DNA of 64,000 nt from Nipponacmea schrenckii (Eukaryota; Mollusca; Gastropoda; Lottiidae): assembly GCA_030562195.1 (NCBI GenBank), contig CM060199.1, positions 18,186,338-18,250,337 on the forward strand. Reading direction: 5' to 3'. A program made the translations under genes and the position numbers. Shown piece by piece: positions 1 to 64,000 of the stretch. How positions within the stretch are numbered: the stretch's first letter is position 1; every line of letters starts with the position of its first letter. The notes under the pieces are model-generated. The model made no database searches, was not told where the DNA came from, and saw only the letters and a list, made by a program, of their open reading frames with translations.

Positions 1-671
1 CATGCCCATTTTTGACTACTTTTTGGTCTAGATTTGAAATTTGATGTCTGACATTGCATTTTCTTTCAGAATTTCTGAGATTATGAGAAACTGAATTGGC
101 GGAAGGTTATTTCTAAAAATAGTGGTTTTGTTTGCAGTGACAGTCAAGTGGATGTTGATATCCGGTAGTGGTCTACTTTCATTTTGACTAGTTCAAAATT
201 TTCATGGTCATGCTATATTGAATTTTTGTACAGAAACTAAGTATTGGCCAGGCTTTCATGTGACATATTGGAAAGTTTTCAACGCGATTTCTGGAAAAAG
301 TAATAGCAGTTTGAATTTCGTGATTTAACATGGAAACAGATGGCAAATGAATTAGTGGACTAAGTCCGTTTATCATGCGGTTTGCTGAAAGCGGATGGGT
401 GCAGATCGGCGGAACGCAGCAAACACGATTAATAGGCCCTAGGTGTAGCGATTTTTCCGCTATCCTGTTTCCAAGGCATTTAGGTTCTGATATAGGCTAC
501 TCCTTGCTGCTTTCTTCTCTGGTAAAGTAAATGTAGGCCTATTCAACTTTCCCAGCCTGTCTGTACTGTGGACGTGTTGCATAGGCCTAAATAAAAAATG
601 CAACTCTTTTCAGGTTTAATAATAGCACAGTCCGTTAGAGCGTTGGTATTCCCATTAGTCCTAATCTGAAG
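1..671. other. No gene recognised
   Basis: I see no supported coding region, RNA gene or clear repeat boundary here. The sequence is AT-rich with scattered AGGCCTA motifs. The short open frame on the minus strand at 188-376 has no recognisable domain. Confidence 0.45.
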
Positions 672-778
672 CTTGCTGACTCTATTCCCAGCCTCTGATA
701 GCTATTTGGACAGATATGGCTGGGAGAGAGCCATATTTATCCAAATAGCTATCAGAGACTTGGAATAGAGTCAACAAG
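672..778. repeat. Inverted repeat (hairpin), 39-bp arms
   Basis: The left arm at 672-710 is nearly the reverse complement of 740-778, with about two mismatches. The loop itself contains a second inverted pair (ATATGGCT / AGCCATAT), so the whole 107 bases could fold into one long hairpin. It lies about 270 bases upstream of the first Gypsy gag remnant. No target duplication was obvious. It could be a small foldback MITE. Confidence 0.75.
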
Positions 779-1046
779 TTTCGGAATAGGCTACATTACT
801 CCGTGACGTCATTGGTAAAGTCGAGAAAATGGCGACCGTGGGTTCCGAATTCGATCGGCGTGTGAAAGTCCCTTAAACTCGGATATTTCATCTTCCACTC
901 ATAATTCCAGTAGACCCATCTATAAATGGGCATGAATGCCAAGAGGTTTGGCCAAGGACCAGCTGTAGAAACTATGGACCTCTAACCTAAGTTTTTAGGC
1001 CTATATCCCTGTAAAATATAAAAAATCAACTTTTTTATGCAAAAGA

Positions 1047-1894
1047 ATGGCGTTGAAAGGATCACTGTACGATGAATTCGATGTCAAAGATGGCGACATT
1101 TCCTGTTACTTGGCAAGATTGGACCAATTTTTCATCGCTAACGATATTGAAAATACGAGAGCCAATGCAGCTAAAAGATGTGCAATACTTTTAAGTAGTA
1201 TTGGAGGAACGCCATTTCAAGTTTTGACCGATTTATGTTTTCCTACAGCTCCTCACGAGAAAACTTACGATGAATTAGAAAAGTTATTGAAAGAACATTA
1301 TAAATCACCCAAGATTACGGTCACGGAACGTTTTAAATTTCACAATTTTAAAAAAAAAAGGAAGGACAGTCCATAACTGATTACGTCAAGGAATTGAATC
1401 ATATGGCAACCTCCTGTGAATTCACTGCTGGAACTTTGGAAGAAAATCTCAAGGATAGATTTATTTGTGCCTTGATAAACACTAGTAGGCCTATTCAGAA
1501 GAAGCTATTGTTTGAAAATAAAGATTTTCATGACTATGTGAGACTTGCCAAAGCAGAAGAAGCTGCCAGGGAAAATGTGAAAGACATGAATCGGGTACTA
1601 ACAATAGTACCAGTACCACAACTCCTGTAAACAAGGTCTACTCCAGAAAACTCACAATCACAGTAGGCTATAAACCTGATGGATTTAGGTCAAGGTGTGA
1701 CAGGTGTGGATTATCTAATCAATCAAGCGAGGATTGTTATTACAAAAAACTTTAAATGTTTTAAATATAAACAAATTGGACATTTACGTTCTGAATGTCG
1801 TTCACGAAATCAAGGTGCTTCTTCTAGTCAACAAAATAATAGGTCTATTGGAGACAACGTAAGAGAAGTAAATCAAATCAGAGACAACGAATAA
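1047..1894 (+). pseudogene. Gypsy-A gag remnant with degenerate zinc knuckle
   Basis: Three open segments (1047-1376, 1394-1630, 1679-1894) form one gag-like protein. The first break follows a run of nine A at about 1351-1359, the sort of place where a single-base slip breaks a frame. The last segment holds a retroviral-type zinc knuckle, CFKYKQIGHLRSEC, in which the second Cys of CX2CX4HX4C is replaced by Tyr. Gag would package the element RNA in cytoplasmic particles. The call rests on its position before the protease and on the knuckle; the N-terminal part is not diagnostic by itself. Confidence 0.8.
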
Positions 1895-1995
1895 GATATG
1901 TAGACAGTTCAGAAGATTTTAACGACACATCTGATGATAATGTCAACGAAAAGGGCAACGACGAAAACGATGAATTTGCTCATACAATTTACAGA

Positions 1996-2508
1996 GTGAA
2001 TATGTGTAGAAACTGCAAGCCCATTAAAATTGCCATGACTTTATCTGGTGTTTTATTTACTATGGAACTTGACACAGGTGCCGCAGTGACACTTATCAGT
2101 TACGAAGATTATGTAACGTATTTTAAGAATCACAAACTTGAACATAGTAGTAAACAATTGCATACTTACGCTGGTACTGAAATAAAAGTGGTTGGTGAAA
2201 TTGTAGTGAATGTGAGATATGGAGATCAAGTGTTCAAAAACTTGTCAATTTGTGTAACGAGAGCAGATCATTATGCACCTCCATTACTTGGAAGGGACTG
2301 GCTCAACATAATTAAGTTAGACTGGAACAAAATATTCTCACAATCACAAGGACAATTTACAGTAAGCCGAAATCCTTTACAAGAATTAAAGTCACGATAT
2401 GCTGAAGTGTTCACGGAAGAACTTGTAGGTGTAAAAGGGGTGACAGCTCATCTTCACATGAAAGAGGATGCACAACCATGTTGCTTTTGCACCACGACCA
2501 CCAGTTGA
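1996..2508 (+). pseudogene. Gypsy-A aspartic protease and start of RT
   Basis: The segment carries the retropepsin signature ELDTGAAVTLIS at about residues 25-36, with the catalytic Asp present, and a downstream LLGRDWL motif that ends typical Gypsy protease domains. The C-terminal part runs toward the RT N-terminus and then loses frame near 2508. Bases 2510-2626 hold the next RT stretch (EFSEWGTPLV-like) in other frames. Confidence 0.85.
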
Positions 2509-2626
2509 GAAAGAACTTTTACGATTGCAAAAAGAAGGAATTATTGTACCCTGTAGAATTTAGTGAATGGGGAACACCTTTAGTGTGTATAGCCAAATCT
2601 AATGGAACATATGTGGTGATAATAAG

Positions 2627-3361
2627 GTGTCAGTAAATCAACACATTAACACTGAACAATATCAAATTCCAACGCCAGAAGAAGTATACGAGAAATTATC
2701 TGGTGGACAAAAATATTCGAAAATAGACTTACGATGTGCATATGAACAATTAATTTTGGACGAAGAATCACAGAATGTTGTAATGATTAATACGCACAAG
2801 GGACTATTTCGTTTTACACTATTACCTTTTGTATCATCCAGCCCTACAATATGGCAACGTTTTATAGATCAAGTACTTTCGGGTTTAGATAATACCTGTG
2901 CTATTATGGATGATGTGTTAGTTACTGGAAAAGATAACGCAGAACATTTTGAAAATTTAGATAGACTTTTCAAACGATTTGAAAAATATCAGTTACGTAT
3001 CAGAATTGACAAGTGTAAATTTTTACAAGACAATGTTATTTACATGGTGAGAATGCCATCTGCCAATGGTATACAACCTACTGAAACTAAGGCTGAAGCA
3101 ATACGTAAAGCACCTACTCCTAAAAATGTTACAGAACTAAGATCATGGTTAGGTATGGTTAATTTTCAAGGACAGTTCTTACCGAATTTATCAACGAAAT
3201 TACATCCACTGAATGAACTTTTTGGAAATCGTGAGTGGAAATGGACAAATGAATGTCAAAAGTCATTTGACAATGTGAAAAGACTTATTAGTTCAGATAA
3301 ACTATTGGTGCACTATAATACTAACTTACCTTTGGAACTTGCTACTGACGCATCACCTTAG
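2627..3361 (+). pseudogene. Gypsy-A reverse transcriptase fragment
   Basis: This 244-residue open segment contains the RT palm. SKIDL carries the first catalytic Asp, LPF is followed by a changed SSSPTIWQRFID region, and the catalytic loop reads IMDD where Y-x-DD is usual. The connection region follows (RSWLGMVNFQGQFLPNLS). The start given is only the edge of the open frame; the true domain begins upstream in another frame. It ends at the RNase H Asp motif (ATDASP), where a shift moves the frame. Confidence 0.9.
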
Positions 3362-3656
3362 TGTCGGTGCTGTTATGTTTCATAGAATTTATGGTGTACG
3401 TAAACCTATAGCTAATGCTTCGAGGAGTTTGCATAAACATGAACATTATTATGCACAATTGGATAAGGAAGCTTTATCAATTATATTTGGTATTAGACGT
3501 TTTAGAAATTATGTATATGGTAGACATTTTACAATATTAGAACGTATTTTAGGACCAAAGACTGCCGTTCCTACATTAGCAGCGCAACGTTTACAGCGAC
3601 GGGCAATTGAATTATCAGCTCTGGACTATGAATTGAAATATATCTTCAAAAGATAA
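3339..3656 (+). pseudogene. Gypsy-A RNase H fragment
   Basis: The segment continues from the ATDASP motif with SVGAVMFH, then HEHYYAQLDKEALSIIFGIRRFRNYVYGRHFTI. This is the RNase H fold of Gypsy pol, including the conserved Glu of KEALSI. Normally TDH would follow the second motif; here the frame reads TILERIL, so one catalytic Asp appears lost. The remnant (YADALSRLPL) continues in another frame just after 3656. Confidence 0.85.
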
Positions 3657-3879
3657 TGTTTATGCTGATGCATTATCACGTTTACCCCTACCTGCAACCA
3701 ACCAGACTCCGGTAGAAGTTGATATGATATACAATATTCAGGATAAGATATTGGATAGTTTTCCTGTTACAAGTAAACAGATATCTACATTCACCAGGAC
3801 CGATCGAGTATTATAACGAGTTTTACACTATACGAAAACTGGATGGCCAAATTCTGTAGATGATGAAAGATTAAAGCCT

Positions 3880-5188
3880 TATTTCCAACGAGGATTCGAT
3901 TTACAGTTGAGCAGGATTGTATTCTGTGGGGAATAAGAGTGTTATTACCTACGAAATTTATTAGATACATTTTAGCGGAATTGCATGCTTCACATCCTGG
4001 TATTGTTAGAATGAAAGAAATAGCACGTAGTCATGTTTGGTGGCCAAATATAGACAAGGACATTTCTGATATGGTTAAAAGTTGTTCAACGTGGCAACAA
4101 TCCAGAAGTTGACCAGCTTCTGCACCATTGATGCCATGGTTATGGCCAGGTTCACCATGGACTCGTGTTCACATAGACTTTGCGGAAAAGGATGGTAAAA
4201 ATTATCTCATTGTGGTAGACAGTTATTCAAAATGGCCGGAGTACATTCTTATGAATAGTACTACATCACAGGCAACAGTTATTGTTTTAAGAGACTTGTT
4301 TAGTAAATATGGTATTCCATCTCAATGGTTAGTGACAATGGTCCTCAATTTGTCAGTGAGGAATATAAACTTTTTCTAAAGCGAAATGGTATTAAGCAAG
4401 TGTTAGTTGCTCCATATCATGCTGCCAGTAATGGTGCTACAGAACGGATGGTGCAATCATTTAAACGCGCAAGCATAAAGATTGAATTAACTCTCCAACA
4501 TCGTATAGACGCATTTCTATTATCTTATAGGTCAACGAAACATCCAACTACAGGTTGTACGCCAGCAAAACTTTTTCTTGGCAGAGAAATAAGAATACGT
4601 TTAAGTTTGCTACATCCGGATGTTAAATCAACAGTTCTTAATCATCAAAGTAATCAAAAGATGAATCATGACAATTTAAGCTCTCTAAGATAATTTTATC
4701 CAGGAGACACTGTGTTGATAAAAGATTTTAGACACAAAGGTACTTGGTGGCCAGGTACTGTGGCAGAACGAACTGCTCCAAAATCTTATGTTGTAGTTCT
4801 ACGAGACGGCCGTGTATGGAAAAGACATATAGTTCAAATGAGAAAGGGAGGTAACTCACTTGAAGATTATGTGATAGTTGATAATAGTGAGAGAGAGAAT
4901 ACTGAAGATAAATATAGTAAATCAATGGTGAAAACAGATTTAACAACAGTACAACCGGGGGTACAAAAGCCTGATGATAATTTTAGTCAGTTGAAACGTC
5001 ATCAACAGACTGGTTTACAAAGAGTAAGATGGAGAGACCAGGTTACTTCAGATAAAACATTAACTCCAGAATCAACTAGTAATGATTTGAATTATTCAAT
5101 AGTAGACGATAGTGGCAGTGCAGCTGATAGATCCAAAAGTAGTAATAGTAGTAATTGTTTTAAGAGGTTTATTCCAAGTATAAGATAA
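3880..5188 (+). pseudogene. Gypsy-A integrase, broken
   Basis: The zinc-binding region near 3970-4110 reads ELHASHPGI ... VWWPNIDKD ... CSTW. The two His remain but the last Cys of CX2C is Trp. The core follows in two frames: 4128-4379 holds the first catalytic Asp (VHIDFAEK), and 4325-4693 holds SDNGPQF with the second Asp and NGATERMVQ with the Glu. The segment at 4712-5188 is the C-terminal module (WWPGTV ... SYVVVLRDGR ... RRH-like), then a Ser/Asn-rich tail. The D, D and E residues are all present, but no single frame joins them. Confidence 0.88.
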
Positions 5189-5517
5189 CTTTTATTGTAA
5201 GCGGTGCTTGTTTTACATGAATGGCGGCGTGCATGAGCCTAGAGGGATACCGGCAATTGATCTAATCAATGATTGGCTAATAACGCAATTACGTCATAGT
5301 TCGAGGTCATAGTACTGAGATTATAACACAGGCGTTCGTTTTCACTCTAGCCAAGCACTGAAGGTCCAATATCGTAACATCCCCCTTTTCATAAAGAAAA
5401 TGTAAATTAAAGAAATAGTAACAGATCAAGTAACTGAACTAAATTTAAAGTGCCTTCGTTAGGCTTATTGTCTGATTCTCTATTGAGCACAAAACAGAGT
5501 CTTATAGAGAGTTTTAG
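5189..5517. other. No gene; spacer between two Gypsy remnants
   Basis: This stretch separates the end of the plus-strand Gypsy-A integrase from the C-terminus of the minus-strand Gypsy-B integrase. It may hold LTR or 3'-UTR remnants of either, but I saw no repeated block. Confidence 0.4.
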
Positions 5518-6668
5518 TTAAGTAACAAAGTCATTAAAACGAGCAGGTCTGCGAACTTCTCTAGTGCGTGTTTTACTGACTACACATCCATTTGGTTCTG
5601 GAGCTATGTTGATAGGCATTGGTGATGGTTGGCTAATATCTGCGGATCGGCGTTGACATCGTATGTTAGCTTTGAGAGTTGTGACTTTCCTATTATTTGA
5701 TGAGTTTTCCAATGGTAACTGAAGACCTAGTTGGTTGTCGGTCTCAATTTCACGAGTTGACTCCAAGACTGGTTCAGTTCTTGCTTCTGCTGTTGAACGT
5801 AAAAACTTTCTGTTACGTCTGTATTCATGACCATCGATGTCTACCACATAGGATCTGGAACTGAGTTGGCGTACACAAGTGCCAAGCTTCCAAGTTTTGG
5901 ATTTATCGATTGAAGTTGGTTTGTCACGTACTTGTTGGCCAATTGAAAGTTCCGGAAGATCTTTTGCATGTTTATCAAAATAAAACTTTGATTTCTTCCG
6001 CTTATAATCAATGTTCTCAGTGACTTTATCAATAACACTAGGTTTGAGAAGTGGAGGTGCTGTAGGAAGTTGTGTCTTGGTTCGCCTTGACATAAGTCGT
6101 TGAACTGGACTGCTGTGCATTCCTTCTGTGGGAGTGTTTCTCCAATCTAGTAAGCTCAAGTTGATATCTTGATTATCTTTCTTCGCTTTTTTGATAAGAT
6201 TTTTGGCAATCTTAACCGCTGACTCGGCTTTACCATTTGATTGACTGTGATGAGGTGATGAACTTGAATGCTCAAAACCATATGTCGATGCGAAGTGAGC
6301 AAATTCTAGCGCAGTAAACTGTGGGCCATTATCTGTGTCGATAATATCAGGAATACCATGACGTCCAAAATGCTCCTGACATTTCTCAATGACAGCAGAT
6401 GATGAAGTATATTCAGTTTGTTGAGTTCAAAGTAATCTGAATAATAATCAACTATGACAAGATAATCGTCACCATGTATGGTAAATAAATCCATACCCAG
6501 TCTACTCCATGGTCTATCTGGAATTTTATGAGTCTTAAGAGTTTTTTTCTGTTGGTTATAGCTGAATTCGTTGCATTTTGAGACTAAATCCTTGGTTTCA
6601 GCTTTGATATTTGGCCAAAACATGACGTCTCTGGCTCTTCTCAGGCATGATTCTATACCATTGTGTGA
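5518..6668 (-). pseudogene. Gypsy-B integrase fragment, minus strand
   Basis: Reading 6668 down to 5518 on the minus strand gives an integrase without its N-terminal half. The core begins with FWPNIKAE ... W-S-R-L-G-M-D-L-F (first Asp) and VIVDYYSDYFEL. It continues near 6250-6300 with SPHHSQSNGKAESAVK (Glu region), then SLLDWRNTPTEG and a C-terminal domain (WKLGTCVRQLSSRSYVVDIDG). There is a frame change between 6306 and 6160. The upstream part is cut exactly where the LINE 3' end begins at about 6669, so the LINE inserted into this element. The Gypsy family differs in sequence from Gypsy-A. Confidence 0.88.
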
Positions 6669-8130
6669 TTATAATAATAATAATAATAATAAACTCTTTA
6701 TTTTACATGGGTCAGAATTAGGCCCAATGCACAAGGACATGGTCCTGTCTCACATTCAGCCCATGGGGCAATACATTGGAAAAAAAAAAAAAAGAAAAAA
6801 GAAAAAAATCGAAAATACATAATATCTCAATATACAATTCGTCTGAAATACTAAAAATACACAAGTACATGTGTATCAAATGGACAGATATATGTTACGA
6901 CGACTGAGTCCATGACCACGAAATAAATATACAATACTCCACGTACAATTTGTTTAAAAATACACAAGTACATGTGCATGAAATGGACAGATTTTCAACC
7001 TACAATTTGTTTATAAAATGGATGTAATATATAGTTCCTGCGGCCATGCACACGACCGCAGAAAATCACGTATTATTTCAACGTACAATTTATTTTAAAA
7101 TACACAATTACATGTGTAAATAATGGACAGATTTTTCTTCCGGCGATCAAGTACATGACAGCAAAAACCATATATAATTTCAATGTACAATTAGTTTTAA
7201 AATACACAAGTACATGTGTAAATAATGGACAGATTCATCATTCTGCGATCAAGTACATGACCACAAAAACCAAGGAATAGACAAGTACATCTGCATGAGA
7301 CGATCAGACATCAAAACATACATATAAAAAAAAAAAAAAATTAAAAAAAAATGTCGTTGCCAAAGCGTCAGTGCATGTGCTGCGAGCGGGCTACCCAACC
7401 CTACTCCATTTTATGTTCTTATTTTCTATGGAGGGGGGGGTAGGATTTGTCCATGCTCAAGACCAGCTTTAAGGATGTTTACTCATCCCCCGACAGTAAT
7501 AATTTAGATTTTCAAAATGGTTCAAGTTAGGCCAAAATAGAATTGTTGGTGGTGATATACCTGTGAGAAAGGGAAAAATAAAATTAATAAATTACTTCAA
7601 TCATTAAATCATGGAGAAACACAATTGTTAAGATAGCCATCAGCAAGTAAGCCTATAGTTGGTGAAAAGAATACCCGTGTAACAGGAAGTATGCTTATGT
7701 TAATGAAAGATTACCAAGAATCATCCTTCGAAAAGTCTTAAAATCTGATGCTGATTTAATATTTTTGTCTAGACCATTCCACAAAATTGATCCTTTGTAT
7801 TTAATACTTTGTTTAATCAAATTGATTCGTGGTTTTTGCACCACAAGTTTTGAATTTATGCTAGAATAAGGCGTCTGTTTATAGCTAAAGAGGCTTGAAA
7901 GGTAGGAAGGAGACAAGTTGTTCAGAGTTTTATACATAAATTTATACGAATTAAAATTATGCCTGGTTTTAATGTCAAAAACATTAAGCCTTTTAAGATT
8001 CAGTGACAAATCAGTATTATACTTAGAACCAAGGATTAATTTAAAAGCAATTTTTTGTTGCCTGTGTAAAATATCGGCCGATGCAATGTCGTGCGAATCC
8101 CAAATAGTTGAACAATAATCCAAATATGGC
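6669..8130 (-). mobile_element. CR1-like LINE 3' fragment, minus strand
   Basis: On the minus strand, 8130 to 7695 encodes the C-terminal part of a non-LTR reverse transcriptase: LDYCSTIWD, LHRQQKIAFKLILG, FMYKTLNNLSPSYLSSLF, RINLIKQSIKYKGSILWNGL. This is the usual C-terminal region of CR1/Daphne-type ORF2. A 1-kb 3' UTR follows, ending at 6669-6692 in a (TTA)n tail, the expected LINE end. The upstream part disappears into the assembly gap at 8131. The element interrupts the Gypsy-B integrase. The family is known for RNA-copied, 5'-truncated insertion. Confidence 0.85.
6840..7310. repeat. Imperfect ~120-bp tandem repeats in the LINE 3' UTR
   Basis: The block AATACACAAGTACATGTG followed by AATGGACAGAT recurs about every 120-130 bases, near 6850, 6960, 7100 and 7200, together with a RATCAAGTACATGACC motif. 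Copies are diverged. They lie wholly inside the presumed 3' UTR of the minus-strand LINE. Confidence 0.7.
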
Positions 8131-8630
8131 NNNNNNNNNNNNNNNNNNNNNNNNNNNNNNNNNNNNNNNNNNNNNNNNNNNNNNNNNNNNNNNNNNNNNN
8201 NNNNNNNNNNNNNNNNNNNNNNNNNNNNNNNNNNNNNNNNNNNNNNNNNNNNNNNNNNNNNNNNNNNNNNNNNNNNNNNNNNNNNNNNNNNNNNNNNNNN
8301 NNNNNNNNNNNNNNNNNNNNNNNNNNNNNNNNNNNNNNNNNNNNNNNNNNNNNNNNNNNNNNNNNNNNNNNNNNNNNNNNNNNNNNNNNNNNNNNNNNNN
8401 NNNNNNNNNNNNNNNNNNNNNNNNNNNNNNNNNNNNNNNNNNNNNNNNNNNNNNNNNNNNNNNNNNNNNNNNNNNNNNNNNNNNNNNNNNNNNNNNNNNN
8501 NNNNNNNNNNNNNNNNNNNNNNNNNNNNNNNNNNNNNNNNNNNNNNNNNNNNNNNNNNNNNNNNNNNNNNNNNNNNNNNNNNNNNNNNNNNNNNNNNNNN
8601 NNNNNNNNNNNNNNNNNNNNNNNNNNNNNN
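8131..8630. other. Assembly gap (500 N)
   Basis: Exactly 500 N bases, a conventional placeholder length, so the true distance is unknown. The upstream part of the LINE RT would be expected here. Any reading frame drawn across the gap is meaningless. Confidence 0.99.
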
Positions 8631-9659
8631 ATCGGAGCTTCTCCAGAGGCCCCATTTCGATTTAAAGAAAATCACGCACAGTTAGTAGAGAAGAAAATAC
8701 AAAATTTTCAAATACTAAAAAGCGCATTTTGGGTGGAAATATGTGGTTTTATATATCATTAGAAAGAGCAGATAAACTGTAATAAGATTCAATGGGAAAA
8801 TTTTTTGTTATTTATGTTTTAGTTCACGTGACAGAGCTCTTTAAAAATAAAAATCACAAATTTCAATCGGTTATAAAACCGGAAGTAGACCTCGGACAAT
8901 ACAAATCAATATATCATTGAATAGATATCATCAAGGGTAATACATCGTGTTCAGGTCACAAGGTCACCAAAGGTCAAGGTCACGAAATATGGGCCTTTGA
9001 AAGTTTTGGTCATTACCAAAAAAATTAAAATGGAAATAAAAGAACAATCAAAATCAAAATTCAAAAATCGGCTCCCAAATATTATTGCGCAATCGACTCT
9101 AGTCATAAGATATGAAAAACTAATGGAAAATCGCTTTATCCCCTAGAGGCCCCATTTTGAATTTTACAAAAGTTTCACATTTCAATATAGCGGCCAATCT
9201 TTTGCTTCCGGTCCGGATTTTTTCATCTTCGTTTTTTTGCTTTTTGTAGCATGTTGCAAAACAATTTTGAAAAAGAATCCCGAATTATTTTAAAATTTAA
9301 AAATCTTCAAAACCGGAAGTTAGTCGAAAATTTAAAAAAATTTAGAAGCATAACATTGTCTATCTACCTGAAGTTTTGGGTGGAAAATTTGTAAATTGAA
9401 TTAAATCGAAAAATTAAATAAAAAAAGTCAGCTACAATATGAATTAGAGTTTTGCAGTTATGTGCTAGCATTAAAAGAATAGAAAAGTATCTGTCAAAAT
9501 CAGTTAAAAAAAAGGTAATAAATAGCAAAAACCAAAAGAAGCCATGCCACAGCTCGTTTTCATGAAATTTTTACATTTAAAATGACTCGCAGTTTAAGGC
9601 AGACAGCAACGGGTAGTTTTAGCATGTTCCCTTTCAAGAAAAAATTCTGTGAAATTCGA
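8631..9659. other. No gene; AT-rich, low-copy-looking repeat
   Basis: I found no coding signal. The motif AGAGGCCCCATTT occurs at 8645 and again near 9145, and ACCGGAAGT recurs near 8880 and 9312. This suggests a decayed duplication or dispersed repeat, not a gene. Confidence 0.4.
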
Positions 9660-9990
9660 AAAAAAAAAAAGAAAAAAAAAAAACATTTCAAAACAAAGCA
9701 TTGCGTTCGAAAACGCACGTTTCGAAACAAGCAGTGCGTCGATGAACGCACTGCAATAAAATAAAATAATCAAGTTACAATAGTTTTACCCCAAAGTCGA
9801 AATACGTTATAAAATTCCGTACTTACAATACGTTTTCGCAAAGTCGAAATACGTAATAATCCGAACGATACAATAGTTTTCGCAAAGTCGAAATAAAAAA
9901 ATAAAATAATCCGAAAACAAACGTTTTCGAAAGTCGAAAAAAAAAAAAAAATTTCGAAAACAAAGCAGTGCGTTCGATGAACGCACTGCA
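9660..9990. repeat. Repeats with short GC-rich hairpins
   Basis: Two copies of a 24-25 base palindrome (arms GCAGTGCGTTC / GAACGCACTGC around a 3-base loop) lie at about 9730-9753 and 9965-9989. Between them the motif CAAAGTCGAAATACG and variants recur several times, with poly-A runs next to each hairpin. This looks like a decayed small repeat array. The open frames here come from A/T runs. Confidence 0.7.
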
Positions 9991-10440
9991 AATAGCACAA
10001 TATATAGTATGTATGGTATAAAACATGGATGATGATATGAAAATAAAATTCATAATACTAACAGAATAATCTTAATTACAGAAGCTTTTAATTATTGATT
10101 AGAGATATCTTTAATCACATGCAGAATAACGATAATAAATAATGATAAATTATTTGTCAGGTTTTTAATTGAACATCAGTAACTCGTCAAATTTTCTTAG
10201 ATCATAGGATATGTATAATAATATTGAGTAAATATTAATTCCAATATGATAGGACAAATTAAAAGGAAATGAAATTCATCTTCAACGTTATTAGTTGTAC
10301 ATAATTTACAGTATTTGTCATTACGATGTTTGTCTGTGTTAGGATCTGTCTCTATTTCTAATTTCAAACTTACTACTCCAGAATAAACCATTTTTTTAGC
10401 ACATTTCTTATACTTAATAAAGCTCAAGTCTGTCTTAAAA
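9990..10440 (-). mobile_element. LINE 3' end with RT C-terminal remnant, minus strand
   Basis: The minus-strand frame 10427-10197 ends with CKLCTTNNVEDEFHFLLICP, the Cys/His motif near the C-terminus of Jockey/CR1-like ORF2 proteins. Bases 9990-10225 are repeated, diverged, at 21518-21790, so they are the 3' UTR of a dispersed family. The element is truncated at its 5' side and the tail end is near 9990. Confidence 0.75.
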
Positions 10441-10577
10441 CTACAGTAAAAGGAGAGCTTACTAGAGTTTGTAATGGATGGAAACCAGAAATTCGGCCTT
10501 TAATAATTATAGAAGCAAATTTCGTGACACGTAATCCGCGGGTCCCGCGTATTTTAAAAAAAAAACAGTCCTCTACG
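10441..10577. repeat. Edge of foldback element with GC-rich palindrome
   Basis: At 10537-10556 the sequence TCCGCGGGTCCCGCG is followed by TATTTTAAA and an A-run. A similar block (CCGCGGAATCCGCGGATTTAAA) lies at 12932-12953 beyond the other arm, and a related one near 13620. These may be terminal motifs of one repeat family. Confidence 0.5.
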
Positions 10578-12870
10578 TATGGCAGGGAATTTTGTTCAAA
10601 ACTATAATGATCTGCTCAAATAGCTAATACCTATGATGATAAAACATAATACTTCTAATACCAATGTAGTAAAACCTTTGACCAATAATAAATAAAACTT
10701 CAAACTTCTAATGGCAGATTCTTATGTTGATATTCAAATGTTAAACACCCTAAAACCCCTATTGATTTAAAAGTAGCCGTATCACAAATGGTTTAGTAAT
10801 AGCAACAACGTAAAATTGTGAAAGCTTCTTCTACATAGCAATAGTGTAAAAGCATTAGTCGCAGAGCATTAATTCTAATATTCAAATTAGATGATGGGCG
10901 GGGCTTTAAAACCTGTCACTCAATACACATAGAAAAGCCCAAATAAATTCTCCCGTGGAATAATAACGGTTTCCGGTTAGACTTAGGCGTCAGACCACTA
11001 ATTCCTCAGGCCTTTCCATTCAAATTTTTCAAGAATCTACAATTTTTTCCCCAACTTTTAATGAAAGAAAAGGTACTCTTCACTTTAAACTAAAGGATAT
11101 TTATTCCAAAGAAAACGTATAAATATTTTGCATGGTCTTGACCACTGATTTTTTTGACATACCGGTATCGAAAGTGGAAGTAAATCTATATCCCTTATTG
11201 TTAGCCAAATAAAGAATTTATTATTATGCCTGGTAAAAATACACCTGCAATTCTTTTTTACTCTATTTCTTAAAATATGAAAGACAACATAATTACAAAA
11301 AATCAAATTGTCACAGAAAAGGAGATATTTTCAATATAAATCGAATTAGAACTGTGATTGTGAACATTGAGGAAGTACCGGAGATAAGAAAGACCCATAC
11401 CAAAATTCACAAAGATCAGATAAAAACTCTAATCTAATGAGTTCTCAAAACACTTTCTTAGGGTGGTGAATGGCTCAGTAGTTAGCGAGTTGAACTGTCG
11501 TCTCGTCTGCTAGGCGACTAGGTGCCGTTGGTTCAAATCCCGATCGGTGCGAGGAAATAAAAATTAGGTCTGATTCCTAAGCCCGTGCTTTCCCGGAACT
11601 ACGAGATATTTATCCCCCCCCCCTCTATCTTATCTTGCCAGTGCCAGGATATATGGCGGTCTCCCCGAGTGGGTGTAAGAGAGCATTCATTTGAATCGTG
11701 TAGGCGACAGTACTTCTCGTTAAAACTGAGTTCTGAAAACACTTTCTTAGGGTGGTGAATGGCTCAGTAGTTAGCGAGTTGAACTGTCGTCTCGTCTGCT
11801 AGGCGACCAGGTGCCGTTGGTTCAAATCCCGATCGGTGCGAGGAAATAAAAATTAGGTCTGATTCCTAAGCCCGTGCTTTCCCGGAACTACGAGATATTT
11901 ATCCCCCCCCCCTCTATCTTATCTTGCCAGTGCCAGGATATATGGCGGTCTCCCCGAGCGGGTGTAGGAGAACATTCATTTGAATCGTGTAGGCGACAGT
12001 ACTTCTCGTTGAAACTGAGTTCTGAAACCACTTTTTTAGGGTGGTGAATGGCTCAGTGGTTAGCGAGTTGGATTGTCGTCTGCTAGGCGACTAGGTGCCG
12101 TGGGTTCGAATCCCGATCGGTGCGAGGAAATAAAAATTAGGTCTGATTCCTAGGCCCGTGCTTTCCCGGAACTACGAGATAGTAGTCCCCCCCCCCTCTA
12201 TTTAATCTGTAATACACCCACACGCTTAATCGAGAGGATAAAACTGGTTTTCGAAAGGAACCGAGATTTTATGATGACAAAGACACATATCAAGTTTCAT
12301 GAAGATCTGACCAGGTTCAACGACTATATACGTCCACATTAAAATGTAAAATAAAAAAGGGAGTATATATATTTGATGAGTAAAAACATGATTAGGCCGA
12401 CAAAGAATGTTTGTTTTTAAGTTTATGACTCAAGTTTATAATTCGCTGGTGAATTTCAGTTAATATTTCATTGGCCATGTTTGTTTTTCCATGGGAGAAA
12501 TTATTTGGGCTTTTCTAAGTGTATTGAGTGACAGGTTTTAAAGCCCCGCCCATCATCTAATTTGAATATTAGAATTAATGCTCTGCGACTAATGCCTTTA
12601 CACTATTGCAATGTAGAAGAAGCTTTTACAATTTTACTTTGTTGCTATTACTAAACCATTTGTGATAAGGCTACTTTTAAATCAATAGAGGTTTTAGGGT
12701 GTTTAACATTTGAATATCAACATAAGAATCTGCCATTAGAAGTTTGAAGTTTTAGTTATTATTGGTCAAAGGTTTTACGACATTGGTATTAGAAGTATTA
12801 TGTTTTATCATCATAGGTATTAGCTATTTCAGCAGATCATTATAGTTTTGAACAAAATTCCCTGCCATAC
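10578..12870. mobile_element. Foldback element, ~381-bp inverted arms
   Basis: The left arm 10578-10958 matches the reverse complement of 12489-12870 over its whole length with scattered mismatches and small indels. The loop of about 1.5 kb contains three SINE copies and no transposase frame. It is therefore a non-autonomous inverted-repeat element. I could not define a target duplication because the right side is disturbed by a 46-base hairpin at 12876-12921. Confidence 0.82.
11438..12205 (+). mobile_element. Three tandem tRNA-derived SINE copies (SINE-A), 289-bp period
   Basis: The starts TGAGTTCT lie at 11438, 11727 and 12016, exactly 289 bases apart. Each copy has a tRNA-like head with an A box (TGGCTCAGTGGTTAG in the third copy) and a B box (GGTTCGAATCC in the third, GGTTCAAATCC in the others). 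A shared body follows, with a C-run near CGAGATATTTATC. The third copy stops early, at about 12205. The heads would recruit RNA polymerase III if intact. I reject a true tRNA gene because the tRNA-like part runs on into a 200-base unrelated tail. Confidence 0.85.
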
Positions 12871-12875
12871 TACGG

Positions 12876-12921
12876 GTTACTAAAAGAAGACGGATTCCAC
12901 GGAAATCCGTCTTTTAGTAAC
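12876..12921. repeat. 46-base hairpin beside foldback arm
   Basis: GTTACTAAAAGAAGACGG pairs with CCGTCTTTTAGTAAC, with a 2-base bulge and a short loop. It sits immediately outside the right arm of the foldback element, next to a CCGCGG palindrome at 12932. Confidence 0.7.
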
Positions 12922-13039
12922 GCCGTGACTATGATCCGCGGAATCCGCGGATTTAAAAAAAAGAAAAAAGCAGCCCTGTAGTATACCTGATGTCGAGAAC
13001 TAGATACATATGTAAATAACAAACCATACATAAAAAATA

Positions 13040-13600
13040 GGCAAAGGCCCGCCACTAAGGTTGTTACGGTTAGGTCTTAAAATTTAGCCTCCCATCGAAC
13101 CTGGCCCAATGATGTGTGGGGTTACAGACGTAGCATTATCATGGTCCCCGAGAAAGAAACTCGCATAGTACGGCGAAACGTAGGTCGACAACATTCGGTG
13201 GCCAGTGGTACCCACGGACATAATATATGGCCACGCAGAACGTGCAAAGGCGGGCACGGCTGTGATATTTTAGTGCTGGGAAAAGGGCGTCCGACTCAGA
13301 TTGCCGGTGGTTACAGACTCTCAGACCAGGGTAAAGTGAAATCACCTCATGGAAGGCACTCTGGTCCGAGCCTGTAAAGGTGGAAATAATGGGCTATGTG
13401 GAACTCAACTGTAGTGTAGACTTCCAGTCTGAGTGGCATTTCTGATCCAGGATTTCCAATAATTAGGGCCACAAGGGGATGGGGTGAAACTTGGTGTGAA
13501 CATGCAATGCCATGCAAATATTGCCCGACTACCGTTGGCGCTGCTATGAGGGAGGGGGCTTGAAAGTTGAAAGATTGTAATACTCCCATGGGTGCAGCGA
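13040..13600. other. GC-richer block, no gene recognised
   Basis: This 560-base block is clearly richer in G+C than its surroundings, and open frames exist on both strands (13114-13377 plus, 13347-13589 minus). No domain, motif or codon pattern supports coding. It could be part of an unrecognised repeat. Confidence 0.35.
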
Positions 13601-13635
13601 CATTAATAAAAGACGGAAACGCGGAATCCGTATTT

Positions 13636-15002
13636 TAAATTTTCAAGTTAGTAACTTGAATTTTCAAGTTAGTAACTTGAATTTTCAAGTTAGTATCTTG
13701 AATTTTCAACTTAGTAACTTGAATTTTCAAGTTAGTATCTTGATTTTTCAAGTTAGTATCTTGAATTTTCAAGTTCGTATTTGAATTTTAGTGCTAGTTG
13801 GAATTGGTGGGTATTTAAGCAATAAACGGTCACCCTATGGCGGTTATGGTCGTATATCAGGACAAAGGTTGGATGGAAAATTGAATGAATGCGCGTCAGC
13901 GCATTTATGATTAATTTTCCATCCAACCTTTGTCCTGATATACGACCATAACCGCCATAGGGTGACCTTTTTTTTGCTTATATTTACGTTTTCAAAACCT
14001 GTCACCACGACAAATTCTACTCTTTGCTCTTTCTTACTCTTTCATATTACCCGCCTTTGTCGCTGGAGTTGATCTTGTTGATGGAATAGCCATTTTCTTT
14101 TCGTCAGAAAATAGTTCGCGGGGGAAAGCTCTCAAAATGTAAGAAAAAACAATGTTTATCTCAATTTTATGTTAAATCTTTATAAATCAATTCATTTATC
14201 AATAAATATAAAACATTTTGGTATGAATTCCGTCTTTAACGACGAAAAGCAACAAAATCATGAAATTTAATGAACGCGGATACAATTGAACAACGGAGAG
14301 GTGATTCGGCTAGACCTGACCGCATGTAAACAAGTAGGAAAGTTGAGAAAATGAAAGAAACTATAAAGACCAATCTACGAGAAGGCCTGCTCCATATGTT
14401 GATAGGTGACCACAGTTTACACTCAATTCAGTTAATTTTCAGTAAAAGTATAGTATTTTGAAACTTAATATTAAACAATCCATAAACCTGCACTTTTAGG
14501 CTCTTAAACTGAAGCGAGTAACTAGGTCAAATGGGTCTGCGGCTATGTCCAGTACACTCAGACCTAATTCGATTGAGTTCTATCGCATTTTGCCAATTAT
14601 TCTTGTATGAGACTGTGAGTATTAGATTGGCTTTGGGTTAGGCTAATGGAAACTTTATTACATATTAGAATTCATCATTAAAATTGGAATTTTACGTTCA
14701 AGCGTGAAGATGATCGACGTTAATAGCGCGACGGCCATGTTTATTTACATTGGTTACCGTGTATTACTACGCTCAATGTTTTGGTGATGAGGCAATGACA
14801 GTTATTGTCTCATAAACGCCACACGTATTAACATTAGTCCAATGGAGAAAAACAACAGCTAATGTAAATATATTTTCATACTAACTTGAAAATTCAAGTT
14901 ACTAACTTGAAAATTCAAGATACTAACTTAAAAAAATTCAAGATACTAACTTGAAAATTCAAGTTACTAACTTGAAAATTCAGGTTACTAACTTGAAAAT
15001 TA
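13636..15002. repeat. Inverted structure bounded by 21-bp repeat arrays
   Basis: About seven units of a ~21-bp, nearly palindromic repeat (TTTTCAAGTTAGTAACTTGAA) lie at 13636-13790. About six units in the opposite sense (central ACT instead of AGT) lie at 14878-15002. The arrays thus form inverted ends around 1.1 kb. No transposase was found. It resembles non-autonomous DNA elements with subterminal repeat arrays; the family is unknown. Confidence 0.75.
13828..13967. repeat. Perfect 55-bp-arm hairpin
   Basis: Bases 13828-13882 are the exact reverse complement of 13913-13967. The 30-base loop contains a further small palindrome, AATGCGC-GTCA-GCGCATT. Perfect identity implies recent formation or conversion. 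It lies inside the region bounded by the 21-bp arrays. Confidence 0.95.
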
Positions 15003-15679
15003 AAAAAAAAATTGAATGGCCCTAATACGCATCCGTAGATCCACTTCATTAGAGACAAAAACTTTTACTTGCAAGTCTTTTGTGTTGTAATAATACATTA
15101 GGTTAATAACACATATCACAACAGTAGGATCTTAGGCAGGTTGTTGTTCTAGGAATAATCAAAAATGAATAGCCATATGGATGACCATCGTAATACGCTT
15201 ACATTTGTAATGGCAGTCAATTCACCCCAAAGGTTGACAAGAGATATTTCGAGAGCGAAATTTATTATCTCGGATTTTATAAAAAAAAATAGGTTGAGAT
15301 AAAATTTCAAATTGAGAGAACATGTTATTGTTTTATCAATTTTCATAATTTCGATATTTTTATTTTCAACAGGGTACATCATTTGGTAATACCAAATAAT
15401 TTCAGCAGGTTTTGTCACACTCAGTCCAGAATTGTGTATTTTGGAGTGTTTACCAGCTTAAAATTGAACGTGTTTTTAATAACAAGGGCAATAACAAATA
15501 CTTAATATTTTACGATTTTTCAGCTTAACAATATGGCTCATTCTTTGATTATTACAGATACTCATGCCAAGTCATCAAAATCCATAAAGAATCGTGGTTC
15601 TAGAGTGTTTACGAGCTAAAGTTTTCAAGAATAAGCGCATATTAAACTCATATTAAAGATTTTTTCAACTTTCGTTGAT
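15003..15679. other. No gene recognised
   Basis: AT-rich sequence between the repeat structure and the OAS-1 upstream block. No supported feature was seen. Confidence 0.4.
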
Positions 15680-15875
15680 TTTTAAAGAGATAATAGGTGT
15701 TAGAATACACTCGTCCTGTGGCTAATATTTATGTTGACTATTAATATTGACTATTGATTATATAAAAGCGTCTGGGAAATCAACGTTAAAACATCCATGT
15801 GTTATGGCAATCATTCTTCAGTGTTTACAAACAAATATTATTATGATTAATTTTCGTTGAATATTTTGTCCGTGA
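15680..15875 (+). repeat. Dispersed repeat, copy 1 (second copy in OAS-1 intron 2)
   Basis: The stretch from GATAATAGGTGTTAGAATAC to AATATTATTATGATTAATTTT recurs at about 18320-18600 in intron 2 of OAS-1, where it carries extra internal sequence. Both copies are in the same orientation. No coding frame is present. Confidence 0.75.
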
Positions 15876-15924
15876 TGGAGTATTCATTCAAAAATCATAT
15901 ATATGAGTTCAAAATAGAACTTTG

Positions 15925-16117
15925 GCATTTCCACGAATTGTGAGTAATTGCTCGGTAGCAAGTATTTATAGGTATTATGTATTATTAAGTTTCATGCGTA
16001 TTTCCACCTTAGGAAATTCCACTTTAGGTATTAATAGTTAATATTAGTTTGATCGTGTTTTGTCATTTATACTCTACTTTCGGTTTTAATGATATACATC
16101 TCCCAGACACTTCACTG
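15925..16117 (+). promoter_or_regulatory. OAS-1 upstream region: kappaB-like site and putative non-coding exon 1
   Basis: Bases from 15925 match the OAS-2 upstream region from about 22040. AGGAAATTCC at 16011-16020 fits the NF-kappaB consensus GGGRNWYYCC at nine of ten positions and is followed by ACTTTAGGTATTAATAG, which is also found upstream of OAS-3. The conserved TTTATACTCTACTTTCG block and a GTAAGAC donor at 16117 (conserved in all three genes) suggest a short non-coding first exon spliced to the ATG exon at about 16588. Rel control is inference from the motif and gene family. Confidence 0.5.
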
Positions 16118-16600
16118 TAAGACATTTCATTGACATAAGTGTTCTAGATGAAAAGGCTAACCTTGGGATCATAATTTCGATCACTCTCGAAAAAGTATTT
16201 CTGGAAAAGGTGTCGACAAATCCTGAAAAATGTACTTCGCAATATTCTCCGCTGTGGTCGAACTTCTTTTGTACGTTTCTCCAGGGTATGTATTTGTTTG
16301 TTTCCATTTTTGAAAAAAAAATGAAAATGCTATTTAGTGCATTATTTGATCAAAACGAGTTTCAATTAACTCAGAAAATATGTTTTCTAATACACATGAT
16401 ATACCTTCTCGATTGTTTCTTTGTTATGTCAGTCGAGCTACTTTAAGTAGGTCAATCGTCATATTTCACTAGGTAGACCTACTTTTAAAATTTTCGATTT
16501 ACAATCATTTAGAATATCTTGAATTGGATCAGTTAATTACATCTTTGACCCACATTTTTAAAAATCATGTTATTATTACTTTTCTAGCGCACAGTCAAAA

Positions 16601-19600
16601 ATGGCGACTGAATTACCTGGAATCCATGTTGGCGAGACTTTGGAGTCTTTTATAGACCGTAAGTTGCGTGCATCAAAGACATACAGAGAAAGTATGAATC
16701 AAGCTGTTGATAGTATTGTTCGTCATCTACATTCTATGCCTGTTTATAGTATCAAGGAAGTCGTTAAGGTAAGCACTATTCTCTGTAGTACTAAACAATA
16801 TTCGTGTCTTGGTGAGGATAACATTATAAAAATGATCCATTATCTTCAACCCAACAGCCATGTCCGTCCACAAAACTCGGTGAAAATGTTTTTATCACCC
16901 CAAAATGAACCTTATAAAAATTAAATAATTGGAAAAATTGGACATGAATTATTGCCCTTGATCTTAAATTGATACTGTGTATTGGAATGAACATAGAATT
17001 TAAGTTGTCAAGATCGGTCAATATGAGTTGAAAACTCACAAAACTAAATAATTATTGAAAAGCGCTTAATCAAATTATGAGGCGTTTTTTAATAATCAAT
17101 TGCATTTTTATGGATAATAACTACTCTATTGTTGTTGATTTCATCCACTCAACCTCGATATACCTACTATTATAATCTACTACTACAAATAAATGATCTC
17201 CTGATGGTAATGACGATGTCATTAGATTTGCTGCGATATATTGCCATGGACCATTTGGTAAATGTGTTGTTTTCATTGGTTCTGGTGGTTGCGGTTGACC
17301 TACTATTTGACACGATTTACAAAAATTGTCTACATCCTTATCAATTCCTGGCCACCAAACATTAGATCTTAAACGACGTTTCATTAACACAATTCCTGGA
17401 TGCCCTCCATGTGAAAGTTCTAAAATAGTTTCTTATAATTGTTCAGGAATAATAATTCTGTTACCACGCTATATCAAATTCCCTATAAAACAAGGTTCAC
17501 TTCTGATTGCATTATAAATTTTATTTTTAAGTTTATATTTAAAGGTATCTAAGACGTAGTATTCCTTTAAAATTTTTAGCTTGCAAACAATCTAGGAGGC
17601 ACAGACAAAACTAAAAAATATTTACTATTTAAAAAAAAAAAGGTTTGATTTTGAGCTTGTAAACACAACAGGACAAAATTGGTGACTAGATATTATACTT
17701 TTCACAAAAAAAAAACCAAAAAAAAAAAAAAACAAACAATTCATCCATACGGTGTATATTACCTTGCCTGGCTAGCTGTCTTTAATATCGCTGTCAAATT
17801 GAACATTGTCTAATAATTTGTGATCGGTTTCAGTCTGGATCACTTGGTAAAGGAACAATGGTTGGTGATGATGCCGATGCTGATTTAGTGATATTTTTTA
17901 ATGGATTTGATACTATGGAAGACTTAATCGCTGCCAAACCAAGAATCATAGCTGATATTTCGACTCACATGAAAAAATTTGATCGATCTGTATTTTGTAG
18001 CTTTATAAAGGTTCGAGAAAACGAATATTTAGGCCAGTATAAATTAAAGCATATAACAACGAAAAGATTCTTGGAAGTAGATATTTTACCAGCTTTTGAT
18101 GTCGTCGCACAACGTATGTTACTACATTACTTTTATTACTATTTCACTAAATTATATTTTTAAAATGGCAGCGTACATGCCATGCTTGAAATATTTACAT
18201 TACAATCTAAAACCCAGATGTAACCCAATGTTTTCATAAGTTTGTTTTTCACAATGATAACTCTATCGAAATTAACGATTTTATGATTTTACAACAATTT
18301 AATAATCTTTGTTAAAGTGATAATAGGTGTTAGAATACACTATAGTCCTACGGCTAATATTGTTGTTTAATATTGACTATTGGTTAAATAATTTTCATCA
18401 CTTGATGAATTTTCAAAAAGCGACAATAAAACTGCAGTCGGAATTCTTCAAAAAAAAAGTGAGCAAGCGACAATTCCATTCAGTTTGAGAATATAACCGT
18501 CTAGGAAATGAACGCCAATACATCCATGCGCAAGCGCGCTATGGCAATCATTCTTCAGTGTATACAAACAAATATTATTATGATTAATTTTGTTGAATAT
18601 TCAAAATCATATAAAGTGCATTTTCTCGGTGAATTTAAATAACGTAGATTTTCTGACTATGTTAAGGTAAATTCAAGAGTGAAAGGTCAAGGACGCGGCA
18701 AACCACATGTATTAAGCGTTTTATAATTAACTACATGTACTTGATTTTGTGGATTTAGGAATTTTAGGGATTTTGATGTATGTTTATAAACACCAGGTAA
18801 GTCCACTGATGGATATAACTATTATTAGTCAAGTTTGAGAGAAATTAAAATTTTATGTTTTTTCTAACGGCTATTATCCCTTTAAACATAAAAAAAAACT
18901 TATTATATAAAGTTCCCATATTACTCCACTCTTTCCTCTACTGTGGAGGCATCTTTAGGGTACGAAGACACGGATTAATGTCCCATCTGAACAACAGGAC
19001 ACTTTTTCCATGTCAATATTTCATTTACTGATGTTTCAGAATGTCTTTTCCATTGATTCAAAGAAAGTTTTCTTCTTTTAATTTTACTAGGTGGTTCTGT
19101 CGAAAGTGTAAAACAAGAGATGGGATTAAAACCTCAAAAAGTTAGAAACCATTATTCTGTATGCTTCTGTAAAGAACAATTAAGATTAATAAGAGTCAAG
19201 CCAGCAAAAGTAAAAGACTTGATCAGACTGGTGAAATATTGGAAAAAAGTAAGTATTTCGTATTGTAACCAAGGTTGATTTTACCCTTGCATTTAATCAT
19301 ACAATATTGCCTGCAGTTGGTTCTAATAAATATTGCCTGTATATTGGTCAAAACCAATAATCAAGTTGTTTTTGATGGGCTAAATTAGCCATACCTGTGG
19401 GACAGGTTGATTGAGTCTACTGTTTTAAATCATGAAAAAGTTCTTGGTCTTTTTAACTTCCAATCGCAGATAATTATGGATACACGTGGGAAAGAAAGCT
19501 CAAATTTGTTTTTCGTATTGGAAACAAACATCCCTAATATATGTTCTTACTTATTGACATAAATGATAAACAATGTTGTTGAGTTTGGCTTTTATTTATT

Positions 19601-20219
19601 TGATCTAGAGCAACAATCTACCAATAAGATCCTACTGTTGTGAAGTGATATGTCTGTATGTTTATGATAATTTCCTTGGTCAGCAAACAAATTTTAACAT
19701 GAAGACAGGTTTCAATCAAGTGCTAAAATTTCTTATAGAAACTGAAACACCACATACCGTAATTGAACCATTGTATTATTTTAACACAAGAAACTGGTAG
19801 GTTAAAGTGATTGCTTCATTATGTAATGGACTTTCGTCTCTTCCTCCACTGGAAATACTAAAATTGTTCTGGTTTGACAATAAACATGCTATGTGCTTAT
19901 ATAATGGAATCATATTCTATATTTAATAATTACAGTATTGTATATATTGTATATTACATTATGAATTGCTGTAGCTATGGGCCTGTTGGCCTCTTTACTA
20001 AATAAACTGTTATTATTATTATAGTATTATTACTTTACACGGAAATAAATGTCTGTTGGCCTCTTTACTAAATAAACTTTTATTATTATAATATTATTAT
20101 TACTTAACACGGAAATAAATTTTCAATTTTTTTTTTACAGGTTTTCAGTATTTCCTACGTTACAAGAGGCAGCGACGATTCGTAAAGTAGCTAGACAAAC
20201 AGTTGCAGCTTTAGGATAA
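16601..20219 (+). CDS. 2'-5'-oligoadenylate synthetase-like protein 1 (OAS-1), five exons
   Basis: OAS enzymes bind dsRNA and make 2'-5' oligoadenylates from ATP; whether this one uses dsRNA and ATP is inference. Exons are 16601-16768, 17834-18113, 19091-19248, 19609-19796 and 20141-20219, all with GT/AG introns, giving 290 residues. Residues 13-45 are the N-terminal helix region. S57-G63 (SGSLGKG) is the GS motif. D71 and D73 in DADLVIF and D139 in EVDILPAFD are the three metal-binding Asps. R195 and K198 in LIRLVKYW match the family's nucleotide-binding helix. The protein ends soon after the OAS core and lacks the CFK oligomerisation motif of vertebrate OAS1. The start has A at -3 and a splice acceptor just upstream. 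It shares all exon phases with its two neighbours. Confidence 0.93.
16840..17800 (+). repeat. Diverged tandem-cored element in OAS-1 intron 1
   Basis: The intron contains GTCCGTCCACAA, ATCACCCCAAAATGAACC and TGAATTATTGCCCTTGATC near 16860-16970, then GGTGTATATTACCTTGCCTGG near 17751. These are the head-core and tail words of the complete element at 57283-59480. The equivalent intron of OAS-2 has the same remnant, so it was probably there before the genes duplicated. It is split by a Gypsy fragment. Confidence 0.65.
17118..17560 (-). pseudogene. Gypsy integrase fragment in OAS-1 intron 1
   Basis: On the minus strand, HGGHPGIVLMKRRLRSNVWWPGIDKD and CKSCQIV give the HHCC zinc region. GPWQYIAANLM follows, where the first catalytic Asp should be (usually W-x-x-x-x-x-D-L) but Asn is found. 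VVVDYNSRYIEVEWMKS ends the fragment. The rest of the element is absent. The insertion is absent from intron 1 of OAS-2, so it came after the duplication or was lost there. Confidence 0.85.
18320..18605 (+). repeat. Dispersed repeat, copy 2, in OAS-1 intron 2
   Basis: Matches 15680-15875 in the same orientation, from AATAGGTGTTAGAATACAC to TATTATTATGATTAATTTT, with an extra ~100 bases in the middle. Confidence 0.75.
19960..20115 (+). mobile_element. LINE 3' tail, partly duplicated, in OAS-1 intron 4
   Basis: CTGTTGGCCTCTTTACTAAA followed by TAAAC and a (TTA)n run occurs twice in tandem, near 19981 and 20052. A conserved short 3' end with a TTA microsatellite is typical of CR1-like LINEs. No coding part remains. 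Confidence 0.6.
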
Positions 20220-20329
20220 GGGAGATAATATGTAGAATGTTATATTAAATTAAATTTACTGCTTATTTATTGTTCTATAAAAAATGTATCCGTCGATATT
20301 ACTATTTTTCTTTGTTTGGTATCAGTCCA

Positions 20330-20580
20330 CAAGTAGTTGACATTTTTAAATTACTACTCAAACACTACTCAGTGAAACAAACAACGTTTCACTTTTAAAT
20401 TTCAACTTATCACCTAAAACATCATAATTAGTAGATCATTGATAGTGAGTTATTTCAAACACTTATCAGTAGAATAGCCAGTTTTAAAATTCAACCCATC
20501 ACTTAAGGCATCTAAATTAGATTATTGATGGTTAGTAGAATAGAATTCGAACATTACTCTGTGTCACGCTTGGCATGTAA
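20330..20580 (+). repeat. Degenerate ~80-bp tandem repeat 3' of OAS-1
   Basis: Units contain CATCACCTAAAACATC, TTAGTAGATTATTGATGGTGAGTAGA and CAAACACTACTCAGT. The same units lie 3' of OAS-2 at 27250-27560 and resume at 30670-30770 after a LINE. They mark the 3' side of the duplicated segment. Confidence 0.65.
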
Positions 20581-21517
20581 AGTTACAACTGCATGTAGTT
20601 TAAACCAGTTTATTTAGAAGTGTATCAGAGCAAACCAAGTGGTGAAAAGCTAGAAAGAACACACAAATTCAATAAAGACAACGTTTGTCAAATAAAAAAA
20701 AACAATCTAAATGCAACAATGAATAGATACGAAGCAATTTGTAATTTTTCACAAAAGGTCAACGTTATGGTAGAAAGTGCATTCCATAAGCATAAAAACA
20801 CCAGGAATTTATCGAAATGTGCAAAATAGGTCAGGAACGTTACATAAACAATAAAAGTGTAAGTATAGGCATATCAGTATAATCATATTTTGTTTATTTT
20901 GTATTAAAATTTTTAACTCTTGTTAACTCTTGTAAGTATAGGCCAGGTAATTATTCATTCCGGTAAGTAACAAGTCAAAATTATGAAAAAAGTATAGGCT
21001 GACCATCTCAATAAAGAAAGGAATGATTCAATAAAATGCACGAAAACTAATCTAAGTTATCAATTAAACGTATTTAATAAATAAAAAATAACTCCTTACA
21101 TTGTGATCATCCTATGCGTGTGAAATCCAATGACTTATTCAACCCATTGTTGAAATCTATCAAAGATGATAAACGTAAATTTTCACCGTTTTAAACAATA
21201 AGTTGGTGTCCTTCACTTTTCTTGCGGAGGTCAGTACAGAACATAACACGAAACTATAAATTGAATAATCTTTGAATGGCATTTATTTATAAATTGAATG
21301 TTTATAATATCAAACATCGATTATAGTTCTTTGTTAAACAATGTTCCAGAATATTCAGTATGATGAACTGTTTTTAAATAAAACTCATTTCTTACAACAT
21401 CTATATTAGATTATTTTCAGTATTACTTAAATACTTTAACTTGGTATTTCTACTATGACCAATGATCAATGCAAAATTGATGTGGAATAAAGAAATCATT
21501 GAGCAATAAAAAAAATA
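20580..21517. other. No gene recognised between OAS-1 and OAS-2
   Basis: AT-rich intergenic sequence. The frame at 20620-20829 begins without an ATG in good context, is lysine/asparagine-rich and matches nothing I recognise. Confidence 0.4.
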
Positions 21518-21790
21518 GCACAATATAGTAAATTGATATATAGTATGTATGATACTTATATAATATGTATGATGATATGAAAATAAATTTCATTATTTCA
21601 TAAATAAAAATATTATAAACTATATATATAAATATACTAACAGAATAATCTTAATTACAGAAGCTTTTAATTATTGATATCCTTAATTCATATGCAGAAT
21701 AAAAATATAATGATAAATTATTTGTCAGGTTCTTATTTGAACATCAGTAACTCATAAAATTTAGATCATAGGATATTTATAATAATAATC
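21518..21790 (-). mobile_element. LINE 3'-UTR fragment, minus strand
   Basis: Diverged copy of 9990-10225: shared words include AATAGCACAATATA, ATGATGATATGAAAATAAA, AACAGAATAATCTTAATTAC and AATTATTTGTCAGGTT. The coding part is missing, so it is a short 5'-truncated copy. Confidence 0.75.
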
Positions 21791-22029
21791 ACAGATGCGT
21801 GTGGACAGGATAGGCTATCGGGAAAAAATGAACTGTTCGTCAAATGAAACATATCATTAAGAAGTATATATTGTAATTGCACACGTTATTTAACGACCAA
21901 ATAAATTTTTCTTTTATAGTTCAAGTTATATAGAATATTGTGGTATACACTTTGCTAGGAAATTGAGTACACATTTCTACGAAATTTTTATCTTTAATCG
22001 TGACTGAAAAAAAATCATGGCTTGGGCGT

Positions 22030-22160
22030 GGCGGTCACATTTCCACGAATTGTGAGTTACTCGGTAGCATATAATAGGTGTATATTTTTATGTAATTACC
22101 ATGTTTTTTTCCACCTTAAGATTTCTACGAACTCGTCAAATTCCACTTAACGTATGAAAA
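22030..22160 (+). promoter_or_regulatory. OAS-2 distal upstream block
   Basis: Matches the OAS-1 upstream region near 15925-16020, starting CATTTCCACGAATTGTGAGT and CTCGGTAGCA. The kappaB-like word has decayed here: TCAAATTCCACTTAACG stands where OAS-1 has AGGAAATTCCACTTTAGG. The block is separated from the proximal OAS-2 promoter by a MITE. Confidence 0.5.
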
Positions 22161-22934
22161 GCGGTGTGATTGATTAACATAAAACTTGACGTCATCAAAA
22201 CATGTCTCATTAAAAATTATGATTTGCAATATGACACACTCAAAAACGAAACTGAACCCTGAAAGAAGAATCTAATTGAGGTTTTGACTATCTATTTGTA
22301 AGTCTGGTAGGCTACAGTTAATGTTATTGGTCAGTAAATACATAAATCCCTAAATAGGCCACTGATAAGTAGTTTTTTTTTCCTTCTGATTCATACTTAT
22401 AAATTTATCCGGCAACACGTACCAACCAGTCTGGGAGGGAGTGAAATGCCCTTCATCTCAAACTGTTCACGATTAACAATAATTGCATTTCATAGTAAAT
22501 TTTCCCTCTTATTAAATTTTTGTCTTCAATACGTCCGTTTCAAAGACGTGTCCTGAGTGTAAGAAATCCACTTGTGTTGTGATAACCTATTCATGTGTGC
22601 TTTTTTGTCTACAGAAATAATTCTCATTGTATTCATATAATTATAGCCCCTGTTGCCAGATTATTATTTTTAATGACAATTTAAATAACGCGAATGTAAT
22701 AAAAAGCTACATTATTTCATCGATAAAAATAGTTTAATTAGTCGCGCAATGTTAAATAACCATAATCATTACTTTAGAAATTTTTAATAAAATCTGTTAA
22801 GTATTTATCGTTTTATTCTAGAAAACCGAAGTGATAAAGATGTACGTAGCTCAGATTGGGGATTCCCATGACTAAATATAGTTACGAAATGGGAAAATCT
22901 TTTATGTTTATGTTTTATGTTAATCAATCACACC
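22161..22934. mobile_element. MITE with inverted ends and GAAAAGC(G) target duplication
   Basis: The left end GGTGTGATTGATTAACAT and its reverse complement at about 22912-22934 form perfect 23-base inverted repeats. GAAAAGC lies directly outside both ends (GAAAAGCG if one end base is assigned otherwise), a 7-8 bp target duplication. No transposase frame is present. OAS-1 lacks the element at the matching place, so it gives an empty site. An 8-bp duplication would suit the hAT group, but the termini do not decide this. Confidence 0.85.
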
Positions 22935-22939
22935 GAAAA

Positions 22940-23064
22940 GCGAATATTAGTTTGAGCGTGCAACGTATCATTTATACTCTACTTTCGTTTTGATGATATA
23001 AATCAAGATAACATTATCATCGTCACACTATTTTCAATTGACTCCCAGACAGTTCACTAGTAGG
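22940..23064 (+). promoter_or_regulatory. OAS-2 proximal upstream block and putative non-coding exon 1
   Basis: AATATTAGTTTGAGCGTG and ATTTATACTCTACTTTCG match the OAS-1 promoter. ACTCCCAGAC ... TTCACTAGTAG is followed by the donor GTAAGAC at 23064, as in OAS-1 and OAS-3. An acceptor (TTTTCTAG) lies just before the ATG exon. That this is a transcribed leader exon is inference from conservation and the splice sites. Confidence 0.5.
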
Positions 23065-23723
23065 TAAGACATTTCATTAGCATATGTGTTTTAGATGAGA
23101 GGGCTAATCTGAGGATCTGAATTTCGATCCCAGAATCAGTCTCGGAATAGTGGGCCTATATGAATATGCGATGATTTCTTGAAACGGTATCAGAAAGCAT
23201 CGACAATATTCCTAGCTGTGGTCGAGCTTATTTTTTACGTTTCTCTCAGTATGTGTCTGTACATTTTTATTTAAAAAAGAAAATTCTTTTGTTCAGTGCA
23301 TTATTTGACCAAAAGCAAATTTCATTTAACTCAGGAAATGTGTATGCTAATAAACACACATATGTTATACATCGATTATTTTTTGTAAAGTGAAAGTAAA
23401 AGTAAAATTTTCCCTGAAAAATATCTTCGTCTTAATATAGAACGTCACGTCATCGATTTTCTCATTATTATATTGCGTAATAGCAGTCGAGGTTTAAGTT
23501 TATCAGTCTCCAATATATTTCAATAAGTAGGCCTACTTTTAAATTTTTATCACAATAAAAACAACGTAAGCTGTTATCTGGTCTTTGGTCGTATAAATTC
23601 AAAGCTTTATAAAGTACACAGTGATGTTATTTCAATTTAAAATGTCATGATTTGGGCCAGTTTGCTATATCTTTGACCCATATATTTAATACTTATTGTT
23701 TTTCTAGCTCACAGATTACAATA

Positions 23724-26444
23724 ATGGCGACTGGTTTACCTGGAATTCTTGTTGGCGAGACTTTGGAGACTTTTATAGACCGTAAGTTGCGAGCATCAGA
23801 GGCATACAGAGAACGAATGAATCAAGCTGTTGATAGTATTGTTCGTCATCTACATTCTATGCCTGGTTATAGTGTCAAGGAAGTCGTTAAGGTAAACCCC
23901 TTTCTCATAAAACAATGTCACAGTACATCACTTGGTGAAGATTATACATTATAAGCATAAAGGGTGTAATATTTACTAATACCCGTGGCTATTTGATTCT
24001 GTCGGTCTGTCATCCGTCCACAATTATTGCTTGTAAACACTCTAGGAGACACAAAACTCAAAGATCAACCCTATCAAAATGAGATAAATGGAAAAATATA
24101 TGACGTGAATTATTGCCATTGATCTTGAATTAAATTTTTAGCTAGCAAACATCGCAGACGAAACTTGTTGAAATTTTTTTTTTTAAATTGGATAAGTTAC
24201 CTTTTTTTTTCTCTCAAAAAGTGTTTGATTTCGAGTGAGTAAACAATATAGGACAAAGTTGATGATTGATTGATGGTTAATCACTAAAAGTTAATTTATA
24301 AAAAAAATTGCTACAAGAGGGTGTATATATATTACCTTGTCTGGCTCGTATCTTTAATATCATTGTCAAATTGAAAATTGCCTGATAATTTGTAACTATC
24401 TTTCAGTCTGGATCACTTGGTAAAGGAACAATGGTTGGTGATGATGCCGATGCTGATTTAGTGATATTTTTTAATGGATATGAAACTATGGAAGAATTAA
24501 TCGCTGCCAAACCAAGAATCATAGCTGATATTTCGACTTACATGAATAAATTTGATCGATCCGTATTTAGTGCCTGTATAAAGGTTCGAGAAAATGAATA
24601 TCTAGGCCAGTATAAATTAAAGCATATAGCAACGAACAGATTCTTGGAAGTAGATATTTTACCAGCTTTGGATATCGTCGCAAAACGTATGTTACTACAT
24701 TACTTTAGTACCATTTCACTAAATGATATTTTTAAAATGGCAGCGTACTATTGGCATGCCATTCATAAAATATTGACATTACAATCTAAAAGCACAGATG
24801 TAATCTTATGCTTTAATACGTTTGTTTTTCAACTAAAGTACTAATAATCTCTGTGTCAAAATTAACAATTTTACGATGTTAACAAAATAGGCCCATTACT
24901 AATCATGTACAAAGCAAGTTATTTTATAGCTCTGGTTTTCTTTTCCTTTCATGAAATAATCCAAGGCCCACTCATTGTCGAGTTCAAAACGTCTTAGAAA
25001 TCAAAGTTTTTTTTTAAAAAATCTGTTAATGAAATTGATGGAGTATTGCATCCTACCCCTTTGTACCTAGTGGGCTACTCCATAGAGTCTGTAATTAGAG
25101 TAGTGGCATTAGCCTGCCCTTTGGTGAACACAACTGTCGAGGGAAACTATAACATAGGGCCCCTTACCGTGTAGGCCCCTACGATTTATAGCAAAAAATG
25201 CATTCACTTACGTTCATATAATAATTTTAAAAGTGTTTTTTTTTTAAATTGTACTAGGTGGTTCTGTCGAAAGTGTAAAACAAGAGATGGGATTAAGACC
25301 TCAAAAAGTTAGAGACCATTATTCTGTATGCTTCTGTAAAGAACAATTAAGATTAATAAGAGTCAAGCCAGCAAAAGTAAAAGACTTGATCAGACTGATG
25401 AAATATTGGAAAAATGTAAGTATTTCGTATTGTTACCATGGTTGATTTTGCCCTTACATTTAATCATAAAATTGCCTGCAGTTGGTTCTAATAAATATTA
25501 CATGTACATTGGTCAAAACTAGCAATCAAGTCGCTTTTTTAAAGGGACAGATTGGACATTTCCGTCGTCCCTCACATCACCCAGACAGCAGACATCTTTC
25601 GTCGCAGCTGTGCGGCAAGGGTGATTGAGTCAACTTTATAGACGTAACGTCATTTACAGATGTTTGATCTTTCAAACTTTCAATCTCAGATACTTAATAT
25701 GGATACACGTGGCTAAGAAGGCGTAGAATATTTATCCACGTACCTAAAACAAAGATCTTAAAATATATCGTTCTTACTTATTGTTATAAACAGAAAAACA
25801 ATGTTGTTGAGGTTGGCTTTTATTTATTTGATCTAGAGCAACAATCTACGAATAAGATCCTACTGTTGTGAAGTTATATGTCTGTATGTTCATGATAATT
25901 TCCTTGGTCAGCAAACAAATTTTAACATGAAGACAGGTTTCAATCAAGTGCTAAAATTTCTTATAGAAACTCAAACACCACATACCGTAATTGAACCATT
26001 GTATTATTTTAACACAAGAAACTGGTAAGTAAAAATGATTGCTTCATAATGTTATAGACCTCTCTTTTGTTTACTGGAAAAGCCAAAATGTTAAAAAGTT
26101 CTTTTCAACTTACCCTCACGGTACTTGTTCGCTATCTGACTCAATAGTTTCACATGAAGATGTTAAGTGCTCACATAACAGAAATCATATAACAGCTCGA
26201 ACACTTAAATATTGTATCTCTTTATACTTATTTTAACATGATGTATAAAGTATATATTAAGGTTTACAAGTGAATGTCAAAGAATCAGATGAGACAAAAA
26301 AGCCTTAGATAACAATGATCACTCTATAAGGAATTAAATGTAACTTATGTTTATACTTTTTATAGGTTTTCTGTATTTCCTACGCTTCAAGAGGCAGCGA
26401 GGATTCGTCAAGTAGCTAGACAAACAGTTGCAGCTTTAGGATAA
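23724..26444 (+). CDS. 2'-5'-oligoadenylate synthetase-like protein 2 (OAS-2), five exons
   Basis: Exons 23724-23891, 24407-24686, 25258-25415, 25837-26024 and 26366-26444 have exactly the same lengths as in OAS-1 and give 290 residues. The GS motif (SGSLGKG), D71/D73 (DADLVIF) and D139 (EVDILPALD) are kept, as are R195 and K198 of LIRLMKYW. Differences from OAS-1 are scattered substitutions only; one is Leu-Arg for Leu-Pro at the start of exon 4. Introns are shorter than in OAS-1. Expected role: synthesis of 2'-5'-linked oligonucleotide messengers after dsRNA binding, as in the family. Which acceptor nucleotide it prefers cannot be read from sequence. Confidence 0.93.
23970..24350 (+). repeat. 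Diverged tandem-cored element in OAS-2 intron 1
   Basis: CATCCGTCCACAATT, GCTTGTAAACACTCTAGG, TGAATTATTGCC and the tail GTGTATATATTACCTTG mark a reduced copy of the 57283-59480 family, in the same intron and orientation as in OAS-1. Confidence 0.7.
25040..25195 (-). mobile_element. SINE-B fragment in OAS-2 intron 2, minus strand
   Basis: AGTAGTGGCATTAGCCTGCC and CAACTGTCGAGGG are the reverse complement of the body of the complete SINE-B at 26863-27237. The copy is old and incomplete. Confidence 0.55.
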
Positions 26445-26599
26445 TGGAGATAATATGCCGAATGCAATCGGCGCCATAAATGAAACATTCTGCTTATTGT
26501 TCTATGAATAATGTATCCATCGACGTATATCATGGAATTTGTCTAAAACCAGTCCACTGGTTGTTTAAGTTCTTAAATTATTACTCTCTGACCACTTTC

Positions 26600-26632
26600 A
26601 ATAAATCATCATGCATGTAGTCAATCAATAAA
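26600..26632 (+). terminator. OAS-2 polyadenylation signals
   Basis: Two AATAAA hexamers lie at 26600-26605 and 26627-26632, about 160-190 bases after the OAS-2 stop codon, a plausible 3'-UTR length. No equally clear pair follows OAS-1, where ATTAAA near 20244 is the best candidate. Confidence 0.55.
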
Positions 26633-26689
26633 ATTATTATTAACTTAAAAATTGTTTATTTTCCAAGTAAAGTCATTAATATTTTTTTT

Positions 26690-26795
26690 TTTTGTAAACA
26701 ATATTTTATTCACATATATATCACAATATACATTATGAAAAGGATTGGGGAACAGGCTTGACCTATATAACCCCTCTCCATATTAAATCATTAAT
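26690..26795 (-). mobile_element. I/Nimb-like LINE 3' end, minus strand
   Basis: The reverse complement of this block (CTGTTCCCCAATCC ... GTGAATAAAATATTGTTTAC plus A-run) matches the end of the LINE at 56410-56490. The T-run at its left edge is the poly-A tail. It is a very short truncated copy. Confidence 0.75.
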
Positions 26796-26862
26796 ATGTC
26801 TCCATACTGTAGGTACTTATTATATTTGCACTGTACTGCTTTGGTCATCTCTAAATAATTGA

Positions 26863-27237
26863 TTGGGAGCCGCGGTGGCTCAGTGAGTTAGACGCTTGCT
26901 CGCTAGCCGGAAGGTACAGGGTTCAATCCCGGCAAGGAACGAGATTAACTTTCGGATTTTTCAGCCCGGATTCCCCATGTCAGTGATGCAGGTCGGAGGG
27001 ACTAACATGGAAAATGCGTCTAGTCGTTCGGATAGGACAATACACCGAACCCGTGTGCTACAGACTATGCACGTTAAAGATCCCTAGACAGTTGGAAATC
27101 GCATAAAGAGTAGGCTAATGCCGCTGTCCTGGCAAAATTCTCTCATTTCACAATGCATGGCGTTTGCCCGTCTTCATTAGCCCATAAGGTGCAGAAGAGT
27201 AGCATGTAAAATTCCATTCATTTCATTTATTTCATTT
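26863..27237 (+). mobile_element. Complete tRNA-derived SINE (SINE-B) with 13-bp target duplication
   Basis: TCTAAATAATTGA lies at 26850-26862 and again at 27238-27250, a perfect 13-bp target duplication. The head has an A box (GGTGGCTCAGTGAGTTAG) and a B box (GGGTTCAATCCC at 26919-26930). The body has the word CACGTTAAAGATCCCTAG, and the tail is (ATTTC)n-like. SINE-B differs from SINE-A outside the tRNA-like boxes. Its insertion splits the repeat tract 3' of OAS-2. Confidence 0.92.
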
Positions 27238-27249
27238 TCTAAATAATTG

Positions 27250-27560
27250 AATAAAGCACTAAGTTGATGATCTGTTTTAAACACAGCGCTCATCACTTTA
27301 ACATTTATATTAGTAGATTATTAATCCTTCAGCGACATTTCCGTACTAGATTATTGATGGTGAGTAGATTCAAACACTATGCGATAGAGTGGATGTTCTT
27401 AAACACAACTCATCACTTTAACATCCAAATTAGCAGATTATTGATAATATAGTTTAAACTGTTTTTAAACACAATTCACCCCCAAAACATCTTAATTAGT
27501 GGATTATTGAGTGTGAGTAGATTTAAAAGACTACCCAGTAGGTTAAATACATCACCTAAA
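27250..27560 (+). repeat. Degenerate ~80-bp tandem repeat 3' of OAS-2
   Basis: Units with CATCACTTTAACAT, TTAGTAGATTATTGAT and TGAGTAGATT match those 3' of OAS-1 at 20330-20580. At 27567-27600 a short minus-strand SINE-B 3' end follows. The LINE then interrupts the tract, which resumes at 30670-30770. Confidence 0.65.
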
Positions 27561-27639
27561 AATAAAATGAATGGAGTTTTACGTCCTACTCTTCAATACA
27601 TCACCTAAAATACCATAGTTATGAAATATCTAATGACTA

Positions 27640-30600
27640 TAACGATGACATCAGAAAAGCAATACAATTCCACCTGAAGTGTCTCTCGAAAGGACATCAC
27701 AAGATCAAATTATAAATTCGTTTGGTGAAAAGTTCATACAGCTATGTATCAACCTATGTATTGTGTTGTGAATGGAAGAGTTGGATCTGATAGAATAACC
27801 GGAACCACAACCTATGATGACGCTAGCGTGGTGGACTACTTTGCTTGTACACCAAAGTTATTAGATAATGTGAGTGACTTCCAAATTAACCCATTCTGTC
27901 ATTTATTATCTGACAAACACAAACCACTGTTTCTGGGACTGTCATATACATCAACGAAACAGCCACACCCCCACACCGAACAAACACCAAATCCTTCCTG
28001 AAATTGAAGTGGTCTGGAGACATGACAACTGACTTTGTAAACTCATTATCACAAGATGAAATTGCAAACATTATTGATAAACTAGATCAGTTGGAATCTA
28101 ACCATGTAAGCAAGTCAGATATAGACGAAATCACAAATCAGATATGTGACATCTTTAACAAAAGCGCAAATGAAAGTGGAGCAGCAAAACTATGCATAGT
28201 CAAAAAGAGGTTTAATGATGCCTGTGAAAATTTCCGGTCCAAATACTGTAAGGCAAGAAACTTACATCGGAACAGAACAAAACGGGATCTAACCAATACA
28301 AGTGAAGCCTACAAGAAAAAGTTACGACAAGAATATGCAGGTACTATAAACTCTTTAACAAGGATCTGAATTGTTTGCGTTCCACAGATCCAAAATAATC
28401 TTAAATAAAGCCACCGAAAACAACAAACGAAGCCAAGATATAGGTCTACAGCAACTAGTAGATCACTTTCGAGAGTTGAATGCCAGCGATGAAATTCCAG
28501 CACCGACAGAACAGCTCCTATTACAAGAGAATGAACAAAACAAACATATTGACAATTCCTTACTAAATGCCGTTTTTACCCAGGTAGAGATACTCACTTG
28601 TGTTAACAAACTAAAATCCTATAAATCACCTGGAATTGACAATGTGCTAAATGATTTTCTCAAATGTACAATTCATCATATGTTACCTATTTACGAGAAA
28701 CTATTTAACATTATTCATCATCTGGGAATATCCCATCCATATGGACCATGGGTATCATTCAACCCATTTACAAAATCAAAGGTAGCCCCCAAATAGCCTG
28801 ATTAAAGGGGAATAGCATTACTCAGCTGCCTTGGAAAACTCTTTACATCACTTCTAAACGTGAGATTGACACAGTTTTTAGATGCTAACAATGTTATTGG
28901 CCAAGAACAGGCAGGCTTTAGAAAGGGGTTCTCCACGATAGATCATATATATACCCTCAAATGTTTAATAGACCTCTATTTAAGTACTGGTAAAGGGCTA
29001 TTTTGCACGTTTGTTGATTATAGACGGGCCTTCGACAGTTTAAATAGAGACAACCTGTGACAAAAGGTGTTGCATTATGGCATCAATGGTAAGATTTTCA
29101 AGGTTATATACAACTTATATAAAGAGGCAAAGTCTTGTGTGAGAAATAACAATGATATGTCAGACGTAATCCCTTGCATGATAGGGGTGAGACAAGGCGA
29201 AAACCTGTCCCCAGCACTGTTCTCCTTTTTCTATATGACTTAGAAGAATCAATATCTAAAAATACAGATGGCCGCGATCCATATTGAAGAGGTTCTGAAA
29301 TTGTTTGTACTTCTCTATGCTGATGATACGATATAAGCTGGCGGAAACTGAGCAGTCCTCCATAGAGTCTCTTTTTCAATACTGTCAATATTGGAAATTA
29401 GAAATAAATACATCGAAAAGAAAGGTTATGGTATTCTCAAAAGGGAAAATCCGAAACCTCCCATTATTATACTATGGAGACTCCATGTTGGAAGTAGTGT
29501 CTGAATATGTTCACCTTGGTGTAGTATTGAATTATAATGGTTCCTTGGATAAGGCTAAATCACTTCTCATTCAGAAAGCTAGCAATGCCATGTTTGGTAT
29601 AATCAAAAAAGGGAAATCATTGCACTTAAATATTGACACCATGTTGCACTTATTTTATAAAACACCAATCTTAATGTATGCAACTGAAGTATGGGGATGC
29701 ACTGTTCTGAAGGATAATGAGCGACTGCAACTTAAATTTTGGAAAATTGTTATGAGAGTGAAAATCTCAACACCTTCAGCCATGATCTACAGGGAGCTAG
29801 GGATCGTTCCATTAGAAATTGCCATTAAGGTTAGACTAATACTGTACTGGCTAAATATTGTTCAGGGAAATATTCAAAAATACTCCTTTGTTCTATATAC
29901 ATTGCTTTTAACTAACCTTAAAACAAGTCCATGGGTAGATTTTGTAAAAAACACACAAGATGAAACTGGGTTTTCATATATTATATGGTACAATCAAGGC
30001 GAAAATATTAACCGCCAATGGCTTAAATCCGTGCTGAAAATGCGACTGAAGGATCAGTTTATCCAATCATGGGAAAGTACCATCTCTAATTCAAGCGATT
30101 GTATTAACTATAGAATATATAAAACTAGACCATCTTCGCATCTCTTTTTGTAGATACAGACTACGCAGCCATAGACTCCCAATAGAAACCAGTACTATTA
30201 ATGGGGTCGAGAGAAAGGCAAGAATATGCAATTTATGTTTATATTTTTATTTTATATCGGCGACGAATACCATTATATTTTTAACTGTAAGGACCGAATT
30301 GTTTTAATAAATCAAAATTACAGGAGTCGCCCGTCATCTGAAACTATGAAGGGACTGTTTAATCCAAAACATGAGCAACTATTTTTTCATTCTAGACCAG
30401 ATTAAAATTAAATTATATTATTCATTTAAATCCATTTAGAAAATAAGTACATTCACTTTTGTAAATTATTGTTTGTTTATTGACTATTAATCCACCTTTC
30501 ATTTCTTTATTTATTATTTACTATATTATAAACTTATGGGAATTGTTTATAAACTAAAATTTATCAAATTGATTTCATGTACAAATTAATGCACTATTTG

Positions 30601-30660
30601 TATTATACTGTATTCATATACCATATATGGGTTTCTGAATAAAACTTACTTACTTACTTA
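27640..30660 (+). mobile_element. LINE (CR1/Jockey-like), 5'-truncated, frameshifted
   Basis: 27744-28001 holds the end of an endonuclease (VNGRVGSDRITGTTTYDD ... LSDKHKPL). 28371-28796 and 28860-29060 hold RT motifs: YKSPGIDN, QEQAGFRKGFSTIDHI, and FVDYRRAFDSL with the first catalytic Asp. LYADDT follows at about 29310. A long C-terminal part lies at 29305-30153, and a Cys/His motif (ARICNLC ... GDEYHYIFNC) in two frames at about 30210-30300. There is a nonsense codon near 29058 and several frame breaks. The 3' end AATAAAACTTACTTACTTAC is a short tandem tail. It inserted into the repeat tract 3' of OAS-2. Confidence 0.9.
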
Positions 30661-30779
30661 TTATTTATTGATTAATTGATATTATTATATCTAAATTAGT
30701 AGATTAGTAGATTTCAAACACTTCTCAGTAGAGTGAACTATTTTAAACCAATTGTCTAAAAACATTCCAATTTAACGAG

Positions 30780-31650
30780 CGTTAAAGGATTTTCCATGAC
30801 AAAGCAAAAACTTGGTGTCAGCTCAACTATTAATGAGACTATTAAGGCATTGTTCTACATTACAATAAACATGTGCCTTGCCTTGATGGATGAATTGAAA
30901 CGTTTTAGACTAACGCCAACAAATTCATTAAAAGTTGACCAAATCTCCGTGGTGTCAGCAAACCTTTAGGGAACTGGTATGAACAGTCGTTTAGATCCTG
31001 TCACACCATGATAATTTCGTCATGTAAGCCAGTATGTAAAATTTTTTCTAAAACGCCTGTAACCGTTGAACGATCGAAGTATATTTGTATAAATTTTAGC
31101 GTATTTATAAATCACATAATATTAACCTATTAAGAACGTTTCGAAAATTTATAAATACTGTGTCTTTTATTAACACTGTTATATACCGGTTCCGCTCAAG
31201 GTCTTGTGACACCATGCTCAATCGGTCAGCGGACGGCAATGTTTGACGAATGTAGCACTTTTAGCTTTTTAAATGACTTCACGTTGGGTTTTTTAATTCT
31301 TTATTAGGTATAGGTCTTCTAAAAGGTGGTGAGAGAGAGATATCGGAGATTGGGGCGGCGAATCCTCCTCTGTACTGGCTCCCAGTCCAAGCTTGACAGG
31401 CTCTCTTATACCACTACCTGTACCTTGGATGCCAAACATGCAGGCTATTGGCTGTCGTAGCTCAATGCAAGATGTCCACTTCAAACATGCATACACAGTC
31501 AGCATTAATCTAGATAAACAATCCAGGAGACTCTCTCATCACCTTTTCAGTGAAAACAATAATACAATATATCATATAAATTGCAGCTAAATTAAAGGGG
31601 CTACATTAGAACCTATAAAGTGTCACACGAATACGTTGGTGTAAGTATAT
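30780..31650. other. No gene; weak inverted pair
   Basis: No coding signal. CTAAAAGGTGGTGAGAGAGA near 31319 is inverted, with mismatches, near 31532 (CTCTCTCATCACCTTTTCAG), which may be the ends of a 235-base MITE. Confidence 0.35.
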
Positions 31651-31656
31651 ACTTAA

Positions 31657-32128
31657 AGGGGCACAATCTTGATTTTTAGTGGTCGTTTTGGGCCTTTGTT
31701 ACATTTAAACAGTCCTCAGAAATACTCAAGCTCTAAGAAAATCGCAAAATACCTTGAAATATACCTCAAAAATTTCACTTTTTATTTTTTTTCCGTGCTG
31801 TACGCGGCTGGTCTACCGTCAGTCTGAAAATTGTGTGTCCTGTTGACAAAATCTACAATTGTTATTACATGTACTTTCTTTTTGTTTTATCAGTGTGGGC
31901 CTGCGCAGTAGTCTATTTATAACTCTTTGTTTTTCCAATATGGCGGGACGTTAATAATATCTTAAGACATTATGATTTTCAAACACGGATAAATATGTAT
32001 ACCCATGGATTTGAAGGCTCAAATTTCAAAGGTAAGCTCTGTAGACTATGTCTGATTAGCTAAACAAAAGATTTCATGTGTTTGAGGCTGTCGGATGATT
32101 GTCCGAAACAAATCAAGCCTGTGCCCCT
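31657..32128. mobile_element. 472-bp MITE with TTAA target duplication
   Basis: TTAA lies at 31653-31656 and 32129-32132. The ends are AGGGGCACAATCTTGATTT and its near-perfect reverse complement. No transposase is present. TTAA duplications are made by piggyBac and Kolobok superfamilies; the termini do not let me choose. Confidence 0.88.
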
Positions 32129-32460
32129 TTAAAGCATGTTTAACTTATAGCTAGCGTATAGCGCAGCACTAATGCGAAATTAAGTAAGTATCGGGTGCCA
32201 ATTCACCTACATACGTCAAATGTAAAGAAAAACACTGCCGACATATTTTAGTCGATTTTGGGGTTTGTCTCTATTGCCATATACGAGTATACACGCGTTT
32301 GGGAAAGGCATATTTAAAGGCGTTTAGGATAGAAGTACAAGTAAAATAAGTTCAACCTCGGTGTGTGTCAATAGCAAGAGACCATAAGCAACGAATGGAA
32401 CAGTTATGTACAATGTAGCCCGTATAATGCCAATTGGGTGTGACAAAGTGATAATTTTTA

Positions 32461-33510
32461 TAAGCCCACCAATATATTGGGGGCGCATATTGTGATCGAC
32501 CCGGCGGTCCGTCGGTCTGTAGGTCTGTCGGTCTGTTCAAATTTATCTTGTGCTCACTCTACAGGCTACAATTCTTTCTGCATTCTTTTGATTTTTATTT
32601 TGTGGGTCAATGTCATTATGAAGATGATCCCTATTGATTTTGGTGATGATCGTATAATTTTTCACCGAAATATTGCATCTGACTTAGTGGTTTTCACTCC
32701 ATTAGCAATAGGGTGCAACTCGTGCTCACTCTACAGGCTTCAGTTCTTTATGGATTCTTTTGATTTTTATTTTGTGGGTCAATGTCATAATGAAGATGAT
32801 CCATATCGATTTTGGTGAAGATCGGATAATTTTTCACCGAAATATTGCATCTGACTTAGTGGTTTTCTCGTGCTCACTCTACAGGCTACAATTCTTTATG
32901 GATTCTTTTGATTTTTATATAGTGGGTCAATGTCATTATGAAGATGATCCCTGTTGATTTTGGTGATGATCGGATAATTTTTCACCAAAATAATGCATCA
33001 GACTTAGTGGTTTTCTCGTGCTCACTCTTTATGGATTCTTTTGATTTTTATTTTGTGGGTCAATGTCATTATGAAGATGATCCCTATCGATTGTGGTGAT
33101 GATCGGATAATTTTTCACCGAAATATTGACTTAATGGTTTTCACTCCATTAGCTATAGGGTGCAACTTGTGCTCACTCTACAGGCTTTAGTTCTTTATGG
33201 ATATTTTTGATTTTTTTTTTGTGGGTCTGTATCATTATAAAGATAATCCCTATTGATTTTCCTGATGAATATGTAATTTCTCACCTAAATATCGTATTTA
33301 AAATCTGCAACACATAGACATGCCTCAAAATATTGTTTAAGAATTAACACGAGAAAAAAACCTTAGAATGAAGCAATCCAGATAAATCTTCTTAAAATCC
33401 CATATAGATTCAACATGAACCAAATGTGAATGGACAACAAACAATGCCTTGTCCTTAATATCAAAGCTGCTGGTGGGCGTATGTCACCTTGCTTCGCAAG
33501 GCTATCTTTC
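32461..33510 (+). mobile_element. Tandem-cored element A (TAAGCCCAC ... GTGGGCGTA)
   Basis: The head TAAGCCCACC with a short hairpin (GCCCACC ... GGGGGC) is followed by a GGTC/TGTC microsatellite-like run at 32503-32535. About five ~150-base tandem units follow (TGCTCACTCT at 32551, 32723, 32871, 33019, 33170). The tail has GTGGGCGTA at 33473-33481 and a hairpin CCTTGCTTCGCAAGG at 33487-33501, then CTATCTTT. The layout of flank, microsatellite, tandem core and 3' hairpin resembles the pearl/Helentron-related elements of bivalves. No protein is encoded. Confidence 0.8.
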
Positions 33511-33514
33511 ATTT

Positions 33515-34230
33515 TGTCATAGACTCTTTAGTTGCTTTGTTGCAAATCAGTCATTTACGCAGCACAAAATCAAACATTCCAAGCCCGAAACTGGGTTATT
33601 CTTTACCAGTTACCTATAGCCACTGATAACCATCGAATGTTGGTATTATAACTGTCAAAAATTTGTCAGAGAAGAGGTAAGAGTCAGTAACTTTTGAACT
33701 TCAGCTATGCGTTTATATGTGCGTAGTTACACTAAACATATAACGCATGAACGGGTGCTTCTATATACTGGAGAAAAAAAGTATTAAAAGACACATAAAA
33801 AATTGACAGGTGAACATCGATTTAATATTTCAATTCTTAGCATTGGAAGGTTGATGATAGTGATATAAACATGCATTTATGCACAAAGCCGGTTTCTTTT
33901 TACATTCAGCGCAAAAATAACGCGACATGGCTTGGTGAGACTTTGCCTTTTCTCAGTTTGTGGTATTGGTGCAATCACTCACATAATTCATATAATTTAA
34001 TGCCATATTTATGTAGTTTATTTTTGATATACTGTCTGAACATCAATTGACCTCGCCGCAATACCATCTCGATTTTGTGTGGGAAATTGTATCCATAACT
34101 GAATTGAAACAGTACTGAGTGAACTTTGTATATTCTGTCATCTGCTGGTTTCGCATCATTTGCAAAATGCCAGGACCTCAGAAGAAGTTGGAAGCGGTTT
34201 CTACCTATAATACCACGAAAAAAACTGATT
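33515..34230. other. No gene recognised
   Basis: AT-rich intergenic sequence without supported features. Confidence 0.4.
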
Positions 34231-34236
34231 TATGCC

Positions 34237-34940
34237 TATTAACGAGAAACTATTCAACATGATTCTATCATCTGGGAATGTCCCAGTTTACCAATATATT
34301 CACCAAACTTTCGGTAAGAAACAGGTCATAGAATGACCCAGGGATATCATCGCCAGTGTCAACGCTAAGTCCAGATGTTTCACGAAAATCAAAGATTGGG
34401 GGGTCTACTGGAACATCAGTCCAAATCCTTTCAAGATTATCACAATTCCGTGAAGGCTGGCCACCATTAACTACCGGCAATGAATTCTGTAGCCTATCAC
34501 CATCTGGCCTAATAGTTTCGCAACTAACAGGCATCTGCGTGAGCCCCTTGTTCTGACAGTGCCACGACCAAGCCATGGAAACGAACTACCACCTACCACG
34601 CTCTCTTGCCCGAACTCTGATCAGGGGTGTTGAAATCTGTCCTCGTCACTGAAACATAAAAAAGATCTATAACAGAAGGAAAATAGTAATTCTACCACGG
34701 TGTAATAGTTTCAGATATACAAGAAATAAATTGATAATTACCTAATGTATTTGAGTCAGATGATACTATCAGGTTTCCATCTCTCTCAAAAAATGTTGAC
34801 ATGTCATCATCGGTATTTGAATTTTCACGTTCGATGTTGTGTCTGTAGATTCGCTTGAACTGGAGCTATCACTATCAGCTATCACTATCAGCAAGTGTCG
34901 GATCATCTTCCATTTCTTGGTTTCCTAATCGATTGCATTA
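34237..34940 (-). pseudogene. piggyBac-like transposase N-terminal fragment, minus strand
   Basis: On the minus strand, the frame 34576-34268 ends with PPIFDFRETSGL and DDIPGSFYDLFLTESLVNILV, which resembles the start of the piggyBac (PGBD4-like) transposase domain. Upstream, an acidic Ser/Asp-rich stretch starting ATGGAAGATGATCC lies near 34910, with a donor (GTAATT) near 34742 and an acceptor (TTTATGTTTCAG) near 34650, so two exons are possible. Stops and frame breaks occur. The catalytic part is absent, because at 34237-34290 the sequence switches to about 50 bases matching the LINE at 28690-28740. Confidence 0.55.
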
Positions 34941-34944
34941 AAAT

Positions 34945-35770
34945 ATCTGCCACTAAATACGTTTGCGTTCGCAGATTGTAATGTTGATGCGCAGGCGCCG
35001 TAAATGACGTACCAGAGGTTTATTGGTTCATTCTAGCAATCGAGAAAGTTATTTTTATTTTTTTAAATTTTGTACTTTGGAAATAGAAATACGATATAAA
35101 ATATAATGTTTTTCTTGATTGCGGGTCTACGAGTCAATATGGCAACGTAAATGCCTATTCAGCCTATGCTGTTGCACTGATAACAGCCATGTAGTTTCGA
35201 TGCTGTGATACGACTCGTATAATACAAGTTGCAACTGATCTGCCTATCGGCAGTGAACGTGTTCGTACACAACAAATCGTCAATGTGTGACATGTCCATT
35301 AGTATCAAAAAGTGTACACAGTTTCTCTATAGGTTTTTTATACGTGAACTATATTATTATTACACTTTTATTGGGAATACCCAATAATTAATAGAGATTT
35401 CGCTTGCAGTATTTAGCATAAAACACATTAAGTTCTACGTTCGTCCAGAACACATCAATTTGTCGACATACGTCATCATACAATGGAAATCATTTGACTA
35501 TTTAAAGCACGTTACTCGTAGGTTAGAAATAGGTATTGAGTATAACAGCATACTTGTTTACAAGTAAGAAATATAACCGTTTTTTTTTCATACGCCAATA
35601 TACGCTTGCCTTTGGTGTGACAGGGCCGTTATAGTATATCTGTAAGTGTTCCACACGTTCTCTATAATAGGTTAATGCAATAGCTGATAGCTCACCGTTT
35701 TTTGGAGAAAGTTTGATACACTATCACTTAATACTGATCATTTGGGAATAAAATGCGCAATTAATATTGT
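34945..35770. other. No gene; OAS-3 far upstream
   Basis: No coding signal. A palindrome TATTGGGAATACCCAATA lies near 35370. Confidence 0.4.
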
Positions 35771-35774
35771 TAAT

Positions 35775-35978
35775 AGGGAATTCCACATTAGGTATTAATA
35801 GCTATTATTAATCGGAAATTCCACTTGAAGTATTTATAGCTGTTATATAATTGCATTAGGCCTACATGTTGACATTTCCTTTATATCCTCTGAGTTGTAA
35901 ATTTATTCATGTTGATTGTTGGTATATTAAGAGAAAATACTATCCTTGCTCGAATCTAAAGTATACACTACTAGTAGG
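35775..35978 (+). promoter_or_regulatory. OAS-3 upstream region: two kappaB-like sites and putative non-coding exon 1
   Basis: AGGGAATTCC at 35775-35784 and CGGAAATTCC at 35813-35822 each fit GGGRNWYYCC at nine of ten. Both are followed by CCAC(A/T)TT-like words, and the first by AGGTATTAATAG exactly as in OAS-1. The leader ends CACTACTAGTAG then GTAAGACATTT at 35978, the donor shared with OAS-1 and OAS-2. The acceptor for the ATG exon is CTCTACTTCAG at 36353-36363. Confidence 0.52.
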
Positions 35979-36372
35979 TAAGACATTTTTTTTCTATTTT
36001 AATTTGCAAATAATTGAATCATTAATTCCCCCTACCTAAATCGCCAACCTATCTAAAAAAAAAGAAAGAGCAAGGTTCTTTGCTTGTCCAGAACACATCA
36101 CACGCTAACATTTATAATATAAAGACATAAACTGCCTTTATGAGTTCATAAGTTACTTTTAATGTATTTTCAGTGTAGTTTAGAACTTATTTGCCAAAAT
36201 CATACACGATTCAAAACTTTTCGTAGATCACGTGGGTTTAAACCAAATTTGGTAAAAAATGTCTGTTGGTTACATACTTTTCTGGAATATTCTACATATA
36301 CATTACTAGTTATGTGGACTTTCCGGGAGGTGAATTGGGTTTAACTCCTTTTCTCTACTTCAGATATAAATC

Positions 36373-39300
36373 ATGGAGAACTTTTTACCCGGAATCTGTG
36401 ATGGTGATACTTTGTGTTATTTTATACACCATAATTTGCACGCACCAAGGATTTACAAAGCTGGAATGAACCAGGCCGTTGATAGTATTGTTCGTCACAT
36501 GCAACGTATTCCCGAATACAGCTTCAAAGAGACTGTTAAGGTAAATCACATCCTTAAATAACTGACAGTGTAAATGGCATTGTTATGTAATTTGGCTAAA
36601 CTCAATTATTATAAAAATAATTAGTTCGCCATTTGAGTGGCATATTGAGTTCTATCAGCCATGTATTATATATGTCAAACAATTTGACAACATGCCCGAT
36701 ATATAAGGCACGCCCATCAGGCATTTGGTGTGCAGACGTCGAACTAGAGTATGGTGTGCAACCCATCAACATAGAGTATATTGCCACCTACATGGATGTC
36801 AACAAACTAAAATCTAGCCATCTTAGACCTTGATCATTATATATAATCAAAATGTCACAATAATTGGTTAAACAAAATGAGGATTTTTCGTGAAATATAT
36901 TCGTGTTCATTGTATGATTCTGGTAGCAGGTCTATAATAAGTCATTATTGCTCGTGAAATTTTGCCAATTACATATTTATACATTATATGAAATGCACAG
37001 GCTTAATTTTGTTGATAATTTAAAAAATGCGAGATTATATTTTATCTTATGATTATACAAGAATGGGAATCTTTTGCGGCTAATTTCATAAACTACTTTT
37101 CCAGATTGATATGATTTGATTTCATGGAAATAGTAACCCCGGAGGAAAACACATCTATGAATGTTTCATTACTGGAAGTACATAAATGCAAAAGCTGTGT
37201 GCATGTTGAGGCATTACTTATAAGTTTATGATAGAAATTTCTTACCTATGCTCTTTATACGCCCACATTATTCGATGAACAGTTCTTGAGTTATTGCACT
37301 TGACTTAGCCGAAACGCGTCAAAATTGGCTTGTGAACGCGATAGAGACTACAGTTTTCATCAGATTTGAATGAAACTTGCTGTGATCTTTTATATTGATG
37401 AGATCTTGGACAAGTTCGAAATTGGCGATTTTTCGATGAATGGTTTTTGAGTTATTGCACTTGACTTAGCCAAAACGCGTCAAAATTGACTTGTGAACGC
37501 GAATGACACTTTCTGTGAACATTTATATTTGATGGGATCTTGGACAAGTTCGAAATTGGCGATTTTTCGATGAATGGTTTTTGAGTTATTGCACTTGACG
37601 ATTTTTGGGTGAACGTTATTTGAGTTAGTGGCCTTGACAAGGTCAAATTGCGTCGAAAAAAAGTTGTGAACACGATCGAGACAACAGTTTTCATCTGATT
37701 GGAATGAAATTTGGTGTGATCATTGAAGTTGATGTCATCTTGGTCAAGTTCGAAATTGACATTTCAATATACTGTTTTTGAGTTATTGCACTTGACTTAG
37801 TCAAAACGCGGCTTGTGATTGCGATAGACAATACAGTTTTCATCTGGTTTTAATGAAATTTGGTGTGAACATTTATATTGACGAGAACTTTGATTAGACC
37901 TAAATAATCTTAGAGTTTTTGCCTGTGTTAAAACAGAAAATATATTTTAAAGTGGGCGTATCTTGCTAGGCAACCACTTGTTATTGTTTGAAATACAGTG
38001 TTGGCTAGTTTTAGGTTTTGTTGGTTTCACTCGAAGTTTTGATTATCGATGTTGACAGTCACAGGCCTTGATATCAAATGACAGGCGGTGGTGGTGGTAA
38101 ATAACATCCTTGCCAGCTTAAGCTGATATCAATGAATAAGTAGATTTTTGTGGTCGTTAGTAGTGGATAAGAATCAATAGGATGATTTGGAAACTATTGT
38201 TATGGTGATTTGAGATATTGTAAGATCTGGTTGGAACGAATGTAATTGCGATGACTGATAGGCGTTGCTTACCTGGCTTTTATAGTGGACGGAATAATTT
38301 AGTATAATTAGAGCATTATAGCTTTAAAAGTTATGATAATGTTTTCTTCGTTGATAAATCATACATATATACGTTTAGACACATAGCTATTCTTGCCATC
38401 TAGCTAGTCGTTTAATAACAAGCAACGGTATGTTCAATTGGACGTCTGTAAGTCATGTAGATAGTTGCAGATCTACAATCTCTGGTAACGAAAACATTGA
38501 TATGATTGTAGCTCTTATAAAATTTTGGAGAAGTATCGTTTATTACTCTGTAGTGGTACAATATGATTATAACATAGTTTTTACATTATAAAACCGCAGA
38601 AAACTGTTTTTCGGTAGAATTTTATAAACATTAGCTTCAAAATATCACTTTTTACCATGCGGCCCTAATTGTGTATTACTGACAAGTGTGTAAATATTTC
38701 AGTCTGGATCTCAAGGTAAAGGAACAACAGCTGGCAACAATGCAGATGTTGATTTAGTGATATTTCTTAATGGCTATGAAACTATGGAAGAATTAATCGC
38801 TGCCAAACCAAACATCATAGCTGATTTTTCGACTCACATGAATAAATTTGATCGATCTGTATTTAGTGCCTGTATAGAGATTCGACAAAACGAATATTTA
38901 GGCCAGTATAGATTAAAGCATATAGCAACGAACAGATTCGTGGAAGTAGATGTTTTACCAGCTATTGATATCGTCGAACAATGTACGTTTTTTAATGACT
39001 TAATAATTTATATTACCAGAAATGGTTACTCGTGCAAAAGAACATTCAACGTTGATGAAGATTTTAAATTGAGTACTTATCAAATTATAAATAAAAAATT
39101 ATTTCTACAGAGCATTTACAAATGAATGTTGAAATCACACGAATACATGTTGGTTTTACCTATTGGACGTTTTTTTATATTAATATGATGATGCTATTTA
39201 TTTATTTATTTTAGTAGGTGGTTCTGTTGCCAATGTTTTAGAAGAAATGAGAAATAAAAGACGAGAAGTTAGAGGACACTATTCTGTATGCTTCTGTAAG

Positions 39301-42300
39301 GAGCAATTGATGATAAAAAGTAAACCAACAAAAATAAAAGACTTGATCAGATTGGTGAAATATTGGAAAAATGTATGTACAATGTATTTCTTATCTAATG
39401 CATGTTTGATTTTGACGAGAGTTTTCGAAATCACCCTCATGTAGTGTAATTTCTGCACGTATAGTCGCAAAATCAGTTTCTTTGTTAGAATATACATATA
39501 GCATTATGAAGACAAAATTGCAGTCTGTAAATATGAAATGTTGATGTTATTAAAGGAATAATTATATGAATGAATGGAAATACAATTATTTAAAGTCTCA
39601 AATTTGTTCAATATATATAAAAAATACTTTATTCATCAGTTTAGATTTTTAGATTAAAATAGAATCTCTATATATCCCGATATAAAACTAAGAAATTATT
39701 GTAACACGCCGCTAGACTTAATTTGATTATAGATGGATTCTGTTTTATAGTTTTTATCAGGAAAGTCCACTGATAAACAAGGACTGGCAAAGTTTGTACA
39801 TTTGTAATTTTGGACATCCTTATGTTGAAGATGTCAACATTACGTCAACATGTCAACAATGCGCCAAGATTTCAATATGACTTCTGATTGGCTGAAAAGT
39901 ATCGATCGATAGAAAATATACACCGGATAATTGCCGGCGGAAATAATTGGCCGAGATTATCTAACATATTTAATATTTGGTGATTCATACGGCCGCCAAA
40001 ATCACACTTTCGCCCATCTGGTAGTAAACCTTAAATATACATGTATTTTTTTATTACTTAATTCTACATGGTTTTTAAAGCTTTTCGCAATGTGTTATTT
40101 AATTTATTTAATCTAGAGCAACAATTTACCAATAAGATCCTACTGTTGTGAAGTGGTTTGTCTGTATGTCCATAATACTTTCCCTCCTCAACATAAAACA
40201 AATTTTAACATGAAGGAGGGTTTTAATCGAGTGCTGAAATTTCTTATAGATACTGAAACACCGCATACCGTAATTGATCCAAAGTATTATTACAACACAA
40301 GAGACTGGTAAGTTAACAGATTTTTTTAAATATGTGTTTTACAAAGCACCGAACCCCCTTGTCCGTAAAGCGTATTACTTTTTCGAATCTTAATCTATAA
40401 TTATAATGAACAGTAAATAAAAATGCATGTCGCTGGATAGCAGAAAATTTAAAATTCTTCCTTACAGCTTGGACGCTTTGAAAAATGTATATTTCTTAAA
40501 AAGCTCTTGTAAGAAAATAGCCATTTTTCTTATTCTATTCTTTTTTAGTGTGAAACAATTCCTTTAAGTTGCCCTCTTACGGACCCTTGTTTACATCAGA
40601 AATAACAATGTTAATTGGCTACCATTGTATTTGAGCTGAAGTGCCTTTGTGACTAGCCTATATTTTTCTACAGGTGTAAGGTGGCCGACCGCCGACCTCA
40701 GGTTCACCTAAAACATGTATTGTGTCCCCAAATGACAACTCTTGATCAGCCTATTTGAAAGGGATTGGGTTATCATACATGAGGTAATTTAGTCAATTAA
40801 CAGTTATAGGGGTCCGTGAGAGAAGCAAACACTATTAATATTTCTATTATATTCTTCTATCTTTTTATATTCTCTTTTATTCTTTTTATATATTGTGTAT
40901 TATGTTTTTGTTTGGGGTTGGCTTTATTAGACGGTAACTAGCTGATTTTAGTCAGTTCATTCGAGGATACCGAAGAGCTCAGTTGTCGTCTGGTATTGCC
41001 AACCACAGCTTACCTATATGTTAAAGTAATAAACCACCTTTAAAACATCGGAAGTACTTGAAGTCATTTCAATAAAAGAACAACACAACGTGACGAAGTC
41101 CTACACTTGCCGAATTGGTGCCTTAAGACCAGGATTCGGAACAGGAAACAAAGAAACATAAAGAATCTCTGCCAGAAGAAATCAAGAAGGATCATACCGA
41201 ATAGTAAGTAGCTCTTTTTCTGTTGAACGTCAATATGGGTGAAGTGTTTTTCCAATCACTTTCTAATCAATTAACTACACTCACAGACACGATATCGGCA
41301 CAGGGGGTTAACCATGTCATCACTCCATTTGAGGGGGATCCAACTAAATTCAGAGACTGGATTAAATCCATTGAAAAATACGCTGTTCTCGCAAAAGTGG
41401 ACAATACGAAATTGAAACTAATAGCATTTCAAACATCAAAAGGAATCGTGTCGAATTTTATACAAAGATTCCTTGAATCTAATCCGGATTCGGATTATAT
41501 GCATTTGAAACAAGAGCTTTCAACCCGAATTAGCGAGGTCGTCGACCCTCTGCATGCCTTGGCTCTTCCTCGGAAGGTCAGACAGAACCAAAATGAAAAT
41601 GTACAGTGCTTTGGCGAAAGGTTGCTGTTATTGGCCACAGAGGCATATACAGGTCCGTCAACCTTAGAGGTGGAAAGACAATTAATAGGGTTTTTTGTAG
41701 ATGGGCTTAGGGAAAACTATCTGAAATGAAGAATTATGAGAGAGAATCCCAAAACGCTTCAAGAGGCTGTAACGTCAGCAATGACGGAACAGAATCTAAG
41801 GAAGCGATTCCAACTAAGGACAGGAAGTGGTGCCATCACATGTTCTGACAATTTTCCGGAACCCATGGAAGTCGATCACTTCTGCAAAAACGATGCCACA
41901 AGTGCCACAAGCTCGGGCATCTTAGTAGGGACTGTCGTACGCGTAGCATTAACGCAGTAGAACATTCAAGACCGCAGATCAAATGTTGGAACTGCGGGGG
42001 ACTAGGGCATATCAGTAGGAATTGTAGGAAACCCAAACAAACCATTAACCAAAACCGACAGGGAAACTAAAAAGCTCTCCTTGCTCTACAGCCGGCGAGG
42101 AGGGTGATGACGTACAAAATTTTTCTTACCAAATATCCAATCATTGCAAATAAATTTGTCACGAAATCCCAGCTCTTGTATATTAAAATTTGAAAAGCAA
42201 ACATATAGATCTTTAGTTGACACTGGTGCAGAAGTTTCACTAATGCACAGTAGAGTTTACAAAAATTTGAAATTCAAACCAAAATTAAAGAAAGAAAAAA

Positions 42301-45300
42301 TTACATTATATTCCGTGAATAACAAACCTATTGACATGGAAGGCAGTGCTATATTTAATTTTAAATTGGGGGTAAAAAAGTTTCACATAAATTTTACGTT
42401 GTTTCCTCGAGTAATAGAAACGTAATTCTTGGCAGGGACTTTTTGGTAGAAAAAAAAAATAAGGTTGTACTATGACTTAAAAAGCATGAGGTATGAGGGT
42501 ACATATATTCCCCTCGAAGAACTAGTTTTAAAACCTCAAACATTCAATATAGGCATGGCTAAGGTAAAAGGCAGTAACGCAGCTACACTCCTTATAGAGA
42601 ACTACGATAAGGGGTTTATTGGAGGCCAACCAGGGTTAATGGTTGTAAACTCCATTGTACCGGTTAACAATGGCGATAAGGTTAACGAGACAAACAAAAC
42701 AATTAGATTGAAACGAGGGTGTATCGTTGGAATGTCCCACACAATAGACGATGGGCAGATTTGTTCTATTGAATCGACGCAAACAAGTGGTCAGATGTTA
42801 GACATTGATGACGTATTTAAGGACATAGACTGTGACACTAGACACAAAGACAATTTATTAAAATTTTTGACGAGACATAAAGACATTTTTGCTCCAAGCG
42901 ACACTGAACTTGGACAGACTGACACAGTTAAAATGACAATAGACGTAGGTTCGAATGACCCGATCAAATTAAGACCTTATAGAACTCAACTTACCAAAAG
43001 AGAGGTTGTAGGTAAGGCAATAGATTACATGTTGGATGCTAGAATCATCCGACGTTCCAGTTCTCCCTACAGCTTCCCTGTCGTAATAGTGGATAAGAAA
43101 GATGGATCCAAGCGCTTCTGTGTTGATTACAGAGCCTTGAATAAGATCATCAAAATTAATTCTCATCCACTTCCCTTGATTGGCGATGTATTGGCATTAC
43201 TTTTAATTCCGCTAAATTCTTTACAACACTCGATTTATGAGCTGGATTCTGGCAATTAAGGTTGAAGAAGAAGATAAAGAAAAAACAGCCTTTGTATGTC
43301 ACAAAGGACTTTACGAATTTAACGTCATGCCCTTCGGTATATCAAACAGTCCTGGAATTTTTCAACAGCTAATGTCCATAGTACTTGATGGACTAGACAA
43401 ATTCGCAGTCGCCTATCTTGACGACAATTTAATATTTTCAAAATCACCAGAAGAACATTTAGACATTGTTTTCAACAGACTGAGAGAACACAACCTCAGA
43501 TTCTGATGCCAGATCCAGATAAAGTAATTGCCATACGTGGAATGTCTGTACCGACATCCGTCAAAGAGGTAAGATCATTTATAGGAGCCATGTCATACTA
43601 TCGACGCATTATACCAAACATGTCAAAAATCGCGGAACCATTAATAGACCTGACTAAGAAATACGCGAAGTTCAATTGGACTGACAAATGTCAACAAGCT
43701 TTTGACTATCTTAAAGACAGCTTGACGACTATACCTATGCTAGGATATCCGAATTCTGACCTGCCGTATGTACTCTACACTAACGCAAGTGAAACATGTA
43801 TTGGAGCTTGTCTAACACAAGTTGTAAACGGAATAGAGGTACCAATCTATTTTCTAAGTCACAGATTAGGTAAGACTCAATGTAAGTGGGCAGTGTGTGA
43901 GAAAGAAGCTTACGCTATTTCCTATAGTCTCCAAAAATTAGACTATTATCTCCACAATGCACAGTTCATAATTAGAACTGATCACATACCACTTAAATAC
44001 CTCCTTGAGTCACCCATGCAGAACAAAATATATCAGGTTATAACTGTAAAATTGAGTACATACCTGGCGAGACAAACACAGTAGCGGATATGTTATCACG
44101 CATGCCACCTGACCCGACAGACAAAGGACAAAAAGACAATTTAGAGGACAATGAACCCGAAATAAGTAATAACAGTTTTAAAATAAATGTACTTAATAGT
44201 AATAAGTTTAATCCAGGTGACTGTGCTGATTATGACGGTGATAATTCAATAGACTTGTCAAGCGACACCGAGAATAATGTTAGTTTAACAAATATAGACA
44301 TGATAAAAGAACAGGATAAAGACAAAGACATTCAACTGGTCAAGCAAAGGTTAACCCAAAATAAAAATCAATCAAACACTAAAAATAAGTATATAATAAT
44401 AGAAGATCTATTTTATTTTATATCCGACCAAGACGGTGAACCTCAAACCAGGTTATATATACCCAAACAATTAAAGAAAGAAGTAATCAAACAGTATCAT
44501 GATTTTAATTCACACCCAGGTATTGATAAGACTTATGCTACTATAAAGGTTAAGTATTTCTGGCCGAAAATGTACAAAGAAATTTATGAATATGTAGACA
44601 CATGTGTTACATGTCAAATGCGATCCACTGCGCGAAATAAATCAGACACTATCGAAACCGGACTACCTCCTTATCCTATGGCAAAATTAAGCTTGGATCT
44701 ATCAGGACCATATCCCACTACGCTGTCAGGTAACAAATACATAATAAGTTTTGTCTGCTGGTATTCAGACTGGGTAGAGTCTTTCCCTTTCAAAACAGCA
44801 GAAAATGTTGCACACTTAATAATAGACGAGATATTTCCAAGATTTGGCTGTCCTTTAGCAATTGTTACAGATAATGGCACAGAAAACGAAAATAGAATTG
44901 CAAGAGAAACTTTAGACAAACTTAATATCAAACATATATTAACTTCATATTATTCGCCAAAATCAAATGCCAGAGTAGAAAGAAATCATCGTACTCTGCA
45001 CGACATGTTAGCAAAACGTGTAAACTCAAACCATTCAACTTGGGATATATTTCTTAATCAATGTTTAAGTGCGATAAGATTTAATGTCAGTAAAACAACC
45101 AAACAATCTCCATTTTCTTTACTTTATTCACGTGACCCTATATTACCCTTAGATAACATCCTTTAAACCAAGAACTAAATATTATGGCGAAGACCACCAC
45201 TTAAACATAAAAGTTTATGCTGTCATCCGAGAATTACGGATGACGTATGTCAAAAGACATTTTGTAGACATTGATTATGTCCTTTTAGATAGACGAATAT

Positions 45301-48300
45301 TGATTTATCATCTGACCCGATATATTTTCAGGTCCAAGATGAAGGCAGTTCTTATAATAGTCCTGGGCTGCCTTGTAATACTCCCAATGACTGACGGTAT
45401 TCTGACATATAAAAACACTTTTTTCAGGCCAGTAAATAGAATTGCTACTAGTCGCTCCAGATGGTTGCTAACCTTAGTACATGACTTAAGACCTTATTTT
45501 GATTTCCTAGACAACTTATCTAACGACATTGGACGTACATTATGGACAGTAGACACTATAATAGCCAATTACTATACCCAAGATAATCACTCAAACGAAT
45601 ATGGACTTACTTTTGAAAAAAATGAAAATTGAAATACTCTCGCTGAGATTCGAAATTGAAAATCTATTGAAAACGACTAATGAATATAAAGACCTATCGA
45701 TTAACAAAAGACATAAACGTGCCTTACTACCCTTTGTTGGGGATGTACTTTCTTGGCTCTTTGGCACAGTCAGTTCGTCTGACTTAAATAAAATTAAGGG
45801 TAACATAAATAAATTAGCCTCCAACCAAAAAGCAATCTATCATGTTGTTTCGGAATGCTTATCGATACTGAATGTATCGCGATTGCAAATTTCAAATAAT
45901 CGAAATCAATTTAATGCACTGTCAGACGGAATACGAAAATTAGATTTAAAACTTGGAAATACCGTTGCACAATTTAAGAAGCAAATATTGAAATTGGAAG
46001 GTTTTGTACACCTTTTCTTAAGAACTGAATTTGTTCTTGACGATATCAAATGATGATTTTAAATGCTATTTCATACTCGAAAAATACTAAAATTCTTTTA
46101 AGTATGCTTACACTTGGTCATCTCGATCCATCAGTTATAATACCAGAAAAATTAAGAAAATTACTTTTAGAAATCCAAGAAAAATTACCACCTAGTATAA
46201 AGTTACCAGCAAATCCTAAAACAAATATTTGGCATTATTATAAGATCCTCACATGTGTATCATTTATGGAGGACCGTAAAATTATAATTATTTTGAACAT
46301 TCCTTTACTTGACAATGATGACCATTATATAATTTATAAAGTACATTCCCTCCCAGTTCCAATGACAACCAATCATGTTTTATCCAAATCTACGGGTACA
46401 TCACGATTTGTTGCGCGGTGCAATTTGGAAACGACTACGCTTGCTGTTAGTGTTGACAGTACGAAATACGCCTTGATCACGGACAATGAATCTAAACAAT
46501 GCACTAACCCTCTTATGAACTTCTGTAAAATCAAAAGTCCGATTTTTCCAATTAACTTGAGTGAACTATGTGTTATGGCATTATTTTCTAAAAACGAGGC
46601 AAAGATTTCAAGTAGATGTGACATTTCTGTAAGACCCAATGAAATTCTACCGACTAGCGAATATTTTACAAATGGTTATTGGGCTATAGTTATACGTAAA
46701 CAAACACGATTTTCAATTGCTTGTCAGGATACCCACTTCAAACATTCATCTATTGTTGTCAAACCACCTATTAAAATCATTCACCTTAAACCAACATGTA
46801 AAGCGGTGAACGACCATTACCGTCTCATAACTCAAATGAAAGTACTTATTTCGATGACACTTCGTTCAAACATCTATTGTCGACTTTTAATGAATCAATT
46901 ATTGATATTTGGAAACCTATTACCGATCCTTTTGGCAATTACACACTAACTTAATTACCTCTGTGTCGTATGTGCTGTGATTATTCTCATCCTTTATATA
47001 TTGTTCAAATTATTTGTTCTGAAAAAATTCACACTCTTCACATCTCCATGGAGACGTTCAAATAAAAAGGGCGAAAGCTCTGGTAAAATCCCTAATGATC
47101 AAAATACAGAAGCAATACCAATGATAACGATGACGCAACCAAGCGCCCCAACTGCTGATCGCATGTATCCTGAAATACCTGAAACTAATACATTACATTC
47201 TCTCCTCAACCTTGCTCATCAACAGAGAGACAATCAGAAATCAGAAAGCAGACTTTGAATCTAAATTATCCATAAAAGTCACCATTCACCCAAATATAGA
47301 CACCGCTAATCCAGTATGAGTTATATTCCAGCACGATATTCCAGCAGCTACAACCTGATTTACATGGAATATTACATATCCAGCAAACATACACAGAATG
47401 GTATTTAAGATATCCGATCAAAGATATACAACGGTACCTAAGATATGGTGAAAGGAATAATGGTATCCAAGATGAATACTCCTTACAGTATGGTGGATAT
47501 CCGATCACAGATGTAAAATGGTATCCAAAGATATGGTGGATATTCCATGAATACGAATCATCTCCAAGATATGGTGGATATCCGATCACTAACACTATAT
47601 GGTACTGATGTTATGCGGGACACATTACTATGGACAACGCACAGAAACTATTAACTAAGAATGGTAGATATCCGACCACCAACATGAACTAATGACCAAG
47701 ACATGGTAAACAAACCAATGGCCCATGGTGGAACGCATAGCGAAGACTGGATACCCAATACTTACGATGAACAAAGTGACCAATTACAATGGGAATGATG
47801 AATTGTGCAGGAAGTTAACCTGGCCATCTATTGTGTGATTAAGGACTATTAACGTTATAAGAACTCTTATTGTGTGTTTTTAATTATACATGTTTCACAC
47901 TTGACACAGGGGCGAGTATAAGAAAATAGCCATTTTTCTTATTCTATTCTTTTTAGTGTGAAACAATTCCTTTAAGTTGCCCTCTTACGGACCCTTGTTT
48001 ACATCAGAAATAACAATGTTAATTGGCTACCATTGTATTTGAGCTGAAGTGCCTTTGTGACTAGCCAATATATTTGTACAGGTGTAAGGTGGCCGACCGC
48101 CGACCTCAGGTTCACCTAAAACATGTATTGTGTCCCCAAATGACAACCCTTGACCAGCCTATTTGAAGAATGGGTTATTATACATGAGGTAATATAGTCA
48201 ATTAACAGTTATAGGGGTCCGTGAGAGAAGCAAACACTATTAATATTTCTATTATATTCTTCTATCTTTTTATATTCTCTTTTATTCTTTTTATATATTG

Positions 48301-48642
48301 TGTATTATGTTTTTGTTTGGGGTTGGCTTTATTAGACGGTAACTAGCTGATTTTAGTCAGTTCATTCGAGGATACCGAAGAGCTCAGTTGTCGTCTGGTA
48401 TTGCCAACCACAGCTTACCTATATGTTAAAGTAATAAACCACCTTCAAAACATCGGAAGTACTTGAAGTCATTTCTATAAAGGAACAACACAACGTGACG
48501 AAGTCCTACACTCTTCAGTGTAATCAATATGCGTAATATGACGTCTGCATCAATTTTTTTCAGGTTTGCAGTATTTCCCACTCTAAAAGAGGGTGCCCGT
48601 GTTCGTGAAGTAGCTAGACAAACAGTTGAAGCTTTGGGGTAA
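36373..48642 (+). CDS. 2'-5'-oligoadenylate synthetase-like protein 3 (OAS-3), five-exon form
   Basis: Exons 36373-36540, 38703-38982, 39218-39372, 40117-40307 and 48564-48642 give 290 residues. One codon is lost in exon 3 and one gained in exon 4 relative to OAS-1/2, so the length is unchanged. The GS motif is SGSQGKG, the D-x-D reads ADVDLVIF, and the third Asp is in EVDVLPAID; the LIRLVKYW helix is kept. It is the most diverged paralogue: the N-terminus has Cys-Asp-Gly-Asp for His-Val-Gly-Glu. Intron 4 is 8.3 kb because a provirus lies in it. The first four exons sit before the provirus and the last after it, so a full product needs splicing across the whole element. Confidence 0.9.
37258..37985 (+). 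mobile_element. Tandem-cored element B in OAS-3 intron 1
   Basis: The head TACGCCCAC lies at 37258-37266 and the tail GTGGGCGTA at 37952-37960, followed by a small hairpin TTGCTAGGCAA. Between them lie irregular ~130-160 base units with GAGTTATTGCACTTGAC, AAACGCGTCAAAATTG and CAGTTTTCATC. The ends match elements A and C, but the core sequence is different. No microsatellite is present. Confidence 0.75.
39380..40116 (+). other. OAS-3 intron 3, nothing recognised
   Basis: The intron sequence shows no repeat boundary or coding signal I can support. The exon-4 acceptor is TTTAATCTAG at 40107-40116. Confidence 0.5.
40508..41105 (+). repeat. 5' LTR
   Basis: Begins TGTAAGAAAATAGCC and ends CCTACA. 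A TATATA-type stretch near 40888 and AATAAA at 41028-41033 could serve as promoter and polyadenylation signals. In a sense intron these could start or end host transcripts. Confidence 0.92.
41235..42070 (+). pseudogene. Provirus gag with two zinc knuckles, frameshifted
   Basis: The ATG at 41235 opens a frame to 41729 whose product has a Gypsy-type capsid region (FEGDPTKFRDWIKSIEKYA ... VRQNQNENVQCFGERL). A stop at 41727 and a frame change near 41890 break it. The frame ending at 42070 carries two intact CCHC knuckles, CHKCHKLGHLSRDC and CWNCGGLGHISRNC. Capsid and nucleocapsid roles are known for the family. Confidence 0.88.
42144..43506 (+). pseudogene. Provirus protease and reverse transcriptase, broken
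   Basis: The protease signature LVDTGAEVSL lies near 42214-42243. RT N-terminal motifs follow (RPYRTQLTKRE, SPYSFPVVIVDKKDG, RFCVDYRALN), up to a frame shift near 43205. The first catalytic Asp (TLDL) lies in another frame with a stop directly after it. The frame to 43506 has FGISNSPGIFQQLM and YLDDNLIFS, so the two Asps of the catalytic loop remain. Confidence 0.9.
43506..44084 (+). pseudogene. Provirus RT connection and RNase H
   Basis: The segment has the RT thumb/connection (VRSFIGAMSYYRRIIPNMS) and RNase H. The first RNase H motif reads YTNASE where TDAS is usual, so a catalytic Asp is Asn. The later KEAYAI Glu and RTDHIPL Asp are kept. The frame is lost at 44084, where YKLSTYLARQTQ replaces the usual end. 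Confidence 0.88.
44090..45166 (+). pseudogene. Provirus integrase, mostly intact frame
   Basis: This 358-residue frame is the least damaged. The zinc region is HDFNSHPGI ... CVTCQ. The core has LSLDLSGPYPT (first Asp), VTDNGTEN (second Asp) and SNARVERNHR (Glu), so the DDE triad is complete. It ends at SRDPILPLDNIL, short of a C-terminal GPY/F-like domain. A degraded continuation seems to lie at 45168-45330. Confidence 0.92.
45240..47258 (+). pseudogene. Provirus envelope gene, F-protein-like, frameshifted
   Basis: A hydrophobic signal-like stretch (45340-45400) starts the third gene of the element. At 45709-45720 a basic RHKR cleavage-type site is followed by ALLPFVGDVL, and a helical, coiled-coil-like region continues to 46050. 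This matches the arrangement of errantivirus and baculovirus F-type fusion proteins. 46050-46949 is the central ectodomain with many Cys. A hydrophobic membrane segment lies at about 46964-47030, then a short basic tail ends at 47258. Frame changes near 45600, 46050 and 46950 mean no intact protein is encoded. Confidence 0.8.
47260..47780 (+). repeat. Imperfect short repeats before the 3' LTR
   Basis: ATATGGTGGATATCCGATCA and variants recur between about 47400 and 47680 with irregular spacing. They lie in the non-coding stretch between env and the 3' LTR. Confidence 0.65.
47917..48510 (+). repeat. 3' LTR
   Basis: Begins TATAAGAAAATAG (the first dinucleotide pair TG has become TA) and ends CCTACA, matching 40508-41105. 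A purine-rich tract, ACAGGGGCGAG, precedes it at about 47906-47916. Confidence 0.92.
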
Positions 48643-48929
48643 GATTTGAATTTATCTCAAAGACAATATGTAATCCTAGTCAAAATTCCGTGGTTTTTCT
48701 GAGCTGTACCTCAGTGGTGATTCTGGGAAACATGAGGTGAGGAGTGGGCGAACAAAATTATTCACGTGATCACAGGCTATTCTTTCCCTATTGTAAAAAC
48801 AAAAAATGAATGAAACACCACGTCTGCAAATACTGCTACTGTATTCATCTAACTAATAACAAGTTCGAAAGGATAAAATAAGTGCTTTTTATTCATTTCA
48901 AGTATTATTGCTGATATTTTCTTTTGCAG

Positions 48930-48996
48930 TAGTATGCCTGACAAACGAAAGAAAACAAGGAAAATAAAGAAAGACAACAATAGACAGTTTGCATAA
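48930..48996 (+). CDS. Optional OAS-3 exon 6: Lys/Arg-rich C-terminal tail
   Basis: OAS-3 exon 5 ends GCTTTGGGGTAAGA. Read through, it stops at once (TAA 48640-48642). But GTAAGA at 48639 is a good splice donor, and the acceptor TTTTCTTTTGCAG lies at 48917-48929. Joining 48638 to 48930 keeps frame and adds 22 codons, with the core DKRKKTRKIKKDNNR, then a stop at 48994-48996. The product would have 311 residues. OAS-1 and OAS-2 have GGATAA there and cannot use this donor. The tail could bind RNA or act as a nuclear signal; that is inference. Confidence 0.6.
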
Positions 48997-49284
48997 GCGT
49001 GATCTTATACAATCACATCTACATTGCAACCAATATTACGAGATACACAGAGAGACCGAACGTACAATTAATATTAAATGGTGGTGGTTTCTTTACTCCA
49101 GACCTTTGTACATAGTCTAGACCTTTTTTAACGATCATTTTGCTTGAATATTTATCACTTGTTCCGTTTACCTCTCTTTATATTATGCATTTAATCTCTA
49201 AATGAATAATAATAATATTCGGTGTTCTTATTTGCAAACAAACCCAAGAAAGTAACAAATATGTTCTCAACTTTGTCTACGAAG

Positions 49285-52121
49285 GTTTTGGAGTCAGACT
49301 TTTGTCGAAAACCAAAATATCAGCGATTTTCAATTTGAAAACTCGAGTAGAACTTCAAAGTAGTTTTTCTCGAAAGTAAAAAAAAATCGAAAATCGTTTT
49401 CTGCCTTACGTAAAAATCGATTATCTTACGTTTGGTACAAAAATTATATCGATAGGATCAAAATTGGTAGAAATGGATTATCTTTCATTTTATAAAAAAA
49501 AATTGTCGATACGATCAAAACTCGCCGAGTTATGGTCATTTTAGGGTGGGGGTGGGGGGTCGGCCACCAGCCTATATAGTCCTTTAGTGGTTTGTTGCAG
49601 CTTACCAAAAATTGGAATTGCGGAAACTCGGAAACTACTGGGGCTGTAAAATTGAAATTTGAAATGCAGGTAGCCAACTATCTGAAGTTATTCCCTGCAA
49701 AATGTCAGCTCCATACCTTGAAAACTCTGGCAGTTACAGCGCTTTTGGTGTGCAGCTTTTTCGCAAACCAAAATGCCAGCGATTCTCAACTTGCAATTCA
49801 GGTAGAATTTCAAAACCGTTTTTCTCAAAAAAGTGAAAAAAAGTCGAAAAATAAGTTTCTGCCTGAAAAAGACGTAGAAATGGATTATCTTTCATTTTAT
49901 AAAAAAATTTTGTCGATACGATCAAAACTCGCCGAGTTATGGTCATTTTAGGGTGGGGGTGGGGGGTCGGCCACCAGCCTATATAGTGGTTTGTTGCAGC
50001 TTACCAAATCTTGGAACTGCGGAAACTCGGAAACTACTGGGGCTGTAAAGTTGAAATTTGAAATGCAGGTAGCCAACTATCTGAAGTTATTCCCTGCAAA
50101 ATTTCAGGTCCATACCTTGAAAACTCTGGCAGTTACAGCGCTTTTGGTGTGCAGCTTTTTCCCAAACCAAAATACCAGCGATTTTCAACTTGAAATTCGG
50201 GTAGAACTTCAAAACCGTTTTTCTCAAAAAAGTGAAAAAAAGTCGAAAATAAGTTTCTGCCTGAAAAAGACGTAGAAATGGATTATCTTTCATTTTATAA
50301 AAAAATTTTGTCGATACGATCAAAACTCGCCGAGTTATGGTCATTTTGGGGTGGGGGTGGGGGGTCGGCCACCAGCCTATATAGTCCTATAGTGGTTTGT
50401 TGCAGCTTACCAAATCTTGGAACTGCGGAAACTCGGAAACTACTGGGGCTGTAAAGTTGAAATTTGAAATGCAGGTAGCCAACTATCTGAAGTTATTCCC
50501 TGCAAAATTTCAGGTCCATACCTTGAAAACTCTGGCAGTTACAGCGCTTTTGGTGTGCAGCTTTTTCCCAAACCAAAATACCAGCGATTTTCAACTTGAA
50601 ATTCGGGTAGAACTTCAAAACCGTTTTTCTCAAAAAAGTGAAAAAAAGTCGAAAATAAGTTTCTGCCTGAAAAAGACGTAGAAATGGATTATCTTTCATT
50701 TTATAAAAAAATTTTGTCGATACGATCAAAACTCGCCGAGTTATGGTCATTTTGGGGTGGGGGTGGGGGGTCGGCCACCAGCCTATATAGTCCTATAGTG
50801 GTTTGTTGCAGCTTACCAAATCTTGGAACTGCGGAAACTCGGAAACTACTGGGGCTGTAAAGTTGAAATTTGAAATGCAGGTAGCCAACTATCTGAAGTT
50901 ATTCCCTGCAAAATTTCAGGTCCATACCTTGAAAACTCTGGCAGTTACAGCGCTTTTGGTGTGCAGCTTTTTCCCAAACCAAAATACCAGCGATTTTCAA
51001 CTTGAAATTCGGGTAGAACTTCAAAACCGTTTTTCTCAAAAAAGTGAAAAAAAGTCGAAAATAAGTTTCTGCCTGAAAAAGACGTAGAAATGGATTATCT
51101 TTCATTTTATAAAAAAAAATTTTTTCGATACGATCAAAACTCGCCGAGTTATGGTCATTTTGGGGTGGGGGTGGGGGGTCGGCCACCAGCCTATATAGTC
51201 CTATAGTGGTTTGTTGCAGCTTACCAAATCTTGGAACTGCGGAAACTCGGAAACTACTGGGGCTGTAAAGTTGAAATTTGAAATGCAGGTAGCCAACTAT
51301 CTGAAGTTATTCCCTGCAAAATTTCAGGTCCATACCTTGAAAACTCTGGCAGTTACAGCGCTTTTGGTGTGCAGCTTTTTCCCAAACCAAAATACCAGCG
51401 ATTTTCAACTTGAAATTCGGGTAGAACTTCAAAACCGTTTTTCTCAAAAAAGTGAAAAAAAGTCGAAAATAAGTTTCTGCCTGAAAAAGACGTAGAAATG
51501 GATTATCTTTCATTTTATAAAAAAATTTTGTCGATACGATCAAAACTCGCCGAGTTATGGTCATTTTGGGGTGGGGGTGGGGGGGCGGCCACCCGCCTAT
51601 ATAGTCCTATAGTGGTTTGTTGCAGCAAACTGCGGAAACTCGGAAACTACTGGGGCTGTAAAGTTGAAATTTGAAATGCAGGTAGCCAACTATCTGAAGT
51701 TATTCCCTGCAAAATTTCAGGTCCATACCTTGAAAACTCTGGCAGTTACAGCGCTTTTGGTGTGCAGCTTTTTCCCAAACCAAAATACCAGCGATTTTCA
51801 ACTTGAAATTCGGGTAGAACTTCAAAACCGTTTTTCTCAAAAAAGTGAAAAAAAGTCGAAAATAAGTTTCTGCCTGAAAAAGACGTAGAAATGGATTATC
51901 TTTCATTTTATAAAAAAATTTTGTCGATACGATCAAAACTCGCCGAGTTATGGTCATTTTGGGGTGGGGGTGGGGGGTCGGCCACCAGCCTATATAGTCC
52001 TATAGTGGTTTGTTGCAGCTTACCAAATCTTGGAACTGCGGAAACTCGGAAACTACTGGGGCTGTAAAGTTGAAATTTGAAATGCAGGTAGCCAACTATC
52101 TGAAGTTATTCCCTGCAAAAT
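49285..52121. repeat. Satellite array, ~406-bp unit
   Basis: Unit starts (GTGGTTTGTTGCAG) fall at 49587, 49986, 50392, 50798, 51206, 51612 and 52005, spacings of 399, 406, 406, 408, 406 and 393. The last unit is cut at 52121 by a T-run. A diverged partial unit precedes from about 49285. Units 2-6 look almost identical. Each has a G-run block GGGGTGGGGGTGGGGGG. The frames of 74-95 codons on both strands repeat with the units and are not genes. Confidence 0.97.
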
Positions 52122-53720
52122 CTTTTTTTTTTTTTTTTTTTTTTGGGTCAGAACATGGATAATTTTCCATTGCCTTTGTATGGAAATACGTCACGCGGCC
52201 CCATCAGCTGATTAAATTTTACACCGACTTCTTCAGCGCCCAGTATAATGGATATTAAATGCACTTTTTATTGACTGGGTTATATCTTTAAAAATCAAAC
52301 TATGCATCACATTGTTGAGTTGACATGTTGTTAGCTTGTTTGTTTGTATGTTGAAAGTTTTTTGATTCCGTATTCAAAATGAGTGTGTTTATAGGAGGCT
52401 TTCATCGTTTGCTTTAGCACTCAAACTTTTTCTCTTTGTATAATTTTTTTTAATGACGGTACCAAGAATTTGACACTATACAGCTCGATTAAACAATTAT
52501 ATTAAATCGTAGGTAAAAGGAGATGGGCATCTTTAAATTAAACTGAACTCTTGTGGAGCGAGAGTTATTACAATTTAAAACATTGTTCGTTAACTAACAA
52601 CGTAAATCAGGCCCCCTCTAAAATATTAACTTGACATTATCGTCGACTTGACATCTGAAAATATTTAGCGTCTTTAAAACATCAATAAAGTGTAAAGTAC
52701 AATAAACATCGTTTAACAAGACACATTTCAGAGTCAGCTCAGTCTAGATTAGGTGACATGTTTTAGAATTACTAAGGTAAGAAATATTCTATTAAGACAC
52801 ATCAAAATCTTGCAACTCTGGCAAAATTATTTTACAAGAATACATTTTTATCTGCATCTTGATGGTTACCGACTTAGTTTTTCGGATATTTATTTATATT
52901 ATATTATTATTATAGGTATATTTACTAATGAATAGAGCTCTTATTTAACCAAGTTTAAATTTTTCAAATTTTATATTTATGTTCATTCTAAGAACTATTA
53001 TCCCCTTAATAGGTGTCCAAAAACTAATTCAAAAGACCTAAAATTTGAACTTCCTCTATCATTATAAAATCTAGTATTAATGTCCCCATTGCTGTATGCA
53101 TTGCCTGCACCCAAATTATGCTTTAATTGTCAATCTTTTTTAACTTACTTTTAATCATTATTAAAACTACTAGTATCTGACTTTCTCTTATTTTATACAA
53201 TTTTAATAAATGCAGTGTGTGATGCTGTTAAACAAATATTAAAACAATGGACCCTCTTACAATTAGGGAAAGTACACTTTCCTGCCTTATAATTATTACA
53301 CCTTGAATAAATTTTAAAGAACTTTCAAACTAATCTAAAAGATTAGTCCTTTACAGATCCCTTACTGGACTGTTTACTACCACCCCATTAAAATCATGTG
53401 AGACACAATTTATTATACAAACAAATATACATAATGCATAAATCAATAATGCGATACAGAGACACATAGCAGAAGTGTGAGAAGTTGAATGACATACATC
53501 CCAGCAATTTACTTTAGCCCCAGCAATTATTCTCCTTAATGAACCTTGGTCACCTGCGACTTAGAATGAATATAAAATTTTAGTTCTCAAGAATGGTCAA
53601 TATGAGTATTTACAATCCATGGTATTATTTTACCTTTGATGTCGACGACGATTATTTCATATATTAACCTGTGGACGAATCTAGTAAAAAAGAAAAATAC
53701 TTTTCCTTGGATTGTAAGTT
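52122..53720. other. No gene recognised
   Basis: Begins with a run of 20-plus T where the satellite stops, perhaps a retroposed poly-A end on the minus strand. The rest is AT-rich without a supported frame. Confidence 0.4.
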
Positions 53721-53823
53721 AGATATAGACCTCAAACCCCTCGGTTAATATTCGAAAATAAAATGTCTCGGGCAAGCCCTCGACATTTTTTTTCGAATAT
53801 TAACCTCGTATCGGTCTATATCT
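53721..53823. repeat. Inverted repeat around AATATTCGAA
   Basis: AGATATAGACC ... CTCGGTTAATATTCGAAAA is inverted as TTTTCGAATATTAACCTCG ... GGTCTATATCT, arms of about 40 bases with mismatches and a loop with a smaller palindrome (CTCGGGCAAGCCCTCG). A small foldback element is likely. Confidence 0.75.
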
Positions 53824-53829
53824 TATACA

Positions 53830-54980
53830 TATTCATCATTGAACTTACCTGGTGTCATAAAGAAACAGAATCCCTTACAATCCGGAAATCTCACAACGCT
53901 AAGTCATCTTTGAAAAACGCTTACTCCATTTATTGAGCGTTTTGCAATAATCAAATGCATCTTTATGGATAATTACTTAGTTTTTTCGATATTTATTTCT
54001 TTTTTGTTATTTATGGCATTTAATCATTTAACTTCACCAAGTATTATGTCAGAGAATAAGTATAATCTTTTATGTTAGTCCTTCAGACCCACATCACTGA
54101 TAGAATCACTGATAGGCGCTTTTCGTGAACAAATAACGATAATTTTGCTTGGGTCTCACTATAGCTTTGTTTAGACCTAGATAGGCCCTCGACTAACTGT
54201 ATTGCCATTATCTTTTGTTTATTTCTGACCTAATACTATAATAGTGCTTATAATCAAACATAGTATACTTCAAATGTAGGTACCTATAATTTCATGTATT
54301 GTTTTCAAACAATTTCCTATACATTTAGTTTTTGTTATATTTTAATATAGATAATCTCATATTCGCTTTCAATATAAAAGACTAGTCAGGCCTAGAGTAC
54401 CCTGTACTGTACCAGATACCTTCGTCTTGAGTTTTCCTCGCCTGTTTCAATAGACCTACTGACCACGTAACCGATCCGGGGTCGAAGACGAGCTTTCCTT
54501 CTACAATATCTCCAACAGGCTCGTTTGTTGGGTTGAATTCGAATGGACAAAAAAAAAAAAATACGACAGCAATTGAAACTTTCAACGGATTTATTTGTTG
54601 AAACAATTTTGGTGATGTGCAATAAAATGAAAGATTACTTTAATTAAACTTTTGAAGGCTAAGATTTTTTTCTGATAACAATAAAATTGTGAACACTATT
54701 TAAGACTTACTTTTTACTGGACTTTTTTACTAGGGAGAACGCATCTACATGTAATAGGGTACAAAATAATATACACAAAAATCATAGTTACACTATGTAA
54801 AAGCCTAAACAAGATAGCTTATTCAGTAAAACAACGCCGACATGTCGACAGGTAAATAACAAATCACGGTAGCTTACAACAACTATGAATATATGCACGT
54901 GCTTTTCATTATACGGATTATTATAAATAATATTGAAGACTGCTTTCAGGTCACATACACACGGTGCCATTTTATTAATG
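53830..54980. other. No gene recognised
   Basis: AT-rich. The minus-strand frames at 54382-54622 overlap in two registers across an A-run and show no known domain. Confidence 0.4.
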
Positions 54981-54984
54981 TCAC

Positions 54985-55070
54985 ATGATAATGTGGTCGT
55001 ATATTGTCGTCACCTTTGTCCGTCCGTCGGTCCGTTCGAATGTCATTGACATTCATATTCTTTCACAAAT
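54985..55070 (+). repeat. Head fragment of a tandem-cored element
   Basis: GTCGTATATTGTCGTCACC followed by GTCCGTCCGTCGGTCCG matches the head and microsatellite of element C at 57301-57390, but there is no tandem core or tail. Confidence 0.65.
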
Positions 55071-55074
55071 TCAT

Positions 55075-55395
55075 TTAAGATGAAATGGAGTTGTACATCC
55101 TAATCTTCTGCACCTTAAATAAAGACTGGTAGCGACATGCAGTGTGCAGTAATGTAAATTTTGCAAACTATCGAGGGACCTCTAATGAGCAAAGCCTGTA
55201 GCGCCCGGGGCCTATCGACTAAACGCTCTATGTATTTCATGTCATTCCTTCAGACCTGTAAGGGGAAGGTGGGCTAAAAAATTCAAAGGTTAATCTTGAC
55301 CATTGCTGAAATTGAACTCTAGACCCATAGGAGGCTTGCGAGCAAGCCTTTAGCTCAATGAACCACATATTCCTATAGGCGCACTTTTCATATAA
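55075..55395 (-). mobile_element. Degenerate SINE-B copy, minus strand
   Basis: The left end (ATGAAATGGAGTTGTACATCC ... TCTTCTGCACC) is the reverse complement of the SINE-B tail. The right end gives a tRNA-like head on the minus strand (TGGTTCATTGAGCTAAAGGC and GAGTTCAATTTC). Many mutations are present. Confidence 0.65.
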
Positions 55396-55439
55396 ACTGT
55401 CAATGGGATAAGCACATAAATGAGATTGTAACAAATATC

Positions 55440-56490
55440 TGAAAGGCTGTTAATTGTCTTAGAACTGTGAAATACCGTCTTAATAGCCATAGGAAATCAT
55501 TGCAGACTTGTATATTTTATCTTACCTTTCTTCGATTATTGTGATGTTCATATGGGATGGGTGAAACAAAACTAAAAGACTTGTTAGAAAACCTCCAATT
55601 AGGCGCACTCGAGACTATATGAGGTGCTTTTAGGGGTAGCCTACCAGTCACAGATTATTATACTACGAAACAGGTGTAGTAACGTTCAAAAAAGACGACA
55701 TCGCAATAAATTAATCATGATGTATTAAATTTATCACAATGTAACTTCAAATAACCTTTCTTACCTGATACAAATAAATGATAAACCATACAATTTGATA
55801 AATACCAACAATCTAATACAATAAAACTGTAGGACTGAACTATTTTATGGATCTTTCATAATAAAATAACCTATCTGATAAATTAAAAATTCTACCTTCC
55901 ATAAATTCCTTTAAAGCAGCTCTCAAATCAATTAACATCCTAGTACCCACATCCTATTTTTTGGCTCTCGAAAAAATCAAATTCTGCATGCTCGCCTTCG
56001 TCTTTTTTTAGCGACCTTAATGGACACAAATTCCTACATGTTTCGGACAATCCTACCTGCTCTTGTGGTCACATATTCGAAAAATCCTAAGCATTTTTTT
56101 ACCTACATTGCTCGATAAATTCAGATGCACGTAAAACCACTCTCTTTTCTACCTAAAACCTACCGATCTATCAATAAATTTACTTCTTTGAGTTGACCAC
56201 AGGTCAAGCATCATCTTAAATCATGTTCGAGCAAGTCCATAATTTCATTCAAATCAGCAAAATGTCCTGTACAACTTAAACATTCACCCAATTTCACCAG
56301 CACAGAGGTGTAGATAACTTTATAAATATGTTTATTTGTCAAAACGCAAATTTAACTACTTTAATCCAGTATCGTTTGTATTTATTATGTACATATTGTT
56401 AAGGGATAGGGGTTTTATAGGCGAGAGTCTGTTCCCCAATCCGTCCATTTCATTATTATATGAATAAAAAAATTGTTTACAAAAAATGCC
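55440..56490 (+). mobile_element. I/Nimb-like LINE 3' fragment
   Basis: Broken frames give an RT C-terminal region: YRLNSHRKSLQT, LPFFDYCDV, LLENLQLGALETI, then HARLRLFFSDLNGHKF and a CSCGH Cys motif near 56060-56080. The end, CTGTTCCCCAATCCGTCC then AATAAAAAAATTGTTTAC and A-rich sequence, matches the minus-strand end at 26690-26795. Stops and shifts are frequent, so it is dead. Confidence 0.75.
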
Positions 56491-56527
56491 CTTGTATATC
56501 CAAATCACATGTAAATGGACTCTTATC

Positions 56528-59500
56528 TATGGTGGCCCATGGCTATCACTCAGTTTTTTCAACATGGCCCTACTTTATTTTCTAACTAATTCATTCTATT
56601 TATTAAATTATTTATAAATAACACAAAAAAGAATAAAATAAAATAATAGTAATTGAAAAAAAAAAGAATAAAATAAAATAAAAAGTAATTGAAAAAAAAA
56701 AATGAAACAAGTTAAAATGATTTTGAAATAATTTTGAAAGTAAAATAAATTAAAAGAAAACATTCTGATACTAAAAGTAAAACTGATTTCTTTTAAAGAT
56801 TTTTTTAATCTATTTCATTCAAATATTATTTTAAAATTGAAATGAAAGTTAGGTGAATTTAAAATGATTTTAAAAGTGAAATAAATTAAATTAAAAAATC
56901 TGAAGAGCCTAGAGCTATCATAGTATACCATCATGCATTGTATGGTCGATGTGGATTGGGGACGATTTGACATAAAGGGAAATCACTCCGAAATTGATAC
57001 GGTAAGATTTTTGTCTCTTTAATTTTCAGGAAAAACTTGATTATATTTTGATAATTTTCCTGGGAGGCAGCAGTCAGTTGTTTACTAGTCTAGAATTTGA
57101 ATTGAAGGTCCCATTATTTGAGAGTTGGTCTGAACGTGACCTTTGAACCTTGGCTGTTATTAATATTATAATTCTCATTCTATTGCTATTAAAGACAAAA
57201 CAACCCACAGACATCATTTATTATTATAACACAAATTCGATAAAAAAAAGTAAATCATATTATATAAAACATCTCCTTTTTATACGCCCACATGAAATGG
57301 GGGGCGTATATTGTCGTCACCCACATCCGTCCGTCCGTCCGTCCGTCCGTCCGTCCGTCCGTCCGTCCGTCGGTCCGTCCGTCCGTCCGTCCGTCCACAA
57401 TTGCTCGTAAACACTCTACACGGTGTAATTCTTGACGGATTTAGATGAAACTTAATATGAGTGTTTATGATCACGCAAGGATGAACCCTATTGAAAATCA
57501 GCGAAATCGGAAAAAAATTAGTATGAGTTTGTGCCCTTGTTCTTGAATGGCTCGTAAACACTCTACAACGTGCAATTCTTGACCGATTTTGATGAAACTT
57601 GGTGTGAGAGTATGTTATAACTCAAGGATAAACCCTATCGAAAATCAGCGAAATCGAAAAACATTTAGTATGAGTTATTGCCCTTGTTCTTGAAAACGCG
57701 TTCAATTTTAGCTTGTAAACACTCTTGAGAGAACAATTCTTAATGGATTTTGATGAAACTTGGCTTGAGTATTTGTTATCACCCAAGGATGAAACCTATT
57801 GAAAACCAGTAAAATCGAAAAAAAATTTAATATCAGTTATTGCCCTTGTTTTTGAAAACGCGTTCAATTTTTAGCTTGTAAACACTCTACAAAGCACAGT
57901 TATTGACCGATTTTGACGAAACTTGCTGAAATTGTTTAATATCACCCAAGAATGAACCCTTTTGAAAATAGCACATATCGAACTATATTTAATAGGAATT
58001 ATTGCCCTTGTTCTATAAAATGTGTTGGATTTTTGCCTTGTAAACACTCTACAAGTCACAATTCTTGAGCGATTTTGACATAATTTGGCATGAGTATTTG
58101 TAATCACCTAAGGATGAACCCTATTGAAATTCAGTTAAATCGAAAAATATTTAGTATCAGTTATTGCCCTTGTGTTTGAAAACGCGTTCAATTTTAGCTT
58201 GTAAGCAATCTAGAAAGAATAATTCTTAATGGATTTTGATAAAACTTGGCTTGAGTATTTGTTTTTACCCAACGATGAACCTTATTGAAAATCAAATAAA
58301 TCGAAATATATTTAGTGTCAGTTATTGCCCTTGTGTTTGAAAACGGGTTTAACTTTTTGGCTAATAAACACTCTAGAAGGTACAATTCATGACCAATGTT
58401 GACAAAACTCACTGAAATTGTTGGATATCGCAAGGGATGAGCCTAATTGAAAATTAAAAATATCAAAATATATCTAATATGAATTATTGCCCTTGTTCTT
58501 TTAAACGCGTTCAATTTTTGTCTCGTAAACACTCTACATGGCACAATTCTTGATGGATTTCTATGAAACTTGGTGTGAGAGTGTGTTATAACTCAAGGAT
58601 GAACCCTATTGAAAATCAGCGAAATCGAAAAAATTTTTAGTATGAGTTACTGCCCTTGTTTTTGAAAACGCATTCAATTTTAGCTTGTAAACACTCTAGA
58701 AAGAACTATTCTGAATGGATTTTGATTTACTTTGGCTTGAGTATTTGTTTTTACCCAAGGATGAACCCTATTATAAATCAAATAAATAGAAATATATTTA
58801 GTGTCAGTTATAGCCCTTGTTTTTGAAAACGCGTTCAATTTTAGCTTGTAAACACTCTAGAAAGAACAATTTTTAATGGATTTTGATGTAACTTGGCTGG
58901 AGTATTTGTTGTCTCCCAAGGATGAACCCTATTGAAAATCGAAAAATATTTAGTACAAGTTATTGACCTTGTTTTTGAAAACGCGTTCAATTTAACTCGT
59001 AAACAATCTAGAAAGAACAATTTTGAATGGATTTTGATGAAACTTGGCTTTAGTATTTGTTTTCTCACAAGGATAAACCCTATTGAAAATCAGATAAATC
59101 GAAAAATATTTAGTGTCAGTTATTGCGCCTGTTTTCAAAAACGCTTTCAACTTTTGGCTTGTGAACACTCTAAACATTCCTTTTTGACAAAACTCGCTGA
59201 AATTGTTTAATATCAACCAAGGATGAGCCTTATTAAGAATTAAAAATATCAAAATATTATTAAGGGTGAACCCTATTGCAAATCATAAAAATACCCAAAA
59301 ATATTTAATGAGTTGTTATTAGGTACAATTCTTGACAGTTTTTAATGAAACTAGAGACCCTAGAAAAAAATAGGTTGGAAGGTTGAATATTTCATTCCAC
59401 TTATTGTAACCTTACTGAAAAGTTTTTATTTTAAATAAATGCTGCCAGTGGGCGTATATTACCTTGCCTGGCAAGCTATCTTTTTCGTTTCTCGTTACTT

Positions 59501-60456
59501 TCACCGAAAATTCCAATTTTTTTTATCCTACCAGTAGTTTTGATTATCCAAACGTCTTTCTGGTGTTGGGCGCTTTTGGGCGTTGGGAATTTTACACTAA
59601 CCGCTGAGCGCAGACTCCGGTCAGGGCTTAGGTTAGGTTAAAAGTTAGGGCTAGCCACAGCCCACAGGTAACTGGAATCAGCGACTTGGCCATACTCTAG
59701 TTGTTTCTTGTTTGTAGCTGATTCCAGTCACCTAGCTAGACCTAGGCTAGGTAGATTTATTTATGAGACCCCTTTAAATCATGTTGTAGACCTAGATAAG
59801 CTTACAGGATTTATGCCCCATGACATAGCTGCCATCATAGCCTAATAATAAACCTAGATTGTGGTAAAGCTTTTTATTGTTGATTTTGATTTGGCCTATG
59901 ATTAACACTAGATCTGTTTTTCAGTCAAAGTTTTCATTGAATTGATAATCAGTGGGCAAAAGTTTCGGAGTGATTTCCCTTTATGTCAAATCGTCTCCAA
60001 TCCACATCGACCATACAATGCATGATGGTATACTATGATAGCTCTAGGCTCTTCAGATTTTTTAATTTAATTTATTTCACTTTTAAAATCATTTTAAATT
60101 CACCTAACTTTCATTTCAATTTTAAAATAATATTTGAATGAAATAGATTAAAAAAATCTTTAAAAGAAATCAGTTTTACTTTTAGTCTCAGAATGTTTTC
60201 TTTTAATTCATTTTACTTTCAAAATTATTTCAAAATCATTTTAAATTTTTTCATTTTTTTTTCTATTACTTTTGACTTTATTTTATTCTTTTTTTTCAAT
60301 TACTTTTTATTTTATTTTATTCTTTTTTTTTCAATTACTATTATTTTATTCTTTTTTTTGTGTTATTTATAAATAATTTTATAAATAGAATGAATTAGTT
60401 AGAAAATAAAGTAGGGCCATGTTGAAAAAACTGAGTGATAGCCATGGGCCACCATA
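56528..60456. mobile_element. 3.9-kb long-inverted-repeat element with 6-bp target duplication
   Basis: The left arm 56528-56995 (starting TATGGTGGCCCATGG) is the near-exact reverse complement of the right arm about 59966-60456. CTTATC lies at 56522-56527 and 60457-60462, a 6-bp target duplication. No transposase frame is visible inside. Most of the interior is the tandem-cored element C. The superfamily is unclear; 6-bp duplications are uncommon. Confidence 0.88.
57283..59480 (+). mobile_element. Tandem-cored element C with (TCCG)n microsatellite
   Basis: The head TACGCCCAC (57283-57291) pairs with GGGGGGCGTA as a hairpin. A (TCCG)n run fills about 57326-57396. About twelve units of ~162 bases follow (CTTGTAAACACTCT, GATGAAACTTGG, AAGGATGAACCCTATTGAAAATCA, TTATTGCCCTTGTT). 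The tail has GTGGGCGTA at 59448-59456 and a perfect hairpin CTTGCCTGGCAAG at 59463-59475, then CTATCTTTTT. Open frames on both strands follow the unit period and are not genes. The layout is that of pearl-like, Helentron-related non-autonomous elements; that assignment is inference. Confidence 0.88.
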
Positions 60457-60462
60457 CTTATC

Positions 60463-61425
60463 TTTAGGCCACCAATATAAACAACAAAAATGATGCCTCA
60501 TTGTAACCGGAAAATGCATACGGAAATCCATTTTTGGGGTGTAAATGGTGCAGTTTAATCTCATTATTGAACTGTATTCTGTGAATCTCAAGAACAGATA
60601 TGTTTTACTAATTGGGCAATAATTCAGTTGCCATAATGGATAGTTTTTAGACCAGAGGGTGAAGGGCGGGAATAGGACGGGAATCATTTCGGGTTTTTCT
60701 AGGGTTATTTTCGATGAGGAATTCAAATATGATGGGTAAACGGTTCGCAACATATGCGAACTGGGTCAAATCGGGGTCAAAAGGTCAAATACGGGTCACA
60801 TTCCCTATATGTGGTATATCTCGTAAACGACACATTTAAGGCTATCATAATGTATTATGGGCATATAGGAAACCACTTTAAAAAATGTGAAAAAACACAT
60901 AATTTTTTCGTTATGACGTCATCCTGTCTTATTTATGACGTCATCGTCCATATTTTGTCTGTTAAACTTCTCCATCTACGGGGCATTTATAGGAAATTAT
61001 GACGTCATCACTTAAATCACCCTGAAATCGGGATTGCGGGTCTTATAGTTATTCACAGTTATAGCATCAATGAAGTATTTGTTTCTAGATTTCGGCATCA
61101 GAACAAACATCGTCGGTTAAGACATAGCAGCCGAGATAACCATGATGACTTTCTCCTCGCCAAGCTCGGGGACCACCAAACGTCTCTTGTTCTCAGCTCA
61201 ATTTTTAAACCGAAATTTATAAACACAGATATTCTGTTCGTGTTATATTTTGAAGAGAGACTGTGGCCGAAGGTATTTAGTTCAATCCAATCAAATATAA
61301 GCTCGGATAATCAGCAAAATCTCAGCTAAGAACAAAAAGAAATATTAATGGCCACGGAGCCTGGAGTTTAATAATACAAAAATTGTTCACCGAGTAATTT
61401 ATTATCATGCGACATGAACGTAAGC
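60463..61425. other. No gene; three CRE-type palindromes
   Basis: No coding signal is convincing; the minus-strand frame 60379-60753 overlaps the inverted arm. TGACGTCA occurs at 60914-60921, 60936-60943 and 61000-61007. GGGTCAAA-type words recur near 60763-60800. Confidence 0.5.
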
Positions 61426-63850
61426 CTACATGTATAATGCGAAAAGTTCAGTTATCATCCTCTTCGTCAACAGTAACCTCTTAGGAATTCTTACAGTTTT
61501 CTCCTCTGCATTCCCCACAGGCGCTAACGCATTTGATCCGATGTTTGCGACATGAGCAGCTGTTGCTACCGCATTGATTTCTGTCTTACACTTGCATCTT
61601 ACAAATTTCAACAAATCCTCGGGAGCTGCATCCATGTCAGTTGAGATTCGCGTAAGTACTTGATTTGCGTTGGGTCCAGGTAATCATTCGAGAGCTTTAA
61701 CCAAAGTGTGACTTGCAAGTGAACTCTCAAACTATGGAAATAAGCAGCTCTCTTTGTAGGTGGAAGTTTTTGTGGATCAATTGTCTTGATAGTCGACATC
61801 ATCTGCATATATTTCAAATAACGTAGATTATTCAGAGTGTCAAGATCTTTGCCTCCGTATAGGATAATGTATAACCTTTCACCGACTGCACCAATCTGCT
61901 CCGCAGTAGCCTTTGGATTACTAATTATACCAGATAGATCTTGCAACTCTTCTGACTGAGTAATCTTTTTCAACAAAACGGTTTTTCCATGTCCATTGTC
62001 GCAGAGGTGGTGTCAATCCGCTCCATGATGGATGAACAAAATTGAATAACTTCTTTTTGTTTTTTGATCAAGTCTTGAATTCTCCATAATCAAACCTTGT
62101 TTTTCTGCAGTTTCTGAATGAAAATGTAACCCAGTGCCCAATGTCAGAGGGAACAATAACCGATATCTGCAACCCCCCTTTTTTCCCTGGTAATTTTAAC
62201 ACTTTTACAATCAATGTTCACATCGCCATCATGTACAATCCTACCATCGGTTCTAAGCTTGACCCAAATCAAATTGCTTTGTTCTTTTATTCGAAGGAAT
62301 GTCTGGGGTCTCCAGGGGCCCTGAAGATTCATTTAATTGAAAATCACTTTTTCCTCCGCTTGTTTATTTTAGAGGCCCTTTCCATAGTACCAAATACTAT
62401 ATAACATCACCTTTCTTGCCGCAAAATTTTTCCAATATTGCTTTATTCTTTTACGAAGTTCTTTTGCCATTTAATCTATGGAAAGAGTCCCACCTCTTCG
62501 TGCTTGTAGAGGGGAAGTTTCCTGGAAATTAACACTATTTCCAAATTTTTTCAAGCTTGATTCGTGGTTTGCCATGAAAGTCCTTAAAAAGTGAAGTTGG
62601 TAACGCTGTGAGCTCATAGCTGAAGTATGGAGCCATGTCATTCCCCCTCTGTGCGATAGCTATCAGACGATGAAACGGGTGATGTGGATGGATGTGGACT
62701 TTCTGTAGATCAACCAGGATCCCTGGATACAAATGATCTAAAGTCTTTATTTCTTTTCAAAGATGCTTTCATAATATTGATGTTATCGAGCTGTTTCTGT
62801 ATCTGTGCACCAACCTCTTCTGTATTCTGACAATTAGCACCATCACCATCTGTTGCTGTTAAACCCGATGATATTGAGCGCAGTCTTGACTCATATAAAT
62901 CAAATGGCTCGTGTTGGTCAAACCAACCTTGAATGGTGTGCATGTCCGCGATATCCCGAATGCTCCTTGTCGTCCCTAGGTCTGTGTGCTGTTCGCCTGT
63001 CTTGTGTTTGACGTTTGTATCTGGTCACTTCGTCGTAGCTGATGGAAAACCTTAACCGTGACAATTCATTGTTCAGCCACTTCGATCCAAACACATGATC
63101 CAGTTCAACACCTAAGCCAAACAGGGTTGGGGTTATTACTGATCTTGGTCGGGCTGCCTGAATAATGCAGTGTCCAATACTGCTTTGCTTTAGTTCTGAA
63201 GGGACAATATGCTTTAGGAATGTCTGTAGGTGTTGCGGTATCCAATTAGAAGTCATCATTAGTAGGATAAGACTTTGAATCATATTTTTTCTCTCTGATT
63301 CCCGCCTTTATTATCTTTGCTGCAGCTGTCACTATTCGATCAGCTTCATCATCGATGTTGTCATCCTTTTTCGAGTACCATTCTTCATGTATTATGTATC
63401 TGGCTATGTTTCGAAAACAAACAACATTGCTACGACCTTCAATTTCCGCAAAAAAAAAACAAAGTCTTTATAGCGCTCCTGTAACTTTTGTTTCAGTCTT
63501 TTAGTTGTGTGTGTAGACATCTAATTCACCACTGAAAGTAGTCATCTTAACATGCAATTCAGAGAGGGTGTACAAATCTGCATCACATTCAGATTCCAGC
63601 CAATTGCATAGCATGTCAAGCAGTGTCTCCTCTGTTGATTCTCTGGTCTTCCTGGAGTCACGTTGCTTGTTATGGTGTCGATATTTCTAACGAGTATGAA
63701 CTTTGAGTAACAGTTACTGTGGTAGACGGCTTCAGCTGCAACTAAGTCAGTGCACCCATTGAGCCGATCTTGAACTTCAGCTGCCCACTGATCTCCTCTC
63801 ATTTTACAACACTCTAGAAGTTTTTGACGGAATGGGGGGTCGCGACTTGA
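61426..63850 (-). pseudogene. Broken copy of a multicopy uncharacterised invertebrate protein
   Basis: Reading from 63850 to 61426 on the minus strand gives, in several frames: MRGDQWAAEVQDRL and VAAEAVYHSNCYSKF; EIEGRSNVVCFRNIARYI and EADRIVTAAAKIIKAGIRE; SIGHCIIQAARPRSVITP, FGLGVELDHVFGSKWL and FSISYDEVTRY; FHRLIAIAQRGNDMAPYF, ELTALPTSLFKDF; LPPTKRAAYFHSLRVHLQV; and PEDLLKFVRCKCKT. This order matches a long family of unknown function that I know as abundant in cnidarian and mollusc genomes, with a Cys-rich C-terminus. Frames shift at least five times. I cannot assign a function. Confidence 0.6.
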
Positions 63851-64000
63851 TACACTGGGGTCCTACCAGGATGACGCAGTTTTATGCAGTTTTACCACAA
63901 ACCATACAATTATCTTTCCAGTTAAATGGCATCAAGCTAGACCTCAATTTCTTAGTACATGGCATTTCTAAATTGTTACAAAGCAATCGTTTCTGGTCTG
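63851..64000. other. No feature recognised at window end
   Basis: Short remainder; it may include the N-terminal coding part of the broken minus-strand gene. Confidence 0.3.

What the first reader, a model, noticed from the sequence alone, without database searches (positions are those of the whole stretch)
32461..59480. Three elements share ends but carry unrelated tandem cores
Elements at 32461-33510, 37258-37985 and 57283-59480 all begin TAMGCCCAC and end GTGGGCGTA plus a small 3' hairpin (two followed by CTATCTTT). Their ~150-162-base tandem units are different sequences. Two have a GTCC-type microsatellite between head and core. This is modular: one mobilisation frame with interchangeable satellites, as expected of rolling-circle pearl-like or Helentron-related elements that capture and amplify satellite DNA.
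Basis: partly seen in the sequence, partly recalled or inferred. Interest (0 to 1): 0.8.

Follow-up and report, generated by a model that had tools for sequence, protein, structure and literature searches.

The report
Limpet rolling-circle transposons carrying one satellite
Three look-alike DNA pieces in a limpet genome belong to a large known class of jumping elements that carry short repeat arrays, and their seemingly different repeats turn out to be old variants of one repeat that travels with the element rather than interchangeable cargo.

Summary
The three elements are real. Each starts with a ~11-nt subterminal repeat (TATAMGCCCAC) and ends with its complement plus a small 3' hairpin. 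They are non-autonomous Helentrons (HINEs): 5' subTIR, complementary IR, GTCC-type microsatellite, ~160-bp array, 3' subTIR, palindrome. The middle element has lost IR and microsatellite. The genome is a lottiid limpet's (COI 87-88% to Lottia/Nipponacmea). It holds ~2000 matches to one head pattern, ~6700 to a generic head and ~8100 tails, none in reversed controls; heads and tails pair on one strand. The youngest-looking element (57279-59480) sits in another repeat with 39 uninterrupted paralogues; the empty site is a T-run. Frame and satellite diverged together. Oyster Cg_HINE elements already show this architecture and (group 1) this co-divergence, so this is a new member of a known kind. 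No autonomous partner was found: none of 10 Rep-helicase-endonuclease loci read has matching ends of its own.

The parts
32457..33506 (+). Element E1 (rare H subtype; head TATAAGCCCACCAATATATTGGGGGCGCATA), complete HINE; exact ends within the T-runs inferred
   Evidence: sequence; H-type head pattern 45 matches at <=3 mismatches genome-wide; 78% paralogous uninterrupted sites
32459..32489 (+). E1 5' subTIR plus complementary IR
   Evidence: sequence; folds as a hairpin (z -1.73)
32505..32536 (+). E1 GTCC/GTCT microsatellite
   Evidence: TRF
32545..33300 (+). E1 tandem core, ~148-172-bp units
   Evidence: TRF rows 32550-33128; homologous to the E3 core, z 14.4
33473..33506 (+). E1 3' subTIR, palindrome, CTATC end
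   Evidence: hairpin of 6 pairs
37254..37980 (+). Element E2 (B subtype), head truncated: subTIR fused directly to the core, IR and microsatellite missing
   Evidence: a B-type copy with IR and microsatellite at C8:26.5 Mb; fused junction occurs once in the genome at <=3 mismatches; B-type tail 2029 matches
37267..37905 (+). E2 tandem core
   Evidence: homologous to the E3 core, z 24.5
37952..37980 (+). E2 3' subTIR and palindrome (TTGCTAGGCAA)
57279..59480 (+). Element E3 (A subtype), complete HINE inserted in another repeat
   Evidence: 39 uninterrupted paralogous sites, best 100% over 233 nt; 97.3-98.2% to 7 of 11 compared A copies over ~450 nt, 91.8-96.2% to the other 4
57281..57310 (+). 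E3 5' subTIR and IR hairpin
   Evidence: z -5.01, 0 of 200 shuffles as stable
57326..57396 (+). E3 (TCCG)n microsatellite, 17.8 units
   Evidence: TRF
57399..59330 (+). E3 tandem core, ~10 units of ~161 bp plus degenerate end
   Evidence: TRF rows 57399-59172; the stretch to 59330 read by eye
59448..59480 (+). E3 3' subTIR, palindrome and CTATC terminus
   Evidence: 8125 genome matches of the tail at <=2 mismatches, 0 in control

Best explanation
The three are HINEs, non-autonomous rolling-circle transposons of the Helentron group, in a lottiid limpet. An ancestral HINE already carried the ~160-bp satellite array directly after its 5' hairpin and microsatellite. It then radiated into at least eight subfamilies, in which the end sequences and the array changed together. 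Copies are presumably made in trans by a Helentron Rep-helicase-endonuclease that nicks at the 5' T-run, displaces a single strand up to the 3' palindrome and joins it into a T-rich site; unit number changes by unequal exchange or replication slippage. Shown: architecture, copy number, head-tail pairing, core homology, shared array phase, co-variation of head and core, T-run empty site. Inferred: the enzymology, the identity of the partner, and the age order.
For: Counts with zero controls; head-tail pairing; core homology; array phase 42 of 44; head-core concordance 44 of 44 classed on both sides, of 52, Mantel r 0.546, 0 of 5000 permutations as high; empty sites; Rep/PIF1/endonuclease ORFs in the genome; definitions and oyster parallels (PMC4067079: abstract, part 1 of 3 of the Results and passages; PMC7492417: abstract, Results, part 1 of the Discussion).
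Against: No Helentron with these ends was found in the 10 loci read, so trans-mobilisation is by analogy. Unsupervised clustering of heads and of cores agrees only moderately (ARI 0.25-0.51); the 44-of-44 classes used words chosen after seeing the sequences. E1 aligns beyond all shuffles to cores A, C, E and G but not directly to B or F, and only marginally to D. Two of 24 classed heads with a tail have a tail of another type (L067, L070). Several single hairpins are no better than shuffles. Only 5 of the 10 Helentron ORFs have the S after RG that PMC4067079 gives as diagnostic; the other 5 have A. The sample of heads is 52 places by position on one contig.
Confidence: 0.87

Rival explanations
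1. Modular capture: one mobilisation frame repeatedly captures and amplifies unrelated satellites.
For: Shared ends with cores that look different by eye; oyster group 2 elements (Cg_HINE_3 and _6) are reported to have related flanks with unrelated repeats (PMC7492417).
Against: Cores are homologous, array phase is shared, head and core covary.
Confidence: 0.06
2. Repeated capture of variants of one genomic satellite family: the cores are homologous because they came from the same satellite library, not because the element inherited them.
For: Bivalve satellites of this kind are reported both in elements and as classical arrays (PMC5139131 passages; PMC7492417). Free arrays of this satellite in the limpet were not looked for.
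Against: Independent captures would not be expected to begin at the same monomer phase beside the microsatellite in eight subfamilies, nor to match head type one to one.
Confidence: 0.1
3. MITE-like cut-and-paste elements with terminal inverted repeats rather than rolling-circle elements.
For: Ends are inverted repeats; each of the two occupied sites with a paralogue has three more Ts than the empty one, which could be read as a TTT duplication.
Against: The inverted repeats are subterminal, the 3' side has an extra palindrome and the 5' side an internal IR and microsatellite, as HINEs do. At least five Ts precede the head in 8 of 8 copies not selected for Ts (L001-L008) while the CTATC tails read need only two Ts after them, which fits element-borne Ts better than a duplication; exceptions with fewer Ts on the left are E2 (3), J19 (4) and J27 (2).
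Confidence: 0.05

Closest known systems
Cg_HINE elements of the Pacific oyster (PMC7492417)
   Same: Same order of parts (subTIR, IR, microsatellite, often GTCY/GTCC/GTCK, 138-181-bp satellite-like repeats, subTIR, palindrome), T-rich insertion sites, no target duplication, array always in one orientation, group 1 elements changing in ends and repeats together, autonomous partner not identified.
   Different: Another class of mollusc; here all eight sampled subfamilies, not only a group 1, have homologous cores, with the array start in one phase.
Pearl elements of bivalves and elements of like architecture (CvA, CvE, DTC84, MgE)
   Same: Short arrays of ~160-bp satellite-like repeats between short ends (as described in PMC7492417 and PMC5139131).
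   Different: Their sequences were not compared here.
DINE-1/INE-1 and HINE-Mo (PMC4067079)
   Same: SubTIRs, 5' IR and microsatellite (DINE-1), 3' palindrome, T-rich sites without target modification.
   Different: DINE-1 core not looked for; palindrome only ~5 nt from the inferred 3' end in E3 and E1, against 8-35 bp in the mite families.

Membership tests
HINE (Helentron-associated interspersed element) | Subterminal inverted repeats near both ends | tested here: met
   all three elements; genome copies
HINE (Helentron-associated interspersed element) | 5' IR and microsatellite (DINE-1/Cg_HINE type) | tested here: met
   E1 and E3 yes, E2 no; 44 of 57 heads pass a microsatellite rule, 13 do not
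HINE (Helentron-associated interspersed element) | 3' palindrome able to form a stem-loop | tested here: met
   8125 tail matches; folding energy of single copies weak (z -0.57, -2.45, -1.07)
HINE (Helentron-associated interspersed element) | Insertion into T-rich site without target-site modification | tested here: met
   E3: empty 7 Ts in 8 of 9 fetched paralogues (8 Ts in one), occupied 5 + 5; E1 5 against 8 in 78% paralogues, aligned by eye; E2 no paralogue. T-rich site clear; a TTT duplication is not excluded
HINE (Helentron-associated interspersed element) | No coding capacity | tested here: met
   no open frame of 150 aa or more, stop to stop, inside any of the three
HINE (Helentron-associated interspersed element) | Helentrons (Rep + PIF1 helicase + C-terminal endonuclease) present in the genome | tested here: met
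   59 Helitron_like_N matches; Rep motif and, by eye, an endonuclease-like C-terminus in 10 of 10 ORFs read, residue after RG being S in 5 and A in 5; Pfam Rep, PIF1 and Exo_endo_phos over cut-off in 3 of 3 partial ORFs scanned
HINE (Helentron-associated interspersed element) | Termini shared with an autonomous Helentron | tested here: inconclusive
   none of 10 loci carries these ends in a position fitting its own termini; of the other 49 Rep matches four came as short loci that I did not examine and 45 were not fetched
BIV160/Cg170 satellite family | Two conserved monomer motifs | not tested
   the published consensus is in figures and supplements not held here

The most novel reading that the evidence does not exclude
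The satellite is an intrinsic, probably selected part of the element: the first monomer, phase-locked behind the 5' hairpin and microsatellite, has been kept through the radiation of at least eight subfamilies because it helps mobilisation (for example strand initiation, second-strand synthesis or packing on a nucleosome). Satellites reported as unrelated in other molluscan HINEs may then be the same ancestral module, diverged past the usual 70% clustering threshold.
Probability: 0.3. Interest if true: 0.55.

Novelty: new member of a known kind. Interest (0 to 1): 0.3.

Why it matters
Whether transposons capture satellites or carry them by descent is an open question for molluscan satellite DNA. 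This limpet gives a case with thousands of copies, a clean empty site and eight co-diverged subfamilies, pointing to descent. It also warns that 'unrelated' repeats between related flanks can be one satellite past the clustering threshold.

Tried and rejected
Looking for the autonomous partner: a Helitron_like_N search gave 59 matches; ten loci of 16-17.5 kb were read. J17 has an E3-type head 2.3 kb before its ORF, but the array after it breaks off without a tail; J19, J21, J27, J29 and J33 hold HINEs or their tails upstream of the ORF. The stretches after the stop codon in two Helentron families do not resemble the HINE tail. A composite element (HINE as a conserved 5' module of the Helentron) was considered, because HINE sequence lies upstream of the ORF on the same strand in 8 of 10 loci and downstream in none; not adopted because the DNA between HINE and the ORF-proximal homology is not alike in J17 and J19, and J25/J33, 131 kb apart, are probably one duplication. 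The search that would have tested it with J19's upstream DNA did not complete.

Oyster or BIV160 membership of the satellite was not tested; my own recollection of bivalve repeats served only as a lead. A viral-contig scan for the E3-type head found nothing. No paper describing these limpet elements turned up among the papers listed by the searches (20 of 211 listed); of these lists I looked at passages in PMC11121367 (a Patella satellite tied to a SINE; Helitrons only in its discussion), PMC10294476 and PMC8268682, none of which describes them. Subscription journals and Repbase are not held.

Full report
Where it is. The window lies at C8:18186338-18250337 of a 399-Mb, 1093-contig assembly. 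Its mitochondrial COI, read with the invertebrate mitochondrial code, is 87% identical to Lottia goshimai, 88% to a Nipponacmea and 82% to Patelloida saccharinoides; the other listed hits (the best 120 of 7999 are listed) are at most 66%. Those three genera belong to Lottiidae. So the host is a lottiid limpet, a gastropod.

What is there. E1, E2 and E3 each begin TATAMGCCCAC and end GTGGGCGTA plus a small palindrome. E1 and E3 have an inner repeat complementary to the head, then a GTCC-type microsatellite, then the array. In E2 the head is fused directly to the array; a relative at C8:26.5 Mb has the missing IR and microsatellite, and E2's fused junction occurs once in the genome at up to 3 mismatches, so it is most simply a local deletion. 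No element holds an open frame of 150 aa or more.

How common. E3-like head pattern with a free loop of 1-20 bases: 2021 exact matches (nearly all of the 100 listed are E3 type, one is E1 type); the 16-mer TTTTATACGCCCACAT: 6681; tails at up to 2 mismatches: 8125; B-type tails at up to 2 mismatches: 2029; E1-type heads at up to 3 mismatches: 45; every reversed-pattern control gave 0. These are somewhat inflated because contig C3 seems to be one sequence twice: its length, 59,252,672, is exactly twice 29,626,336, the offset between paired hits. On C1, 26 of 36 E3-like heads have an exact tail downstream on the same strand within 3.5 kb, all 26 of the A tail type, 19 of them 2.08-2.17 kb away; in the opposite orientation 0; after 500 coordinate shifts mean 0.42, maximum 4. 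Of the 100 listed generic heads 43 pair, 0 in the opposite orientation, against a shift mean of 1.23 and maximum of 5.

The cores. Local alignment of the whole cores against 60 dinucleotide shuffles each gives z 24.5 (E2 v E3), 14.4 (E1 v E3) and 2.0 (E1 v E2). I sampled heads by position on C1: the first 52 of 6681, plus E1, E2, E3 and two copies found near Helentron loci. Of these 57, 44 passed a microsatellite rule and 13 were dropped, E2 among them. Eight subfamilies appear (A-H; A holds E3, B holds E2, H is E1). Of the 28 pairs of representative first monomers, 25 exceed all 200 shuffles; the three that do not all involve E1 (30, 27 and 3 of 200 shuffles reach its score with B, F and D), while E1 does exceed all shuffles with A, C, E and G. 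The first monomer starts within 8 nt of the same phase as the best-matching other subfamily in 42 of 44; many of the 44 are close copies, so the independent units are the eight subfamilies, whose representatives start within a few columns of one another.

Frame and core go together. Head and core distances correlate (39 distinct of 44; Mantel r 0.546, 0 of 5000 permutations as high), though unsupervised clusters agree only moderately (ARI 0.25-0.51). With diagnostic words written after seeing the sequences, 44 of 52 heads could be classed on both sides and all 44 agree; 8 could not be classed on one or both. Three tail types were scored (A, B and a third shared by the remaining classes). Twenty-five of the 52 have a typed tail within 3.5 kb: of the 24 with a classed head, 22 have the tail type of their class and 2 do not (L067, L070); in one of the 22 (L083) the tail is the same one counted for its neighbour L082; the 25th (L055) has an unclassed head. 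That is descent of the whole element with its satellite, the pattern the oyster authors describe for their group 1 (PMC7492417).

Insertion. E3's flanks, joined, match 39 places across the junction at 81-100% identity (40 matches scored of 144 candidates, the other one being E3's own right flank; three C3 pairs are the doubled contig); the best is 100% over all 233 nt. Nine were read: the site is seven Ts in eight and eight Ts in one, against five Ts before and five after the element. E1's best paralogues are only 78% identical and read, as I align them by eye, five Ts against eight; the aligner placed the gap elsewhere. Both give a net gain of three Ts, which fits an element starting TTTATACG and ending CTATC inserted between TT and TT, but a TTT duplication gives the same count. 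E2 has no paralogue and only three Ts on its left. E3 is 97.3-98.2% identical to seven of eleven compared A copies and 91.8-96.2% to the other four, over about 450 nt; three G copies are 99.3-99.8% alike, other subfamilies less (medians 84-96%), so some subfamilies moved recently.

Machinery. The genome has 59 Helitron_like_N matches. Ten loci were read: each has an open frame of 2442-2696 aa with a Rep motif ExQxRG followed by S in five and A in five, and an endonuclease-like C-terminus by eye; three partial ORFs scanned have Pfam Rep, PIF1 helicase and endonuclease domains. PMC4067079 gives S as the Helentron and L as the Helitron residue; the fused endonuclease is its other Helentron mark. 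So they are Helentrons by domain make-up, but none shows the HINE ends at its own termini. The oyster study likewise could not link its HINEs to a partner.

Verdict. HINEs, not found described for this limpet group in the searches, of a kind described in oysters and flies. What is added is that satellites which look unrelated are one satellite, phase-locked and inherited with the ends.

Noticed in passing
G000 contig C3: Length exactly twice 29,626,336 and repeat hits recur at exactly that offset: the same sequence seems to be held twice, inflating genome-wide counts.
   Followed up: partly
L017-L036 (10 Helentron loci): HINE sequence lies within ~4.6 kb upstream of the Rep-helicase ORF, on its strand, in 8 of 10 loci and downstream in none; post hoc, two of the loci are probably one duplication, and the DNA in between is not alike in J17 and J19.
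   Followed up: partly
window 41208-46949: Ty3-like element: integrase domains in one ORF and, downstream, an ORF with a weak Baculovirus F-protein match (E 1.2e-4, below cut-off), suggesting an envelope-bearing retroelement.
   Followed up: partly
window 49467-52121: 406-bp tandem array, 6.6 copies at 96% matches, no match to the HINE cores in the window BLAST at E 1e-3.
   Followed up: no
window 11383-24151: Further fragments related to the HINE cores at 11383-11435, 12240-12341, 13824-13971 (both strands), 15349-15685, 16870-16971, 17571-17780 (also matching the E3 tail stretch) and 24055-24151.
   Followed up: no
window 24389-24844: Open frame resembling a 2'-5' oligoadenylate synthase exon (recalled resemblance; no Pfam match at E 0.01).
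   Followed up: no
L019 (J19), bases ~1837-2330: A C-type HINE with a second, inverted satellite-bearing piece with its own TACGCCCAC/GTGGGCGTA ends nested inside it.
   Followed up: no
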